Positions 1 to 64,000 of a DNA stretch of 64,000 bases are shown one piece after another. Source of the DNA: Sedimenticola sp. (GTDB taxonomy: Bacteria; Pseudomonadota; Gammaproteobacteria; Chromatiales; Chromatiaceae). The stretch spans positions 1-64,000 of the forward strand of contig JAMOLT010000061.1 of NCBI GenBank assembly GCA_027068915.1. Reading direction: 5' to 3'. The first letter of the stretch is position 1, and every line of letters starts with the position of its first letter. The position numbers and the translations under genes are program-made. The notes under the pieces are model-generated. The model was not told the DNA's origin and searched no databases. It saw only the letters and a list, made by a program, of their open reading frames with translations.

Positions 1-117
1 CAAATGAACTTGGCATCAGCCGGCAGATAAAAAAACAAATTCATGATCAACTGAACATATTGTGGAAAGAAAATCGCATTGATTGAGCCGAAGCGCGCCT
101 GATATTTCCCGCCATGA

Positions 118-291
118 AATCCTAAAATGCGTGGGTATGTACATTATGCTCTGCAACAATATCTGGAGCTACGTATAAGCAAGGCATCAAAACTCAAACC
201 CACAGATCCATTGTTTATTTCTCAGAAAGGCGCCCCCTACTCTCCTAATACATTACAGGAACACATGGCGCACCCCTGTGTGTCAACCTAA
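118..291 (+). pseudogene. Tyrosine recombinase fragment (interrupted)
   Basis: An open frame of about 57 codons reads like the middle of a phage-type tyrosine recombinase. It has the segment YVHYALQQYLELR, then DPLFISQKGAPYSPNTLQEHM, which in this family lies between the first catalytic Arg and the HxxR box. The frame has an in-frame stop just upstream (115-117). Downstream it changes to unrelated sequence and stops at 289-291, just where the insertion sequence seems to begin. No HxxR box or Tyr nucleophile follows, so this is a dead remnant. It does not resume on the far side of the insertion sequence. Confidence 0.6.
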
Positions 292-341
292 GCCTGAACC
301 ATGCTATTGTGAGATAACATCGATTTCAGGGCGAAAGGAGC

Positions 342-749
342 TTGAAGATGCCAAAACCCGATACTGCCAAGACCCAGGAAGTCCGCCCTGATCCCCAACT
401 GGAAAAGCGCACGCGCCGCACTTTCACTGTGGATTACAAGTTATCCATCTTACAACAGGCCGCAGCTTGTAAACATGGTGAGTTGGGTGCCTTGTTGCGT
501 CGTGAAAAGCTGTATTCCAATCAACTGGCCCAGTGGCGACGGGAATTTGAAAACCAAGGCGTAAAGGGCTTGAGCAAGTCCCAGCCAGGGCCTGCTGCCG
601 TCAAAACGCCGGAGCAGCGCCGGATCGAGCAACTGGAAAAGGAAAATGCCCGTCTCAAAAAACAATTGCTCGTGAAAGACAGTTGCCTGGAACTTCAAAA
701 AAAAGCCTTGGCACTGATCGAGCAGGCCGAACGCGAGGGCTCGTCATGA
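342..749 (+). CDS. IS3-family transposase OrfA
   Basis: This 135-residue protein (133 if it starts at the second Met, 348) begins with a helix-turn-helix typical of IS3-family OrfA (TFTVDYKLSILQQA, then LLRREKLYSNQLAQWRREF). It ends in a leucine-zipper-like coiled coil (RRIEQLEKENARLKKQLL, about residues 90-108) that mediates OrfA/OrfB multimers. It binds the element ends. Its stop overlaps the OrfB start as ATGA (746-749), so OrfB is probably made by translational coupling or frameshifting. Both frames look intact. Confidence 0.85.
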   Translation: MKMPKPDTAKTQEVRPDPQLEKRTRRTFTVDYKLSILQQAAACKHGELGALLRREKLYSNQLAQWRREFENQGVKGLSKSQPGPAAVKTPEQRRIEQLEKENARLKKQLLVKDSCLELQKKALALIEQAEREGSS

Positions 750-1816
750 GTCTGTTGCAGCAGGATTTGCCAGTACATCTGTCACAACGGAAGGCATGCG
801 ATGCCTTGGCTGTTTGTAGAAATACCTTGAGAAATCAGTTGCATCGCGCCGCCTTCTGCGGGCCGCCCAAACCGCTGTCACACCGACGAAAAGCCACTCG
901 ACAGGCGCGGGCATTGGACTTGGCTGAGCGGCAAAAGGTATTGTCACTGATGAACAGTGATGCGTATTGCAACCAACCGCCCGCAGAAATTTATTATGAC
1001 CTGTTGGATCAGGGGCGGTATCTGTGTTCCATCAGTACCATGCACCGCTTGCTGCGTAGCGAAAACCAGCAGGGAGAGCGCCGACAACAGCGGCCTGCCC
1101 AATCCCATGCCATTCCCCGTTTGCATGCCCAGGCAGTCAATGAAGTCTGGACCTGGGACATCACCAAGTTACCCACATTGCGGCGGGGAGAATACCTGTC
1201 CCTGTATGTGGTCATGGATCTGTTCAGCCGCTATATCGTGGCCTGGATGCTTTCGAGAAAGGAAAACAGCGCCCTGGCCAGTCAACTCATGCTGGAAGCG
1301 GCACAACGCTATGACATTCCATCAAATACACTCACCCTGCATCAGGATCGTGGCGCTCCCATGACGGCGCATTGCTATCTGGATCTGTTATCCGAATTGG
1401 CTATTACCGCCAGTCACAGCCGCCCTCGGGTCAGTAATGACAATGCCATGAGTGAAGCCCAGTTTAAGACGCTAAAATATCAACCGGATTACCCGAGAAG
1501 GTTCGACGACTATGCACACGCGCAGCATTGGTGTCAGGACTATGTGCGTTGGTACAACGAAGATCATCACCACAGCGCACTCAATGGCTTTACACCGCAG
1601 CAGGTATTTACCGGAGAGCACCAAGTGCTTGCCAAACGACAGCAAACTGCAATGGATGAGGCTTACCGGCGTCATCCGGAACGCTTTGTCCAAGGGCCGC
1701 CCAAGGTGAAGATGCCCCCGGAGCATGTGTATATCAATCCGGTGATCAAGGAGGGAAACCACACACCAGAATCCGGTGTGAACTTTCCAACCCTACCCAG
1801 GGCAAATATACGTTAA
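746..1816 (+). CDS. IS3-family transposase OrfB (DDE integrase)
   Basis: This 356-residue protein is the catalytic subunit. It has an HTH_21-like N-terminal region, then an rve integrase core. The three acidic residues can be placed in VWTWDITKLP (Asp), LTLHQDRGAPM (Asp) and NDNAMSEAQFKTLKY (Glu), so the DDE triad is complete. I chose the ATG at 746, which overlaps the OrfA stop, rather than the longer in-frame ATG at 683, which lies inside OrfA. No frameshift is visible, so the element could still be active. Confidence 0.85.
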   Translation: MSLLQQDLPVHLSQRKACDALAVCRNTLRNQLHRAAFCGPPKPLSHRRKATRQARALDLAERQKVLSLMNSDAYCNQPPAEIYYDLLDQGRYLCSISTMHRLLRSENQQGERRQQRPAQSHAIPRLHAQAVNEVWTWDITKLPTLRRGEYLSLYVVMDLFSRYIVAWMLSRKENSALASQLMLEAAQRYDIPSNTLTLHQDRGAPMTAHCYLDLLSELAITASHSRPRVSNDNAMSEAQFKTLKYQPDYPRRFDDYAHAQHWCQDYVRWYNEDHHHSALNGFTPQQVFTGEHQVLAKRQQTAMDEAYRRHPERFVQGPPKVKMPPEHVYINPVIKEGNHTPESGVNFPTLPRANIR

Positions 1817-1930
1817 TTGTAAAAGAGCTGGACATGTTAACCCATCAACAACGTTAATTTACGAAGAACCACCAGAGGCAGAGACAGGAGAAGCGCAAAA
1901 AAATATATGATCACAGGGCCAATTAAAAAG

Positions 1931-4900
1931 TTACACCTCCTCATGGTGGTCAGAGGATTTAAATGTATTAATAGTAATAAATCGACTATCACTTCTTATT
2001 GACGATATATACCCTTGTTTCTCTAATAGTTCGGCGAACTCGTTGTTTAACTCGTTATAATCCAATTTTGGCCGCTTACCATATGAAGAAATATCATCAT
2101 AAGGCGATGGAAGTTTTGATAGGATGTCCATGGTATTTGCTTCGTCTATAATTGGAAGAGCTTTTAACAATAGAGTTATTGACGTGGATACATTCTTAGC
2201 ATTTATGATTGCCGAAGCCAGGACTTGCTCATCATAAAATGAAAGATCAACATCATTTGATAGCAGAATATCTGAAACAAGCATAGACAGCTCAATATTT
2301 GTTTCTGCTTCATATGGTGTAACTTCCAGACAAATAGACAACTTCTCCTGATCACTTAGATTGCTCTTAAGTAATATTACACGGATCTCATCATCAATGG
2401 TGTAAATATCTCTGTTTTCTAGATAAGTTTTAAAATTCTTTATTATCAATATAGCAGTAAGTTCCTTGTCACTTTCTGATGAGTCAAATGATTTCTCTTC
2501 TAGTCTTACTACCCGTTTTTCGGCTAATACTGTCGCTTTTTCGTTAGTTATATCTGTAGGAAAGTCCTGGTACCAAAAGGGCAAACTCTGCACTATTACT
2601 TCATAATCAGATATACTGATGTCTTCATTATCCAGTATGAATTTTGACAATTTCTTGCTGTACTCTCCTCCTTCAAAATTTTGATTAGATAAGCTATTGA
2701 CTATGTGCGTTTTCATAAGTAGTGCAGTAATTACTGACTCATCGCTTTTCTCATTATTTATGTAAACGCATAAATTACTCCATGTGATTGCTATTTTCTC
2801 CTCCCTTAAAAGTATACCCCAGAGATTTTCTGGCAATCCATCAAGTTCATCAAAAACATGATCTTGCTTTGAGATTATGCGCTGTTTCATGCCGTCATCA
2901 ATACCACTATGATTGAGAAGCTTCCTAATCGACGTACCACTTTCGCTATTATTATTAGAAAGTTTAAGAAAAACTTTCTCTATATATGTGATCAAGTTAT
3001 CCTCAACATATCTTTTTAACTCTTTGCTTCCTATTAATTGTATAGTGGAGTAATTTCTTTCATTGATATCTGAGGCATTACCTTCTTTTCCAACAGGAAA
3101 TTCATGAAGAATAAAATTAACGTTGGTGGCGTTAAGAATATATAGGGAATAGTTATGCGATAGCTCGACTACCTCTTTATTATCTTTTAATCTAGTTAAA
3201 TCATGGAACCGTACATTTAAGAGCCTAATTGCACCATAATCTTTAAGAGGTTGTGCGTCGAAAGAAAAGACAAGGTGGCCATTTCCTGATAAATAATTTG
3301 TAAGCTGATCATTGTTGTTCATATTTTGCACTATATACTCAGAATCAACGTACTTAAGGATATAGAATATCTGTTCTTGTGGGTTATTGGAAGATATGGC
3401 AGCTTGAGAATAATCGGGCCATTCATGACTCAACTGTCTGATAAATGTCTTGAGGTGTATGCCATTTTCAAAATAGGCTGATAGGAATTTTTCTGTTCTA
3501 CTATAATTTTCTGCTATATAGCGCATGGTAGACTGAATTTGATTGTCCCATTTGTCATTTTCGTCTAATAGATAATCAATTAAGTATACATTTAGTGCGT
3601 ATATGTCACCAAAGTCTTCCAATCGCATATTGAAACAAACTTCTTCTGGAGTATCGATCTTATGGAGTGAATCTGGCAGACTAAAATTACGTATAGTAAG
3701 TAGATAATCTCTATCATTTTTGGTTAAACGACCTTCATGAAAATTGGAAATATAAATATGGTAATTATCATCCAAATATCCGTTCTTAACCAAATAGATC
3801 AATAAAGCATTCCCTCCATTGTCAGGCTTCTCAGTCAAAACATCAGATAAGAAATCTGTATTCTGCAAGATTCTGTGGAGCGGTTGCTTTGAAATATTGG
3901 AAATTACTTTCTCAATACCCCTAATATTGCTTAGTAATTCCTGATTACGATCTTCAATATTATTTTCAATGTTTCTTTTTCTATCTAAAAATGTCTCACC
4001 AGGGTTTATTTCTTCTTCGATATCTGAAAATGATTTACCAATTTTATATCTATGTGAAGGATTAACATTAAGATGCGTTACTAAATTAATATTCGTTTCG
4101 TTAAAAAGACATTTAATCCGATCATATGTTGTAAATTTGGTAAAGGAAATGTGCTCATTGTCGCAAAAAATCCCTATCACTGGTGAATTAGAATTAGCAT
4201 GCGATATGATCTTTCCAACATATGTTGAGATAAGTTCACTGATGCTTCGTGCTTTCTCTTCATCTGCAGAATTAATTAAGTTTCTATTCAATTCAACTTT
4301 CTCTTTCAATTCTTCTTTACGTTGAAAGGCATATTGTGCTTTCTTTTTGCAAATGGAAAAAAGTAGGCCTTTGCCATGATGAAGATCCTCAAAATCTTTA
4401 GGATATACATTTTTATAAATCATCATTGCAAGCAGTTTAGTAGCATCAATATGCTCACTATTTAACCGCTCTCGATAGATAGTAAACTCGTTGAAAATAT
4501 TATGGATAAGCCTAAAGTCATTAATGTACAGTGACACCTCGCGTAAAAACTGACTGTCTATTCGCTTCAATAGATCTAACTCAGCTAACCGTTCTTGCAT
4601 CTTATCCAGTGAATTGGAGATATTAATGATCGGGATAACCGGGATAATAAAATCAAAAAATTTAGTGCGCTCAGAATGAGCAAACATATCGTCCTTAATC
4701 GCATATAGAAATACTATTTTTCCATGGGTCTTTGCATTGCTATTTATTAGCTTGTTGATCTCACGAAGTTTTACAAAAATTTCAGGATCTCCAAATCTAT
4801 CGAGATCTTCTATAACAACCACATCGTATCTCGTTTCTTGGAAGAAATAGATTATTTCATCTAGATGTTGATTTAGAATTGAATTTTCTGAAATTTCCCC

Positions 4901-5473
4901 TATCTCTATTTCTGCATTCTTCAAGGATAATTTCTTCAGATGAATATTAAACGAAGCTTTGTAAAGATCGGATACCATGAGTACCATGAATGAAACGACA
5001 TAAGTAAATGACATTACCGCTATCCACCAAGGAATTGAATGCGTTTCAAAGCTAAGCCATTTATATCCATCATGAACAAAGAAAACGATTGCTATTAACC
5101 AAATAACAAATAAAAAGGCTTTGCCTAATGGGATTTCTGGAACAGAAATTTTCTTGAAACGAGAATATGGTAACTTATTAGCATCTGCTCCAAATAACAT
5201 TTGTTGCAATATACTTCTTTCTACGGTATTTCTTGTTTCAGATATATTTTCACTTTCCCTAAATGAAGCAAGTGAAATGTTCAGAAAATTATAAGTAGAA
5301 TGGTTTTTTTCAAAGGTTTTTATAATACTGCTTTTACCGGAACCATATGGACCTGTAATAGCGATATTCTTTATCTTCGGATTCTGTATTGCAAAGAGGA
5401 GCGCCTTTGCATAACTTTCTTCAGGATCAGCATTGTCAACTGGCGTGAGATCCTTAAAAGCAGTCCTTCTCAT
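1931..5473 (-). CDS. YobI-like membrane P-loop NTPase
   Basis: This 1180-residue protein opens with the segment FKDLTPVDNADPEESYAKAL and a Walker A motif GPYGSGKS at residues 41-48. Two hydrophobic helices follow (about 117-133 and 149-168), then a Walker B-like VVVIEDLDRFGD (218-229). This architecture matches the YobI/KAP-related P-loop NTPases, with a membrane hairpin inserted in the NTPase domain. The remaining 800 residues are helical and I do not recognise them. The gene is strikingly AT-rich compared with its neighbours, and it sits between an insertion sequence and a recombinase remnant, so it was probably acquired by transfer. A role in phage or plasmid defence is inference only. A purine-rich Shine-Dalgarno (AAAGGG) precedes the ATG. 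Confidence 0.8.
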   Translation of the reverse strand: MRRTAFKDLTPVDNADPEESYAKALLFAIQNPKIKNIAITGPYGSGKSSIIKTFEKNHSTYNFLNISLASFRESENISETRNTVERSILQQMLFGADANKLPYSRFKKISVPEIPLGKAFLFVIWLIAIVFFVHDGYKWLSFETHSIPWWIAVMSFTYVVSFMVLMVSDLYKASFNIHLKKLSLKNAEIEIGEISENSILNQHLDEIIYFFQETRYDVVVIEDLDRFGDPEIFVKLREINKLINSNAKTHGKIVFLYAIKDDMFAHSERTKFFDFIIPVIPIINISNSLDKMQERLAELDLLKRIDSQFLREVSLYINDFRLIHNIFNEFTIYRERLNSEHIDATKLLAMMIYKNVYPKDFEDLHHGKGLLFSICKKKAQYAFQRKEELKEKVELNRNLINSADEEKARSISELISTYVGKIISHANSNSPVIGIFCDNEHISFTKFTTYDRIKCLFNETNINLVTHLNVNPSHRYKIGKSFSDIEEEINPGETFLDRKRNIENNIEDRNQELLSNIRGIEKVISNISKQPLHRILQNTDFLSDVLTEKPDNGGNALLIYLVKNGYLDDNYHIYISNFHEGRLTKNDRDYLLTIRNFSLPDSLHKIDTPEEVCFNMRLEDFGDIYALNVYLIDYLLDENDKWDNQIQSTMRYIAENYSRTEKFLSAYFENGIHLKTFIRQLSHEWPDYSQAAISSNNPQEQIFYILKYVDSEYIVQNMNNNDQLTNYLSGNGHLVFSFDAQPLKDYGAIRLLNVRFHDLTRLKDNKEVVELSHNYSLYILNATNVNFILHEFPVGKEGNASDINERNYSTIQLIGSKELKRYVEDNLITYIEKVFLKLSNNNSESGTSIRKLLNHSGIDDGMKQRIISKQDHVFDELDGLPENLWGILLREEKIAITWSNLCVYINNEKSDESVITALLMKTHIVNSLSNQNFEGGEYSKKLSKFILDNEDISISDYEVIVQSLPFWYQDFPTDITNEKATVLAEKRVVRLEEKSFDSSESDKELTAILIIKNFKTYLENRDIYTIDDEIRVILLKSNLSDQEKLSICLEVTPYEAETNIELSMLVSDILLSNDVDLSFYDEQVLASAIINAKNVSTSITLLLKALPIIDEANTMDILSKLPSPYDDISSYGKRPKLDYNELNNEFAELLEKQGYISSIRSDSRFITINTFKSSDHHEEV

Positions 5474-5538
5474 TTTATTCCCTTTCTTATCAGTATTTTT
5501 ACTTTATTTCCTTTCAACGAGTCAAGCATATAGTATCA

Positions 5539-5946
5539 CTAATGAAAATCCACCCCTTCCAGAAAATGTCCCCCATCGATGGTAAGCACATTGGTGTAGA
5601 TCTCGGTACTGTCCATGGACTTGTGGCCCAGGAGCTGGCTGACGTATTTCAGGGGCCGCCCGTGCAGCAGCAGGTGGATGGCGAAGGAGTGCCGAAACGT
5701 GTGCGCGCTGATGGAAAAGCCTGCGCCCCCTACCCGCTCCACCAGGGCCTTGATATGCCGGTTCACGGTTTGCCGGGCCATGGGGAAGATCCGTTCGGTT
5801 TTGCGAAAGTGTCCCGCATAGAGATAGCTCTGGATTCGATCCTGCAGTAACGACTCCCGCCATCCAAAGGCACTATATACAGCATCAAATGATGCTGTAT
5901 CGGATATATGGGGAGGCGCAAAGGCTTCCCATATCTGCAAGCGCAC
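5539..5946 (-). pseudogene. Truncated tyrosine recombinase (C-terminal part)
   Basis: The 135-residue frame holds the C-terminal half of a tyrosine recombinase: HTFRHSFA (the HxxR box), LLHGRPLKYVSQLLGHKSM (the GHxS box), and TEIYTNV with the nucleophilic Tyr. The spacing resembles ResD-like and integron-like recombinases of about 270 residues. The N-terminal core-binding domain and the first catalytic Arg are missing, and a stop lies about 14 codons upstream of the GTG at 5946. It is therefore a 5'-truncated remnant. It faces away from the fragment at 118-291 and covers partly the same protein region, so the two come from different recombinases. Confidence 0.7.
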
Positions 5947-5979
5947 TTTCCCGATCCACTTTACGGATTTTATGTCTGA

Positions 5980-6855
5980 TCAATCACCCGCTGCAATCAA
6001 CTTGGCGATAATACCCTCCAGCGCCTGATTGAATGCATCAGGCTTCACCTGCGCGACAAAATGCCCTACCCCAGGCACCATGACGACATGGGAATTTGGT
6101 GGCGCTTCCTTGCCTGTGGGCGCTGCGTTGATGTTGTAGAGTATCGGGGAAAAACGCTGCAAATCAGTGGCGGCATGGCGGGCGTTCCAGTTGAACAGTT
6201 CGCGCATGGCGCTGACGCCGACTTTCGGGTTGGCGGTTGCGAATTTGTTGACAATCGCTTCCACAACGGCGGGATCGGCTTCTGCTGTAAACATGGAGTG
6301 CAGCATTTCGTCCGTGGTTTTGCGATAGTCGGTTTCAAACGGCTTTACGAATGCCTCGATTTGCTCCTGGCTGGTCGGATATTCGAAAGGCGTGTAGAAG
6401 GTATCGACACCCACGATTCCAATCACGCGGTCTCCCAGTTGTTTTGCCGCTTCGACCGCCACCGGGCCGCCCATGGAGTGCCCCACGAGAATGACCTTGC
6501 GGGCACCAATCTGGTCTACGACTGCCGCCACATCCCCGCCAAAGGCCTGCATGCTGTAGCGCTGCCGGGTGCTGCCCGACTCACCATGCCCGGCCAGATC
6601 CAGCCAGACGACCTTGTGGTTTTTGGAGAAGTAATCGATCTGTGCATTCCAGAAACTGTGGTTGCAGGTCCAACAATGAATGAAGACGATTGCAGGCTCG
6701 CCCTGCCCTTGTGTGCCATACACGATGGGGCTGCCGTCCGCCGATTCGACGGTTGCCGTGGTTGGCAGTGCTGTCGTGGGTATGGTGGAGGTGCAGCCGA
6801 TCAGTAGGAATATAAGCAGCAAGGTTGCTGAGCTGCGGAAAAAAGCTGTTTTCAT
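5980..6855 (-). CDS. Alpha/beta-hydrolase lipoprotein
   Basis: A 291-residue alpha/beta-hydrolase. The ATG at 6855 gives a type II signal peptide, MKTAFFRSSATLLLIFLLIGC, with a lipobox ending at Cys; GGAG lies upstream. The longer frame up to 6984 adds 43 residues with no signal peptide and overlaps the next gene, so I reject it. The nucleophile elbow is VGHSMGGP, and the catalytic His lies in VPGVGHFV near the C-terminus. The oxyanion region VFIHCWTCNHSFWN is typical of the family. The protein is probably anchored in the periplasm. The substrate is unknown. It follows the WYL regulator and a VOC protein on the same strand. Confidence 0.8.
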   Translation of the reverse strand: MKTAFFRSSATLLLIFLLIGCTSTIPTTALPTTATVESADGSPIVYGTQGQGEPAIVFIHCWTCNHSFWNAQIDYFSKNHKVVWLDLAGHGESGSTRQRYSMQAFGGDVAAVVDQIGARKVILVGHSMGGPVAVEAAKQLGDRVIGIVGVDTFYTPFEYPTSQEQIEAFVKPFETDYRKTTDEMLHSMFTAEADPAVVEAIVNKFATANPKVGVSAMRELFNWNARHAATDLQRFSPILYNINAAPTGKEAPPNSHVVMVPGVGHFVAQVKPDAFNQALEGIIAKLIAAGD

Positions 6856-6925
6856 GAGAATATAAACTCCATTATCAAACCGGCATCGATATCGACTACA
6901 TTCCGTTGCTGCGCGGCAAGGTATG

Positions 6926-7642
6926 CTATCTGCCATCATCCGACCATGTCGCTGTTTCGTCCATCTTTTTCTTTTCACAAGCAATCATGTCCTTCAGCGT
7001 TCGGCCCGGCTGATCGGGATACTGCGCATCATGGATCTGCAGAGATTCTATCCTGTCCAGTCGGAAATTGCGGAAGGCCTGACGCAGTTCGCACCAGGCA
7101 CCCAGTGTCCAGACCATGCCCCAGAAGAACAGGCCCAGTGGCCAGATGGTGCGCTGCGAGCTTTCACCATCGGCTCTGGTATAGGTGATGGCAACCTTGT
7201 TGCGGTGATCCACGGCGTTGCGTAACTCCCCCATGAAGGCAGCCGTCTGCGCCGGGATTCGCACCAGCGGAGAAAACAGCCGGGTCTGATCCAGCTCTCC
7301 TTTCAGGGAATCCGGCAACACGGTTTCGACTTTGCTCAGTACAGATTGGGCCGCCATCGCCAGTTCGGGATCCGCCCAGCTGTTGAGGATGCGCGCACCC
7401 AGGGTTAATGCCGCAAGCTCATCCCGGGTAAACATCAGGGGCGGCAGGTCATACCCCCGCCGGATGACATACCCCACGCCCGCCTCTCCTTCTATGGGCA
7501 CGCCTGACGCCATCAGGTCCTGCATGTCCCGGTAGACGGTACGCTCGGAAACCTCGAGGACTTCCGATAGCCAATGTGCAGTGGTTATACGGCGCGAACG
7601 GAGAAACTGAACGATCTGGAACAGCCGATCCGCACGTCGCAC
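6926..7642 (-). CDS. YafY-family transcriptional regulator (HTH-WYL)
   Basis: A 238-residue regulator. Residues 1-60 form a DeoR-like winged helix-turn-helix (RRITTAHWLSEVLEVSERTVYRDM). The C-terminal half is a WYL-type ligand-binding domain, with the segments VAITYTRADGE, WPLGLFFWGMVWTLGAWCEL and FRLDRIESL. WYL regulators sense small molecules or nucleic acids, and the YafY subgroup often sits beside a VOC or glyoxalase-like gene, as here. It lies between the VOC gene (15 bp upstream) and the hydrolase gene on the same strand, so it may control this small group. Confidence 0.85.
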   Translation of the reverse strand: MRRADRLFQIVQFLRSRRITTAHWLSEVLEVSERTVYRDMQDLMASGVPIEGEAGVGYVIRRGYDLPPLMFTRDELAALTLGARILNSWADPELAMAAQSVLSKVETVLPDSLKGELDQTRLFSPLVRIPAQTAAFMGELRNAVDHRNKVAITYTRADGESSQRTIWPLGLFFWGMVWTLGAWCELRQAFRNFRLDRIESLQIHDAQYPDQPGRTLKDMIACEKKKMDETATWSDDGR

Positions 7643-7657
7643 AAGCGCCCCGCCTTG

Positions 7658-8044
7658 CTACTTGTCGAAATAAGTAATCAGAGACAAGGTAGCGCCCTGG
7701 GGGTCGCAAATCACACAAAATCTTCCGACATCCGGAATGTCGCGTGGCGACAGCAGAACCTTGCCGCCCAGCTTCTCCGCTTGCGCCGCGCTGCGTTCCA
7801 CGTCATCTACCGTGACGTAAGCGCCCCATGCAGGTGGCATGTCCCCCGCTTCGGGAGGCATCCCCATGATGCCAGCCATCTCCTTGTCATCGGTCTTGGC
7901 GATGGTGTATCCCATGTCGTTGGTTTGCATATCCTCCATCTTCCAGCCAAACAGGCTGGTGTAAAAGGCTTTTGCCGCGTCCACGTCTGTGGTCATCAGT
8001 TCGTTCCAGCTGAAGGCGCCATGTTGTTTCATCGGGTCTGTCAT
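7658..8044 (-). CDS. VOC-family protein (glyoxalase/bleomycin-resistance fold)
   Basis: A 128-residue vicinal-oxygen-chelate protein with two beta-alpha-beta-beta-beta modules. The first is FSWNELMTTDVDAAKAFYTSLFGWKME and the second starts at AYVTVDDVERSAAQAEKLGG. It ends in the typical RFCVICDPQGATLSLI strand. The start at 8044 is chosen because AGGAGA lies a few bases upstream; the longer frame begins inside a repeat. This subgroup usually lacks a full metal site and its substrate is unknown. It is the first gene of a three-gene set with the WYL regulator and the hydrolase. Confidence 0.82.
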   Translation of the reverse strand: MTDPMKQHGAFSWNELMTTDVDAAKAFYTSLFGWKMEDMQTNDMGYTIAKTDDKEMAGIMGMPPEAGDMPPAWGAYVTVDDVERSAAQAEKLGGKVLLSPRDIPDVGRFCVICDPQGATLSLITYFDK

Positions 8045-8072
8045 TGTCCTGTCTCCTGTTCCATGTTTCATA

Positions 8073-8163
8073 TAAGGAACCCTCAAAGAACCGCCATTCC
8101 GGCGGAGGCCGGAATCCAAAGGCTGTTGCCAAAGCGGCGAAAGCAGAAGCTCTCAAGGTTCCC
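8073..8163. repeat. GGAACC-bounded repeat with inner palindrome
   Basis: The block starts at TAAGGAACCC and ends at AAGGTTCCC, so GGAACC/GGTTCC sit at the two ends. Inside is the hairpin ATTCCGGC-GGAG-GCCGGAAT (8096-8115). The block at 27203-27321 has the same plan: GGAACCT ends and an ATTCCGGC...CCGGAA core. It may be one family of intergenic repeats, but the match is loose. Confidence 0.4.
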
Positions 8164-8194
8164 ATAAAGGAGCATAGACTATATCTTATGCCTG

Positions 8195-8212
8195 CTGACA
8201 GCATGCTGTCAG
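8195..8212. repeat. Perfect 18-bp palindrome
   Basis: CTGACAGCATGCTGTCAG reads identically on both strands. It lies in the intergenic region between the DUF1015 and VOC genes. It could be a regulator operator or the tip of a hairpin; nothing beside it decides. Confidence 0.5.
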
Positions 8213-8472
8213 GAATGATCGGCTTATTTGCGGCATTCCTGCCATTTCCCGAAAAGCAATGCAAAGCAGCTGATTTCCACAAACCCCAGCGACTCATACA
8301 GGGAACGGGCAGATTGCCTTCACCAGCAAGCAAAATCAGATGCTCCAGGCTATGTTGTATTTTGGAATCTTCAACAAGCCTGCTCGTCAGAGCCCTGGAC
8401 AGCCCTGCCCTTCTGTTATTTTTGTAACTGGCTTCTCCAGTCAGTTCACGCGAAGCCCAAAGGCACCTCGCA

Positions 8473-9714
8473 TCAGTCAAGAACGTGGCTTACCAGCCCA
8501 TCTGCCAGCTTGGGCTCGAACCAGGTGGATTTGGGGGGCATGACTTCATCGGCATCCGCGACCGCCATCAATGCTTCCATGGTGGTGGGATAAAGCGAGA
8601 AAGCCACTTGCCAGTCACCGGAATTCACGCGCTTTTCCAGCTCGCCCAGGCCCCGGATGCCGCCAACAAAATCGATGCGGTTGTCGGTGCGGGGATCTTC
8701 GATGCCCAGCAAAGGGGTAATGAGATTATTCTGCAACAGACTGACATCCAGTCGTGCCACGGGATCGTCTTGGGGAATATGCTCGGGCTTGATGGCCAGT
8801 TTGTACCACTGGCCGTCCAGATACATACCGTATTCGCCGCTATGGGACGGCTTCACGGGTTCGCCGGACGGCTCGATGCTGAAAGCCGCGCTGATCTGCG
8901 CCACGAACTCTTCTGGAGAAAGGCCGTTGAGATCCTTCACCACCCGGTTGTAGTCCAGAATCTGCATCTGGTCGTGGGGGAAGATGACGCTGAGGAAATA
9001 GTTGTAGCTCTCTTCACCGGTATGCGCGGGATTGGCTGCCTTGCGCGTGGCTGCAACCCGGGAAGCCGCTGCGGAGCGGTGATGGCCGTCAGCAACATAG
9101 AGGGCGTCCAGTGCATCGAATTGATCGGTAAGTGTCTTGACCGTCGCCTCATCGGATAGCACCCAAAGCTCGTGGCGCACGCCATCCACCGCTGTCACGT
9201 CCATGTCGGGAGCCCCCTTGGTGGCTTCTGCCAGGATGCTGTCGATGCTTTTCGTAGCCGGGTAGACCAGGAACACGGGGCCGGTCTGGGCGTTCAGGGT
9301 ATCGATATTGCGCACCCGGTCGTCTTCCTTTACCGGGCGGGTAAATTCATGCTTCTTGATGCGGTTCTGATCATAGGCTCCCACGGACGCCACGGCCATG
9401 AGGCCGGTCTGCACATGATTGCCCATGGTGAGGCGATAGACGTAATAGGCAGGCTTGTCTTCCCGGGCCAGCACGCCTTCTTCCACCATGCGGTCCAGAT
9501 TCTCACGGCCCTTGGCATAGACTTCCGGTGCGTAGGGGTCGGTTCCCTCGGGCAGATCCACCTCGGGACGGGAGATATGCAGAAAGCTACGGGGGCGGCC
9601 TTCCACCATGGCGCGGGCTTCCGCTCCATTCATCACATCATAAGGGGGGGCTACAACGTCATTGGTGCGACCGGCCACGGGGCGCAGGCCGGTAAAGGCT
9701 TTGATCAGGGGCAT
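8473..9714 (-). CDS. DUF1015 family protein
   Basis: A 413-residue protein of the DUF1015 family, at the family's usual length. Typical segments are LIKAFTGLRPV and VVAPPYDVMN at the N-terminus, FTRPVKEDDRVRNIDTLNAQ, and ALYVADGHHRSAAASRVA in the middle. The GHHR segment is the most conserved feature. It is cytoplasmic with no signal peptide. The biochemical role is not established; relatives have been tied to serine or cofactor metabolism mainly by context. It follows iscX by about 60 bp on the same strand and may be read from the isc operon. Confidence 0.85.
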   Translation of the reverse strand: MPLIKAFTGLRPVAGRTNDVVAPPYDVMNGAEARAMVEGRPRSFLHISRPEVDLPEGTDPYAPEVYAKGRENLDRMVEEGVLAREDKPAYYVYRLTMGNHVQTGLMAVASVGAYDQNRIKKHEFTRPVKEDDRVRNIDTLNAQTGPVFLVYPATKSIDSILAEATKGAPDMDVTAVDGVRHELWVLSDEATVKTLTDQFDALDALYVADGHHRSAAASRVAATRKAANPAHTGEESYNYFLSVIFPHDQMQILDYNRVVKDLNGLSPEEFVAQISAAFSIEPSGEPVKPSHSGEYGMYLDGQWYKLAIKPEHIPQDDPVARLDVSLLQNNLITPLLGIEDPRTDNRIDFVGGIRGLGELEKRVNSGDWQVAFSLYPTTMEALMAVADADEVMPPKSTWFEPKLADGLVSHVLD

Positions 9715-9775
9715 GAGAGACTACTCGCTGGAAGGAAAAACTGGGCGTAATTGTTTCAAAAACCAGGGAGAAATG

Positions 9776-9976
9776 CTATTCCCGTTCCTCGATCCAATGC
9801 ATCTGGATGGCTTCGAGGATTTTCTCACCGGTTTTTTCCGGATCGTCATCGAAATCCGGCAAGGCCACAACCCGGTCACGCAAGTCCACGAAGTTAATCC
9901 GGGCGGGATCGGTATCAGGATGTGCTTCATCCAGCTCGATGGCGATATCCAGTACATCAGTCCAGCGCAGGCCCAT
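9776..9976 (-). CDS. iscX: Fe-S assembly adaptor IscX
   Basis: A 66-residue acidic protein that matches IscX along its whole length: LRWTDVLDIAIEL at the start, then the signature DFDDDPEKTGEKILEAI. IscX binds IscS and modulates cysteine desulfurase activity, possibly with iron. Its start overlaps the ferredoxin stop as TGATG, so the two are translationally coupled. It is the last recognisable gene of the isc operon. Confidence 0.92.
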   Translation of the reverse strand: MGLRWTDVLDIAIELDEAHPDTDPARINFVDLRDRVVALPDFDDDPEKTGEKILEAIQMHWIEERE

Positions 9977-10314
9977 CAGTGATTCTCCGATACCTGGTTG
10001 ATGGTGTATTTCGGAATTTCCACCACCAGATCCTTGTCTTTCACTTCCGCCTGGCAGCTCAGGCGCGACTCTGGCTCCAGCCCCCAGGCCTTGTCCAGCA
10101 GGTCATCTTCTTCCTCGCTGGCTTCGTTAAGGGAATCGAAACCTTCACGTACAATGACATGGCAGGTGGTGCAGGCGCAGGATTTCTCGCAGGCGTGCTC
10201 GATTTCAATGCCGTGTTCCAGGGCGGCATCGCAAATCGTGGTGCCGGGCTTGGCCTCGACAACTGCTCCTTCGGGGCAGATTTCCTCGTGGGGAAGAAAG
10301 ATGATCTGGGGCAT
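9976..10314 (-). CDS. fdx: Isc-type [2Fe-2S] ferredoxin
   Basis: A 112-residue adrenodoxin-type ferredoxin. The cluster ligands lie in CEKSCACTTCHVIV (CX5CX2C), with the fourth Cys in SRLSCQAEV. It supplies electrons for Fe-S cluster assembly on IscU. Position between hscA and iscX is the standard isc order. The start follows the hscA stop by 11 bp. Confidence 0.95.
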   Translation of the reverse strand: MPQIIFLPHEEICPEGAVVEAKPGTTICDAALEHGIEIEHACEKSCACTTCHVIVREGFDSLNEASEEEDDLLDKAWGLEPESRLSCQAEVKDKDLVVEIPKYTINQVSENH

Positions 10315-10325
10315 AGTATTCCTGA

Positions 10326-12197
10326 CTACTCAAATTCGTTGATGTTGTGGCCAGCCATGGCTTGCTGGATACCGCTGTTCATGCGACGCTCCACATAGAA
10401 CTCGCATACCTGCTCCACATGCTTCGCTTGTGCATCGATGGCGTCAACATCACTGGTAGCGATGGCTTCCGTCAGTTCCTGCAATGCGGTTTCTATCTGT
10501 CTTCGCTCTTGGGGGTTCAGCAGTTTCTCGCCGTCACTGGCCAGGGCCGCCTGTAATGCTTCGACTACGCGCATGCCCTCCACCCTGGCTTCGGCCAGCC
10601 TGCGTTCTTCCAGGTCTTCTTCTGCATGTTCGAAAGACGCCCGCAGCATGTTGGTGATTTCTTCATCACTGAGGCCGTAGGAAGGCTTGACCGTAACGCT
10701 GGCCTTGACGCCCTGGCTAAGTTCTTCCGCTTCCACATCCAGTAGGCCATCCGCATCCACGGCAAAGGTTACGCGGATGCGCGCAGCACCTGCGACCATG
10801 GGAGGAATGCCACGCAGTTCAAAGCGTGCCAGGGAGCGGCAATGCTCCGCCATTTCCCGCTCACCTTGCACCACATGCACTACCATCGCGGTCTGGCCGT
10901 CCTTGAAGGTGGTGAACTCCTGGGCTCTGGCCACGGGAATGGTGGTGTTGCGGGGGATGACCTTTTCCACCAGGCCACCCATGGTTTCCAGCCCCAGGGA
11001 CAGGGGGGTGACATCGAGCAGCAGGATTTCATTGTCCGGCTTGTTGCCGGCCAGCACATCTGCCTGTATGGCCGCACCCAGGGCGACCACCCGGTCGGGG
11101 TCGATGTCCACCAGGGGGGGCTGACGAAAAAATTCTCCTACCTTTTCCCGTAGCCGGGGCATGCGGGTGGAGCCGCCGACCATGACCACATCCTGAACTT
11201 CTTCCACATCTACCCCGGCATCGCGCAGGGCGCGACGGCAGGCACTGATGGTGTTGCGGATCAGCGGATCGACCAGGGTATTGAAAATTTCACGGTTCAG
11301 CTGTCCCTGCCAGCGGCCACTACCGGGAACGGCAATATCCAGATCGACGCTCTTGGCATCGCTCAGGGCTTCCTTGGCCTTGCGCGCATCCAGCATCAGC
11401 TGGCGCAGCACCTTGTGATCAGCATCATCGGCAATACCTGCCTGCTCCATGATCCATTCGGCAACAACCTGGTCGAAATCATCGCCGCCAAGGGCGGAAT
11501 CGCCGCCGGTGGACAGAACCTCGAACACACCTTTGTTGAGTCGCAAAATGGAGATATCGAAGGTGCCGCCACCAAGGTCAAAAATGGCATGAATACCATC
11601 AGCACCACGATCCAGGCCATAGGCGACAGCTGCTGCCGTGGGCTCGTTGAGCAAGCGGAACACATGCAGCCCGGCCAGTCTGGCGGCATCCTTGGTGGCC
11701 TGCCGCTGGGCATCGTCAAAGTATGCTGGAACGGTGATTACCACACCGCTGAGCTCACCGCCCAGGGTATCTTCGGCGCGTCTGGCAAGCACCTTCAAAA
11801 TCTCGGCAGAAACCTCAATGGGGCTGACATCCCCCGCCATGGTATGAATGCGGGGAACCCTGCTGTCGGTCTTCACAAATTCATAGGGCAGGCCTTTGCC
11901 CAGAGACTTGATGTCGGAGACGGCCCTGCCAATCAGGCGCTTGGCGGAAGCAATGGTATTCAGGGGGTCTCGGGTAGCCTGCTCACGCGCCGTATAGCCC
12001 ACATCCACGCCGTCGGCGAAGTAATGCACCACAGAGGGCAACAAGTGGCGCCCCTGCTCGTCGGGCAGGGTTTCCGCCTGCGCGCTGCGCACCGTCGCCA
12101 CCAGAGAGTTGGTGGTGCCTAGATCGATGCCCGCAGCCAGCTTGTGCTGATGAGGCGCGGCTGCCTGTCCGGGTTCTGCAATCTGCAACAGAGCCAT
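10326..12197 (-). CDS. hscA: Fe-S chaperone HscA (Hsp70 type)
   Basis: A 623-residue specialised Hsp70. The nucleotide-binding domain begins [16 protein letters not shown] and contains [14 protein letters not shown] and [10 protein letters not shown]. The substrate-binding domain starts near residue 390 and ends with a helical lid. HscA uses ATP to release clusters from IscU, recognising its LPPVK motif, which is present in the IscU here. The start shares one base with the hscB stop (TGATG), a sign of coupling with its co-chaperone. Confidence 0.96.
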
Positions 12198-12742
12198 CAG
12201 TGCATGTCCTCCAGTTCTGCTTCGAGAGACTCGGCTTCCGACAGCAATTTGTTGAGAAACTGCATTTTGCGCACGGCCTCCCGCGCCGCCGCAAGATTGG
12301 TTGGGGTGGGGTCTTCGAACTGCATGGCCATCTGCGCAACCAGTTTCTTGATCATGGTGCTGATGCGGCTCATGAGATCATCGAGCACGGTTTCAGCGTC
12401 ATCAGCATGGCGCGCCTGTTCCAGCTCTTCACGCAGTTGTAACTGTTCCGTGAGGAAGGCGATATCGCGGGTGGTTTCCTTTTCCGCCTGCATATCGATG
12501 CCGTGCAGGGAAAGCAGGTACTGGGCCCGGGTTACCGGGTTTTTGAGTGTTTCATAGGCTTCGTTGATGCGGGTGGTTTGCTGCAACGACAAGCGCTGCT
12601 CCTGTTCGGTGCCGCTCGCATGGCGGTCAGGGTGCACCAGGCGTTGCAGATCCCGGTAGCGCTCCCCCAGCGCGGCGCCGTCAACAATAAAACTTACGGG
12701 CAGGCCGAACAGTTCAAAATGATTTTTGGAAAGATCGAACAT
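12197..12742 (-). CDS. hscB: Fe-S co-chaperone HscB (J-domain)
   Basis: A 181-residue protein. The N-terminal J-domain has the HPD motif in [10 protein letters not shown] (about residues 36-45), followed by the HscB C-terminal helical bundle that binds IscU. It stimulates the HscA ATPase and delivers IscU to it. Length and opening ([14 protein letters not shown]) are typical of HscB. It lies between iscA and hscA. Confidence 0.95.
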
Positions 12743-12765
12743 GAATGCCCCGGGAAATGGCCAGT

Positions 12766-13092
12766 TTATACGGTGAAGCTCTCACCGCAGCCACAGGAGG
12801 CCTTGGCGTTGGGATTATTGAAGCGGAAACCCTCGTTCAATCCTTCCCGGCCAAAATCCACCTCGGTTCCATCCAGATACAGCAGGCTTTTTTTGTCTAC
12901 GATGAGTTTCACCCCGTGATCTTCGAACACCACATCGTTTTCCTCATCCAGTTCGTCTACAAACTCGATGACGTAGGCCATGCCGGAACAGCCGGAGGTT
13001 TTTACCGCCAGACGCACCCCCACGCCCTTGCCGCGATTGTCGAGAAAGGAACGCACCCGCTCGGCTGCTGTTTCGGTGAGGGAGATGCCCAT
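12766..13092 (-). CDS. iscA: A-type Fe-S carrier IscA
   Basis: A 108-residue A-type carrier. The three conserved Cys are in [10 protein letters not shown] (Cys35) and ASCGCGESF near the C-terminus (Cys100, Cys102). The ATG at 13092 gives the normal family length; the longer frame to 13293 runs into iscU and has no IscA similarity. It accepts clusters from IscU and passes them on to apoproteins. It begins 5 bp after the iscU stop. Confidence 0.96.
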
Positions 13093-13097
13093 CTCGA

Positions 13098-13478
13098 TCA
13101 GTTCTGCTTTGAGGCGAAATCGTCGATGGCCGCCTTGATGGCGTCTTCCGCCAGCACCGAACAGTGTACTTTCACCGGTGGCAGCGCCAGCTCTTCCGCA
13201 ATATCGGTATTTTTGATCTGTTGCGCCTCTTCCAGGGTCTTGCCCTTCACCCATTCGGTCAGCAGGGAGCTGGAGGCAATGGCGGAGCCACAACCGTAGG
13301 TCTTGAATTTGGCGTCCTTGATCACGCCATCTGCACCGACCTCAATCTGTAAGCGCATGACATCACCACAGGCCGGAGCGCCCACCATACCGGTGCCGAC
13401 GTTCTTGGCCGCATCATCCATCTGGCCGACATTGCGGGGATTTTCGTAGTGATCGATAACTTTTTCACTGTATGCCAT
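13098..13478 (-). CDS. iscU: Fe-S scaffold IscU
   Basis: A 126-residue scaffold. Cluster ligands appear in GAPACGDVM (Cys37, Asp39), [11 protein letters not shown] (Cys63) and [13 protein letters not shown] (Cys106). The HscA recognition motif LPPVK lies directly before the last Cys. It receives sulfur from IscS, assembles [2Fe-2S] clusters and hands them on with HscA/HscB. It sits 13 bp after the iscS stop. Confidence 0.97.
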
Positions 13479-13491
13479 TGCTGAATTCCTC

Positions 13492-14706
13492 TTAGTGAGC
13501 TGCCCATTGTACCGACTTCAGGTCGATACCGGCCTTGTACATGTCCCACAGGGGAGACAAGTCACGCAATCTCTGAACTTGTTCACGCAACTTAATGATA
13601 ACATAATCTATTTCTTCTTCTGTCGTATACCGGCCAAGGCTGAATCGCAGGGAGCTGTGCGCCAGTTCGTCCTCGCGCCCCAAGGCTCGCAGCACATAGC
13701 TGGGCTCAAGGCTGGCGGAGGTACAGGCAGAACCGGAAGACACGGCCATGTCTTTGAGCGCCATCATCAGGCTCTCGCCTTCTACAAAGTTAAAGCTGAC
13801 ATTCAGGTTGCCCGCAATACGCCGCTCCAGATCACCATTGAGATAGACTTCTTCCATGTCCCTGAGCCCGTCCCAGAGGCGGTTGCGCAATGCCAGAATG
13901 CGTGCATTTTCTTCCGCCATTTCTTCTTTGGCGATACGAAAAGCCTCACCCATGCCGACGATCTGGTGGGTCGCCAGGGTGCCGGAACGCAGGCCGCGCT
14001 CGTGTCCGCCGCCATGCATCTGGGCTTCCAGACGCACCCGCGGCTTGCGCCGTACATACAGGGCGCCCATGCCCTTGGGGCCATAAATCTTGTGCGCGGA
14101 AAAGCTCATGAGATCTACCGGCAAGGCCTGCAAATCAATCTCGATTTTACCTGCGCTTTGTGCCCCATCTACATGAAATACAACTTTATTTTCCCTGCAT
14201 ATATCGCCGATGGCTGCAATGTCCTGGATCACGCCGATTTCATTGTTCACATGCATCACGGAAGCCAGGATGGTGTCATCACGCAGCGCAGCACGAAATT
14301 TGTCCAGGCTCAGCAGGCCGTTCGGTTCCACATCCAGGTAGGTAATTTCGTAGCCTTCTCGTTCCAACTGACGGCAGGTATCCAGCACCGCCTTGTGCTC
14401 GGTCTTTACGGTGACGATGTGCTTGCCCCGCTTGTGATAGAAATGGGCCGCGCCCTTTATCGCCAGGTTGTCCGATTCGGTTGCACCCGAAGTCCAGACG
14501 ATTTCCCGGGGATCGGCATTGATCAGCGCTGCAACATTCTGCCGCGCCTCATTTGCCAGTTTTTCGGCTTCCCAGCCGAAGGGATGGCTGCGTGAGGCGG
14601 GGTTCCCGAAAACGCCATCCCGGGTCAGGCAGTGGCACATTTTTTCCGCCACCCGCTCATCAACCGGTGTTGTCGCAGAATAATCAAGATATATTGGAAG
14701 TTTCAT
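13492..14706 (-). CDS. iscS: Cysteine desulfurase IscS
   Basis: A 404-residue PLP enzyme that converts cysteine to alanine and a protein persulfide. It has [11 protein letters not shown] at the start, the PLP-binding Lys in [12 protein letters not shown], and the catalytic Cys in the mobile loop [17 protein letters not shown]. It is the sulfur source for IscU and for thiolation pathways. Length and motifs are those of the housekeeping enzyme. It follows iscR by 60 bp. Confidence 0.97.
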
Positions 14707-14766
14707 TCAATGCTCCAGATTTCCTTCCGCCCTCAGGCCTTGTATAAGGATTTGCTATTATTGTTA

Positions 14767-15213
14767 TCAGGTCCAGGAGATATGCTGGCTTGCGTGTTTT
14801 TGCTTCTTGGCAAGCTGCTTGTCCAATAGGTCCTGCAGGCTGATACTGCTCAGGTAATCATAAATACTGTCGCTCAGATCCTGCCATAACTCATGAGTAA
14901 GGCAGCGCTTGTCGCCATGACAGTTTCCGGCACCACCACATGCGGTGGAATCCAGGCGCTCATCCACTGCGGTAATCACTCCTGCCACATCGATGCGCCC
15001 AGGCTCGAGATTCAGGCAATATCCGCCGCCAGGGCCGCGAGTGCTATTCACCAGCTCCCGCTTGCGCAGGCGGGCGAACAACTGCTCCAGATAGGACAGG
15101 GAAATATCCTGCCTGTCTGCGATGTCTGCCAGACTCACCGGCCCGTCCTCGCCATGGAGCGCCAGATCCAGCATCGCTGTTACTGCATATCGGCCTTTGG
15201 TTGTCAGTCTCAC
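14767..15213 (-). CDS. iscR: Fe-S regulator IscR
   Basis: A 148-residue Rrf2-family repressor. It starts (V)[17 protein letters not shown], with a winged helix covering [19 protein letters not shown]. The three Cys ligands for the [2Fe-2S] cluster lie in [14 protein letters not shown] chose the GTG at 15213. An in-frame ATG at 15246 exists, but it lies in the predicted -10 element, upstream of the likely transcription start, and its extra 11 residues have no counterpart in the family. With a cluster bound, IscR represses its own operon through the box at 15253-15277. Confidence 0.93.
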
Positions 15214-15245
15214 GGGGTAGTTCCAAGGGTCATGTTCTGGGCGCA

Positions 15246-15277
15246 ACTATACATTACCGACTATTTTAGTCAAGTAT
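15246..15277 (-). promoter_or_regulatory. isc operon promoter with type 1 IscR box
   Basis: On the minus strand, TTGACT (15268-15273) and TATAGT (15246-15251) are separated by 16 bp, a good sigma-70 promoter. Overlapping it is ATACTTGACTAAAATAGTCG, continuing GTAAT (15253-15277), a near-perfect match to the type 1 IscR site. IscR bound here would block polymerase, giving the known autorepression. The start would fall near 15239, leaving a leader of about 25 bases before the GTG of iscR. Confidence 0.85.
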
Positions 15278-15310
15278 TAGCAACGACTAAAGTGCAAGAT
15301 TCCTTCCATG

Positions 15311-16129
15311 TTATTTGTCTTGGAATTTGCCGGAATCCGTATCACCGCCCTCACCTTCTTCAAGGCGGCTGAGTTCATCTGCGGTGGAGACGATCTCGCA
15401 GGAAGAAAGTTCCGGCAGATTCACTTCCTCTTCGGTATAGCCCATGCTTTTGAGCACTTCGCACATACGGGACATTTTCGACTCCAGCACATGCACATGA
15501 TCGAGCATGCAGTTGATGGCATTGGCCACGGGATCCGGCGCATCTTCCGTTGCCCCATAGGCGTCAAACCCCATCTTTTGCGCCAGTTTTTCCCGGTGGG
15601 CGGTATCCCGGGCGCTACGCCGCTCCACCAGCCTGCCGGGTATGCCCACTACGGTGGCATTGGATGGCACAGGCTTGACCACCACCGCATTGGAGCCGAT
15701 CCGGGCCCCGTCCCCGACAGTAACAGGCCCAAGCACCTTGGCGCCGGCTCCCACCACCACGTCATTACCCAGGGTCGGATGGCGCTTACCTTTTTCCCAG
15801 CTGGTTCCCCCCAGTGTCACTCCATGATACAGGGTGCAATCATCACCAATGACCGCTGTTTCGCCAATAACCACTCCCATTCCATGGTCAATGAAAAAAC
15901 GGCGCCCGATGGTGGCTCCGGGATGAATTTCCACACCGGTCAGCCAGCGGGCAATATTGGATACCACCCGCCCAAACCACTTGAAGTTACGCTTCCACAA
16001 ACCATGGGACAGGCGATGGGCCATTACCGCATGCAAACCGGGGTAAGTGGTAAGCACTTCGAAAGTGGTACGGGCCGCCGGATCACGGTCAAAAACAGAC
16101 TGTATGTTCTCTCTCAGACGTTCAAACAT
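15311..16129 (-). CDS. cysE: Serine O-acetyltransferase
   Basis: A 272-residue enzyme making O-acetylserine from serine and acetyl-CoA, the first step of cysteine synthesis. It has a helical N-terminal region ([18 protein letters not shown]) and a left-handed beta-helix of hexapeptide repeats ([19 protein letters not shown] through [13 protein letters not shown]). The active-site His is in [13 protein letters not shown]. The size and acidic C-terminal tail resemble the shorter EpsC-like form. It lies directly upstream of iscR on the same strand, linking cysteine supply to the IscS substrate. An IscR-like box precedes it. Confidence 0.94.
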
Positions 16130-16153
16130 GGTGTGTTACCGCTTGAATTGGGT

Positions 16154-16178
16154 ATATCCGACTATTTTACTCCATTTT
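16154..16178 (-). promoter_or_regulatory. Putative IscR-type box upstream of cysE
   Basis: On the minus strand, GAGTAAAATAGTCGGATAT shares the right half and centre of the type 1 IscR site found before iscR (GACTAAAATAGTCGGTAAT). It ends 25 bp before the cysE start, with TATACC nearby as a possible -10. The left half (AATGG) is poorer. This suggests that cysE is co-regulated with the isc genes; it is a sequence-based inference. Confidence 0.55.
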
Positions 16179-16294
16179 CTTGTCGGGCCGCAGCAATCAA
16201 GTGGATATCGACCTGCAGAAGGACGGTTAAAGAAATCCGGCAACCAGCCGAAAGATAAAGCAGGAACCCCATATTTACCCGGAGTCAGATTCCA

Positions 16295-17161
16295 ATGCTA
16301 CAGAATACGTCTGTCACACAGAGCACAGCACTTGATTTCCTCAATGATTTTGCACATCAGCTTGGTAGCAGGGATATCGACCTGCCGCCATTTCCCGATG
16401 TCTATGCAAAGATACTGGATGCATTGAATGATCCGGATCTTTCCATCGAACAGCTCGCACGCATTGTTACCGCCGCCCCTGATCTGTGTGTACGCATTCT
16501 GTTGCTGGCCAATTCCGCCTTGATGAACCGGGCCGGGGTGGATGTAATCGATATTGGCGTGGCAGTTACCCGCCTGGGCATCACTGCGGTGCGCAATGCT
16601 GCTGCTTCAATTGCTACCAGAGATATGTTCGATATTCCAAAAGGCTCTCCCGTAAGGCACAAGCTGGATGCATTACGCGCCATGTCGGTAAAAACCGCCG
16701 CATACGCCTATTTTCTGGCAAACCGATCAGATCAATCGTCTATCAAGGATGACGCCATGCTGACCGGGTTGCTGCACAATGTCGGCAGCTTCTATATTCT
16801 TTCGAAAGTCGAGAAGTATCCGGAGTTGATAGATGAAGAGCTGACCCGGTCATGGGTTCCGGGGATCAGTTGTGCGCTGATCTCCAACTGGGGGTTCTCG
16901 GAGCACATCGCCAAAGCAGTGGATGAACAAGACCTTACTGAAGCAAGCCATTTCGGACGCACTAACCTGAATGACATGTTGATCGCCAGCAAACTACTGG
17001 CGCAGTTGTCGAACTCCGGTTCCCCGGAGGCCATGATCGCCGCGATGGAGTGGAATAACATTCCTGCTTTGCCCAAGCTGGGAATCACAGCCGAAAACAT
17101 TTCACAAATCATTGAAGAATCCACCGAGGAAGTAGAATCCTTCGTTTCAGCATTGGGATAG
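16295..17161 (+). CDS. HDOD domain protein
   Basis: A 288-residue protein with an HDOD domain from about residue 25: LPPFPDVYAKILDALNDPDLSIEQLARIVTAAPDL, then RILLLANSAL and AVTRLGITAVRNAAAS. HDOD proteins are non-catalytic relatives of HD phosphohydrolases and act in signalling. No second domain is seen. It is a single gene, divergent from cysE and convergent with the ABC permease. It has no signal peptide. Confidence 0.85.
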   Translation: MLQNTSVTQSTALDFLNDFAHQLGSRDIDLPPFPDVYAKILDALNDPDLSIEQLARIVTAAPDLCVRILLLANSALMNRAGVDVIDIGVAVTRLGITAVRNAAASIATRDMFDIPKGSPVRHKLDALRAMSVKTAAYAYFLANRSDQSSIKDDAMLTGLLHNVGSFYILSKVEKYPELIDEELTRSWVPGISCALISNWGFSEHIAKAVDEQDLTEASHFGRTNLNDMLIASKLLAQLSNSGSPEAMIAAMEWNNIPALPKLGITAENISQIIEESTEEVESFVSALG

Positions 17162-17166
17162 TTCAC

Positions 17167-17198
17167 CCCATGATCCGTGATTGATTGCGGATCATGGG
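17167..17198. terminator. Hairpin between convergent genes
   Basis: CCCATGATCCG (17167-17177) pairs perfectly with CGGATCATGGG (17188-17198) around a 10-base loop. It lies 5 bases after the HDOD stop and 27 bases from the end of the convergent permease gene. The T tract is weak on both strands, so termination strength is uncertain. Confidence 0.6.
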
Positions 17199-17224
17199 TT
17201 CATGGGAAATCGCTGATAACAGCG

Positions 17225-19693
17225 TCAGTTGGAACGCAATACATGGATCGGTGGCGTGCTGAGCAGGCTGCGCATCACCAGAAACCCGATCAGCACCAGC
17301 CCCAGCAGGCCGCCCGCCATCCCGGTCAGCCATAGCTGGAAGTTCAGCCCCGCTTCCAGCCCAAAAAGGTGATCGGCAATCAGCTGCTCTGCTACAGCAG
17401 CCAGGGTTGCCCCCAAAAATCCGGAGAATATCCCTAGCAAGCCGAACTCTGTCAGCATGGCCGTTGTCACCAGACTGCGGCCGGCCCCCAGGGTTCGCAA
17501 GATGGCGATCTCGGCAGCGCGCTCCTTGCGGCTGATCTGCACCGCGCTCAAGGTGACCAGCGCTGCGGCCAGCAGCGTAAAGAGGAATACCGATTCCACC
17601 GCCAGTGCCCCCTTGTCCATAATGCCCCGCACCCGTTGCAGCATGGGACGAATATCCAGCAGCGAGATCGAAGGATAGTCTTCCGCCAGCTTGCGCACCA
17701 CCAAAGCCGTGTTGTGCTCATCAAGATACAGGCTGCTGATATAGGCCACGGGCAGATCCGCCATCAGTCCGGCATTTCCCTGAATGAAAAAATTCACATT
17801 GAATGAATCCCAGGCCACGCTGCGCAGGTTGGTTACCTCGGCACTTAAGAGTTGACCGGCCACATCGAAGGTCAGCAAGCTTCCCACATGGATGCCCAGG
17901 GTTTCGGCCAGCTTGGCTTCAACGCTGAATCCTCCCGGCCGTCCTGGGGAAAACGTCCAGTGGGCACCGGCAACAACCTTGTTGTCCGACTGCAATCGAT
18001 CCGAAAAGCCCAGGCTGAATTCACGCGCCAGCAGATGCCTGGCGCGCTCGTCTTCAAATTGGTTCGCATTCACCGGCTGTCCGTCCAGTTGAATCAGCCG
18101 CCCTCTCGCTGTGGCATACATGCCGGAGTGTTTGACGCCCTGCTCATCGAACCAGCGCTGCAGCGACAGCTGTTCTCCCGGCTGTATATTGATCAGAAAA
18201 TGATTGGGCACCTGAACAGGCAGGCTGTCCTGCCAGGTTTCCAGAAGATCAACCCGCACAAGAGCCAACAGCAGCAACATGGTGATCCCCATGGTAAAAC
18301 CCAGCAATTGCCAGAGGGTCAGGCCGGGATTTCTGGTTAACGCCGCAATACCGATGCCAACACCTCCTGCCTTGCCACGAAATGGCTTGAGGAGAAAGAT
18401 CATCATCCAGCCGAATACGGTCACCAGCAGGATAACAACCGCTATCAGCGACAACAGGGCGGCCGCCAGCCGCCAGTCCTGCACCTGCCAGATCACCAGT
18501 GCAGCGAAGACTATTGCGGCAGTCCCCCAGGACAACCATCCGGAAATCTTCAATGGTTCGAGATCGCGCCGCAGCACCCGCAAAGGCGCGATATGGCGAA
18601 TACGCCACAATGCCGGCAGGGAGAAGCCGCACAACAGGATCAGGGCATAGGTGAAACCCAGACCCGCCGAGCGCCAGCCCGGCATGGGCAATTGTTCTCC
18701 GAACCAATCACCCACCAAAACGTAAAGTGCTTGCTGTCCCAGGTAGCCTGCGGCAATACCGAGCAGGCTGCCCAGCAAGAAAACCAGGAGAAGCTCATGG
18801 AGGTGGTACTTCAGAACCTGGGCAGCGCTCATGCCCAGGGTGCGCATGACGGCAACGCCATCCATGGCCTGGGCGACATATTGCCTCGCGGCCAGCATGA
18901 TCGCTATTCCCGACAGCAGGCTGGCACACAGGGCGGCCAGTTGCAAAAAACGCCGTCCCCGCTCCAATGCCATACGCATCTCGGGGCGGGCATTCTCCAT
19001 CCCCATGATCTTTGCGCCCAGTGGCAGACGGGATGCCAGCCAGCGCCGCATTCGCTCAACAGCATCTGCCGGCCCGGCAACGAGAAAACGATACTGCGCC
19101 CGGCTGGCTGGGGTCAGCAGGCCGCTGGCCGGAATATCCTCGTAGTTCATCATCAGCTGGGGTGCAAACTGAAACAGGCTGCCCCCCATATCCGGCTCCT
19201 GTTTCACCTCGCCTTGCACTTTTAGCAACAGCTTCCCCAGGGGCACCTGGATTCCTCCGCGATCAATAGCCAGCGCCCTGTACAGGGATGGGCTGGCATA
19301 GGCATGCCCCGGGGCGGGGGCGGCACTCACCATGCCCTGTTCCGTGGCAACCAACAGTTTTCCCCGCAGGGGGTAATCGCTATCCACGGCTTTTACCTGC
19401 ACCAGCACAGGCTTGTCCTGATGAAAAATGACGCTGGGAAAAATGACCTGCCTCGATGTTCCCAGCCCGAGGCTGTTCGCCTGCCGCACCCAGGTCGGCG
19501 GTGCGGCATCACCTTGCTGCACCAGAAGATCGGCAGCCATCAGTGCCGAACCCTGCAATAACATTGCCTTGTCTACACGGTCCACGAAGAAAGCCACAGA
19601 TGTCAGGGCAGTCACTGCAATCACCAGTGCCGTCATCAGAATCAGCAGTGCCTTGTTCCGCCATACGCGGAGCAGGGATGAAGGGAGGGGCAT
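17225..19693 (-). CDS. FtsX-type ABC transporter permease (YbbP-like)
   Basis: An 822-residue membrane protein with the YbbP layout: one N-terminal membrane helix (ALLILMTALVIAVTALTSVA), a large periplasmic domain, three to four helices around residues 250-470, a second periplasmic domain, and three C-terminal helices. FtsX motifs include VAVMRTLGMSAAQVL and EIAILRTLGAGRSLV. These permeases work with an ATPase to extract or move substrates at the inner membrane. The start overlaps the end of the ATPase gene at 19693. The substrate is unknown. Confidence 0.88.
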   Translation of the reverse strand: MPLPSSLLRVWRNKALLILMTALVIAVTALTSVAFFVDRVDKAMLLQGSALMAADLLVQQGDAAPPTWVRQANSLGLGTSRQVIFPSVIFHQDKPVLVQVKAVDSDYPLRGKLLVATEQGMVSAAPAPGHAYASPSLYRALAIDRGGIQVPLGKLLLKVQGEVKQEPDMGGSLFQFAPQLMMNYEDIPASGLLTPASRAQYRFLVAGPADAVERMRRWLASRLPLGAKIMGMENARPEMRMALERGRRFLQLAALCASLLSGIAIMLAARQYVAQAMDGVAVMRTLGMSAAQVLKYHLHELLLVFLLGSLLGIAAGYLGQQALYVLVGDWFGEQLPMPGWRSAGLGFTYALILLCGFSLPALWRIRHIAPLRVLRRDLEPLKISGWLSWGTAAIVFAALVIWQVQDWRLAAALLSLIAVVILLVTVFGWMMIFLLKPFRGKAGGVGIGIAALTRNPGLTLWQLLGFTMGITMLLLLALVRVDLLETWQDSLPVQVPNHFLINIQPGEQLSLQRWFDEQGVKHSGMYATARGRLIQLDGQPVNANQFEDERARHLLAREFSLGFSDRLQSDNKVVAGAHWTFSPGRPGGFSVEAKLAETLGIHVGSLLTFDVAGQLLSAEVTNLRSVAWDSFNVNFFIQGNAGLMADLPVAYISSLYLDEHNTALVVRKLAEDYPSISLLDIRPMLQRVRGIMDKGALAVESVFLFTLLAAALVTLSAVQISRKERAAEIAILRTLGAGRSLVTTAMLTEFGLLGIFSGFLGATLAAVAEQLIADHLFGLEAGLNFQLWLTGMAGGLLGLVLIGFLVMRSLLSTPPIHVLRSN

Positions 19694-20370
19694 CAGTCCG
19701 CACTCATCAATTTGCCATGCTCCAGACGGCAGATCCGGTTGCAGCGACCGGCAAGCTGCTCATCGTGCGTCACCAACACCAGTGCAGTGGCGCAGCGATC
19801 CCGCAGGGAGAACATCAGGTCGATGATTTGCTGTCCGGTCTCAGGATCCAGGTTACCCGTAGGCTCGTCTGCAAACAGGATTCGGGGATCCCCGGCAAAG
19901 GCCCGTGCCAGCGCCACCCGTTGCTGTTCACCGCCGGACAACTGCCGGGGGAGATGATCGGCGCGTTCCGTCAGCCCCACCGCGTCCAGCAACTGTTCGG
20001 CTTGCTGCTTCCGGTTATGCACTCTGGATAGTTTCAGGGGCAGGGCCACGTTTTCGAAGGCGGTCATGCCGGGCAGCAGCTGGAAGGACTGGAAAACAAA
20101 TCCCACTTGCCCCAGCCGCAGCCGGGCGCGGGCATCTTCCCCCAGGTTTGTCATATCCTTTCCGAGCAGTGCAATCTTTCCGGCAGTAGGCTCATCCAGG
20201 CCTGCCAGCAAACCCAGCAATGTGGACTTGCCGGATCCGGATGCCCCCAGCAAAGCCACAGCCTCACCGGAATTGACATTCAGGTCAACACCCGTGAGGA
20301 TGCTGAGCAAGGATCCATCCGGAGCCTGCACATCTTTTATTACATCTGTTGCCGATATGAGAATAGTCAT
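19693..20370 (-). CDS. ybbA: ABC transporter ATPase (YbbA/LolD-like)
   Basis: A 225-residue ATPase of the MacB/LolD type. It has Walker A GASGSGKST, the Q-loop in VFQSFQLLPGM, signature LSGGEQQRVALARA, Walker B ILFADEPT and switch His in LVTHDEQL. The ATG at 20370 gives the usual length; the longer frame starts inside tesA. It pairs with the permease encoded immediately downstream. The start overlaps by 14 bp the 5' end of the divergent tesA gene, as in the well-known tesA-ybbA pairing. Confidence 0.92.
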   Translation of the reverse strand: MTILISATDVIKDVQAPDGSLLSILTGVDLNVNSGEAVALLGASGSGKSTLLGLLAGLDEPTAGKIALLGKDMTNLGEDARARLRLGQVGFVFQSFQLLPGMTAFENVALPLKLSRVHNRKQQAEQLLDAVGLTERADHLPRQLSGGEQQRVALARAFAGDPRILFADEPTGNLDPETGQQIIDLMFSLRDRCATALVLVTHDEQLAGRCNRICRLEHGKLMSAD

Positions 20371-20971
20371 TTGCCTGCTGCTATTGCACCTGTTGCCTGC
20401 ATGGGCCGCCAACGCCCATGCCAATGGCGTTATCCTGATCATGGGGGACAGCCTGAGTATGGGTTATGGTATCAGCAAGGAAGAATCCTGGCCTGCCCTT
20501 CTTCAGCAACGGCTGGATCAGCTGGGCTATCGCTATCGGGTGGCCAATGCCAGCATCAGCGGCGACACCAGCCATGGTGGGTTGAGCCGTCTGCCAAAAA
20601 CCCTCTCAAGGGAAAAACCCAGTATCGTCATCATCGCACTGGGCGCCAATGACGGCCTGCGCGGACTGCGCCTTCAGGACACCACCGACAATCTGGAGCA
20701 GATGACGGTTCTCAGTCAGGAGTCGGGGGCGAAGGTGCTGCTGCTCGGCATCCAGCTACCTTACAACTATGGTCAGACCTACCGGGAAAGATTTCATCGC
20801 ATCTATGCGCAGATTGCACAGAAAAAGCATACCGCCATCGTCCCTTTCTTTCTTCAGGGCGTGGCGGAAACCAGAGCCATGATGCAGCCGGACGGTCTGC
20901 ATCCGTCAGCCACCGCCCAGCCGGCCATTCTTGAAAATGTCTGGCGGAAACTGCTTCCCTTGCTGAACTGA
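20357..20971 (+). CDS. tesA: Acyl-CoA thioesterase/lysophospholipase TesA
   Basis: A 204-residue SGNH hydrolase of the periplasm. The ATG at 20357 gives a signal peptide (MRIVICLLLLHLLPAWAANA). Block I is MGDSLSMGYG with the nucleophilic Ser, block III is LGANDGLRG, and block V is DGLHPS with Asp and His. It cleaves thioesters and lysophospholipids. The start lies inside the 5' end of the divergent ybbA gene. The stop overlaps the following gene as TGATG. Confidence 0.93.
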   Translation: MRIVICLLLLHLLPAWAANAHANGVILIMGDSLSMGYGISKEESWPALLQQRLDQLGYRYRVANASISGDTSHGGLSRLPKTLSREKPSIVIIALGANDGLRGLRLQDTTDNLEQMTVLSQESGAKVLLLGIQLPYNYGQTYRERFHRIYAQIAQKKHTAIVPFFLQGVAETRAMMQPDGLHPSATAQPAILENVWRKLLPLLN

Positions 20972-21654
20972 TGCATTATCTGCTGCTGATTCTCCTATTA
21001 CTTGCCGCCATATTCGGCCCCCAATGGTGGGTGCAGCGCGTCCTCAATCGCTACAATCAGCATCCGGAAGAAAACTTTCCCGGCACAGGGAGTGAACTGG
21101 CAAGGCATTTGCTAAACCAGTTTGGGCTGGATGATGTTCGCGTGGAAATGACGGATCAAGGTGACCACTATGACCCGACGGAACGTAGCGTACGGCTCAC
21201 ACCCGACAAATTCAACGGCAAGACCTTGACGGCCATCACCGTCGCGGCCCATGAAGTGGGACATGCCCTGCAACACCATGCTGGCGAGTCCATGTTTGCC
21301 TGGCGGAATCGCCTGGTCATGGCGGCCATCTGGGGACAACGCCTCGGCTCTTTCCTGTTGTTCGCCACACCGCTGCTGGTCATTTTCACCCGTGCACCTT
21401 CGGCGGGCATCATCTCGTTCATCGGTGCTTTTCTGTTGATGGGCATGGGAATACTGGTACAGCTGGTCACCGTTCCCGTGGAGATAGATGCCAGTTTCAA
21501 CAAAGCATTGCCCCTGCTGAAGAACGGCTATCTGGAAGAATCCCAGCATAGCGCTGCCAAGCAAATCCTGCGCGCCGCTGCCTGGACCTATGTGGCCGCA
21601 TCTCTGGCCGGGTTGTTGAATTTTTGGCGCTGGATACAGGTATTGCGCAGATAG
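20971..21654 (+). CDS. Neutral zinc metallopeptidase (YugP-like membrane protein)
   Basis: A 227-residue protein. It has a hydrophobic N-terminal helix, then a zinc-binding HEXXH motif in VAAHEVGHALQHH (about residue 94), then two or three membrane helices (VMAAIWGQRLGSFLLFATPLLV, IISFIGAFLLMGMGILVQLV). The conserved PVEIDASFNKA segment is typical of the YugP/zinc-peptidase-2 family. The substrate is unknown. It is coupled to tesA by a one-base overlap. Confidence 0.85.
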   Translation: MHYLLLILLLLAAIFGPQWWVQRVLNRYNQHPEENFPGTGSELARHLLNQFGLDDVRVEMTDQGDHYDPTERSVRLTPDKFNGKTLTAITVAAHEVGHALQHHAGESMFAWRNRLVMAAIWGQRLGSFLLFATPLLVIFTRAPSAGIISFIGAFLLMGMGILVQLVTVPVEIDASFNKALPLLKNGYLEESQHSAAKQILRAAAWTYVAASLAGLLNFWRWIQVLRR

Positions 21655-21714
21655 ACGCCTTCGGTTCCTGTCCTCATGTTGACGCAGCGCAAGCCAACTG
21701 GCAGACTGCGCACC

Positions 21715-21870
21715 TCGCCAGAAGGTGCTCTGCAGTTTGTAGCTCAGAGTTAAACGGGAAGCCGGTGAAATACCGGCACTGCCCCCGCAACGGTGATTGG
21801 GAAAGCAAAGCGGCAACTGCCACTGGGATCTTGACATCCCGGGAAGGCGCTGCTTTCGGAGTCTCTCCAC
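21715..21870 (+). promoter_or_regulatory. Cobalamin riboswitch
   Basis: The leader before btuB has the cobalamin aptamer core: AAACGGGAAGCCGGTGAAAT at 21752, then CCGGCACTGCCCCCGCAACG, and the B12 box GCCACTGGGA at 21819-21828. Pairing arms surround these. Binding of adenosylcobalamin should shut down btuB when the cofactor is plentiful. The expression platform lies between about 21870 and the btuB start. The limits given are approximate. Confidence 0.92.
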
Positions 21871-21948
21871 CCCATCAGTCCGGATACCGGCCTTCAGGTG
21901 CGTCCCCTAACCCGGCGCGGGTGTGCGCCCTCGACAAGGAATACCACC

Positions 21949-23730
21949 ATGAAGTTTTCTACCCTCACCCTGGCGCTGGCCATGGGATCTACTCCCCTGT
22001 TAGCGGCTGAATCACTGGAAACCATAGTAGTCACCGCCACTGGTTATCCCACTGCCATTGACGATACCCTGGCAAGCATGGAGATCATTACCACAGAAGA
22101 AATTCAGCGCTCCGCCGCTACCGATGTTGCCGATCTACTCAAGTTCCATACGGGTCTGGAATTCGGTCGCAACGGTGGCCCCGGCCAAGCGACTTCCCTG
22201 TTTATTCGCGGCACGGAAAGCGATCAGAATCTGATTATGATCGATGGCGTGGCCATTAACTCCGGCAGCGTGGGAAGCACCGCCCTGCAGCACATCGACC
22301 CTCGGAATATCGAGCGTATCGAAATCTACAAAGGCCCCCGCTCCACCCTCTGGGGCTCCGGCGCCATCGGCGGCGTAATCAATATCATCACCCGCAAGGC
22401 CGGCGGCAAAGCGCTGAGCTACGGTGGCTCTGTGGAAGGCGGCAGCGACAGCACCTGGCGGGGCAATGCACATATTGGTCATGCGAAGGACAACCACCAT
22501 ATCAGCGCTTCCATCTCCTATCAGGAAACCAACGGTTTTCCCACCCTGTCCAGTTCCGACATCGACCGTGGCTACGACAATACCAGCCTTGATCTGGAGG
22601 CAGGTTTCGATGCAGGCATGCATAGCTTCAGCGCCAGCCACTGGCAGGCGCTGGGCAACAACCAATATCTTGATTACTTCGGCAACCCTCTGGATCAGGA
22701 TTTTCTCAACAGTCGCAGCAGTCTGAGCTGGGCGGCGGCTTTCCATGAGCAATGGACCGGCACCCTGGAGTTGGCCCATGTACGCGACCATATCGACCAG
22801 AACCAGAGCAGGGATTCCGTACGCACGGATCGAACAGAGCTGTCCTGGCGCAATAATCTGGCCGTAAGCAGTCAGGATCATCTGTTGTTGGGCGTAAAGG
22901 CCAGCAACGAAGATGTCACAGCAAAAGGCGACTTCTCGCCCTATGATGCAGACACGGATTTCATCGAGGCCTGGGGGCAGTACGACCTGCAGCGGGGCAA
23001 TCACCATGCTATCGCCGGCGTCCGCTATCTGGATCATGACGATGCGGGTAGCCACTTCACCTGGAGCCTGAACTACGGTTACAACTTTGGCGACCATACC
23101 CGCGCCTGGGCCAGCGCTGCCACGGCTTTTCGCGTACCCAGCGCCAATGAACGCTTCGGCTTTGGCGGCAATCCGGATCTGGAACCGGAAGAATCCACCT
23201 CCTACGAACTGGGCTTGAAGCACCAGGTTGCGGACAGCCATGAACTGAGCGCCTCCCTGTACCGCAACGACATCGACAACATGGTGCAATGGGTGCTGGT
23301 CACCCCGCCCTGGATCGGCTACAACCAGAACGTGGCGGAAGTGCGCATCGATGGCCTGGAGCTAGGTTACGACTACCGTGGCGAAGCGCTCAGCCTGCAT
23401 TTGGGCGGTAACTGGCAAAACCCGGAAGACCGCAGCGGCGGTGACCGGCTGCTGCGCCGGGCCGAACACAGCTTCAACGCCAGGGTGAACTACCTGCTGG
23501 GCGACTGGAGCTTTGGCGGCGACCTGCTCTATTCCGGCGAGCGAAAGGATTTTGGCGGCATCACCCTGGACAGCTATACTCTGGTAAACCTCAATGCCAG
23601 CTATCAACTGAACGAGAACTGGCAGATATTTGCCAAACTGGAAAATGCCTTCGATGAAGACTATCAACTGGCCAATGGCTACAACACCCAGGGGCGGGCC
23701 GGCTTTCTGGGCATCCGCTTCAACCACTAG
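21949..23730 (+). CDS. btuB: TonB-dependent cobalamin receptor BtuB
   Basis: A 593-residue outer-membrane receptor. The ATG at 21949 gives a signal peptide cleaved near residue 20, followed by a TonB box ETIVVTA (24-30). The plug domain includes DVADLLKFHTGLEF, FIRGTESDQNLIMIDGV and TLWGSGAIGGVINIIT. A beta-barrel follows and ends in GRAGFLGIRFNH. The longer frame to 21898 falls in the riboswitch and is rejected. It imports cobalamin with TonB energy. The riboswitch upstream and the adenosyltransferase downstream support the substrate. Confidence 0.94.
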   Translation: MKFSTLTLALAMGSTPLLAAESLETIVVTATGYPTAIDDTLASMEIITTEEIQRSAATDVADLLKFHTGLEFGRNGGPGQATSLFIRGTESDQNLIMIDGVAINSGSVGSTALQHIDPRNIERIEIYKGPRSTLWGSGAIGGVINIITRKAGGKALSYGGSVEGGSDSTWRGNAHIGHAKDNHHISASISYQETNGFPTLSSSDIDRGYDNTSLDLEAGFDAGMHSFSASHWQALGNNQYLDYFGNPLDQDFLNSRSSLSWAAAFHEQWTGTLELAHVRDHIDQNQSRDSVRTDRTELSWRNNLAVSSQDHLLLGVKASNEDVTAKGDFSPYDADTDFIEAWGQYDLQRGNHHAIAGVRYLDHDDAGSHFTWSLNYGYNFGDHTRAWASAATAFRVPSANERFGFGGNPDLEPEESTSYELGLKHQVADSHELSASLYRNDIDNMVQWVLVTPPWIGYNQNVAEVRIDGLELGYDYRGEALSLHLGGNWQNPEDRSGGDRLLRRAEHSFNARVNYLLGDWSFGGDLLYSGERKDFGGITLDSYTLVNLNASYQLNENWQIFAKLENAFDEDYQLANGYNTQGRAGFLGIRFNH

Positions 23731-23733
23731 CCT

Positions 23734-24276
23734 ATGCCCCGCCTGACCCACATCACTACCCGCAGTGGTGATGGGGGGCAGACCGGGCTGGCTGACGGCA
23801 GCCGTGTGGACAAGGACAGTCCACGCATCCAGGCTCTGGGCGACCTGGATGAACTCAACGCAGCGTTGGGCCTGCTGGCGGTGGAACTGAACAGCGTCGA
23901 ACAACAAGCCCTCGTCATCAGCATTCAACAACAGCTCTTCAACCTGGGTGGTGAACTCGCTCTGCCCGACACATCCGCTACAGACGCAGAACAGGTGCTG
24001 CGGCTGGAACAAAAGCTGGAACAAATCAATGCAACACTTCCACCACTGAAGGAGTTTGTTCTTCCCGGCGGCTCCCGCGCCGCTGCCCAGGCTCATCTTG
24101 CCCGGGCCATTTGCCGTCGCGCCGAACGCAGCCTGTGGGGACTTTCCCGTCAGGAATGGGTAAACTCTGACTCAATGAAATACCTGAACCGATTATCCGA
24201 TCTGCTATTCGTGCTGGCGCGGGCGCTGGCAAGACAATCTTCCACAACCGAACCAACCTGGGACAAAGCGCCTTGA
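23734..24276 (+). CDS. pduO: PduO-type cob(I)alamin adenosyltransferase
   Basis: A 180-residue enzyme that attaches adenosine from ATP to cob(I)alamin. Typical segments are THITTRSGDGGQTGLADG at the N-terminus (ATP binding), ALGDLDELNAALGLL, LPGGSRAAAQAHLARAICRRAER and LNRLSDLLFVLARAL. It starts 3 bp after the btuB stop, so it shares the riboswitch-controlled transcript. Import and adenosylation are thus coupled. Confidence 0.94.
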   Translation: MPRLTHITTRSGDGGQTGLADGSRVDKDSPRIQALGDLDELNAALGLLAVELNSVEQQALVISIQQQLFNLGGELALPDTSATDAEQVLRLEQKLEQINATLPPLKEFVLPGGSRAAAQAHLARAICRRAERSLWGLSRQEWVNSDSMKYLNRLSDLLFVLARALARQSSTTEPTWDKAP

Positions 24277-24304
24277 AGACCCCTGACAGGATGTTGAAAA
24301 AAAC

Positions 24305-24447
24305 CTTCCATGGCTTTTTTCAACTCGGAAAGGCAAAAATGCAATTTTGTCTTTCCTCCATTTTCAATAACTTATATTCATTGGAAATGGCCGCACGTCC
24401 TTGTGCGGTATACAGGTTGTTGAAAAACGGCATTTTTCAACAACCTG
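24305..24447. repeat. Dispersed multi-hairpin repeat, copy A
   Basis: This 143-base block matches, in reverse complement, the block at 30607-30748 at most positions. It contains four consecutive potential hairpins. One is GGAAAGGCAAAAATG...TTTGTCTTTCC. One is CATTTTCAAT...ATTGGAAATG. One is CCGCACG-TCCT-TGTGCGG. The last is CAGGTTGTTGAAAAACGG paired with CATTTTTCAACAACCTG. It lies between pduO and the FKBP gene. It is either a MITE-like element or a repeated structured RNA. Confidence 0.85.
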
Positions 24448-24553
24448 CTAACATATTTATTGACCCCACTTTCCCCAATGGCATATTCAACCGGCGTTTT
24501 CCGCCATCATCAGCCGGCATCCTGGCGCTGGACGCACACTGATGGAAGAAATC

Positions 24554-24985
24554 ATGCCCGACAGTGTCGTCACCCTGCATTTCAAACTTGGCCTGGAAGA
24601 CGGCACGGAAGCATTTGATACCGAGAACGAACCCATGACCTGCACCATGGGCGATGGAACCCTGCAGCCAGGACTGGAACTGGCCCTGTATGGTCTCAGG
24701 GCGGGCGATGAACAAACCATTACCCTGACGCCGGAACAGGCCTGGGGTGAACGCAACCCGGAATTGCTCAGAGAAATACCCCGCAGTGATTTTCCCGTCG
24801 GCAGCATGCTTGAAGCGGGCCAGATACTGGCCTTTAGCCTGCCCGATGGCGAGGAAACCACCGGCACGGTGCTGATAGTGGAAAGCGACCAGGTGCTGGT
24901 GGATTTCAACCATCCGCTGAGTGGGCACGCTGTAGTTTTTTATGCCCGGGTTCTTGAAGTAAACAACCCGATTGCAGCAGAATGA
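24554..24985 (+). CDS. fkpB: FKBP-type peptidyl-prolyl isomerase (SlpA-like)
   Basis: A 143-residue isomerase with an FKBP core: VVTLHFKLGLEDGTEAFDTE, then GDGTLQPGLELALYGLRAGD and TLTPEQAWGERNPEL, with the IF-domain insertion typical of SlpA/SlyD. The ATG at 24554 has GGAAGAA just upstream; an ATG four codons earlier at 24542 is possible but lacks a ribosome-binding site. It assists proline isomerisation and folding in the cytoplasm. SlpA-type genes often lie near ispH or lspA, which is not the case here. Confidence 0.87.
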   Translation: MPDSVVTLHFKLGLEDGTEAFDTENEPMTCTMGDGTLQPGLELALYGLRAGDEQTITLTPEQAWGERNPELLREIPRSDFPVGSMLEAGQILAFSLPDGEETTGTVLIVESDQVLVDFNHPLSGHAVVFYARVLEVNNPIAAE

Positions 24986-25093
24986 GCAAAACCCCATCGG
25001 CAGTCGCCGGGAGCGCCAGTCCCGGCTCAATGTTCTGGAGCCCAATCGAGCCACAGGCTCTGGCGAGCTTCTATAAACCAGGAGAAACAAACC

Positions 25094-26590
25094 ATGTCTG
25101 ACAAGCAACCCGAATTCAAGAAGCAGTATGAAAACTTCATCGGCGGTGAGTGGGTGGCGCCCGCGGATGGCGAATACTTTGATAACACCTCCCCCGTCAA
25201 CGGTCAGTTCCTCACCCGCATACCCCGCTCCAACGCCAAGGACATCGACCTGGCCGTGGCGGCTGCCTGGAAGGCTGCAGCCACTTGGGGGAAGACTTCC
25301 GTCACAGATCGCAGCAACATGCTGCTGAAGATCGCCGACCGCATCGAGCAGAATCTGGAAACCATCGCCCTGGCGGAAACCTGGGACAATGGCAAAGCTA
25401 TCCGCGAGACCATGGCCGCCGATATCCCCTTGGCCATCGATCACTTCCGCTATTTCGCAGGCGTCATCCGCGGCGAGTCCGGCGAAGTATCTGACCTGGA
25501 CGCCAATACCGTTTCCATGGAAATACATGAACCTCTGGGCGTAGTGGGACAGATCATCCCCTGGAACTTCCCCATCCTCATGGCCACCTGGAAACTGGCC
25601 CCGGCCCTGGCCGCAGGCAATTGCGTAGTGCTCAAGCCCGCAGAACAGACACCCACCTCTATCCTGGTGCTTATGGAGCTGATCCAGGATCTGCTGCCCC
25701 CTGGTGTGATCAACGTGGTCAACGGCTTCGGCCCCGAGGCCGGCAAGCCCCTGGCCACCCATCCAGACATCCGCAAGGTGGCCTTTACCGGCGAAACCAC
25801 CACCGGCCGCTTGATCATGCAATATGCGTCGGAAAACATCATTCCCGTGACCCTGGAGCTGGGCGGCAAATCCCCCAATATCTTCTTCGACAGCGTTATG
25901 GCCGCCGACGACAACTTCCTCGACAAGGCCATCGAAGGCCTGGTGCTGTTCGCCTTCAACCAGGGCGAGGTCTGCACCTGCCCGTCCCGGGCCCTCATTC
26001 AGGAAAACATCTATGATGAGTTCATGGAGCGCTGCCTGAAGCGCGTGGAGGCCATCAAGATGGGCGACACCCTGGATCCGGCCACCATGATGGGCGCCCA
26101 GGCATCCAACGATCAGTACGAGAAGATCCTCAACTACATCCAGATCGGTAAGGACGAGGGTGCTGAAGTACTGTGCGGCGGCGAGGCCTACAAGAATGAA
26201 GTCTATCCCGATGGCTATTACATCCAGCCCACCCTGCTCAAGGGCGACAACAGCATGCGCGTATTCCAGGAGGAAATCTTCGGCCCGGTACTATGCGTAA
26301 CCACCTTCAAAGACGAGGAAGAAGCCCTGCAAATTGCCAATGACACCCTCTACGGCCTGGGCGCTGGCGTGTGGACCCGGGACATTCACCAGATGCAAAC
26401 CTTCACCCGGGGCATCGAGGCCGGTCGCGTGTGGGCCAACTGCTATCACCTCTACCCCGCACACGCCTCCTTCGGCGGGCAGAAGAAATCCGGTATCGGC
26501 CGCGAAACCCACAAGATGATGCTCAACCACTACCGCAAGACCAAGAACATTCTCATGTCCTACGACAAGAATCCGCTGGGATTCTTCTGA
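25094..26590 (+). CDS. Aldehyde dehydrogenase (acetaldehyde type)
   Basis: A 498-residue NAD-dependent dehydrogenase of the AldB/ExaC group. The catalytic Cys294 lies in [11 protein letters not shown] and the general base Glu255 in [11 protein letters not shown]. The NAD-binding segment is [19 protein letters not shown]. The double Cys (294, 296) and the C-terminal [11 protein letters not shown] are typical of acetaldehyde dehydrogenases that are encoded with DUF779 proteins, as seen downstream. It oxidises acetaldehyde to acetate, which would feed the acetyl-CoA synthetase encoded at the right edge. AGGAG-like bases precede the ATG. Confidence 0.93.
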
Positions 26591-26606
26591 TCCCGACCCG
26601 AGGGAG

Positions 26607-26731
26607 TGCAGGAGCGACGCCATGCGTTGCTCCTGCAATAGCGATTGAGCAAGGTAGGTCGGGCAAAGCGTAGCGTGCCCGGCAGGGCTGTTTGTGTTGG
26701 GCACAGCCTGACGGCCTTTGCCCAACCTACC
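26607..26731. repeat. REP-like palindromic element
   Basis: GGTAGGTCGGGCAAAG (26653-26668) pairs with CTTTGCCCAACCTACC (26716-26731) with one mismatch. Inside are GCGTAGCGTGCCCGGC and GTTGGGCACAGCC. A second hairpin, TGCAGGAGCGAC...GTTGCTCCTGCA, lies at about 26607-26637. Such GTAGGTTGGGCAAAGCG units are common dispersed repeats in proteobacterial genomes. It fills the gap between the dehydrogenase and DUF779 genes. Confidence 0.75.
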
Positions 26732-26800
26732 AATCGCCAATGAACTGGCCTGTTGCAGGAGCGACACCAGAATCACCAATACAACGACCGGAACACACAG

Positions 26801-27178
26801 ATGAGCGAACAGGAATACAGTGAACGGGTAGCAGTCACCGAGGCTGCCGCCAATGTCATCGACCAGCTCCGGGAAAAACACGGCGAACTCATGTTCCACC
26901 AGAGCGGAGGCTGCTGTGATGGTTCCGCTCCCATGTGCTTTGCCGTGGGTGATTTCATGGTGGGATCCCGGGATGTGAAGCTAGGCACCATCCACGGCTG
27001 CGATTTTTATATGGCGGGTGATCAGTTCGAGTACTGGCAGAACACCCATCTTACAGTGGATGTCACCGAAGGCCGTGGTGCCGGGTTTTCCCTGGAAGTA
27101 TCCCTGGGATTGCGTTTCGTGACAGTCTCGCGTCTGTACACCGACGAAGAGCTGGAGAGCCTGCGGCCAATTGAATAG
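26801..27178 (+). CDS. DUF779 family protein
   Basis: A 125-residue protein with the DUF779 signature: MFHQSGGCCDGSAPMCF, then TIHGCDFYMAGDQFEYW and FSLEVSLGLRFVTVSRLY. The paired Cys and His suggest metal binding or a structural role, but no activity is established. These proteins nearly always sit next to acetaldehyde dehydrogenase genes. The ATG at 26801 fits the family start; an earlier ATG at 26753 would add 16 unrelated residues. Confidence 0.88.
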   Translation: MSEQEYSERVAVTEAAANVIDQLREKHGELMFHQSGGCCDGSAPMCFAVGDFMVGSRDVKLGTIHGCDFYMAGDQFEYWQNTHLTVDVTEGRGAGFSLEVSLGLRFVTVSRLYTDEELESLRPIE

Positions 27179-27202
27179 TATTTTTTCTCCAGAGCAGTTG
27201 CC

Positions 27203-27321
27203 TAAGGAACCTCTGAATAAATCCATTCGTGTCATTCCATTCCGGCACGAACCGGAACCCAATAACAGCAGGATATTGGATCCCGGACTGCGCTGGGACA
27301 ACAACTTGGTCAGGTTCCTTA
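27203..27321. repeat. GGAACC-bounded intergenic repeat
   Basis: TAAGGAACCT (27203-27212) and AGGTTCCTTA (27312-27321) are perfect inverted ends of 10 bp. The interior holds ATTCCGGCACGAACCGGAA and a GGATCCCGGACTGCGCTGGGA segment. The block lies between DUF779 and the convergent membrane protein gene. It resembles the block at 8073-8163. Confidence 0.55.
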
Positions 27322-27339
27322 ACGACTTCACAAACACCA

Positions 27340-27984
27340 TTAATGTTTGCACCGATAATACCGAAAAAAATCAGCCCCATCTCGAACTTCTATAGAATCT
27401 TCATCCACCATTCTATAATTTGAATCATTTACCAGCGAAGTATTCGGACGATAGGTGTTGGGCTTGAAACAATCCTGAGGGCTGCAAAAAGAGACGGAAT
27501 ACAAATCGACCCCCGCCTTATCTATCGCCAGCCCAAAATTGTTGGAACAATCGCGTTTCCAGAAACCAACATAGGGATGAGTTTTTTCATAACTCAGCAA
27601 TCTTGCTATGTTGGAGCTATCCTTGCCCGGATCATACATATTCCAACCATCTTCAGTAGAAGTTTGATAGGCTGCATAAACATTCCCGATAACTACCAAC
27701 AACACAGCTCCTCTGGCTGCCAATGACCACAACCTGTTTCCCGTATATTTCCCTGCGCTACGCCATATGGAAACCAGGATAACCACAAAGTAGACAATTG
27801 AGATACCAGCAAGAAACAACAGCAGGGGGAGGACTATTTTACCCAAAGCGAGGGAGGTTCCAGCCAGAAGAAAAAACACACCAGAAAACAGGAAGTTATA
27901 AGCAACGAAAACGGCTATCCCAAATATCCAGAATGTTTTCCAGAGTGCGACATCACCCTTCCAAAGGGCTTTCACATTTCCCAT
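27340..27984 (-). CDS. Uncharacterised membrane protein
   Basis: A 214-residue protein that I do not recognise. The N-terminal half has three or four membrane helices (FWIFGIAVFVAYNFLFSGVFFLL, IVLPLLLFLAGISIVYFVVILV, AARGAVLLVVIGNVYAAY). The C-terminal 100 residues are probably periplasmic and contain four Cys (KRDCSNN, VSFCSPQDCF, YRCKH), enough for two disulfides. The ATG at 27984 has GGGA eight bases upstream; a GTG two codons earlier (27990) is also possible. It follows ispG by 20 bp on the same strand. Confidence 0.65.
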   Translation of the reverse strand: MGNVKALWKGDVALWKTFWIFGIAVFVAYNFLFSGVFFLLAGTSLALGKIVLPLLLFLAGISIVYFVVILVSIWRSAGKYTGNRLWSLAARGAVLLVVIGNVYAAYQTSTEDGWNMYDPGKDSSNIARLLSYEKTHPYVGFWKRDCSNNFGLAIDKAGVDLYSVSFCSPQDCFKPNTYRPNTSLVNDSNYRMVDEDSIEVRDGADFFRYYRCKH

Positions 27985-28003
27985 TGCCACATCCCGTCAA
28001 TCG

Positions 28004-29212
28004 CTATCCGTAGTGCTTGCACACATAGTTTTCCACAATCTGCTGAAACTCGGCAGCGATGCCCTCGCCCTTCAGGGTTACCGTCTTCACACCATCCACA
28101 TACACAGGCGCCGTTGGTTGCTCACCGACACCCGGCAGGCTGATGCCGATGTTGGCATGCTTGCTTTCCCCCGGGCCGTTCACCACGCAACCCATGACCG
28201 CTACATTCATTTCCTCCACGCCAGGATGTTCATCGCGCCAGCGCGGCATGTTGGCATCCAGATAGCCTTGGATGTCCTGGGCCAGTTGCTGAAAATAGGT
28301 GCTGGTGGTGCGCCCGCAGCCGGGACAGGCAATCACTTGGGGAGCAAAGGAACGCAGCTCCAGGGCCTGAAGGATCTGCTGGGCCACCTTGACCTCGGTG
28401 GCGCGGCTGCCTCCCGGCTCCGGCGTGAGGGAAATACGGATGGTGTTGCCGATACCTTGCTGCAACAGTATGGACAAAGCCGCTGTTGAGGCCACAATAC
28501 CCTTGGAGCCCATGCCCGCCTCGGTGAGGCCGAGATGCAAGGCATAATTACAGCGTTCGGCCAGCATCTGGTAGACCGCAATGAGATCCTGCACACCACT
28601 CATCTTGCAGGAAAGGATAATACGATCCGCCCCCAGCCCCACGGCTTCCGCCCGGGCTGCGCTTTCCAGGGCGGAAGCGACCATGATTTCCCGGATCATC
28701 CGATCCGCATCCAACGGATTTGCCGAACGGGCGTTCTCATCCATCATGCGCGCCACCAGCTGCTTGTCCATGGAGCCCCAGTTGACGCCAATACGCACTG
28801 CCTTGCCATATTCCATGGCTTTTTCGATCATGGCGTTGAATTGTTCGTCTTTTTTCTCCCCACTCCCCACATTGCCGGGATTGATACGATATTTGGCCAG
28901 GGCCCGGGCGCAATCGGGATATTTCTCCAGCAGGCGATGGCCGTTGAAGTGGAAGTCTCCTACCAGAGGCACATGCACAGCCTGGGTATCGAGCTGCCGG
29001 CGTATTTCCCCCACAGCATCGGCGCTGGCCTCGTTGTTCACCGTCAGGCGCACCAGTTCAGAGCCAGCGGCTGCGAGTTCGATAATCTGGGAGACGGTTG
29101 CGGCGATATCTGCTGTATCCGTATTGGTCATGGATTGCACCACAGGGGGCGCATCTCCCCCGACGGTGACATGCCCCACGACCACGGGAATGGTGGAATA
29201 CTTCTTTACCAT
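28004..29212 (-). CDS. ispG: 4-hydroxy-3-methylbut-2-enyl diphosphate synthase IspG
   Basis: A 402-residue Fe-S enzyme of the MEP isoprenoid pathway, at the normal bacterial length. The TIM-barrel part begins [24 protein letters not shown]. The [4Fe-4S] ligands lie in [13 protein letters not shown] and [12 protein letters not shown] near the C-terminus. It reduces methylerythritol cyclodiphosphate to HMBPP and depends on the Isc machinery encoded elsewhere in the window. Confidence 0.96.
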
Positions 29213-29301
29213 GATGGTTGATTACCGAAACGATGCAGGAACAGAGATTATAACGCAGGATTCCGGCATGACTCCCGGCCATGCGGGAGACAACCGGCCT
29301 T

Positions 29302-30901
<1,600 letters not shown>

Positions 30902-31423
30902 TTACAGATCGCCGTTTACTCCGGCATCGACAATGCTGTAGATGGTATCACGCACTTTTTCTGCCAAAAGCTGCAGATCCTCGGGCAAGCTAACGCCTTT
31001 TACCATCATGTCCATATTCATGGTGACAATCCAGCCCTGGCCCTTTGCATCCTGCAGCACTGCAATACGGCAAGGCAGAAAACCCGCGAAGATAATGTCA
31101 TGCTCCACCATCTTCTTGGCGATCAGCGCATCGCAAAAAGCCAGAATGCGCATGTAATTTGCTTTTTCTCCCATGGCTTTCACCTGCTCCGACAGGGGCA
31201 GATCAGCAACCAGTTTGAAGTTTAGATTGTTAGCGCGCAGCATCATGGAATCGATGGCGTCCTCAATAGATACGTCATCATTGATCTTGAACTTTTGAAT
31301 GCTGCTGCGAACCATTTGTTCCATAGCAGCCTTGTCCATGGTCGGCATGGCCGTTTTCTTTTCTGCCGCCATGGCGGATGTGGAAACCAACAATGCCAAA
31401 CCGATAGCCAGAATCGTTTTCAT
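30902..31423 (-). CDS. DUF302 family periplasmic protein
   Basis: A 173-residue protein with a clear signal peptide (MKTILAIGLALLVSTSAMAA). The mature part carries a DUF302-like core: AMGEKANYMRILAFCDALIAKKMVEHDIIFAGFLPCRIAVLQD and GWIVTMNMDMM. Two Cys (in AFCDAL and LPCRIAV) could form a metal or disulfide site. The function is unknown; relatives are frequent in sulfur-oxidising bacteria. It has no obvious operon partner. Confidence 0.75.
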   Translation of the reverse strand: MKTILAIGLALLVSTSAMAAEKKTAMPTMDKAAMEQMVRSSIQKFKINDDVSIEDAIDSMMLRANNLNFKLVADLPLSEQVKAMGEKANYMRILAFCDALIAKKMVEHDIIFAGFLPCRIAVLQDAKGQGWIVTMNMDMMVKGVSLPEDLQLLAEKVRDTIYSIVDAGVNGDL

Positions 31424-31556
31424 GTATCAACTCCTCATTCTCAAGGTAATAATTATTCAGACAATCATATAGTAAAGCCGCATTCAGAGTGGCCCGGATG
31501 TCTTGGATCAAGGCGCGGTTCGCCGACTTGATCAAAAAGCTCGTTGACGACAAATA

Positions 31557-32645
31557 CTACCCTGTAACAGGCCCGGGCGGAAGCGTTTCGCCATCACTTC
31601 GTTGTTGATACAGGATGGGTGTCTCCAGGGAGATACGCTGCTCCCGCGCCACTTCTAGCAGCAGGGCCAGCATCAACTGGCGTATTTTCAACACCTGTCT
31701 GGTTTCCTTGATGTAATAAAAACAGGTCCATTCCACCGCATAATCTCCGCCATGCGTTGCCCGGATGTCGACCTCATACTGGCTTTCAATGGGCAGATCG
31801 GGATTGTCTCTGGTCAATTCGATTACCTGGGTAAACAGCTCATTCACCTGCTGCTCTGTTACGTCATAGGAAACATTGATGCTGAGCGCTTCACGCAGAC
31901 CTTTCGCCGAGGCAAAACGCGACAGATTATGCACCGTCATGCTCCGCAGCTTGGTGTTCTGGATCAGGATGCGATGGTTGTTTGCCAAATGCAGAACCTC
32001 GGTAAAGAACACCTTGGTCCGAAACACCATGCCAATCTGGCTGTTGTCTTCGCCCAGCTGAATAATGTCCCCTTCCGCGATCAGGCGGCTGTTGAGGATA
32101 ACCAGCCCGCTCACCAGATCCGGCACCCAGGAGCCCTGGGTCAGCGCCAGCATTACTCCAATCACTCCCAGCACCCCACCAGCCTCCAGGAGGGTGCTGT
32201 AACCCAATATGCGGATTACCGCCACCAGCACAACAATAGAGACAACCACCCCGCCGATCAACGTAAGCAGGCGTGAATTATAGGTTTCCACATAAACGGT
32301 TTCTTCACCACGCTTTCTTTCATGGCCCCAGCGTCGCCGGATTAGCCTGCTCATGACATAGAAACACAACCAGCCGACATAGATGGCCAGCAATACACCC
32401 AGGGTGCGGGTTACCCAGGCGGTTCCGCCTTCCGGGTGCAGAACTGCATTGGTAGTCACGAATATAACGGCAATGAAGTTGACCATGCGAAACACGTTCA
32501 ACCGCCAGCGGAAGCTTTGCTGGTCATCATCTTCAGGAAAGATAAATTTCAGCAACGGGCGGGAGAACAGCAACAGCAACAGATTGGCGCCGAGAAGAAA
32601 AAGATCCATCACTGAAAACGATTCCGCCAGGGTATCCCAGTTCAT
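31557..32645 (-). CDS. MscS-family mechanosensitive channel
   Basis: A 362-residue membrane protein with four N-terminal helices, then the pore-lining helix and MscS beta domain: GGVLGVIGVMLALTQGSWVPDLVSG, then LNSRLIAEGDIIQLGEDNSQIGMV and TEVLHLANNHRILIQNTKL. It is predicted to release solutes or ions under membrane tension. It overlaps the upstream channel gene as ATGA and ends a three-gene set with potassium-channel and DUF6394 genes. Confidence 0.88.
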   Translation of the reverse strand: MNWDTLAESFSVMDLFLLGANLLLLLFSRPLLKFIFPEDDDQQSFRWRLNVFRMVNFIAVIFVTTNAVLHPEGGTAWVTRTLGVLLAIYVGWLCFYVMSRLIRRRWGHERKRGEETVYVETYNSRLLTLIGGVVVSIVVLVAVIRILGYSTLLEAGGVLGVIGVMLALTQGSWVPDLVSGLVILNSRLIAEGDIIQLGEDNSQIGMVFRTKVFFTEVLHLANNHRILIQNTKLRSMTVHNLSRFASAKGLREALSINVSYDVTEQQVNELFTQVIELTRDNPDLPIESQYEVDIRATHGGDYAVEWTCFYYIKETRQVLKIRQLMLALLLEVAREQRISLETPILYQQRSDGETLPPGPVTG

Positions 32646-34345
32646 TGTTTGCTCCTTTCAGCAAATTTCCGCCATATCCAGCTACGCGGTTTGTCCTTTC
32701 CGGTGAGTATGTAGTCGAGGGTTGGCTCATGACACAGCGTCCATTCCATGGTGGAAAACACTTGCCGAGTGCCGCAAAAAAGCAACTTGTCGCCCGACAG
32801 CAAGGACGTATCCTCTTCCGGTAGTAATTCACGGCTGTTGCGGCTGATGCGCAGCAACACAATGCAATTCATTGTGCGCGCTCTGTCTGATGGATTGCGC
32901 ATGATATCCTTGAGGCGCACCATACCCCCCTGTTCCAGCACCTCCCGTACCGCGCAATGCCTCTCGTCGCCAATAACCACCTCCTGAATTACCGGCACCC
33001 GGTCACCTACCAGGCCGGCAATACGGCTGACCAGCAGGCAGGCCCAGTCTTCGTCCTTATAGGCTGCCAGGCTCATGAATTCATACAGCATGGGGGTGGC
33101 CAGCAACACCCGTATTTTCTCGGCCACGATAGCACTGGGGTGCATAACCATATCCGCATCGACTGCTTCATACAGCGCATCGTTTTTGCGGTAATTCTGC
33201 CGCGCAATGACAAACAGCTTGTTGGTCATTGCGCGGGCAGTCATGATAATGGACAGGTTGTTTGCATCATTGTCCGTGCCCGCGACAATGCCTACAGTGT
33301 TCTGGATTCCCGCCTCAAGCAGGGTTTCCTCTTCTGTGCCCCGTCCTTTGATCAACCCCTGTTTTGGTTCCCCGGTTTTCCCTGGCGTGGCCTCGACAAC
33401 TGTGATTGCCATATCCTCTTTGCTCAGGCGTTCGAAAACCGCTTTGCCGAACCGCCCATAGCCTCCGATGATCCAGTGCCCGGTGGTAGGTGGATATACC
33501 GGATCAGGCAGAAGCGTCCCGGGCTGCGCGGTAAGCCAACGCTGCAACAGATACAATCCCGGCGTCTGCAGGGCAGTGGAAAGATATTTTGCAAAAGTAT
33601 CAAACGGGTCAATAATATAATCTGTGCCGAAGGAGGCCATATTGGCCTCGACATCGTGAGAATCCGCCCGGCAGATTACGGTGGTTGCAGGATTGAGAAG
33701 CTTGGCGGTAATGGCGATTTTCAGGTTAACTTCGTTGTCGTTGGTCAGCGCCACCACTCCCGCACACTGAGGATGCCGCAAACCCGCTTCCAGCAGATAT
33801 TTCGGGGTATGTGCATTGGCACGCAAGGCCGGCACATAGTCCCGCAGATTCTGCAGTTTGATCAGGTTGATCGTTTCCTCATTCCGATCCAGCACCACAA
33901 CATGCTGTCCCCGTTCGATAAGGGCGCGGGTCAGCTCCAGCCCTGTCTCCCCATAGCCGCAAAGCACATAGAATGGCTCTCGCATGCGCCGGATACGCCG
34001 GGTGAACTGCCGCTCCCGTATGGCATGCTGAAAGGTCTTGTCCTGAAGCAGGGTGAGAATAGTGCCAATGGCGTACAGCCAGGCAATTACCGACAGATAG
34101 ATGCACACCAATACCCAGGCACGCTGGCCATTGGTGAACTCATAAGGAATTTCACCAAAGCCGATGGTGGTGGACATGAAACTGACAAAATAGAAGGCAT
34201 GGAAAAAGCTCATATGCCAGGGGTTGCCCTGGTCATCCTGCCCCGGGATCAGCACCAGCCCCAGCACGGAAACAGCATACACCAGCACCAGGGTCAGCAA
34301 GGGACGGCGCATGCGCCGCAATACGAGGAAGACGATATTGTTCAT
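32642..34345 (-). CDS. Potassium channel with two RCK/TrkA-N domains
   Basis: A 567-residue channel. Two membrane helices flank a pore helix and selectivity filter STTIGFGE (residues 58-65), a GFG variant of the K+ filter. Two Rossmann RCK domains follow: YVLCGYGETGLELTRAL and WIIGGYGRFGKAVFERL, each with a nucleotide-binding glycine motif, and TrkA-C-like segments after them. It probably gates K+ flux in response to a nucleotide. It lies between DUF6394 (40 bp upstream) and the overlapping mscS-like gene. Confidence 0.87.
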   Translation of the reverse strand: MNNIVFLVLRRMRRPLLTLVLVYAVSVLGLVLIPGQDDQGNPWHMSFFHAFYFVSFMSTTIGFGEIPYEFTNGQRAWVLVCIYLSVIAWLYAIGTILTLLQDKTFQHAIRERQFTRRIRRMREPFYVLCGYGETGLELTRALIERGQHVVVLDRNEETINLIKLQNLRDYVPALRANAHTPKYLLEAGLRHPQCAGVVALTNDNEVNLKIAITAKLLNPATTVICRADSHDVEANMASFGTDYIIDPFDTFAKYLSTALQTPGLYLLQRWLTAQPGTLLPDPVYPPTTGHWIIGGYGRFGKAVFERLSKEDMAITVVEATPGKTGEPKQGLIKGRGTEEETLLEAGIQNTVGIVAGTDNDANNLSIIMTARAMTNKLFVIARQNYRKNDALYEAVDADMVMHPSAIVAEKIRVLLATPMLYEFMSLAAYKDEDWACLLVSRIAGLVGDRVPVIQEVVIGDERHCAVREVLEQGGMVRLKDIMRNPSDRARTMNCIVLLRISRNSRELLPEEDTSLLSGDKLLFCGTRQVFSTMEWTLCHEPTLDYILTGKDKPRSWIWRKFAERSKQ

Positions 34346-34385
34346 CCGTGAGGAAGCCCCGGAAAACGCCCTGAAAGAACCGCCA

Positions 34386-34769
34386 TCATCTACGCAGCAT
34401 CACTGTCTCGATAATAAGCAGCACCACCGAGATAACATTTGCCAGCATGGCACCGCCGCTGAGTGAGACAATACTGGCAACCGCAGTCGGGGTCAGACCG
34501 GTACCGGAGATATGCACCACCCACATCCACACCACCGCAGCACTTACCAGCTGCAATACAGCAACGAAGCTGGTGGCCAGCAGCACAGCTCCCAGCTGGC
34601 TGCGGTCACCGAATTTCAGGGCGGTAGCGATAATGTTGACCACGAGTACGCCAAACAGCTCATACACATTGTGATGGGCAGCATTATCAATTTCCCCGAC
34701 AAAAAAACCGAAGTTCAGGGTAAGCGAAAGAACGATAAAAAAACCGAAGACCACTTTTTCCGGGTTCAT
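34386..34769 (-). CDS. Small membrane protein (DUF6394-like)
   Basis: A 127-residue protein with four predicted helices (KVVFGFFIVLSLTLNFGFFVG, VYELFGVLVVNIIATALKF, LGAVLLATSFVAVLQLVSAAVVW, LSGGAMLANVISVVLLIIETVML). The opening MNPEKVVFGFF and GEIDNAAHHNVYELF match what I recall of DUF6394. Its partner in the operon is the K+ channel, so it may be an accessory subunit; that is inference. Confidence 0.7.
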   Translation of the reverse strand: MNPEKVVFGFFIVLSLTLNFGFFVGEIDNAAHHNVYELFGVLVVNIIATALKFGDRSQLGAVLLATSFVAVLQLVSAAVVWMWVVHISGTGLTPTAVASIVSLSGGAMLANVISVVLLIIETVMLRR

Positions 34770-35129
34770 GGGTATTTCCGTGTGCTTGAATGGTGTTTCC
34801 GGAATGTAGCAAGAAACCCCGCATCATGGAAACACTTCAAGCATGTCTTCACCCTTATGATAGTTTTTGGGACATCTCAGCCGCAAAAATCGACCTAGCC
34901 TTTGACTGCCTATGGCTTCTGGCCACCAAGCATTACACAATTTGCCTTGCAAGCTCGTTGCAACTCCGTACTTGACTCCCGAGGTCTGCTTTGCTTCTCC
35001 TCTGGTACCATGCGCACGACGAGGAAGCGAGGAAGCAGTATGGCCTCGCGGCTACTGGGGACTGCCAGCCTTCACTTCGCTCTCCATCGCTTATAGTGAA
35101 GGCTGGTTTACGACTTGGCCATGACTATC
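34770..35129. other. Intergenic region with one large hairpin
   Basis: About 360 bases. The only structure I can support is the inverted repeat CCAGCCTTCACT (35065-35076) with AGTGAAGGCTGG (35095-35106), a 12-bp perfect stem downstream of the protease gene. It may act as a terminator for the protease operon, although no T tract follows. Short open frames in the rest resemble nothing. Confidence 0.55.
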
Positions 35130-37079
35130 TCAATAACCGAATGCTCCAGAACCACTAGCTGGAACCATCTCTACCATCAGAGATTTCCCAGTTGTTCCCA
35201 ACGCTGCACTGGCTGGGTAAGAATCCCCAAACACCAGAATCCGGCCATTGTTCGGGGTGTTATCGTGTGTGGCCTGCAAAGTCTCAAAAGGCACCGTACC
35301 ATTGTCAATAAGGCCAGGATAATTGTCTGCGAGCCAACGGGTTCCAAAATGGTAATCAATCAGCTGGATGCCACCTTTGCCGTAAATATTGTCATTTCCT
35401 GCAGCCCCCCAATCACGCCACAGATCAGCCTGCTCCTTTACCAGCCAAGTGATACCTGATGCAACCAGATTTGTATCCGCGGACCAAAAAGCAGTAGCAG
35501 CACCAGCGGCATTTGGCGTGGCGCTACTCGTCCCACCAAACCCACTTGCATAGGTAAAACCCGTGGTGTTCGTGGGGCCGCTAATATCCGGCAATGTCAT
35601 ACCACCATTGCTGGGCCCTTGACTGGAGTAGCTGGCAATCACATTACTCCCATTCGGGTTCCCGTACGCAGTCTGACTTACAGCCCCTACTGAAATCACA
35701 TTGGTCGCAGTGCAATTGCTTGGCGAGGTGGTGGAATTGGCCGCAATTGCATACTGATTCCAAGTGTTGGCACTATGAGTAAACACTTCCAGTTGGGTAT
35801 TGCTGGAACCACTTTTTCGCCATACCGCGATATTGAGGTTTTGTGTTGATCCCGTGGTGTTTTCATAATAGAACGACTCAAACACACCGGCTCCGGTATT
35901 GGTGCTACTCATAACTACACTGGATAAATCTGAACTATATAAATACAAATCCATATCTGTACCCGGATTACTCCAGGAAAGATAGTAGTTACCACCTTGG
36001 CCAGGCGCTACGGTAATAGAAATGGCTTCATCACCATTAACCCAGTCATGCCATTGATCGGCAGTGGGATCAAAAAAATCTCCCTGCCAGTGACTCTGCG
36101 CCCGATTTCCAGCAGAGGTAAAGAACATGATGCCGTTATTGGAAGCACGATTGGCTTCGGTGCAGGCAGTGCCAGTATTGTCGTTCCAACCAAGGTTGTA
36201 GCGACTCAATGAGTGCGAGATCACATCAACCCCATTTGCTATCGCATGAGTGACCACAGCGTTCATGTCAGACACTGAATCTATCTTGTAAATAACCCAG
36301 TTTGCTCCTGGAGCATGATCGTACATGGCCTCGACACAACCAACACCATGGTTGCCGCCTCCGATAAAAGTGTTCGGTGTATAATTGACCGCTGTATAAC
36401 TACCGGGCGCATCACCATTGGTTATCGCATTATTAAGATTGCTATATCCAAAATCTATTACCGCCACAGTCAGCCCCGCTCCATTTCTTCCAGCATCACG
36501 ATAACTATCAGAATTTATTGCTGCAGGGCCTTGCCCAACCACGTCATCATAATCCGGCGGAAGAACTTCCTGGATGCGATAGCCCTTTGGCAAGAACCGT
36601 GCAATTTCCTCCAACCTGTCAAGAGGGATGTAAGCTTCTCCACGGTGGCCTGCCACACTCAGCGGCTCCAGCTGTACAATAGAATTGTCAGAAAGCGTCT
36701 TCTCCGAGGCGATATCTCTGTCTATTTCAACACCCATGGATTGCAGTTTCTGCATATCCAGATCAGTTCGAAAATCAGCATTTTCCGGGCCAATGATTTC
36801 TACAAATACCTTTCGATCCCTTCGCATCGAAATACCTTTAATTTTCAATTCCAGTATTTGCTGATCAACTACATTTTTATCGGTTGATTGAATACTCGCA
36901 ACACTTTGGGACGAGGTGTAAAGCGCTTCAGAAACAGGTACACCTTGCGGCACACGACTCGGTGGTGGTGGGGCAGAAAGCTGATTCTCTGATGCAAATG
37001 ATGCAGACAGAATCAAAAAACAAAACACTACAGCAAAAACAGTCCTTTCTAATACCAAATTACTAGTTAAATATTTCAT
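35130..37079 (-). CDS. Secreted subtilisin-like (S8) serine protease
   Basis: A 649-residue protein with a signal peptide. The ATG at 37079 follows AAGGAG by nine bases; an ATG three codons earlier abuts that site and is less likely. Counted from 37079, the catalytic triad is Asp209 (AVIDFGY), His244 (GGGNHGVG) and Ser518 (GTSSATP), with the oxyanion Asn in FFTSAGN. Between that Asn and the Ser lies an inserted beta-domain of about 100 residues (ISITVAPGQGGNYYLSW onward). The N-terminal 190 residues look like a propeptide. It is probably secreted or surface-bound. It follows the tail-fibre-like gene by 51 bp, probably in one operon. Confidence 0.85.
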   Translation of the reverse strand: MKYLTSNLVLERTVFAVVFCFLILSASFASENQLSAPPPPSRVPQGVPVSEALYTSSQSVASIQSTDKNVVDQQILELKIKGISMRRDRKVFVEIIGPENADFRTDLDMQKLQSMGVEIDRDIASEKTLSDNSIVQLEPLSVAGHRGEAYIPLDRLEEIARFLPKGYRIQEVLPPDYDDVVGQGPAAINSDSYRDAGRNGAGLTVAVIDFGYSNLNNAITNGDAPGSYTAVNYTPNTFIGGGNHGVGCVEAMYDHAPGANWVIYKIDSVSDMNAVVTHAIANGVDVISHSLSRYNLGWNDNTGTACTEANRASNNGIMFFTSAGNRAQSHWQGDFFDPTADQWHDWVNGDEAISITVAPGQGGNYYLSWSNPGTDMDLYLYSSDLSSVVMSSTNTGAGVFESFYYENTTGSTQNLNIAVWRKSGSSNTQLEVFTHSANTWNQYAIAANSTTSPSNCTATNVISVGAVSQTAYGNPNGSNVIASYSSQGPSNGGMTLPDISGPTNTTGFTYASGFGGTSSATPNAAGAATAFWSADTNLVASGITWLVKEQADLWRDWGAAGNDNIYGKGGIQLIDYHFGTRWLADNYPGLIDNGTVPFETLQATHDNTPNNGRILVFGDSYPASAALGTTGKSLMVEMVPASGSGAFGY

Positions 37080-37130
37080 CGTTTGCATCTCCTTGTAAAC
37101 GTAACAAATACATGTGTTTTTGTAATCGTA

Positions 37131-38594
37131 CTATTGCAAGGAAACCAACACCAAAACCAGCCCTTTGTCTTCTTTTAGGAAAGTCATGGCCTTGCCAATA
37201 ACAGCCCCACTACGCTTCTGGACATCGGTTGCTTTCATGGCGTAACCCGGCGTACTGGATGTTGTCAGCAAATCTCCCGGTTTTATTTCGCCACCTTCTT
37301 TGGTGTCAACAAGCGCATATACCCTTCCCGTTAAGGCAACTGGATATTCACCATTAGCGATAGAGCCTTCCTGCCCCATCATCATGCCGGGCTTGACTCC
37401 GCCTGCACCACTAATGATGCCAGCCACTTTATAATCATAGGACTCATGACTGAGAACCAGCTCACCGGGGTTCTGGGGATCAATACTGACTAGCATACCT
37501 GCTTCCACCGGCGTTTTAAGTGCATTGATATCAAACTGTTCAGAAAGGTCGCTGCCGCCGGTGATGACCAGTTCCTGGGTGGTGATACGACCATCACCAC
37601 CGATTTCACCATCCAAGGTGATAGTGGCATTTCCAGATGAATTGTACACCCGGATATAACCAGCACCATCACTTGCATCGCCATCAATCCTTACGGTTTG
37701 CATTCCTGTTTCGCTGTAGAAGTGCATAAACCCGCCAGTACCACTATCACCTGCAGTTTGCAATTGCATCACACCAGTACCACTGAATAATTCGATCTTC
37801 CCCAAATCGGCATTTACCTCCACTGTCTTTGTACCATCCGTCTCGAACAATAGTAAATCACCATGAAGATCCGCCGCTGCTGCACTATTTATCGTCAGCT
37901 TTCCGGTCATCGTATCTCCCGTGACGTTCACATAGTCAGCGGCATGACTGTGTACCACTGGCGCAAAAGCAGAACCGTGTTGACCATCCAGCAAATCCGC
38001 ATCCAAACCAGACCCTGATCCATCTGCCACCTTGATCGCCGCTACTGCCGAAGCATCACTGTAGGCCGCATGGTGTGCACTAGCGTTGGCCTCATGAGCA
38101 GCCAGGTTGGGATCGGTTTCCGTGACGATACCCGCCGTGGTCTGGACAGTATTATCAGGGAAAATAAATCCGCCGGCTCGCGACTCTATATAAGTTTCCA
38201 CGCTGATATCCCGAAGAAGCAAGGCCTCTGGTGCAAGCTCCTGCCGGGCACCTACCAGCATATCATCCACTGCAGTTTCCACCCACAATTGCCCCGAAGT
38301 ATCTGCCTGTTCAAGATTGGTGAATATGGCAGATACCCTTAGCGCATTGCCCACGGCGAACTCACTGGCGGTCAGCCACTGGCCAGCATCGAAGGTTTGA
38401 GAAGCAAGAGGATTCGTGGAATCCTTAGAATCGTACAAATAGAAAGTGATTTGCGAGGGCACTGTCCATAATCCAGCTGTGGAAATCTCTTTCTCTATGT
38501 TGATGGGTGTCCCTGCCTCGATAGCTGAAGACAATAGAACTGCCGCAATGCCGGATGACAATGCCTTCAGGGTGAATCTGGATTTGCATTTCAT
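37131..38594 (-). CDS. Secreted tail-fibre-like repeat protein
   Basis: A 487-residue protein. The ATG at 38594 has AAGGAGG seven bases upstream, and the signal peptide is MKCKSRFTLKALSSGIAAVL. After about 150 residues comes a fibre-type segment (LDADLLDGQHGSAFAPVVHSHAADY, then a run of short beta repeats). The C-terminal 130 residues (PGDLLTTSSTPGYAMKATD, GAVIGKAMTFLKEDKGLVLVLV) match a domain often found at the end of phage fibre and bacterial surface proteins. It is not inside a prophage. It may be a surface fibre whose partner is the S8 protease downstream. Function unknown. Confidence 0.7.
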   Translation of the reverse strand: MKCKSRFTLKALSSGIAAVLLSSAIEAGTPINIEKEISTAGLWTVPSQITFYLYDSKDSTNPLASQTFDAGQWLTASEFAVGNALRVSAIFTNLEQADTSGQLWVETAVDDMLVGARQELAPEALLLRDISVETYIESRAGGFIFPDNTVQTTAGIVTETDPNLAAHEANASAHHAAYSDASAVAAIKVADGSGSGLDADLLDGQHGSAFAPVVHSHAADYVNVTGDTMTGKLTINSAAAADLHGDLLLFETDGTKTVEVNADLGKIELFSGTGVMQLQTAGDSGTGGFMHFYSETGMQTVRIDGDASDGAGYIRVYNSSGNATITLDGEIGGDGRITTQELVITGGSDLSEQFDINALKTPVEAGMLVSIDPQNPGELVLSHESYDYKVAGIISGAGGVKPGMMMGQEGSIANGEYPVALTGRVYALVDTKEGGEIKPGDLLTTSSTPGYAMKATDVQKRSGAVIGKAMTFLKEDKGLVLVLVSLQ

Positions 38595-38808
38595 GACTAT
38601 TCCTCCTTGATTGTGTGAAACACCTCCCCGGTCTGGTACCGTGGCAGGTAGTGGCAAATATCCTTTTCCATCCAATTCTTCGTTGGATGCATTTAAAATA
38701 GCATATATTTCAAAGTCTGCTGAAAAAGTGCAAGAACAATTTCCACATTCCTATTCAGCACGTTTGCAAATGGGGTAAACCCGGCTCTAATATGGTATTT
38801 TCCCTCCC

Positions 38809-39021
38809 ATGACCCGCGCCCCTTCCAACAAGAATACTGACAAAAGCCTGGTTGCGGCATTTGTTCTGGTACTGATTTTCGCCACCCCCTTCACCAACCT
38901 TTGGGCGCGTAGTGAATGGCCCTGGTATCTGCCCTACCTGCTCTGGCTCGGTATGATTCTGCTTCTTGTTCTCTCCCGCAGCCGAAGAAACAGATCATCC
39001 GGAGAAAACAGAAAAACATGA
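38809..39021 (+). CDS. CbrX-like small membrane protein
   Basis: A 70-residue protein with two hydrophobic helices (SLVAAFVLVLIFATPFTNLW and WYLPYLLWLGMILLLVLS) and a basic tail. Its stop overlaps the kinase start as ATGA (39018-39021). In Pseudomonas a similar small ORF, cbrX, precedes cbrA and is translationally coupled to it. Size, topology and position agree, although sequence similarity cannot be proven here. Confidence 0.65.
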   Translation: MTRAPSNKNTDKSLVAAFVLVLIFATPFTNLWARSEWPWYLPYLLWLGMILLLVLSRSRRNRSSGENRKT

Positions 39022-41966
39022 CCCTGGAGCTGTCAACACTGTTTACAGCCGGGTTCCTGTACCTGGTATTGCTGTTTCTCATCGCCTATATCACCGACCG
39101 TGGATGGATACCGGAACACTGGGTATCCCACCCCCTGGTGTACACGCTTTCCCTGGGTGTATACGCCACCTCCTGGACCTACTATGGCAGCGTGGGTTTC
39201 GCCAATTCCAGCGGCTATCTGTTTCTGACGATTTATCTGGGCGTCACCCTGGCCTTTGCTCTCAGTCCGGTATTGCTCCGCCCCATACTGCGGCTGACCA
39301 AGGAATACCAGCTCAGCTCCCTGGCGGATCTGTTCGCCTTTCGCTACCGCAGCCAGATGGCCGGTGTGCTGGTTACCCTGTTCATGCTCATCGGCGCACT
39401 GCCTTATATCGCGCTACAGATTCGCGCCGTAACCCAATCCCTGCAGGTGCTCACCCAGGAAGCGCCGCCACATATCCTCGCCCTGGGGTTTTGCATCACC
39501 CTGACCGCTTTCGCCATCCTCTTTGGCGCCCGGCACATCTCTCCCAGGGAAAAGCACCGGGGGCTGGTGATGGCCATCGCCTTCGAATCCCTGGTCAAGC
39601 TGGTGGCCTTGCTGGGGGTGGGCTTCTTCGCACTGTTCGGTATCTTTTCCGGCCCTGAAGGGCTCAACCAATGGCTGACCGAAAACCCCGAGGCCATCCA
39701 GAAGCTCTATGAACCCGTAGGGAGCAGCCAGTGGGGGACCCTGATCTTCCTGTCGTTCGGTGCAGCCTTCCTATTGCCCCGGCAGTTTCATATGCTGTTT
39801 GCGGAAAATCTGCGCGAAGACAACCTGCGGGTGGCCAGCTGGGGCTTTCCTGTATTCCTGCTGCTGCTGAACCTGCCCATCCCTGTCATCCTCTGGGCGG
39901 GCCAGTATCTCGAACTGAGTACAGACCCCGATTACTTCGTGTTGGGCATCACCCTGGCCCAGGGGCATTCCTGGCTGCCCATGATCACCTTTATCGGCGG
40001 AATATCCGCCGCCAGCGCCATGGTCATCATCACCACCCTGGCCCTGTCCTCCATGTGCATGAATCATCTGTTGCTGCCCGCCAGTTATCCCGACCCGAGG
40101 CTGAACCTGTATTACTGGCTGTTGTGGGGACGGCGTCTGCTCATCGGGCTGATCATTCTCGCCGGTTACAGCTTCTATGCATTCCTGGAGCACCGGGCGG
40201 GGCTGGCGCAGCTGGGCCTGATTTCCTTCGTGGCCGTGGTTCAGTTCCTGCCTGGCATCGTGGGCCTGCTGTACTGGCGGCGCGCCACCCGCGAAGGGCT
40301 GATTGCGGGACTGCTGGCCGGAATCTCCATCTGGGCCTTTACCCTGCTATTGCCCATGCTGCAACACTCCGGCTTTATCGAAAACAGCTACCCTCTGGCC
40401 CGGTGGCAGGAAATTGCGGGGCTGGATCACTGGAGTTTCGCCACCTTCTGGTCCTTGAGCTGTAATGCCCTGCTGTTCGCCCTGGTCTCCCTGTTCAGCC
40501 GCCAGCGCAAGGAAGAGCAGCAGACGGCGGACAGTTGTTGCAGCAGCATCTTCGTTCCCCTTACCGGCGTGGTGGCCGCCCGCTCTCCCGATGAATTCAA
40601 GAAAGAGCTCGGCGCGTTGCTGGGCGAGTCCACGGCCAGAAAGGAAGTGGATCGCGCACTCAATGACCTGAACATGCCGCCCACGGAAACCCGGCCTACG
40701 GAGTTGCGCCGCCTGCGCGAGCGCATCGAGCACAATCTCTATGGGCTCATCGGCCCCCAGATGTCGCACCTGATCATCAACCGGCGGCTGGCCCTCGATC
40801 CGGAAGCCCGTACCGCCCTGGCCGATTCCATGCGCTATGTGGAGGAACGTCTGGCGCATTCCCGCTCCCTCCTCCACGGACTGACCCGGGAACTGGACAA
40901 CCTGCAACGCTACCAGAAACAGATCCTGGAAGACCTCCCCCTGGGCGCCTGCGCCCTGGGGCAGGATGGCGAAATCACCATCTGGAACCAGGTAATGGAA
41001 GAATACACGGGCGTTACCGATCAGGTCACCGTGGGCCATCCCCTGCAGCAACTGCCCAAGCCCTGGAATGATCTTCTGGGTGGTTTTGCCCGCGCCTCGG
41101 ACAGCCACAGTTACCACCTGGAAGTGGAATACGCGGGCAAGACACGTTGGTTCAATCTGCACAAGGCGGTGATCGAAGCGCCACAGATCACTACCACCTC
41201 GGAGGCGCCGGGCATGGTGATACTGATGGAGGATCTCACGCAACTGGAGAACCTGGAGGCAGAGCTTGCGCACAGCGACCGCCTGGCCTCCATCGGCCGC
41301 CTGGCCGCTGGCGTGGCCCACGAAATCGGCAACCCGGTGACCGGCATCGCCTCCATTGCACAGAACCTCAAATACGAGGAAGAACCCGCCGCCATCGAGC
41401 AAAGCGCCCGGGACATCCTCACCCAAACGAAGCGTATTACCAGCATCGTCCAGTCATTGATGAACTTCAGCCGCAGCAGCAGTGGCGGCCAGCAATCACT
41501 CCAGCCCGTGGCCCTCGCCAGTATCCTGCAGGATGCCCTGGACCTGGTGCGGCTGGTGCACAAGCGCAAGCTGCTGGACTATCACATCGATTGCGCACCT
41601 GAACTTGTGGTGATGGCGGATCGGCAGCGTCTGGCCCAGGTTTTCGTCAATCTGCTGAACAACGCCAGTGACGCATCCTCCCCGGGGGACAGCATTCACA
41701 TCAGGGCCGGCAGAAATGCATCCCAGGTCATCATAGAAGTCATCGATCAGGGAACGGGCATACCGGAGCATTTTCAACAGCAACTTTTCGAACCCTTCGC
41801 CACCACCAAGGCGACGGGCAAGGGCACCGGCCTGGGGCTGGCCCTGGCGAGAAACATTGTTCTGGATCACAATGGCGAGATCGAAATCACCTCGGCTCCC
41901 CATGCCGGAACCATGGTCATCATACGGCTTCCCGATCCCGGCCAATCTGTCCCTCAGTCGAGGTAA
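39018..41966 (+). CDS. cbrA: CbrA-like transporter-sensor histidine kinase
   Basis: A 982-residue kinase, the usual CbrA length. About 13 helices of the sodium/solute symporter fold cover residues 1-500, followed by a helical linker, a PAS domain (LPLGACALGQDGEITIWNQVMEEYTG), a HisKA domain with the phospho-His in AAGVAHEIGNPVTG, and an HATPase domain (VFVNLLNNASDAS, IDQGTGIP, GKGTGLGLAL). The ATG at 39018 overlaps the small upstream gene. The expected partner is an NtrC-type regulator, found only 12.6 kb away at 54587. The 3' end overlaps the convergent cytochrome gene by 13 bp. Confidence 0.86.
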   Translation: MTLELSTLFTAGFLYLVLLFLIAYITDRGWIPEHWVSHPLVYTLSLGVYATSWTYYGSVGFANSSGYLFLTIYLGVTLAFALSPVLLRPILRLTKEYQLSSLADLFAFRYRSQMAGVLVTLFMLIGALPYIALQIRAVTQSLQVLTQEAPPHILALGFCITLTAFAILFGARHISPREKHRGLVMAIAFESLVKLVALLGVGFFALFGIFSGPEGLNQWLTENPEAIQKLYEPVGSSQWGTLIFLSFGAAFLLPRQFHMLFAENLREDNLRVASWGFPVFLLLLNLPIPVILWAGQYLELSTDPDYFVLGITLAQGHSWLPMITFIGGISAASAMVIITTLALSSMCMNHLLLPASYPDPRLNLYYWLLWGRRLLIGLIILAGYSFYAFLEHRAGLAQLGLISFVAVVQFLPGIVGLLYWRRATREGLIAGLLAGISIWAFTLLLPMLQHSGFIENSYPLARWQEIAGLDHWSFATFWSLSCNALLFALVSLFSRQRKEEQQTADSCCSSIFVPLTGVVAARSPDEFKKELGALLGESTARKEVDRALNDLNMPPTETRPTELRRLRERIEHNLYGLIGPQMSHLIINRRLALDPEARTALADSMRYVEERLAHSRSLLHGLTRELDNLQRYQKQILEDLPLGACALGQDGEITIWNQVMEEYTGVTDQVTVGHPLQQLPKPWNDLLGGFARASDSHSYHLEVEYAGKTRWFNLHKAVIEAPQITTTSEAPGMVILMEDLTQLENLEAELAHSDRLASIGRLAAGVAHEIGNPVTGIASIAQNLKYEEEPAAIEQSARDILTQTKRITSIVQSLMNFSRSSSGGQQSLQPVALASILQDALDLVRLVHKRKLLDYHIDCAPELVVMADRQRLAQVFVNLLNNASDASSPGDSIHIRAGRNASQVIIEVIDQGTGIPEHFQQQLFEPFATTKATGKGTGLGLALARNIVLDHNGEIEITSAPHAGTMVIIRLPDPGQSVPQSR

Positions 41967-44572
41967 TCCAGCTTCTTTTCCCTGCCCCGGGGATCATGGT
42001 AATACTTGTATTTGTACTTGGCCTCACGGCCATGACAGCTGACGCAGAAGCTGTTTCCCGCGCTCTTGCGCCGCAGAAAACTGCTGAATACCGTTCCTTC
42101 CTCATTGCCTTTGTCGTCCTTGCGCGGATTTTCCGGCGCTTTCTTCCCTGGATGCCAGACATGGGGCTCGTGGCAGGTGATGCAGGCAATACGGCCAAAC
42201 TCCGCAACTTCCCCCTGCTCGTTCAACAAGGGCATCACCTTGGGATCGGAACGCAACACCAGATCCTTCCAGGGGTGGGTATAGTCCTTGACGGGCTTTG
42301 CATCCACCTCGTTGTCCTCGTGGTGACAGGCCATGCACAGACGATCCCTGGCGAGCATATCAGATGCGGAATCAGGAGAATATGCCGGCCCGGCGAAAAG
42401 GAAAGGAAACGCCTTCTCGCCGCGGTGCAGGGTATGGCATGCGCCGCACAGCCCCGCTTCCGCGTAGGCTTCCTTGAGACGATTCTTTCGCCCCCGGGGC
42501 TGTTTCCGCAGATCATGATCCGTATCCGCCACTCTTGCCTGATTCTCATGGCAAGCCTGGCACAGCTTGCCGTTCCGATACTCTTCCACCAGCGCCGGGG
42601 TGTTCTTCACACCCTCATGCACGGAATGACAGCTGCGGCAGTCCAGGTGTTCCAGCTTGCGCCCGGCCAGCTCCACCGTCTCCTCCAGTTTTGTGTTTAC
42701 CGGATGAATGCCTTTCTTTCCCGCTTCCTCCTTGTCTTTCGCATTCTGGCGACCGTGGCAGCTTTGGCAAAGGCTGTGCGCATCCTTTCCCCGGGGCAGC
42801 AGGGCCGTCTCCGGCTGGGCATCGTGCACCCGATGGCAGGCCAGGCAATCCAGCCGTTTGATTTTTCTGCCGCCCAGTTCCACTTCTTTCTCCAGCTTCA
42901 GGTCTACGGGGTGAATGCCCTTGCGTCTGGCCTGCTTCTCATCCCGGGAATGCTGGCTCTGGTGGCAGCTCACACACAGCCTTGCCGCTTCCATCCCGTC
43001 CACCAGTAACGACGCCCCTTCTCCACCATGCAGCTGATGGCAGGTCTGACAGATGAGTTGATCCTTACTGCCCAGGCGTGCGCCTCTGGCGGCCAATGAC
43101 GCGGGAAGTCCCTTTTGCAATTCTTCCCGCTGCGCATAACCTTCCCTATCAGCCTCGGGCGGCGCTTTCATGACGATACCCAAGGGGTGGTTCCATACTT
43201 TGGTTTGTTCATCCGCTTTGTCTTGCGCCGTAGTCTGCCGGGAGGCATGGCAGGCAATGCAGAAAGTGCTGTCGGGATTGGCCGTGCGCAACCAGGGATT
43301 GCGCCGCCCTTCTCCCCGTGCTTTGCCGCCTTCGGGCCTGTCATGGGGGGTATGGCAGCTGCCGCAGTAAAGACGCCTGTCTCCGGCAAGGGGATATTCC
43401 GCCGGCACCTCATCCTGCTCGTAGCGCCGCACGTCCCCCGCCGGCTCGCCATCACGCAACAAATGCAGGGTGGGATGCTGGCGCCCCCGGGCAAGGCGAT
43501 GACGGGACTCCACCACTGCGCCATGGTGGCAGCTCATGCACATGCGTTCTTCGGCCACCGGCAATACGCTGGAAACCTGTTGCGGCTCATACCCCGGAAA
43601 CCAGGAAAGATGGCACTGCAGGCAGTTCTTGCGCGAATCCCGGGGAGGCGGTTCCGGCGCATTCCCCTCTTTCTCTTCCCCGCCGGCCGCCAACAGCCGC
43701 ATCACCGAAACACTGTTGTCCGCCATGTCCACGATGTACAGACGATCATTCCAGCGCGCCATGCCCACCGGCATGCGAAACCGCCACGGCTCACCCTTGG
43801 GATTGCGCAACAGACCCCGGGGCTTGCGGTGCTGGAACAGGGTGATCACGCCCGTCCAGGCATCGGATACCAGCACCTGGCCATCCTCCAGCACGACAAT
43901 GCCATTGGGCCGGTACAGGCTGCCGGGGGTTATGCCGAAGCTGCCCATGGCGCCAAACAGATATCCGGTGGCGGAAAACACCTGCACCCGGGCATTGAGC
44001 ACATCCACCGCCATGAGATAGCCGCTGGCGTCTCTGGCCAGCATGTAGGGAAAGCGAAACTGCCCCGGCACTTCTCCCTTGCCGCCCCAGCACTGGGTGG
44101 CGGCTTCTTCATCCAGCACGGTGCGGCAAAGCTTGTGGGCACGCCGGTCAGACCACCAGAGCCTGTTCCCCGCCGGGCGCACCGCCGATGGTTCTACAGG
44201 TGTTTCCCCGGTGAGGGGATGCAGTTCCCGCAGCAGATTGCCTTGCAAATCCATGCTCAGTATTCTCTTCGCCGCCGGATCGGCCACATACAGCCTGGCC
44301 CCTTCCAGGGCGATATCCGTTGCCGGAATCCGGGTGTCTTCCGGCAAGGAAAAGGCTCCTTGTTTTTGCCCCTGAAGATCAAAAACCACCACCCGGCGCG
44401 CCACGCCATCCAGGACAAAGACCCTGCCGTCATCCGCGACGGCCACCGCCGAGGGTTGCTGCAAATCCGCCTGCAGTTGCTGAATGCGCGCCGCAGTGAA
44501 TGCTGCATGGCCAGGCATGCCCCAGAACAGCAGGCCGCCCAGCAACAGGTAGAGCGCTGCCCTTGTCATCAC
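41954..44572 (-). CDS. NHL-propeller multihaem cytochrome c (14 haems)
   Basis: An 872-residue protein with an N-terminal signal peptide (MMTRAALYLLLGGLLFWGM). An NHL-type beta-propeller (repeats such as PSAVAVADDGRVFVLD, FPYMLARDASGYLMAVDV, RPNGIVVLEDGQVLVSDA, MPVGMARWNDRLYIVDM) fills the first 300 residues. The rest has 14 CXXCH haem motifs: CLQCH, CMSCH, CGSCH, CIACH, CQTCH, CVSCH, CLACH, CQSCH, CRSCH, CQACH, CGACH, CMACH, CITCH, CVSCH. A unit beginning GIHPV and ending in CHxVH occurs twice. It should be periplasmic or surface-exposed; the propeller may bind a partner. It is the last gene of the cluster, overlapping its neighbour by 4 bp. Confidence 0.9.
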   Translation of the reverse strand: MMTRAALYLLLGGLLFWGMPGHAAFTAARIQQLQADLQQPSAVAVADDGRVFVLDGVARRVVVFDLQGQKQGAFSLPEDTRIPATDIALEGARLYVADPAAKRILSMDLQGNLLRELHPLTGETPVEPSAVRPAGNRLWWSDRRAHKLCRTVLDEEAATQCWGGKGEVPGQFRFPYMLARDASGYLMAVDVLNARVQVFSATGYLFGAMGSFGITPGSLYRPNGIVVLEDGQVLVSDAWTGVITLFQHRKPRGLLRNPKGEPWRFRMPVGMARWNDRLYIVDMADNSVSVMRLLAAGGEEKEGNAPEPPPRDSRKNCLQCHLSWFPGYEPQQVSSVLPVAEERMCMSCHHGAVVESRHRLARGRQHPTLHLLRDGEPAGDVRRYEQDEVPAEYPLAGDRRLYCGSCHTPHDRPEGGKARGEGRRNPWLRTANPDSTFCIACHASRQTTAQDKADEQTKVWNHPLGIVMKAPPEADREGYAQREELQKGLPASLAARGARLGSKDQLICQTCHQLHGGEGASLLVDGMEAARLCVSCHQSQHSRDEKQARRKGIHPVDLKLEKEVELGGRKIKRLDCLACHRVHDAQPETALLPRGKDAHSLCQSCHGRQNAKDKEEAGKKGIHPVNTKLEETVELAGRKLEHLDCRSCHSVHEGVKNTPALVEEYRNGKLCQACHENQARVADTDHDLRKQPRGRKNRLKEAYAEAGLCGACHTLHRGEKAFPFLFAGPAYSPDSASDMLARDRLCMACHHEDNEVDAKPVKDYTHPWKDLVLRSDPKVMPLLNEQGEVAEFGRIACITCHEPHVWHPGKKAPENPRKDDKGNEEGTVFSSFLRRKSAGNSFCVSCHGREAKYKYKYYHDPRGREKKLDYLD

Positions 44573-45288
44573 TCCAGCAGATCCCTGATATGAATGCGCC
44601 GCACAGGCTCATCCGCCGACCGGGGCTCCGTGCGTTCGATGAATCTGGCGGTGGGGTTGAGTTCCAGCTCTCTTGCCCGCTGCGGCTTGTAGCCCAGCAA
44701 TCCATAGTCCAGCAGAGCATCTTCGTTCCCATGGCAGGCGCCGCAACCCGGCCCTTTCTCTCTCAGGGGGTGGTGCAGTTTCGCCTTGATTTCAACCTTT
44801 CCCGCCTCATCGGCTTCTTCCCATTGCTGCTTCAATACGCGCGCCCAGGGAATGCTTTCCGCAATCAGAACCGGCTCACCTTTCAGGCGGGGCACAATCA
44901 TGCCCCGGGCATGACTGCTGCCCGGAACCTGCATCCAGGCATACGCCAGTTGCTCGCCCTCGGGCCACCAGTGACAGGTCTCACAGGAAATATAGCGGCT
45001 GTGCATATTGAGAAAGGCCCGCTTGCGCGCATTGCTGCGGTGTGGGTTCTGCTGGTGGCAACTGCGGCAAAAGGTTGCAGGCAGGGCTTGGGCATCCTTT
45101 CTCTTGTGAAATGGCGGAACAAACAGGGGAGTCTCGACAGCCTCGGGAGAGGATTTCTCCAATTGTTCCTTTGCCCGCTGCAGTTCCGCGGCATCCGGCT
45201 GGGCCTGATCCATCTCCTGCACCAGGGGATTGGCCAGGGCGATAGAAGCAGCCAGGAAATAGAGGAACAGGAAACGGCGGATGATCAT
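44569..45288 (-). CDS. Trihaem cytochrome c
   Basis: A 239-residue exported protein with a signal peptide (MIIRRFLFLYFLAASIALA) and three haem sites: CRSCH, CETCH and CGACH. A segment YISCETCHWWPEGEQLAYAWM and several His and Met may supply distal ligands. I do not recognise the family. It overlaps both neighbours by 4 bp (45285-45288 and 44569-44572), so its level is tied to theirs. It is probably a periplasmic shuttle between the inner-membrane protein encoded upstream and the 14-haem protein. Confidence 0.85.
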   Translation of the reverse strand: MIIRRFLFLYFLAASIALANPLVQEMDQAQPDAAELQRAKEQLEKSSPEAVETPLFVPPFHKRKDAQALPATFCRSCHQQNPHRSNARKRAFLNMHSRYISCETCHWWPEGEQLAYAWMQVPGSSHARGMIVPRLKGEPVLIAESIPWARVLKQQWEEADEAGKVEIKAKLHHPLREKGPGCGACHGNEDALLDYGLLGYKPQRARELELNPTARFIERTEPRSADEPVRRIHIRDLLE

Positions 45289-47468
45289 TTTTTCTTCCCC
45301 TTCAGAACGACCCGGGATTTCTTGCCCCTGCGATCAGGCATTTCCAGCATGCGCCGTCGAAATACGCCGCCGCCCAGGGCGGAATAGACCTTTCCCTTGA
45401 CCGGACGGGCAAACAGGTTGCCCAGCAACCAGACCACCAGCATCAATGCCGTCAGCGCCACCAAGACCACCATTGCCCGCGCCCAGTTGGAATCCGCATC
45501 AAAACCCTCCGGCAGCGCAGGCAGGCGTTCCGGCTTCATCTCCAGCAGCACCGGCGTCAGATCCATATCATGCATGTCGGTATACAGGAAACCCCGGTTT
45601 GCATCATTCCCGGCATAGCTGTGACAAGCTTCGGCCGCGCAGGTCTTGGCCAATGTTTCCTTGTGCGTGGAAGCGCCCGGCTTCTCATCTTCCTGGATCT
45701 TGTGCTGCAACCCGGCCGGGGCATGACAGTCCAGGCAGGAAGCGCCGGATTCCCGCCCTGCAGCGATGAGGCGGCCATGCAGGGTCAGGTCATAGCTGGC
45801 ATTTGCGAGTACAAAGCGGGGGGATGCGGGTTCCGGTTGCTCTCTTCCCGCCTCCCGCTCCACCTTGCTCATGCGCGCCCGGTCGCCATGGCATTTGGCG
45901 CACATCCGGTTGCCTTCTTCCTTGGTCCAGCGCCCGCCGAGCAGGCGGCGCAGAATATGGCCGGTGTAGCGTTGCCGCCAGACATCATCCTTGTGGCAGT
46001 TGCCGCAGGCCTCCTCACTGTGCTGGAACAATTCCCGGAAGCGAGGCATCTGCACCTCGCTGATGTAACCGGTATTGCTGTGGCACAACCGGCAGGAGGG
46101 ATTGGCATCCTTCACCGACTCCTCCAGGCGGTTGTTGCCGGTGAAACCCTTGCTGCGCCCTTGTCGATGAACAGAGGCCTGCATTTCCTCGGCGACTTCC
46201 TTGTGGGTATAGGCGGCGCCTTCCGAAGGTTCTTCCAGGTGGCATTCGGCGGCGCAATCCACGCCCTTGTCCTCCTTGTGGGGAAAGTAGCGGATTTCGG
46301 CGTGACAGTCGCTGCAAGGCACATTGCCATGCAGGGAGGCGGCATAGTGATCCCGGTCGATGGTCAGATCACGGGACAAACCCTGGTCATTGACAAACTC
46401 CAGCCCCGGCAGGCTGTGACATACCAGACAGCCGTCCGGATCCATCTGTCTCGGCGCGGCGCTCGCCGTCTGGCTCCATACCAGCAACCCCAAAGCCAGC
46501 AGTAACAACAGCAGCAGCACCCGGCTGCGCAGAAAGCTGTCCTTGCCCGGTTTGTGCAGGGCGATCCATTCGGGCAGGGGATGAAACTCCACATCTTTCT
46601 TCTTGCGCTTGTGACGGATTTCCGGCGGCACGGTAAGCCAGTCGATAGCGCCCCAGTCGCAAACATCGGCGCATTCGTGGCAGGACATGCAGGAAAGCTG
46701 ATCCACCACCGCAATCTTGTCCACCATGGTGATGGCGCCGCACATGCACTTGCGGGCGCATTCGTTGCAGCCGGTGCAGCGGTTGCGCTCCACCCGGATG
46801 CGCCGGGTAAAGCGGAATTTCGATCCCAGGCGATTCACCAGGGCATCGATGGCGCCAATGGGACACAGAAAGGAGCAGTATGCCCTGCCCTTGTTGGCGA
46901 ACACTCCAAGCAACAGCACCAGCCCCAGATTGACCATCCCCACGGTGGTAACGAGAAAGGCGACGCCCCGCCAGTCGCCGCTGAAGGCCTGGAAGATGCG
47001 CGGCACGGTAATGAAGTTGCACAGGGTGCAGGCGCTCACCCCCAGCATGGGCATGAGCAACACAAAGGTGAGAAAGTAGCCATAGCGGATCGGCACCTGA
47101 GGCAGCCAGCGGTATTCCAGCTTCCAGCGCTCGCCGGTTACGCGGCTGGCCAGTTCCGGGACGCCGCCCATGGGACACAGATAGGAACACCAGATGCGGC
47201 CGAAGAAAAAGGTGGTTACCAGGATGAAGGCGAGAAAGCCCGCGCCAATGGCGGCCACACTGAGCTGGCTGAGAAAATCCTCCCAGGTCATGCCGGGAAA
47301 ATACAGATAGAAACGCCGCATGCACAAAGGCCCGCACAGATCCGGATTGCCAAACAGGGAGGGAATCAGGGTAAAGGGCGCCAGCAACAGCAGCGTGGCC
47401 AGAACGATGAGCGTATAGCGGTATTTCTGCCCTGCCGGAATATTTTTCAGTCTGTGGAAGAGTTTCAT
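45285..47468 (-). CDS. NapH-like polyferredoxin fused to multihaem cytochrome
   Basis: A 727-residue inner-membrane protein. Residues 1-215 have about five helices with the NapH/NosR/CcoG CX3CP motifs CSYLCP and CSFLCP. Two [4Fe-4S] motifs follow, CTGCNECARKC and CMSCHECADVC (the CMSCH is part of the second cluster). A helix near 320 (VLLLLLLLALGLLVW) precedes a periplasmic domain with six CXXCH sites (CLVCH, CSDCH, CRLCH, CGNCH, CAKCH, CLDCH), one CX3CH (CAAECH) and one CX4CH (CAAEACH). A final helix and basic tail end the protein. It could pass electrons between the quinone pool and periplasmic cytochromes. Confidence 0.87.
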   Translation of the reverse strand: MKLFHRLKNIPAGQKYRYTLIVLATLLLLAPFTLIPSLFGNPDLCGPLCMRRFYLYFPGMTWEDFLSQLSVAAIGAGFLAFILVTTFFFGRIWCSYLCPMGGVPELASRVTGERWKLEYRWLPQVPIRYGYFLTFVLLMPMLGVSACTLCNFITVPRIFQAFSGDWRGVAFLVTTVGMVNLGLVLLLGVFANKGRAYCSFLCPIGAIDALVNRLGSKFRFTRRIRVERNRCTGCNECARKCMCGAITMVDKIAVVDQLSCMSCHECADVCDWGAIDWLTVPPEIRHKRKKKDVEFHPLPEWIALHKPGKDSFLRSRVLLLLLLLALGLLVWSQTASAAPRQMDPDGCLVCHSLPGLEFVNDQGLSRDLTIDRDHYAASLHGNVPCSDCHAEIRYFPHKEDKGVDCAAECHLEEPSEGAAYTHKEVAEEMQASVHRQGRSKGFTGNNRLEESVKDANPSCRLCHSNTGYISEVQMPRFRELFQHSEEACGNCHKDDVWRQRYTGHILRRLLGGRWTKEEGNRMCAKCHGDRARMSKVEREAGREQPEPASPRFVLANASYDLTLHGRLIAAGRESGASCLDCHAPAGLQHKIQEDEKPGASTHKETLAKTCAAEACHSYAGNDANRGFLYTDMHDMDLTPVLLEMKPERLPALPEGFDADSNWARAMVVLVALTALMLVVWLLGNLFARPVKGKVYSALGGGVFRRRMLEMPDRRGKKSRVVLKGKKK

Positions 47469-47474
47469 CTCGGT

Positions 47475-48413
47475 TCAATCATCAAAGGAGTGACAGGCGC
47501 GGCACAGACTGCCATCCCTGGCGGGAAGGCGCATCAATACTTCCGCCGCCAGGCGCCGGTATTGCAGCGTCACGGGCCTGCCCAGTTTCTTTTCAAGTTC
47601 AGGCAGGCGTTCTTCCTTGTCCGCCTGATAAATGGGGCTCCAGCGGCTGGGCAGGTATTCCGGTCCCTCCTCCACGCCTCGATCCGCCGTTTGCCGCCCC
47701 GCCGGGTGCTGCGGATCGATTACGCCTTTTTCATGGGGGCTGTGGCAGGTCACGCAGGTGACATGCCCTTTGCCGTCCAGGGGGAGAATGATTCCGTGCT
47801 CCTTCTCCGCGGCCTGTATGTTTTCCAGCATCTTTTCCTCCACCTTGCGGCTATGGGCCAGCGCATTGAGATGGGGCGTCTTCAGATGGCAGCCCAGGCA
47901 GATGCGCTCCACGGGCAGGCGCAGCTCCACCTCATCGCGTTCGGGCGGGTGCTCGCGATCCGGCGTCTCGCGATGACAGTAGTTGCAGGTTTCCTCCCTG
48001 GGCGCGCCCTTCTCGTCGAGCTGCACATGAATGTTCAGGCGTTGATAGGGCTTTTCGTCATGACACTGAAAGCAGAATGCATCCAGCTTCTTCCAGGGAC
48101 CGCCACGCAGAAAATCTTCGGCTTCCACATCGATATCTTCCCTGCGTTTGTCCTCCAGGTCTTCGATTCCGTGGCAGGTGGCGCAGGTCAGCCTGCCCTT
48201 GTCGTCGGCGCGCATGCCATCCGGCAAGGTCATGCTCTCAGGAATGGCCACTGCCACGGGATGATGCCGGGAAGACAGCTCCAGGGCATGCCCGGATGTC
48301 GCCAGCAACAGGCAGAAAAGCATTGTTAACCCGGCAGCGCGTTTTGCCTGCACACGGCGCCTTGTTCCGCTGCATGCTTGAAGCCCTGAATACGACATAT
48401 ATTGTTGCCGCAT
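47475..48413 (-). CDS. Hexahaem cytochrome c
   Basis: A 312-residue exported protein. The ATG at 48413 begins just after the stop of the upstream gene (48415-48417), and the membrane-targeting helix is GLTMLFCLLLATSGHA. Earlier in-frame Met codons lie inside that gene. Six haem sites are present: CATCH, CFQCH, CNYCH, CLGCH, CVTCH and CRACH. The order of the His-rich segments (HHPVAVAIPESMTLPDG at the start, TCVTCHSPHEKGVIDPQHP later) resembles a doubled NrfB-like fold, but I cannot assign the family. It directly precedes the NapH-like fusion. Confidence 0.83.
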   Translation of the reverse strand: MRQQYMSYSGLQACSGTRRRVQAKRAAGLTMLFCLLLATSGHALELSSRHHPVAVAIPESMTLPDGMRADDKGRLTCATCHGIEDLEDKRREDIDVEAEDFLRGGPWKKLDAFCFQCHDEKPYQRLNIHVQLDEKGAPREETCNYCHRETPDREHPPERDEVELRLPVERICLGCHLKTPHLNALAHSRKVEEKMLENIQAAEKEHGIILPLDGKGHVTCVTCHSPHEKGVIDPQHPAGRQTADRGVEEGPEYLPSRWSPIYQADKEERLPELEKKLGRPVTLQYRRLAAEVLMRLPARDGSLCRACHSFDD

Positions 48414-48414
48414 G

Positions 48415-49359
48415 TCAGAGTCCGGCCTGCCCCGCCAGCCCGTGGGCATGGCAGTCCCGGCAGTCTCCCCAGGCCTGATGTACGCCGGACAGGCCATTGC
48501 CCGTATCCAGTTGCGAGTCCTGCCCGGTGCGTTCCATTTGATGGCAGAGCACGCAAAGCTGCGCATACTCCCCGTTGCCCGTCCACACGGGGATGTTATC
48601 CAGACCCAGGGCGGGATCCAGGCGGGAAACGCCCTTGGCGGAATTGTCGATGATCAGCCCGGTGTTTTCCGTACCATGCATGGCATGGCAATCGGTGCAG
48701 TCCACACGGGAGGAATACTCGTAGCCATCACGCAACCCGGTGTAAGTGCCGTCTCCACCGCGACGATGGCCGTGAAAATCAATGAAGTTGTAGTTGTCTT
48801 CCATGGCGATGAGGGGGGCGCGCCAGTGCCTGTCCCCTATCTCAAAGCCGGAAATCTGATGATCCCGATTGTGGCAGCGCAGGCAGAAATCGGCGCTGGA
48901 GAAATAGGGGCTCATGAGTTTCTGCGCATCGGGAAACAGGGTCAGATCCTGGCGCACCTGGAAATCGCCATCCATGTCGGAATCGTCATGACAGGCGACG
49001 CAGGCCGCGTCTCCCGTCCGTTGGGGAAACTCATGCTGGAAACGCCCGTCACGGTGGGGCATGGCGGGAAGATCCGACGAATTGTGGCAGATCTCGCAAG
49101 GACGCTCCCGCCCGGTGCCGTTGTCCCCGTGGCAGCCCATGCAACTGGCGTACCCCTTGTCCTGAACGATGGCGCGTATATTTCCGGCCTGGGGCCGTTG
49201 ATGAATGCGGCGCAGGACATGGCAGGCGGCGCATTCCTCCAGCTTCCAGGCGGCGCCATCGTCATGATTGCGATCCAGCAGCAGACTTTGCGCCGGCGCA
49301 GGCTGCCACCACAGCAGCATCAGCCCCAACAGCAGGCAGGGGTATCTGTTCAGTCTCAT
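48415..49359 (-). CDS. Octahaem cytochrome c
   Basis: A 314-residue exported protein with a signal peptide (CLLLGLMLLWWQPAPAQ, cleaved after Ala). Eight haem sites occur: CAACH, CMGCH, CEICH, CVACH, CLRCH, CTDCH, CVLCH and CRDCH. Other His include HGHRRGGDG and GVHQAWGDC. I chose the ATG at 49359 because it overlaps the upstream stop as ATGA and gives the signal peptide; the long frame upstream has none. The family was not recognised. It is adjacent to a smaller heptahaem protein and the porin-like gene, as expected of a porin-cytochrome complex. Confidence 0.85.
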   Translation of the reverse strand: MRLNRYPCLLLGLMLLWWQPAPAQSLLLDRNHDDGAAWKLEECAACHVLRRIHQRPQAGNIRAIVQDKGYASCMGCHGDNGTGRERPCEICHNSSDLPAMPHRDGRFQHEFPQRTGDAACVACHDDSDMDGDFQVRQDLTLFPDAQKLMSPYFSSADFCLRCHNRDHQISGFEIGDRHWRAPLIAMEDNYNFIDFHGHRRGGDGTYTGLRDGYEYSSRVDCTDCHAMHGTENTGLIIDNSAKGVSRLDPALGLDNIPVWTGNGEYAQLCVLCHQMERTGQDSQLDTGNGLSGVHQAWGDCRDCHAHGLAGQAGL

Positions 49360-49955
49360 GGGCCTATCTCCCGGTGGCAATCGAAACAGTAGGAAGGATT
49401 GTGGCAGCTGCTGCATTTCTGCGGATCCATGCGCGCCTCCAGACCGTGGGACAGGCGGTATCCCAAACCATGTTCCCGGTGGCTGGCGGCGTCCCGCCGA
49501 AAATGGCAGTCCACGCAGTAGTTCAGATCCAGGTGGCAGCTGCTGCAGGCGCGTTCGTCCTCCAGGGCGTCCGGTCCGTGCAGACGCACATAGTCGAGGT
49601 CGTGATCCCTGGGCCAGATTTTTTTCGGATCCGGATGACACAGGCGGCATTCCGTGGGGGCGCTGCGGTCTTCCACATGGCAGGAATGGCAAATGGCTTC
49701 CAGGGGTTCATTCGCCACCGCACTCATTTCCCCGACGGCTTCGGGATCGGTTTCGTCGATCTTGCCGAAAGGATGACAGGCCAGGCAGAGGACGCCGGAT
49801 TCCTCCATGGCCTGATCATGGGCATTGTGGGGAAAATACAGCGCCGGACGCTGGTCGACGCGTTTTTCCCACCAGCGCTTTTCCTCCGGTGCATCTCCTG
49901 CAACCACCATCAGGGACAACAGACTCAACAAAATGACAGACGAGATATGTTTCAT
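49356..49955 (-). CDS. Heptahaem cytochrome c
   Basis: A 199-residue exported protein with a signal peptide (KHISSVILLSLLSLMVVAG). Seven haem sites are packed into about 150 residues: CLACH, CHSCH, CRLCH, CSSCH, CVDCH, CSSCH and CFDCH. This density resembles a wire-like cytochrome of the NrfB/MtrA kind. It starts inside the stop of the beta-barrel gene (ATGA, 49952-49955), as MtrA-like proteins usually sit next to their barrel. That makes it the best candidate for the haem chain inside the pore. This is inference. Confidence 0.87.
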   Translation of the reverse strand: MKHISSVILLSLLSLMVVAGDAPEEKRWWEKRVDQRPALYFPHNAHDQAMEESGVLCLACHPFGKIDETDPEAVGEMSAVANEPLEAICHSCHVEDRSAPTECRLCHPDPKKIWPRDHDLDYVRLHGPDALEDERACSSCHLDLNYCVDCHFRRDAASHREHGLGYRLSHGLEARMDPQKCSSCHNPSYCFDCHREIGP

Positions 49956-51250
49956 CGGTAGTCCTCCGCGCCCCGCGCCGGCAGTTGATACACCAGACGC
50001 AGGCCAAACCGAACCTGGTTGTAGTCTTCCCAGCGGCCGCTGGAACGCGCCAGCTCCAGCATGGAGCGCAGACGCAGATCCCGGCTCCACATCCAGTCCA
50101 GACGCACTTCCCCGGCAATCACGGTTCTGCTGCCGTCGAGACGGCTGTACTCGTTTCTGGCGGCTGCATTCAACTCCAGCAGCAGGCGGCTGTTCAGGGG
50201 ACGCCGGTAACCCGCGAGCAAACCACCCGCATGCTCGCCGTCCCCCGCCAGCCATTCCATGCGCCCTTCCACAGTGGCGCCATTCGGCAACTTCCAGTTG
50301 AGGGTCAGATCCGCTCCCGCACCGTCCACTCCCTCTTCCCGGGCAATGGCGCGCAGGTTCGCGCCCCAGGTGAGAGTTTGGCTGTAGCGCCCCTGGTAAC
50401 CTCCCTCCACCACCGTCTGACTGCCCCTGGCGTAATAGCCATAGTAGCGGTCGGCAAAGGTGACAGGTGCTTCCGGCGGGTCATAACGGCGCCCCCTGAG
50501 CAGCAGTTGACTGTAACCATCGAGACGCATGCGCGCCTGGGCATCGAAGCTTTCCAGGCCAATACCATCCGTATCCAGCACCATGGCGGCGGACAGTTCC
50601 ACCGGCGGCAGATCCGCCACGGGCAACCAGTTCCCGGAAAAACTGCCATCCAGCTTCCATGTATCGACGCCGGACCAGTGATAGCGCATGCCCAGCCCGA
50701 TGCTGGAGTTGTCCAGCCAGTCCAGATGCGCTGTATCCAGGGGGCAACTCATGCGCACGCCCGTCATGTATTTGCTTTCCGGCTTGTCCATTCCGTCGTT
50801 GCCACCATCGGGAATGAAATACAGCTCGGTGCGCCGGGGTTTGCCGGCAAACCACTCCCACTGTCCGCCTTTGGCATCCCGCCAACGCAGGTCTAGGCCG
50901 TCCAGGGTGGAATAGCCGGCAGTGCCGATATGCTCGAAACGGCCAGCTTTTGCTTGCAGCTTGTTGTCGAAGAAGTCTTTTCCCAGGTACAGGCGATGCA
51001 GATTCATCCAGCTTTCCAGCCGGGAAGCGCCGTAATTGCCCAGCAGGCCCCAGGTCAGACTGTCATCACGGCTGCGATAGTCCAGATTGAGCCATTGCTC
51101 CACATGGTTGCCGGAATCGAAATAGCTGTCCGACTGAAAACGGGTTTCCAGGCTGCCGCTCCAGGCGGCGTACACGGGCTTCGCCACCACTACAGCGGCA
51201 AACAGCAGCACCACCCGCAAACAGGCAGAGGAATAGTGATACGAAGGCAT
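49952..51250 (-). CDS. Outer-membrane beta-barrel (porin-like)
   Basis: A 432-residue protein with a signal peptide (CLRVVLLFAAVVVAKPVYA). The mature part is rich in alternating hydrophobic and polar residues and aromatic belts (LETRFQSDSYFDSG, LDYRSRDDSLTWGLLGNYG, RLVYQL), with a C-terminal FGLRLVYQL strand near the end, all signs of a transmembrane barrel of about 20 strands. The last residues (PARGAEDYR) follow the final strand. No haem motif is present. It sits between a small Cys-rich gene and a heptahaem gene, the standard context of porin-cytochrome conduits such as MtrAB or MtoAB, but the sequence is not recognisably MtrB. Confidence 0.75.
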   Translation of the reverse strand: MPSYHYSSACLRVVLLFAAVVVAKPVYAAWSGSLETRFQSDSYFDSGNHVEQWLNLDYRSRDDSLTWGLLGNYGASRLESWMNLHRLYLGKDFFDNKLQAKAGRFEHIGTAGYSTLDGLDLRWRDAKGGQWEWFAGKPRRTELYFIPDGGNDGMDKPESKYMTGVRMSCPLDTAHLDWLDNSSIGLGMRYHWSGVDTWKLDGSFSGNWLPVADLPPVELSAAMVLDTDGIGLESFDAQARMRLDGYSQLLLRGRRYDPPEAPVTFADRYYGYYARGSQTVVEGGYQGRYSQTLTWGANLRAIAREEGVDGAGADLTLNWKLPNGATVEGRMEWLAGDGEHAGGLLAGYRRPLNSRLLLELNAAARNEYSRLDGSRTVIAGEVRLDWMWSRDLRLRSMLELARSSGRWEDYNQVRFGLRLVYQLPARGAEDYR

Positions 51251-51265
51251 GAAAACGAAATACGG

Positions 51266-51484
51266 CTACACATCTTCCCCGGAGCCGGTCAGCTTTTTCT
51301 GACGCCACAGCGCCCAACCAGCCAACCCGGCCAGCGCAACCATACAACCACCGCAAACCGAGCAGCGACCGGTACTGGTTACGGAACAACCGCCACCACC
51401 CGCCAGGGCAATTTGCGACAGCGCCATCCCTGCACCGATACATCCCGCCTGCAACGCAGACTTCAGCTTCTTCTTTTTATGCAT
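51266..51484 (-). CDS. Small Cys-rich membrane protein
   Basis: A 72-residue protein. It starts with a basic stretch and a hydrophobic segment (MHKKKKLKSALQAGCIGAGMALSQIALA), then a Gly/Cys region GGGGCSVTSTGRCSVCGGC, and a second hydrophobic helix (MVALAGLAGWALW) with a basic end (RQKKLTGSGEDV). The upper start at 51538 lies inside the terminator, so I use 51484. I do not recognise the family. Four closely spaced Cys (GGCSV, RCSVCGGC) could bind metal or form disulfides. It lies between the terminator of the octahaem gene and the porin gene. Confidence 0.6.
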   Translation of the reverse strand: MHKKKKLKSALQAGCIGAGMALSQIALAGGGGCSVTSTGRCSVCGGCMVALAGLAGWALWRQKKLTGSGEDV

Positions 51485-51495
51485 GGACAAGCTCC

Positions 51496-51527
51496 AAAAA
51501 AAACCTGCCTCCACAATGGGAGGCAGG
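51496..51527 (-). terminator. Rho-independent terminator after the octahaem gene
   Basis: On the minus strand, CCTGCCTCC and GGAGGCAGG form a perfect 9-bp GC-rich stem with a 6-base loop (pairs 51519-51527 with 51504-51512), followed by eight T (51496-51503). It lies 17 bp after the stop of the 927-residue octahaem gene and 12 bp before the next gene. It should stop or attenuate transcription into the rest of the cluster. Confidence 0.92.
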
Positions 51528-51544
51528 TACAGGCTCAACGGGGA

Positions 51545-54328
51545 TTAGCAGTTTTCCGGCAATGTACAGGTGGCGACGACTGCGCCCTTGCTGTCGGCAA
51601 TGGCAAAGTGGCCAAGATCCACCGTGCGGATGACCACATAGCCAGCCAGGCCATCGTGGGCCGGCTTGACAGCCAGGATGTCGTCAGAACCCAGATTGCT
51701 CCAGTTCTTGCCGTCCAGGGAATGCAGGATCTGCAACTTGCCGGCAGTGTTGAAAGCACCCCGGTACGGCAGGGTCACCAGCATTTCCACATCCAGCAAG
51801 CCATTGATGACATCACCCTCGGAATTGATGACTTCAACCACCAGCACATCGGAAGCCAGCTTACTGCCCTTGTCGGCCACGGCCTTGGCGGCATCTGCAG
51901 GATTCGCGCCATCCTTCACTTCCGCCAGGGAGGCGCGGAAGCTGGTATAGGGCATAATCATATCCAGCACAAAACCGGATCGGGTCATGACGCTGATGCT
52001 GCGGATGGGAGCGACACCGTAATTCGGCCTGAAGAGATAGGTGTCTTCACCCGACAGCTCGTCCATCACCACCTTGCGGTACGCTTCATCCCAGATGCCG
52101 GCCTTGTTGACAGCCTTGGTCATTGAATACAGCTGCGCGATACCGCGCTGGGAAGGCGCAATTTCGTTATTCAGGCGGGTCATGGATGGATTCACCAGGC
52201 TGTAGTAGAGGATATCCTCCACAGTCACGGTTACAGTGCCTTCCTCGTCCACTTTCATGTACGGCATATCCAGAATCACCAAGCCATCTTCCACCATTTT
52301 TGGATCAGGCAGGGTGGTGATTTCCTTCACATTGCCAGTGCCCAGGATGCTGTCCGGCGCCACCAGAGAACTGATTACGCCATTGCTCTTGCGGTTGTGG
52401 CAGCTCTCGCATTCCAGCGCCTCTGTGGAAGGCCGGGTGTTGTGCGACATGAGATAGTGATTGATTTCGGTCCATACCATAGCCACATCCGGATTGGGTA
52501 CGCCTTTGCCGGCCAGTAGCTTGTCATAGATTTTCTTCAACGCCTTGAAGCCTTCATAGGTTTCCGGATCACCGTAGCGCAAGCTGCCATGGGAGATGCG
52601 TGCGGAGACTTCCAGCACCACTTCCCCTGTATCCGGATCCTTGACCTGACCCACTTCGGTACCATCTTCTTTTATCACATGCTCAAACACGCTGTTGCGC
52701 TCTGTTTTCGTAAGCACCCGGTCATTGTTTTTGTCTTTCCAGAAATAGCGTGCCCGCGGGTTATACGGAACCATGCGCAACTTGCCATCCTCTTCCCGGC
52801 GGTATTGATAGAGGATTTGTAGTTCGCGCCCACGGTTTTTCTTGTTGGTGATATGGCAGGCCTGACAGGAAACCTCATCCAGATGGGTCTGGGTGATGCT
52901 CTCCAGTTCATCTTTTGAATAACCGCGCAGGTCGCCACCAAATTTCCACAACGCCAGGTGCGCTTCCGCCATGTTCTTGTGACCGGAAGGGGAAATCGGC
53001 GCCGGGCCGGTATCATGACAGTAGAGGCAGGATTTTGCCTGGGGCTGAAAGTCCCGGTTGTCCTGCACGTTCATGTCCGAGTTACCCTTGAGGAAGTTGT
53101 GATCCGCATCCAGATCCACGCTTTCCCAGGATTCCCGGTAGTAGTTGCGGGCATGGCAGGCATTGCAGCTCTGGATTTCCCGCGATTCGCCATTGGCTTC
53201 GGTAAAGATCTTGCCGAAGTGAACATCATCCTTGTAGTCATCGACGATCATGCCGTCTTCGTCATACACCGCGGCAGCATCCTCACCGAAACCATAGTAG
53301 CCGCGGCGGGAATTGCTGGTACTGTGACATTGCATGCAGGTGTCATTGGGAGGAAAACCCATCATGGGGATGGATACCTTGCCATCCTTGTCGAACGCTG
53401 CCGGGTTCCAGGTCAGGCGCGGCTTGCCATCCTTATTCAGATCCAGCTCGTACTCCACATCCATGCCATGGCGCCCTTCTTCCACGACAATATTTTTCTT
53501 GGCCACGGTCACCAGGTTGGTATCCTTGTTGACGCCTTCGGGATGCCTGATATTCAGGTATTCCAGTATCGCCGTAGCGTTGTAGCGAAAAAGGCCTTTG
53601 TCGATCATATTGTCACGACGCAGCGTTCTCCACAGGTCATAGCCATCCGGCCCGTCTTCCACTTCAAGCCGCTTGTCAAATGCCTGCAGGCGACTCTGGT
53701 CGATATGGCACATCAGGCAGTCATTTTCCACCACGCCGCTTTTCTTCCAGTCCCACTGGGCAACCACACTGGAATCGACAACCTTGTTTTCGGAATTGGT
53801 GCCACGATTATAGTAATCGCCATCAAAACGCTTCACGGTTTTGGGATCCACCTCATCGTAGCGACGCCCCTGGCGATCTTTTTCCATCCAGCCACCACCA
53901 CTGTGGCAACCCTCACAGCGCATGATGATGCCCGCTGCTCCATAGTCGGCAAAATCATCTGCGGAAGCATTGTCCTTCTTTGCCAGCTGCTCAGGATTGT
54001 TGCTGCCCATGCAATTGTATCCACCAAAATATCCGGGGCCGACCAGTTGCGGCAAGCCGATTCTGGCACCGTAGCTGTCATCGGTTTCATCTCTGCCCTG
54101 TTCAATATGAAAAGAGTGGGTAATGGACTCATAATCATGGCACTGGCCGCAGCTGGTGCGGGGACTGTACGGCTCACCGCTTTTCAGCACATGCTTGCCT
54201 GCTTCATCCAGTAGTGGAATAGCCGGATGCAATGCTTCTTTATCCACCGACTGTCCCCAAGCAGGAGCAATTGCCGTAGCCATAATTATCATCAACGCCC
54301 CTATGGACATTCGCCGCACTATTTTCAT
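51545..54328 (-). CDS. Large octahaem cytochrome c
   Basis: A 927-residue exported protein with a signal peptide (GALMIIMATAIAPAWG). Eight haem sites are spread over the first 630 residues: CGQCH, CEGCH, CLMCH, CMQCH, CNACH, CLYCH, CQACH and CESCH. The wide spacing and long linkers (90 to 150 residues) are unlike wire-like cytochromes and suggest an enzyme or a surface electron-transfer protein. The C-terminal 300 residues have no haem and look beta-rich (DVEMLVTLPYRGAF, VIRTVDLGHFAIAD). ATG at 54328 has GGGGAAAG upstream. A sigma-54 promoter precedes it and a strong terminator follows it, so it can be expressed apart from the rest. I cannot assign a named family. Confidence 0.87.
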   Translation of the reverse strand: MKIVRRMSIGALMIIMATAIAPAWGQSVDKEALHPAIPLLDEAGKHVLKSGEPYSPRTSCGQCHDYESITHSFHIEQGRDETDDSYGARIGLPQLVGPGYFGGYNCMGSNNPEQLAKKDNASADDFADYGAAGIIMRCEGCHSGGGWMEKDRQGRRYDEVDPKTVKRFDGDYYNRGTNSENKVVDSSVVAQWDWKKSGVVENDCLMCHIDQSRLQAFDKRLEVEDGPDGYDLWRTLRRDNMIDKGLFRYNATAILEYLNIRHPEGVNKDTNLVTVAKKNIVVEEGRHGMDVEYELDLNKDGKPRLTWNPAAFDKDGKVSIPMMGFPPNDTCMQCHSTSNSRRGYYGFGEDAAAVYDEDGMIVDDYKDDVHFGKIFTEANGESREIQSCNACHARNYYRESWESVDLDADHNFLKGNSDMNVQDNRDFQPQAKSCLYCHDTGPAPISPSGHKNMAEAHLALWKFGGDLRGYSKDELESITQTHLDEVSCQACHITNKKNRGRELQILYQYRREEDGKLRMVPYNPRARYFWKDKNNDRVLTKTERNSVFEHVIKEDGTEVGQVKDPDTGEVVLEVSARISHGSLRYGDPETYEGFKALKKIYDKLLAGKGVPNPDVAMVWTEINHYLMSHNTRPSTEALECESCHNRKSNGVISSLVAPDSILGTGNVKEITTLPDPKMVEDGLVILDMPYMKVDEEGTVTVTVEDILYYSLVNPSMTRLNNEIAPSQRGIAQLYSMTKAVNKAGIWDEAYRKVVMDELSGEDTYLFRPNYGVAPIRSISVMTRSGFVLDMIMPYTSFRASLAEVKDGANPADAAKAVADKGSKLASDVLVVEVINSEGDVINGLLDVEMLVTLPYRGAFNTAGKLQILHSLDGKNWSNLGSDDILAVKPAHDGLAGYVVIRTVDLGHFAIADSKGAVVATCTLPENC

Positions 54329-54410
54329 TTTTTCTTTCCCCTGGTTTGATTTTTCAGGCTCAGCATTGCTCCCGGGCATGCTGAACCCGTACTTCTGGTC
54401 AGGAAGACAT

Positions 54411-54426
54411 GGCAACATTGATGCCA
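54411..54426 (-). promoter_or_regulatory. Sigma-54 promoter of the cytochrome cluster
   Basis: On the minus strand, TGGCATCAATGTTGCC matches the -24/-12 consensus TGGCAC-N5-TTGC with exact GG to GC spacing. The transcription start would fall near 54399, about 70 bp before the octahaem ATG. Such promoters need an NtrC-type activator; one is encoded divergently at 54587. A 14-bp palindrome (54457-54470) upstream may be an activator site. Confidence 0.72.
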
Positions 54427-54456
54427 AACCAAAGTGTTTTCACGATATCAACGACT

Positions 54457-54470
54457 TGCTTCAGGAAGCA
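54457..54470. promoter_or_regulatory. Palindrome upstream of the sigma-54 promoter
   Basis: TGCTTC-AG-GAAGCA is a perfect palindrome of two 6-bp arms. It is centred about 65 bp upstream of the predicted start of the octahaem gene and 120 bp from the NtrC-type gene. Position is compatible with an activator-binding or operator site; no second copy was found nearby. Confidence 0.4.
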
Positions 54471-54586
54471 GTTATCCCGGAACATTGAAATTGGGTGAAA
54501 TGACACTAGTGGCTGGGGCAAATCGCACAGCTTGGGCGAGCAAAAATTGACAACGGCAAGCATTGTTCATACGGTAGCCGGTCTAC

Positions 54587-55927
54587 ATGAACAAGATACT
54601 TATCATTGAAGACGAAGCTGTTATCCGCAATGCGGTAAAGAAGCTGCTGGAGCGCAACGGCTATGCCGTTGGTACCGCAGAATCCGTTGAGGAGGCACTG
54701 GATAAGCATAATCCCGGCAGTTATCAGCTGCTGATTGTGGACATTCGCCTGCCCGGCAAGCCCGGCACAGAGATGATCACCCTGGGCGGTGATACCCCTG
54801 TGCTGATCATGACCAGCTATGCCAGCGTACGCTCCGCCGTGGATGCCATGAAACAGGGAGCTGCAGATTACATCGCCAAGCCTTTCGATCATGAAGAGTT
54901 GTTACTGGTTATCAAACGACTGCTTCGCCAGCACCGCGATGCCCGCACCACGCAGGCGCTCAAGTCCGATCTGGCACAGACCTATCCGGTCACAGGCATG
55001 ATCGGCAGCTGCCCGGCCATGCTGAAGGTGTGTGGCGAAATCGAAAAAGTCGCTCCAACGGATGCCTCCGTACTCATCCTCGGAGAATCGGGAACCGGAA
55101 AAGAACTGGTGGCCCGGGCCATACATGAGCAAAGCGCCCGCAGCAAAGCGCCCTTCATCACCGTCAATTGCGCCGCCATCCCCGAATCCCTGGTGGAATC
55201 AGAGCTGTTTGGTCATACCAGAGGCGCATTCACCGGTGCGGAAAAAGCGCGTTCAGGCATGATTCAGGCCGCGGACGGGGGCACACTGTTTCTGGATGAA
55301 ATCGGCGAGCTGCCGGTTAGCGCTCAGGCGAGATTGCTGCGGGTACTGCAAGATGGGGAAATGCGCAAGATCGGCTCAGACCAATTGCAGCAGGTGGATA
55401 TCCGCCTGCTGGCCGCAACCAACCGCAACCTGAAACAAATGGTGCAGGAAAGCAACTTCCGCAGCGATCTCTATTTCCGCCTGCAAGTGGTGGAGATCAA
55501 CCTTCCCGCCCTGCGCGAGCGTGAAACAGACATCATCAGCCTTTCCCATGAGCTGCTGAAACAGACCTGCAAACAGCTGAATCGCCCACTGCTGGCCCTG
55601 CCCGACAAAGCCCTGGATGCCATTCGCAGCTACCATTGGCCAGGTAACGTGCGGGAACTGAAAAACGCTATCGAACGGGCCGTGATCCTCACCGACGGCA
55701 ACGAAATATCAACCGAACTACTGGGCATCGAACCCGGCAACAGCGACGACCAGCTGGCGGTGGATGATTTATCTCTGGAAGATTACTTCAAACAATATGT
55801 ACTCACCCACCAGGCCGAAATGACCGAAACAGAACTGGCCAAAAAGCTCGGCATCAGCCGCAAGACATTGTGGGAACGGAGGCAGAAGCTGGGCATTCCC
55901 CGTGCGGGTGGCACAGCACACGCATGA
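54587..55927 (+). CDS. cbrB: NtrC-type sigma-54 response regulator (CbrB-like)
   Basis: A 446-residue activator: receiver domain (phospho-Asp52 in [10 protein letters not shown]), AAA+ domain with Walker A GESGTGKE (166-173) and the sigma-54 loop GAFTGA (213-218), and a Fis-type helix-turn-helix ([24 protein letters not shown]). All activator motifs are intact. It activates sigma-54 promoters, of which good matches lie before the divergent cytochrome cluster and before the downstream symporter operon. The expected kinase is the CbrA-like protein at 39018, although other partners are possible. A TTGACA box lies about 40 bp upstream. Confidence 0.88.
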
Positions 55928-56314
55928 AAACCAGCAACCAGTCATGAGCAGCGGGAAATTCTATTCGGCCTGACCTCATTGGTCGCCATTGATACAGATG
56001 AAAGAATACGCTGAAAAGATAGTTAAGAAGTTAAATAGTTCTGAAATGTGGCCGGGGATTACATCTGTTAAGCGACCAAACGATTTAGGCTCTTCGATGT
56101 TTCGAGTGGATTTTATTTTCCGCTCAGCTTGGAACCTAGACAAATTCCACTCAAAACATCGAAGAGCCAGAAATAAACTGACATTCCAGCTAAACCACCC
56201 AGCGCACCCAAGGCAACGAGGAGAGGATAGAAAGGCGACACATTGTAATACAGCGGGAAATCAATTGAGTCTGGCTCCATTTATGAGTCATTATTGTAGA
56301 AAAACAAACAAAGC
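55928..56314. other. Intergenic region with long inverted repeat
   Basis: Near 390 bases that include the 23-bp inverted repeat 56088-56110/56146-56168. An open frame at 55989-56318 (MKEYAEKIVKKLNSSEMW...) covers it but crosses the hairpin and shows no recognisable domain; its first 45 residues might be the fragment of a gene. GAGTCTGGCTCC near 56267 is a motif often seen close to repeat-associated transposases; this is a weak clue. Confidence 0.45.
56088..56168. repeat. Inverted repeat, 23-bp arms
   Basis: GGCTCTTCGATGTTTCGAGTGGA (56088-56110) pairs with TCCACTCAAAACATCGAAGAGCC (56146-56168) with one mismatch across a 35-base loop. It may be a hairpin repeat or the result of an inverted duplication. 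Confidence 0.7.
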
Positions 56315-56566
56315 ATGAACTATAGAAATATAGGATTGGCGCTTATTATCGGCTCCGTATTCGTTTGGTTGACCGATAGAATTTCACAAATTATTTCTGC
56401 TTATTTTGGGGAGTTATATTGTGGGGAGCACTATATGCAGCCAGTAGACGGTGTTGTTGGAGACGGCTCTTGCGGGTTTAGTGCAGACATGTATCTTGCG
56501 GCCTTTCTTATTACTGTATTTCTACTAGGTGCCGCCCTTTTTATTGCTTCAAACAGAAAGTCATGA
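56315..56566 (+). CDS. Small hypothetical membrane protein
   Basis: An 83-residue protein with two likely helices (NIGLALIIGSVFVWLT and MYLAAFLITVFLLGAALFIA) and an intervening loop with two Cys (ELYCGEHYM, DGSCGF). It is AT-rich relative to the neighbours and not recognised. It might be a foreign or decaying gene. Support is only an open frame with a plausible two-helix topology. Confidence 0.45.
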   Translation: MNYRNIGLALIIGSVFVWLTDRISQIISAYFGELYCGEHYMQPVDGVVGDGSCGFSADMYLAAFLITVFLLGAALFIASNRKS

Positions 56567-56832
56567 AAAAGCACATTACCCACGCCCTGAGGCACCCCAT
56601 CAGCAAAAAACGGGCTAATTTGCCAGCCCTTTCACAAGCTCGAGCAGGTCTTGCGCTCCAGCATTGGGAACAACGGCGTCAGATTCGATTGTTTTTCACA
56701 CAGCAAGCACTCCAAACAACCAAATTTGATACCAACTGAATCACCCGACACGGCCCGCCGGAAAGCACCGCGAAAGACCATCCCACTCTGCCAGGATTCC
56801 CCACAGCTTCGTTACCAAACCACCCACCATCC

Positions 56833-56847
56833 GTTACCTTTCGTAAC
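56833..56847. promoter_or_regulatory. Putative activator site GTTAC-N5-GTAAC
   Basis: GTTACCTTTCGTAAC is a perfect interrupted palindrome, 64-78 bp upstream of the -24 element of the sigma-54 promoter. A further GTTACC lies 22 bp upstream (56811). Location fits the enhancer of an NtrC-type regulator such as the CbrB-like protein encoded nearby; binding is inferred. Confidence 0.45.
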
Positions 56848-56910
56848 AAATTAGCTGCTCTCCAGTGCATAAACGTGACACATTTCCCGTAGCAGCACTG
56901 TTTATATGCA

Positions 56911-56926
56911 TGGCGCATATCTTGCT
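56911..56926 (+). promoter_or_regulatory. Sigma-54 promoter of the symporter operon
   Basis: TGGCGCATATCTTGCT fits the -24/-12 consensus (TGGCAC-N5-TTGC), with the GG and GC at the required 12-base spacing. The start would be near 56938, 78 bp before the DUF4212 ATG. A palindrome upstream could bind the NtrC-type activator. This ties acetate uptake to the adjacent regulator. Confidence 0.65.
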
Positions 56927-57015
56927 TGCCTTATTCTGATGCCACCGTGCAAATTGTGGCAATACAGGAAAAAAACAATCTATCTCCCATTCCAATTTAA
57001 GAGAGAGTAAATCCG

Positions 57016-57267
57016 ATGAGCAAACACGCTTCTTACTGGAAAGCGAACCTGCGCCTGGTACTTGGATGCCTGGTGGTGTGGTTCCTTGCCTCGTTCGTGT
57101 TCGGCATTTTGCTTGCTGAACAATTGAACAGCATCCGTCTTGGTGGCTATAAACTAGGTTTCTGGTTTTCCCAGCAAGGTTCCATCTACATCTTCGTGGC
57201 CCTGACTTTTTTCTACGCCTGGCGTGCAAACAAGCTGGATCATGAGTTCGGCGTCCGCGAAGACTAA
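57016..57267 (+). CDS. DUF4212 small membrane subunit
   Basis: An 83-residue two-helix protein. The DUF4212 pattern is clear: SYWKANLRLVLGCLVVWFLASFVFGILLAE, then GFWFSQQGSIYIFVALTFFYAWRANKLDHEF. Proteins of this family are always encoded directly before a sodium/solute symporter of the VC_2705 type, as here (12 bp gap), and are thought to be a small subunit. AGAGAGT precedes the start. Confidence 0.9.
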   Translation: MSKHASYWKANLRLVLGCLVVWFLASFVFGILLAEQLNSIRLGGYKLGFWFSQQGSIYIFVALTFFYAWRANKLDHEFGVRED

Positions 57268-57279
57268 GAGGAATCATTG

Positions 57280-59013
57280 ATGGATCTTCAAACACTTACC
57301 TACGTTGTGGTTGGCGCCACTTTTGCCTTGTATATCGGCATCGCCATCTGGGCACGCGCCAAATCTACAAGTGATTTCTACGTTGCTGGCAAGGGCATTC
57401 CGCCGGTTCTCAATGGTATGGCCACGGCTGCCGACTGGATGTCTGCTGCTTCCTTCATCTCCATGGCCGGCCTCATCGCTTTCTACGGCTATGGTGGCTC
57501 TGTATTCCTCATGGGATGGACGGGTGGCTATGTGCTGCTGGCCATGTTGCTGGCGCCCTATCTGCGCAAGTACGGCAAGTTCACCGTGCCAGAGTTCATC
57601 GGTGATCGCTACTATGGCAAGTCAGCGCGTATCCTGGCTGTCATCTGCCTGATCATCGCCTCCGTGACCTATGTTATCGGCCAGATGAAAGGCATCGGCG
57701 TGGCCTTTTCCCGCTTTCTGGAAACCGACTACGACACCGGCCTGTACATCGGTATGGGTATCGTGTTCATCTACGCGGTCATGGGCGGTATGAAGGGCAT
57801 CACCTACACCCAGATCGCCCAGTACTGCGTGCTGATCTTCGCCTATACCGTTCCCGCCGTATTCATTTCCATGCATTTGACCGGCAACCCCATTCCCCAG
57901 CTGGGCCTGGGCAGCAAAATGGCGGATGGCAGCGGCATGTTCCTGCTGGACAAGCTGGATGAAACCCTGAAGGGGCTGGGCTTTGCGGAATACACGACGA
58001 ATGCGCGACTTAGTACCTTTAATATGTTCGTCTATACCATGTCCCTGATGATCGGCACCGCCGGCTTGCCCCATGTCATCATGCGCTTCTTCACCGTACC
58101 CCGTGTGCGGGATGCCCGCGCATCCGCCGGCTGGGCGCTGGTATTCATCGCCCTGCTCTACACTGTTGCTCCTGCTGTTGGCGCCATGGCTCGCATGAAC
58201 CTCATGGACACCATCCAGCCTGCTCCCGGCCAATGGCTGGAAGTGGAGCAACGCCCCCAGTGGTTCAAGAACTGGGAAAAGACCGGCCTGCTGAAGTTCG
58301 AGGACAAGAACGGCGACGGCAGGATCCAGTATGTTGCCGATCCCGAGAAGAACGAGATGGTAAAGGTTGACCGTGACATCATGGTGCTTGCCAACCCGGA
58401 AATCGCCAAGCTTCCCAACTGGGTGGTAGCCCTGGTGGTTGCTGGTGGTCTGGCAGCCGCGTTGTCCACGGCAGCAGGCCTGCTTCTGGCAATATCATCG
58501 TCCATATCCCATGATTTACTGAAAGGGGTGTTCACACCCAATATTTCGGAAAAATCAGAACTCATGGCCAGCCGCGTCGCCATGGCGGGAGCTATTGCGG
58601 CTGCGGGGTATCTGGGGTTGCATCCACCGGACTTTGCAGCAGGGACGGTGGCCCTGGCCTTTGGCCTGGCGGCATCGTCCATTTTCCCCGCGTTGATGAT
58701 GGGCATCTTCTCCAAGAGGATGAACAAGCAGGGCGCCATGGCGGGGATGCTGGTAGGTATCGGCATCACCCTGTTCTATGTATTCCAGCACAAGGGTATT
58801 TTCTTCATTGCTGACTGGAAATATCTGCAGAGCTGGGGCAGCAACTGGTTCCTGGGTATTGAACCCAATGCCTTTGGTGCCATCGGGGCCGTGTTCAACT
58901 TCACTGTTGCATTCCTGGTAAGCAGAGTGACTGCACCACCTCCGGAACATATCCAGCACATGGTTGAGGACATTCGTGTTCCAGCCGGCGCTGGGGATGC
59001 AGCCGGGCATTGA
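57280..59013 (+). CDS. actP: Cation/acetate symporter (sodium:solute symporter)
   Basis: A 577-residue symporter of the SSS family, VC_2705 type. About 13 helices; the typical segments are DFYVAGKGIPPVLNGMATAADWMSAASFI, TYVIGQMKGIGVAFSRFL and GLAASSIFPALMMGIFSKRMN. A soluble insertion of about 60 residues (QWFKNWEKTGLLKFEDKNGDGRIQY) near residue 330 is characteristic. The ATG at 57280 is preferred over the TTG just before it. It probably imports acetate or a related carboxylate with Na+; the acs gene downstream supports this. Driven by the sigma-54 promoter before DUF4212. Confidence 0.87.
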   Translation: MDLQTLTYVVVGATFALYIGIAIWARAKSTSDFYVAGKGIPPVLNGMATAADWMSAASFISMAGLIAFYGYGGSVFLMGWTGGYVLLAMLLAPYLRKYGKFTVPEFIGDRYYGKSARILAVICLIIASVTYVIGQMKGIGVAFSRFLETDYDTGLYIGMGIVFIYAVMGGMKGITYTQIAQYCVLIFAYTVPAVFISMHLTGNPIPQLGLGSKMADGSGMFLLDKLDETLKGLGFAEYTTNARLSTFNMFVYTMSLMIGTAGLPHVIMRFFTVPRVRDARASAGWALVFIALLYTVAPAVGAMARMNLMDTIQPAPGQWLEVEQRPQWFKNWEKTGLLKFEDKNGDGRIQYVADPEKNEMVKVDRDIMVLANPEIAKLPNWVVALVVAGGLAAALSTAAGLLLAISSSISHDLLKGVFTPNISEKSELMASRVAMAGAIAAAGYLGLHPPDFAAGTVALAFGLAASSIFPALMMGIFSKRMNKQGAMAGMLVGIGITLFYVFQHKGIFFIADWKYLQSWGSNWFLGIEPNAFGAIGAVFNFTVAFLVSRVTAPPPEHIQHMVEDIRVPAGAGDAAGH

Positions 59014-59033
59014 TGGTGTTGTAAGCCGTACAG

Positions 59034-59060
59034 AAAAAGGCTCCGCCAAGGAGCCTTTTT
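59034..59060 (+). terminator. Rho-independent terminator after actP
   Basis: GGCTCC (59039-59044) and GGAGCC (59050-59055) form the stem, with A5 before and T5 after, so AAAAAGGCTCC pairs with GGAGCCTTTTT. It lies 20 bp after the symporter stop and should end the DUF4212-actP transcript. The A-tract on the other side would also allow reverse termination. Confidence 0.88.
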
Positions 59061-59152
59061 CTTTCCATTGCTGAAATATTTGCGGTCAGTCATTTTTTAC
59101 TATAAGAAGTGACTGATCAGAAATTTTTCTGGGAGTCAGTACATCAATTCAT

Positions 59153-59605
59153 ATGAAATTGCTCAAACGTTTTTATCAATCCGGCCGCCATGTAAAGCTG
59201 GCAGTCATCCTTGCTCCGCTACTGGCCATCGGAGGATATATTCTCACGGGGATTTATCTTGACGAAAAAATCGAGGAACAGCCCGGTGTCGCCAAGGCCA
59301 TGGCACTGCAGCCAGGTTGCCATTTACTGACCGGCGTGTGCGAACTGCTGCACCGGGAAATTGCTGCCAATATTGCCATTGAAGAAAAGCAGGGAAAGCA
59401 GTTTGTATACCTTGCCAGCAGCGTACCTCTTCAGGGTGTACTGCTGTCTTTAGACGATAGCGAGCCCGCCTCCATGCTCAGCCGCGGCACCGCAAAACGC
59501 TGGGTACTGGAACTGCAGCAACCCGTTACAGAAAACGCCGTTATCCGTCTGGCAATCGCAGGAGGCAAAAACCGGTTTTTCGCTGAAATTCCCGCTATCA
59601 GGTAA
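59153..59605 (+). CDS. Uncharacterised membrane-anchored protein
   Basis: A 150-residue protein with an N-terminal basic stretch and one helix (LAVILAPLLAIGGYILTGIYL), the rest probably periplasmic. The outer part has two Cys (PGCHLLTGVCELL) that could form a disulfide and a beta-rich tail (AKRWVLELQQPVTENAVIRLAIAGG). Not recognised. It lies just upstream of the cNMP/CBS protein (12 bp gap) on the same strand, so they probably share a transcript. Confidence 0.7.
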   Translation: MKLLKRFYQSGRHVKLAVILAPLLAIGGYILTGIYLDEKIEEQPGVAKAMALQPGCHLLTGVCELLHREIAANIAIEEKQGKQFVYLASSVPLQGVLLSLDDSEPASMLSRGTAKRWVLELQQPVTENAVIRLAIAGGKNRFFAEIPAIR

Positions 59606-59617
59606 ATCGAGCAATAT

Positions 59618-61471
59618 ATGGAAATCGAACTACAGGAAATTCGAGACTTCATTGCAGCCATTCCGCCTTTCGACAGGCTGCCGAAAAATGTTCTGGATGC
59701 CCTCACCTCCGCATTGTCGATTCAGTATGTGCGGCGCGGCAAAACTATTCCGATGGAAAAGGATTCAGCACCTACCCTGCATATACTGCGCCAGGGAGCT
59801 ATCTCCCTGTATTCCGGCAAGGACAATCTCATGGGGATGCTCGGCGAAGGCGATGTCTGCACCAGCTTTTGCGCCGCTGAAGTAATGCCGGATTTCTATG
59901 TGAAGGCAACGGAAGACACTTTGCTATACAGCATTCCCTGTGACAAATTGTCCCGGTTAGTGGAAGACGATCAGTCAGTGCTGCATTTTATACGCCATTC
60001 AGCAGCACAACGCCTTAAAGAAGCCGTATCCAACATGCAGGAGCAAAGCAGCTCCAACCTGCTGCATACCTACGCTGGCGACATTTGCCGGGGAGAACTG
60101 ATTACCGCTTCTCCTGACACATCGATTCGGGACGGTGCCCGCCTGATGTCTGAACATGGTGTTTCCTCACTGATTCTGCTGGACGGCAATGAACCTGTGG
60201 GGCTGGTCACCGACCGGGATATCCGAAAACGCTGCGTGGCGGTCGGGCTTGCCATCAGTTCACCCATAAGCAAAATAATGACCAGGAAAATCACCAGCCT
60301 CAACGCCAGCGAAAGCCTGTTTGATGCGCTGCTGGTGATGACCCGCGAACAGGTGCACCATTTGCCGGTTTTTGATGACAGTGGGCTCAAAGGCATAATC
60401 ACCACCACCGACATCATGCGCCAGGAAGGACTCAGCGCAGTGCATCTGACCGGTGCCATTCGCAAGGCACCATCTCTTGAGGCATTGGTAGAAGCCAGTA
60501 AGATGCTGCCGCGCATCCAGTTACAGCTCACCAATATGGGAGCAGATTTGCGCCATGTAGGCTTTGCAGTTACAGCAGTCACCGGCGCCATCACCCGGCG
60601 GCTGATAGAGCTGGCAGAAGCAGATCTGGGCCCAGCTCCCGTGCCCTATGCCTGGATCGCAGCAGGTTCCCAGGCGCGCTGGGAACAGACCAGCCATTCA
60701 GATCAGGACAACGGGCTGATCATATCGGACAAGATGCAGCCAGGTGATGATGAATGGTTCGAATCCCTGGCTCGGTTTGTCAATAACGGCCTGGATGCCT
60801 GCGGCTATGTGTATTGCCCCGGGGATGTCATGGCCAGCAATCCCAAATGGCGGCAGCCGGTTTCGGTATGGCAAGGTTACTTTGAACAATGGATAGAACA
60901 ACCTGAACCTATGGCTTTGATGTTGTCCAGCATCTTCTTCGACCTGCGGGTAATTCACGGCAAGGAAAAGCTGTTGAAGAAAATCCGCAAAAACACACTG
61001 CAGAAGGCACCCAGGAACCAGCTATTTCTGGCGCATATGACACGCAATGCGCTAACCCATCGCACCCCCCTGGGTTTCTTCCGCGACTTTGTGTTGGTGC
61101 ATGACGGCCAGCACGACGACACTCTGGATCTGAAACACTCCGGGCTGGTGCCTATTATCGACATGGCGCGTATCTATGCCCTGGCCGAAGGACTGCACGA
61201 AATCGGTACGGAAGACCGCCTGCGCGCTGCGGCCGGTACTCCGTCGCTGAGCAAAGGAGGTTCAGCCAATCTGCTGGACGCCTTTGAATTCATCAGCAAC
61301 CTGCGCCTTGAGCACCAGGCAGCACAAATCCGTGAAGGGGAAAGTCCGGACAACTTCATGTCCCCCAAACAGCTGTCCAAACTGGAGCGCGAGCACCTCA
61401 AGGACGCTTTCAAGGTAGTGCAGACCATGCAGGCCATTCTGGAAATGCGCTATCACACCGACAGAATCTGA
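59618..61471 (+). CDS. cNMP-binding/CBS/DUF294 nucleotidyltransferase-like protein
   Basis: A 617-residue regulator-like protein. Residues 10-125 form a cyclic-nucleotide-binding fold, about 150-275 hold a CBS pair (TSIRDGARLMSEHGVSSLILLDGNEPVGLVTDRDIRK and the second repeat), and from 300 come DUF294, with the nucleotidyltransferase motif GSQARWEQTSHSDQDNGLI, and its C-terminal partner domain. Such proteins are usually encoded beside the DnaQ-type exonuclease and an acetate symporter or acs, as here. They resemble GlnD-like uridylyltransferases, but activity is unknown. The stop overlaps the next gene (TGATG). Confidence 0.87.
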   Translation: MEIELQEIRDFIAAIPPFDRLPKNVLDALTSALSIQYVRRGKTIPMEKDSAPTLHILRQGAISLYSGKDNLMGMLGEGDVCTSFCAAEVMPDFYVKATEDTLLYSIPCDKLSRLVEDDQSVLHFIRHSAAQRLKEAVSNMQEQSSSNLLHTYAGDICRGELITASPDTSIRDGARLMSEHGVSSLILLDGNEPVGLVTDRDIRKRCVAVGLAISSPISKIMTRKITSLNASESLFDALLVMTREQVHHLPVFDDSGLKGIITTTDIMRQEGLSAVHLTGAIRKAPSLEALVEASKMLPRIQLQLTNMGADLRHVGFAVTAVTGAITRRLIELAEADLGPAPVPYAWIAAGSQARWEQTSHSDQDNGLIISDKMQPGDDEWFESLARFVNNGLDACGYVYCPGDVMASNPKWRQPVSVWQGYFEQWIEQPEPMALMLSSIFFDLRVIHGKEKLLKKIRKNTLQKAPRNQLFLAHMTRNALTHRTPLGFFRDFVLVHDGQHDDTLDLKHSGLVPIIDMARIYALAEGLHEIGTEDRLRAAAGTPSLSKGGSANLLDAFEFISNLRLEHQAAQIREGESPDNFMSPKQLSKLEREHLKDAFKVVQTMQAILEMRYHTDRI

Positions 61472-62163
61472 TGTTGAACTGGCTGTTCAATCTGGAAACC
61501 AAGCGCAAACGTCTGCTGGATAAGGCACCCGCCGGACCCCTCAGAAACTACCTGGAGTCGCCTTTTCCAGACAAAAACAGCAGCATTTACGGCACGGCAT
61601 TATTGGCCTTGGATTTCGAAACCTCCGGTCTGGATGCAAACAAAGACCACCTGCTCAGTGTCGGCTATATCGAGCTGCGGCAGAACAGGATCATACTGGA
61701 TACCGCCCACCACCAGATCATTCACAGCACACGCGACATAAGCGGCGAGAATATCAGCATTCATCGCATCACCCATGATCAGGCAGCCCAGGGGCTAGCC
61801 CTGGCCAAGGTGGTGGAATCCATCCTGCAACAACTGCAGGGAAAAGTGCTGCTGGCCCACCATGCGGCGGTGGAAATCGGCTTTCTGCAACAGGCCTGCA
61901 AAACGCTGTACGGGATGGCTCCTGTATTCCCCGCGATCGACACCATGCAACTGGCCCGGCGGCGCCTGGAACGCCAGCAGCAACCCTGCAAGGCCAATCA
62001 GTTGCGGCTGTTCAACCTGCGCAAGCAATACGGGCTGCCCGCATACCAGGCACATAATGCACTCATGGACGCCATCGCCACCGCAGAACTGTTTCTGGCC
62101 CAGCTCGCCCATAGCAACTACCGGAAACCGCCACCCCTGAAGAATTTTCTCCTGCACCCTTGA
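61471..62163 (+). CDS. DnaQ-like 3'-5' exonuclease
   Basis: A 230-residue DEDDh exonuclease. ExoI is LLALDFETSGLDANKDHLLSV (Asp, Glu), ExoII is in LLAHHAAVEIGFLQ with HNA-like His, and ExoIII is in YQAHNALMDAIATAELFLAQL with the final His and Asp. It may proofread or degrade RNA/DNA ends; its substrate is unknown. It is coupled to the preceding CBS/DUF294 gene by a one-base overlap, a pairing conserved in many proteobacteria. The small gap before acs suggests a related transcription unit. Confidence 0.87.
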   Translation: MLNWLFNLETKRKRLLDKAPAGPLRNYLESPFPDKNSSIYGTALLALDFETSGLDANKDHLLSVGYIELRQNRIILDTAHHQIIHSTRDISGENISIHRITHDQAAQGLALAKVVESILQQLQGKVLLAHHAAVEIGFLQQACKTLYGMAPVFPAIDTMQLARRRLERQQQPCKANQLRLFNLRKQYGLPAYQAHNALMDAIATAELFLAQLAHSNYRKPPPLKNFLLHP

Positions 62164-62214
62164 CCTGTGCCCGGGAGTGGAATAAAACGAATCAACCAAA
62201 CAACGGAGATTATC

Positions 62215-64000
<1,786 letters not shown>

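Follow-up and report, generated by a model that had tools for sequence, protein, structure and literature searches.

A conserved nine-gene cluster from Sedimenticola encodes a probable electron conduit from the inner membrane to the cell surface

Genes of the cluster and their products

The window, that is, the whole stretch of Sedimenticola DNA analysed here, is 64 kb long. Its stop-to-stop frames contain, between positions 41954 and 54427, nine open reading frames on the minus strand, designated g1 to g9 in transcription order. They carry 8, 0, 0, 7, 8, 6, 7, 3 and 14 CxxCH motifs, respectively, and no other stop-to-stop frame within the 64 kb contains two or more. Together with one CX3CH and one CX4CH site, the 52 CxxCH motifs give 54 haem sites, distributed over seven multihaem cytochromes. 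The nine minus-strand genes, the total of about 54 haems and the series of 8, 7, 8, 6, 8, 3 and 14 sites had all been read correctly in the initial annotation of this DNA. Likely start codons were chosen by eye: ATG 54328 rather than TTG 54427 for g1, ATG 51484 for g2, ATG 49955 for g4, ATG 49359 for g5 and ATG 48413 for g6. The cluster and its surroundings comprise the following features:

54587..55927, plus strand: divergent NtrC-type sigma-54 activator (Sigma54_activat, E 9.7e-73)
54411..54426, minus strand: sigma-54-like -24/-12 element TGGCATCAATGTTGCC, about 85 bases upstream of the g1 ATG
51545..54328, minus strand: g1, octahaem cytochrome of 927 aa with signal peptide, 8 CxxCH and a C-terminal ZU5-like beta domain
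51266..51484, minus strand: g2, small membrane protein of 72 aa, C-x7-C-x2-C-x2-C followed by a hydrophobic stretch
49952..51250, minus strand: g3, outer-membrane beta-barrel, 22 strands in the AlphaFold2 model (mean pLDDT 87.2)
49356..49955, minus strand: g4, heptahaem cytochrome, 7 CxxCH, mature form of about 180 aa
48415..49359, minus strand: g5, octahaem cytochrome, 8 CxxCH
47475..48413, minus strand: g6, hexahaem periplasmic cytochrome, 6 CxxCH
45285..47468, minus strand: g7, inner-membrane NapH-like/haem fusion, octahaem periplasmic part and C-terminal transmembrane helix (TM)
44569..45288, minus strand: g8, trihaem periplasmic cytochrome, 3 CxxCH
41954..44572, minus strand: g9, exported fusion of an NHL propeller (E 1.1e-10) and a 14-haem cytochrome
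38916..41966, plus strand: convergent sensor histidine kinase (HisKA/HATPase_c) with long hydrophobic N-terminal half, outside the conserved block

Judged by sequence, the cytochromes look like wires rather than enzymes, since in most of them invariant histidines outside the haem motifs equal the haems in number; these counts come from alignments and the residues are candidate ligands only. In g1, 8 proximal and 8 further histidines are invariant (17 sequences), g4 has exactly 7 further ones for its 7 CxxCH (21 sequences), and g6 has 6 (23 sequences). Four are found in the trihaem g8 (21 sequences), 10 accompany the 8 haems of g7, and 7 the 8 haems of g5 (21 sequences), which leaves one haem in excess. 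Full-length orthologues of g9 contain 12-18 haems, 12 of them universally conserved and matched by 12 other invariant histidines, one of which lies in the NHL part. The NHL propeller, already named in the initial annotation, is confirmed by the Pfam match and by matches to NHL structures.

The g7 protein is built of a four-TM NapH-like polyferredoxin, a further TM, a periplasmic part with 6 CxxCH, CX3CH and CX4CH, and a C-terminal TM. Another motif, CMSCH at residue 260, falls inside the ferredoxin domain and was left out of the haem count, and the proximal histidines of the two atypical sites are kept in 22 of 22 aligned sequences; hence eight haems (6+2) are assigned to this protein. Against the NapH model TIGR02163 its N-terminal half scores 69.4 bits (cut-off 213.05), so that the polyferredoxin fusion proposed earlier stands, but on sequence grounds as NapH-like only and not as a true NapH. 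In methanotrophs and some other Gammaproteobacteria the counterpart of g7 is two separate genes.

The beta-barrel foreseen for g3 was obtained as a model that resembles solved outer-membrane barrels with Z 16.5-20.2, mostly TonB-dependent receptors and ushers; MtrB is absent among the 50 fold matches listed, which is evidence neither for nor against a relationship. An MtrB-type barrel was rejected on other grounds: MtrB_PioB (PF11854) gives no match in G000 or in any of 20 barrel homologues. The modelled barrel is estimated to be 38-44 A wide, and g4, for a width of 28 A, would have a length of about 48 A. By these estimates the barrel would be wide enough to hold a haem protein, as the initial annotation had supposed, and we propose g4, a choice that we infer, as the plug within it. 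A PDB search with g4 alone gave only weak c7 matches (best E 0.019) and one with g1 alone none; when profiles of the g1, g3 and g4 families were used instead, nothing was matched either.

We propose that g1 is a cell-surface cytochrome of the MCA0424/MCA0426 type (see below) and that g5 is an outer-membrane relay. The structure model of g1 is poor (pLDDT 60.8), with only the C-terminal domain usable. The g2 protein agrees with the small Cys-rich membrane protein described initially: its four-cysteine pattern is invariant in 19 sequences (alignment A5), and its hydrophobicity plot has one stretch over the threshold, preceded by a weaker first one. The FeoB_associated family is matched weakly by 2 of the 19 members (best E 0.00042).

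The sigma-54-like element upstream of g1 scores 13.5 of 15.5, and 24 sites of at least 13 occur in the 64 kb, both strands counted. The divergent NtrC-type activator is a possible regulator of the cluster and lies outside the conserved block. Among the loci compared, many of them with short flanks, close homologues of the activator and of the histidine kinase occupy equivalent positions only in L022.

Conservation of the gene set and its Methylococcus counterpart

Conserved synteny, the check suggested for this cluster, was found in 13 of the 22 fetched genome loci, which hold all nine genes in identical order and strand (in two of them g9 runs off the contig), and equally in six further genomes (G029, G034, G068, G245, G500 and G535). 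The haem number per gene is near-constant across orthologues, the barrel and the NapH-like part accompany the cytochromes in every full-set locus, and the conserved block holds no transporter gene. One carrier is a vent-field mussel symbiont, with g6-g9 on a cut contig (L038). A DsrA, possibly of the oxidising type, was found as well. An eleven-gene form with eight multihaem proteins and 58 CxxCH is present in G244, G976, G977 and G978; a profile search recovered the complete set in conserved order in the window, in G976, G977 and G978, and in G244 (two overlapping stretches), whose barrel matches the A3 alignment at E 2e-54.

This second form leads to the MCA0424 operon of Methylococcus capsulatus (Bath), described as eleven genes with eight cytochromes and 58 CxxCH (PMC4831470). 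The four genomes just named are equated with MCA0424-MCA0433 by the number and order of their genes and by their haem total; barrel, NapH-like protein, g2 and cytochromes follow in the same order. The initial annotation recognised no named system with this composition, which was nearly right, except that the set matches the operon described in that source. Two g1-type proteins of the operon were detected at the cell surface, MCA0424 likewise has a predicted upstream sigma-54 site, and the operon, induced under copper limitation and provided with a predicted FUR box, was put forward as plausible electron export (PMC4831470). According to PMC6281684, M. capsulatus Bath reduces iron oxide and produces anodic current, more strongly under copper starvation, and deletion of MCA0421, a gene adjoining the operon, lowered the current only in part. 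In the literature searched, the operon was noted in 2015 and no separate test of it alone was found; nor, among the papers listed in a search that many subscription papers lay outside, was any naming of the nine-gene set in sulfur oxidisers or as a family.

Surface-anchoring signals are present on relatives of g1 and g5. By eye, 9 of 18 aligned g1 orthologues end in a sorting-signal tail, a reading adopted because the GlyGly-CTERM HMM gives weak support (1 of 18 members, E 0.023); the SVAGG model matches one member (E 0.0076) and JDVT-CTERM one (E 2.8e-9). Rhombosortase exceeds the cut-off in all eight genomes with a GlyGly-type tail versus two of nine without, and was counted only above it, since sub-cut-off matches occur in most genomes and in 14 of 14 controls. 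A lipobox is found in 14 of 30 g5 genes (13 by pattern, one by eye); among the loci of the g1 alignment it is present in the 9 with tails and absent from the 9 without. The association of tail, lipobox and rhombosortase ignores kinship, the tailed genomes being partly close relatives. None of these anchor signals occurs on g1 and g5 of the window, in its genus or in the aligned methanotrophs. In one of the tailed genomes, G105, the type II secretin model gives no match above its cut-off, below which it also matches related secretins.

Proposed electron route and competing explanations

We consider that the operon probably encodes a complete extracellular-electron-transfer conduit from the inner membrane to the surface (probability roughly 0.74), a predicted function in the window's own host. 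The trans-envelope reading of the initial annotation is thus supported by synteny, haem numbers, extra histidines, anchors, the barrel model and published surface detection. Because the eleven-gene form matches MCA0424, g1-type proteins were detected at the surface and M. capsulatus reduces iron oxide and electrodes, the cluster is very probably a conserved conduit that has been noted in one methanotroph.

We infer a route as follows, including its relay order, the haem protein seated in the barrel, its direction, and donor and acceptor in the host. The NapH-like half of g7 would take electrons from the quinol pool and pass them through iron-sulfur clusters to the periplasmic octahaem part of the same protein, from where g8 and g6, possibly with g9, would relay them in the periplasm to g4. 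This heptahaem protein would serve as the wire through the 22-strand barrel g3, beyond which g5 and the surface cytochrome g1 would deliver the electrons to an extracellular acceptor, for example a conductive mineral or an oxide of Fe(III) or Mn(IV). Sulfur oxidation may be the electron source in the window's genome.

Multihaem wires can run in both directions, and NapH-type proteins are quinol dehydrogenases that feed the periplasm. On the direction the initial annotation took no side; in view of the NapH-like module and of M. capsulatus physiology, flow outward from the quinol pool is most likely in the window's organism. Inward transport, with Fe(II), iron sulfide, a conductive mineral wall or a partner cell as the source and g1, g5 and g4 leading to g7 and the quinone pool, would suit the vent-field mussel symbiont among the carriers and recalls the Uet conduit, likewise with porin and NHL proteins, of cathode-oxidising Tenderiales (PMC10734462). 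It is nevertheless unlikely: besides the quinol dehydrogenase role of NapH-type proteins, the bacterium with the matching operon gives outward current (PMC6281684), and g7 has no match to a b-haem inner-membrane family such as that of PCC3/PCC4. Still less probable is a conduit that helps to acquire metals or to balance redox state when copper or iron is limiting, in which metals would be reduced at the surface for uptake and not for respiration. Copper-limited induction and the predicted FUR box of the M. capsulatus operon (PMC4831470) speak for it, as do the weak FeoB-associated matches of two g2 members; against it, the conserved block lacks a transporter gene, and a quinone-linked inner-membrane module with 54 haems would be costly for assimilation alone.

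Catalytic multihaem enzymes keep one site open or use Lys. That the cytochromes are instead separate haem-rich periplasmic enzymes, for example of nitrite, tetrathionate or thiosulfate turnover, is highly improbable, and we reject it on family cut-offs and extra-histidine counts. The g1 protein does match the octahaem tetrathionate-reductase model (30.6 bits, with 18 of 18 homologues matching at E up to 1) and the OmcA/MtrC model TIGR03507 (37.8 bits), and it passes Pfam Cytochrome_C554, while g5 passes the Pfam NapC/NirT gathering threshold (25.3 vs 24.1). The first two scores, however, stay far below the cut-offs of 375 and 209.3 bits, the latter placing g1 outside the OmcA/MtrC family, and none of the enzyme models was matched at its curated cut-off. 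Moreover, haems and other invariant histidines are equal in number in g1, g4 and g6, and barrel and NapH-like part travel with the cytochromes in all full-set loci.

If the set is the distinct conduit family considered below, sulfur oxidisers could respire solid minerals within one cell using sulfur electrons, by a conduit without OmcB- or Mtr-type parts, which would add a route to sulfide-to-iron-oxide respiration as reported in PMC12545173. The gene set marks a complete path from quinone pool to surface in genomes that searches for MtrB-type barrels miss, since 18 of 20 carrier genomes have no PF11854 match over the cut-off (the two exceptions, G099 and G101, have theirs away from the cluster, and a match in G245 is weak and sub-cut-off). 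The methanotroph operon, recorded in 2015 with no function assigned to it, now takes its place in a conserved family, and whether thiotrophic Gammaproteobacteria and marine methanotrophs, including the mussel symbiont of L038, carry out solid-phase respiration becomes testable in cultivable relatives.

Comparison with known systems

It is possible, at somewhat below even odds, that the set represents a distinct conduit family with a non-MtrB barrel and its own quinol-linked NapH-haem entry, as a unit common to thiotrophic Gammaproteobacteria and methanotrophs. In MtrCAB, MtoAB and PioAB, barrel, haem plug and surface cytochrome would function alike; in contrast to these, the window has a barrel outside MtrB_PioB, no MtrA-type decahaem protein, and an inner-membrane module encoded within the operon. 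Against the MtrA/DmsE decahaem model TIGR03508 (cut-off 192.2) g4 gives no match, and g5, g6 and g8 score 30.2, 26.6 and 21.9 bits. The MtrC/MtrF haem domain PF22113 (gathering 30) is passed by g1 (32.4), g5 (35.3) and g9 (68.1); two proteins of system B (below) pass too, so that the domain is no specific mark of a surface cytochrome.

Uet of Tenderiales also unites a porin, several multihaem proteins and NHL domains in one cluster; as described in PMC10734462, its NHL domains stand on proteins of their own, together with a peptidyl-prolyl isomerase, three trihaem proteins and one undecahaem protein, whereas haem counts and Pfam matches in the window give one trihaem, no undecahaem and no isomerase, a comparison made by description. 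PCC3 and PCC4 likewise place an inner-membrane protein alongside porin and cytochromes, but theirs is a five-helix protein, probably with b-haem, with two HX13H motifs (PMC5566968). Unlike it, g7 combines a NapH-like part and its iron-sulfur clusters with fused haems; it matches Fer4_5 and NapH-type models and no cytochrome b family, and by these matches stands apart from PCC3/PCC4. A Methylobacter porin-cytochrome cluster, also proposed for methanotroph electron export, is a four-gene set of the MtrAB type with two monohaem proteins (PMC13322032).

System B of Sedimenticolaceae has homologues of g6, the haem part of g7, g8 and both g9 domains. It differs in a cytochrome b561 in place of NapH (checked in L044 and L052), in an NHL domain that stands on a protein of its own, and in a 24-haem protein; g3 has no match there at E 1e-4, and g4 is matched weakly only inside the 24-haem protein of L044. 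The host of the MCA0424 operon is a methanotroph, whereas the window's genus, judged by relatives, is not methanotrophic; and the operon's two g1 copies with 7 CxxCH each, its split g7, eleven genes and 58 CxxCH compare with the single g1 with 8 CxxCH, the fused g7, nine genes and 52 CxxCH plus two atypical sites of the window.

Gene content and nature of the haem proteins

The nine genes are numbered g1 to g9 in order of transcription, overlap or are closely spaced, and lie on contig C61 of a genome of 2.83 Mb that is 99.99% complete.

54426-54411, minus strand: sigma-54-like site ahead of g1 (score 13.5 of 15.5)
54328-41954, minus strand: g1 to g9
51545-54328, minus strand: g1, proposed surface cytochrome
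51266-51484, minus strand: g2, small Cys-rich membrane protein

Seven of the products are multihaem cytochromes, with 8, 7, 8, 6, 7, 3 and 14 strict CxxCH motifs in g1 and g4 to g9, respectively; g3 is a beta-barrel. One g7 motif sits within a ferredoxin domain, and g7 carries two additional sites, CX3CH and CX4CH, whose histidines are kept in 22/22 sequences. The 52 CxxCH outside the ferredoxin domain and these two atypical sites bear out the 54 haems proposed in the initial annotation. No other frame of the 64-kb window contains two or more CxxCH.

Residues 1-275 of g7 match Fer4_5, ferredoxin domains and NapH-like proteins (Pfam, NCBIfam), and its hydrophobicity plot displays six helices, of which four belong to the NapH half, a fifth precedes the haem part and the last is close to the C-terminus. 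NHL repeats were recognized in g9 (Pfam/NCBIfam) and general haem domains in the remaining cytochromes; the MtrC/MtrF haem-domain score is passed by g1, g5 and g9, that of C554 by g1 and, narrowly, that of NapC/NirT by g5. Neither g2 nor g3 has a Pfam or NCBIfam match. The g2 protein, present in each locus spanning its place, contains an invariant C-x7-C-x2-C-x2-C motif, and two members weakly match FeoB_associated; judging from sequence, a role in cluster or haem handling is possible. Within the C-terminal 200 residues of g1, the model from about 699 to 890 resembles the ankyrin ZU5 and related FIIND/GAIN domains (structure-model comparison: Z 9.4, 132-133 residues aligned, rmsd 3.4-3.5). An HFS triplet, at which certain animal domains of this type cleave themselves, was seen by eye in this region of the nine aligned orthologues with a sorting tail and is absent from the window copy.

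The initial annotation had named a set of separate known enzymes, for example nitrite or tetrathionate reductases, as the reading opposed to a conduit. Among the Pfam and NCBIfam matches listed, none reaches the curated cut-off of any enzyme model. Each cytochrome was aligned with its relatives and invariant histidines outside haem motifs were counted. Per number of haems, these amount to 8/8 in g1 (17 sequences), 7/7 in g4 (21), 7/8 in g5 (21), 6/6 in g6 (23), 10/8 in the haem part of g7 (22) and 4/3 in g8 (21); g9 has 12, one of them within the NHL part, against 12 haems common to all 18 sequences. Haems with two histidine ligands carry electrons and usually bind no substrate. With these histidines as putative ligands, the count speaks against enzymes, disfavours nitrite or tetrathionate reductases, and suggests that the cytochromes serve as wires.

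Conservation and putative regulation of the operon

Scanning one genome per species with g7 yielded 22 loci, distributed among Sedimenticola, Chromatiales, unclassified Gammaproteobacteria, Methylothermaceae, Methylococcaceae, Methyloprofundus, one further bacterium and a Bathymodiolus methanotrophic symbiont. All nine genes occur in identical order and strand in 13 of them (in L023 and L035 the contig ends within g9); the other loci are truncated. L043 has a divergent g1, and L034 a g5 frame that is broken into two parts. The full order was also found in genomes G029, G034, G068, G245, G500 and G535. Haem numbers are near-constant (g4 7, g5 8, g6 6, g7 6+2, g8 3, g9 12-18); the eight of g1 comprise seven CxxCH and one longer motif in most relatives, and Methylococcus-type copies have seven CxxCH alone. 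Sedimenticolaceae and several other carriers have g7 as a single gene; in methanotrophs and in one more clade it is split in two, a NapH-like gene followed by that of the 6+2-haem protein. In the g1 tree one branch with moderate support (88/90) separates 13 split-g7 rows from 12 fused ones, and three rows whose g7 state is not known fall on the fused side.

At E 1e-10, the g1 profile detected 16/210 genomes of the order, 7/369 drawn from the class (own included), 1/398 drawn from the phylum (own genome only) and 8/38 in the family of the Methylococcus-type genome G244. Of 15 genomes listed for the window's genus 8 were positive, some negatives being incomplete genomes. These counts indicate a patchy trait that occurs as a unit. 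In the Methylothermaceae locus (L040 4766-5815), g1 and g2 are separated by an extra gene, whose product has a signal-like start and a single CxxCH. A frame with 10 CxxCH entering a contig end (L025 1-1101) seems to span the end of g4 into g5, either by fusion or by sequence error.

An NtrC-type activator gene is divergent to the predicted sigma-54 site. Sites scoring at least 13 near the g1 start also occur in L022, L023, L050, L029, L039, L040 and L042, making 8/18 stretches including the window versus about 1.5 expected from the window-wide rate, an estimate that ignores locus base composition and kinship.

Proposed route and direction of electron transfer

The g3 barrel model has 22 strands (mean pLDDT 87.2); the 50 fold matches listed (Z 16.5-20.2, rmsd 3.3-6.2) are mostly TonB-dependent receptors and ushers. 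Such a barrel is estimated to measure about 38-44 A across its backbone; for g4 and its seven haems, a width of 28 A would give a length of about 48 A, so g4 could span the membrane within g3. The initial annotation's concern, a barrel unable to hold a haem protein, is thereby eased as to width, by arithmetic and not from a complex model.

Of the 18 g1 orthologues aligned, eight end in a GlyGly-CTERM-like tail, in which the last domain is followed by a stretch rich in Gly, then by a hydrophobic helix and a mostly basic end. These tails were discerned by eye, with weak HMM support; on the same grounds a ninth (L026) resembles JDVT-CTERM. Rhombosortase exceeds its cut-off in 8/8 genomes with the GlyGly-type tail versus 2/9 without it (Fisher p 0.0019, uncorrected for descent). 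A lipobox is present in 14/30 g5 genes (13 recognized by pattern and that of L076 by eye), including all nine loci with a g1 tail and 0/9 without, so these two anchoring signals coincide in half of the family; both are absent from the window's genus and the methanotrophs. A type II secretin was matched in 14/14 genomes examined, over cut-off in 13 including our own and excluding G105.

Four genomes of one genus (G244, G976, G977 and G978) have the order g1, g2, g1, barrel, 7-, 8- and 6-haem proteins, NapH-like, 6(+2)-haem, 3-haem and NHL+14-haem protein, that is eleven genes and eight cytochromes with 7+7+7+8+6+6+3+14 = 58 CxxCH. Their barrel was found in all four by a profile built without them (in G244 also with E 2e-54). 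As described in PMC4831470, the Methylococcus capsulatus operon from MCA0424 consists of eleven genes with eight multihaem cytochromes, 58 CxxCH and beta-barrel MCA0427, and likewise has a predicted sigma-54 site. With so strong a match in number of genes, gene order and number of haems, it is near-certain that the two operons are the same. MCA0424 and MCA0426 were detected in the surface fraction, the cytochrome transcripts were up in copper-limited cells, and the authors consider it highly plausible that electrons are passed out of the cell, stating that function was not demonstrated (PMC4831470). According to PMC6281684, M. capsulatus Bath reduces ferrihydrite and generates formate-dependent anodic current, higher when copper-starved; deletion of MCA0421, which adjoins the operon, lowered the current without abolishing it. 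In G244 two large proteins with 9 and 8 CxxCH (L075 2523-8906) precede the tandem g1 genes, at the place that the c553o genes MCA0421 and MCA0423 occupy in M. capsulatus.

From the anatomy of the set, electrons would pass from quinol to the iron-sulfur NapH-like part of g7 and its haem part, then through g8 and g6 to g4 in the barrel, and finally to g5 and g1 outside the cell. The g9 protein is exported and could reside in the periplasm or outside the cell; neither it nor g2 has a firm place in this relay. Two points favour outward flow: NapH-type proteins are quinol dehydrogenases, and the tested bacterium with the matching operon exports electrons; inward flow through the same chain appears rather unlikely. 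Since the genome encodes a DsrA of dissimilatory sulfite reductase that exceeds its cut-off (557 bits), sulfur compounds may feed the chain, with this enzyme presumably working in the oxidising direction.

Relationship to known conduits

An MtrB_PioB barrel is ruled out, with no match in the window's genome or in any of 20 barrel homologues; the search itself works, as 2/20 carrier genomes give a strong match elsewhere. Membership in the MtrC and MtrA families was rejected as well, g1 and the other cytochromes scoring far below the cut-offs.

A second cluster is present in Sedimenticolaceae (L044 and L047 in G034, L045 and L052 in G085). Its products comprise a 24-haem cytochrome, an NHL protein encoded apart from it, and proteins with 6+2 or 7+1, 8 and 3 haems; for L044 and L052 a cytochrome b561 was also confirmed. 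The cluster thus displays both halves of g9 as separate genes. Contig C4 of the window's genome (L046 7314-12288) codes for a fusion of a 9-haem protein with cytochrome b561 and, close by, for an 8-haem protein of the Multi-haem_cyto family. Many genomes of the window's family have open frames of comparable length (about 650-700 aa) that match the haem part of g7.

In the literature searched, no description of the g1-g9 set as a family, or of its presence in sulfur oxidisers, was found. By their published descriptions, Uet, PCC3 and PCC4 are set apart by a composition unlike that of g1-g9, and the Methylobacter cluster, being MtrAB-like, differs too. The operon is real and conserved and very probably encodes an extracellular electron conduit; the window carries a nine-gene variant, with g7 fused, of a gene set that has been noted a single time, in a methanotroph.
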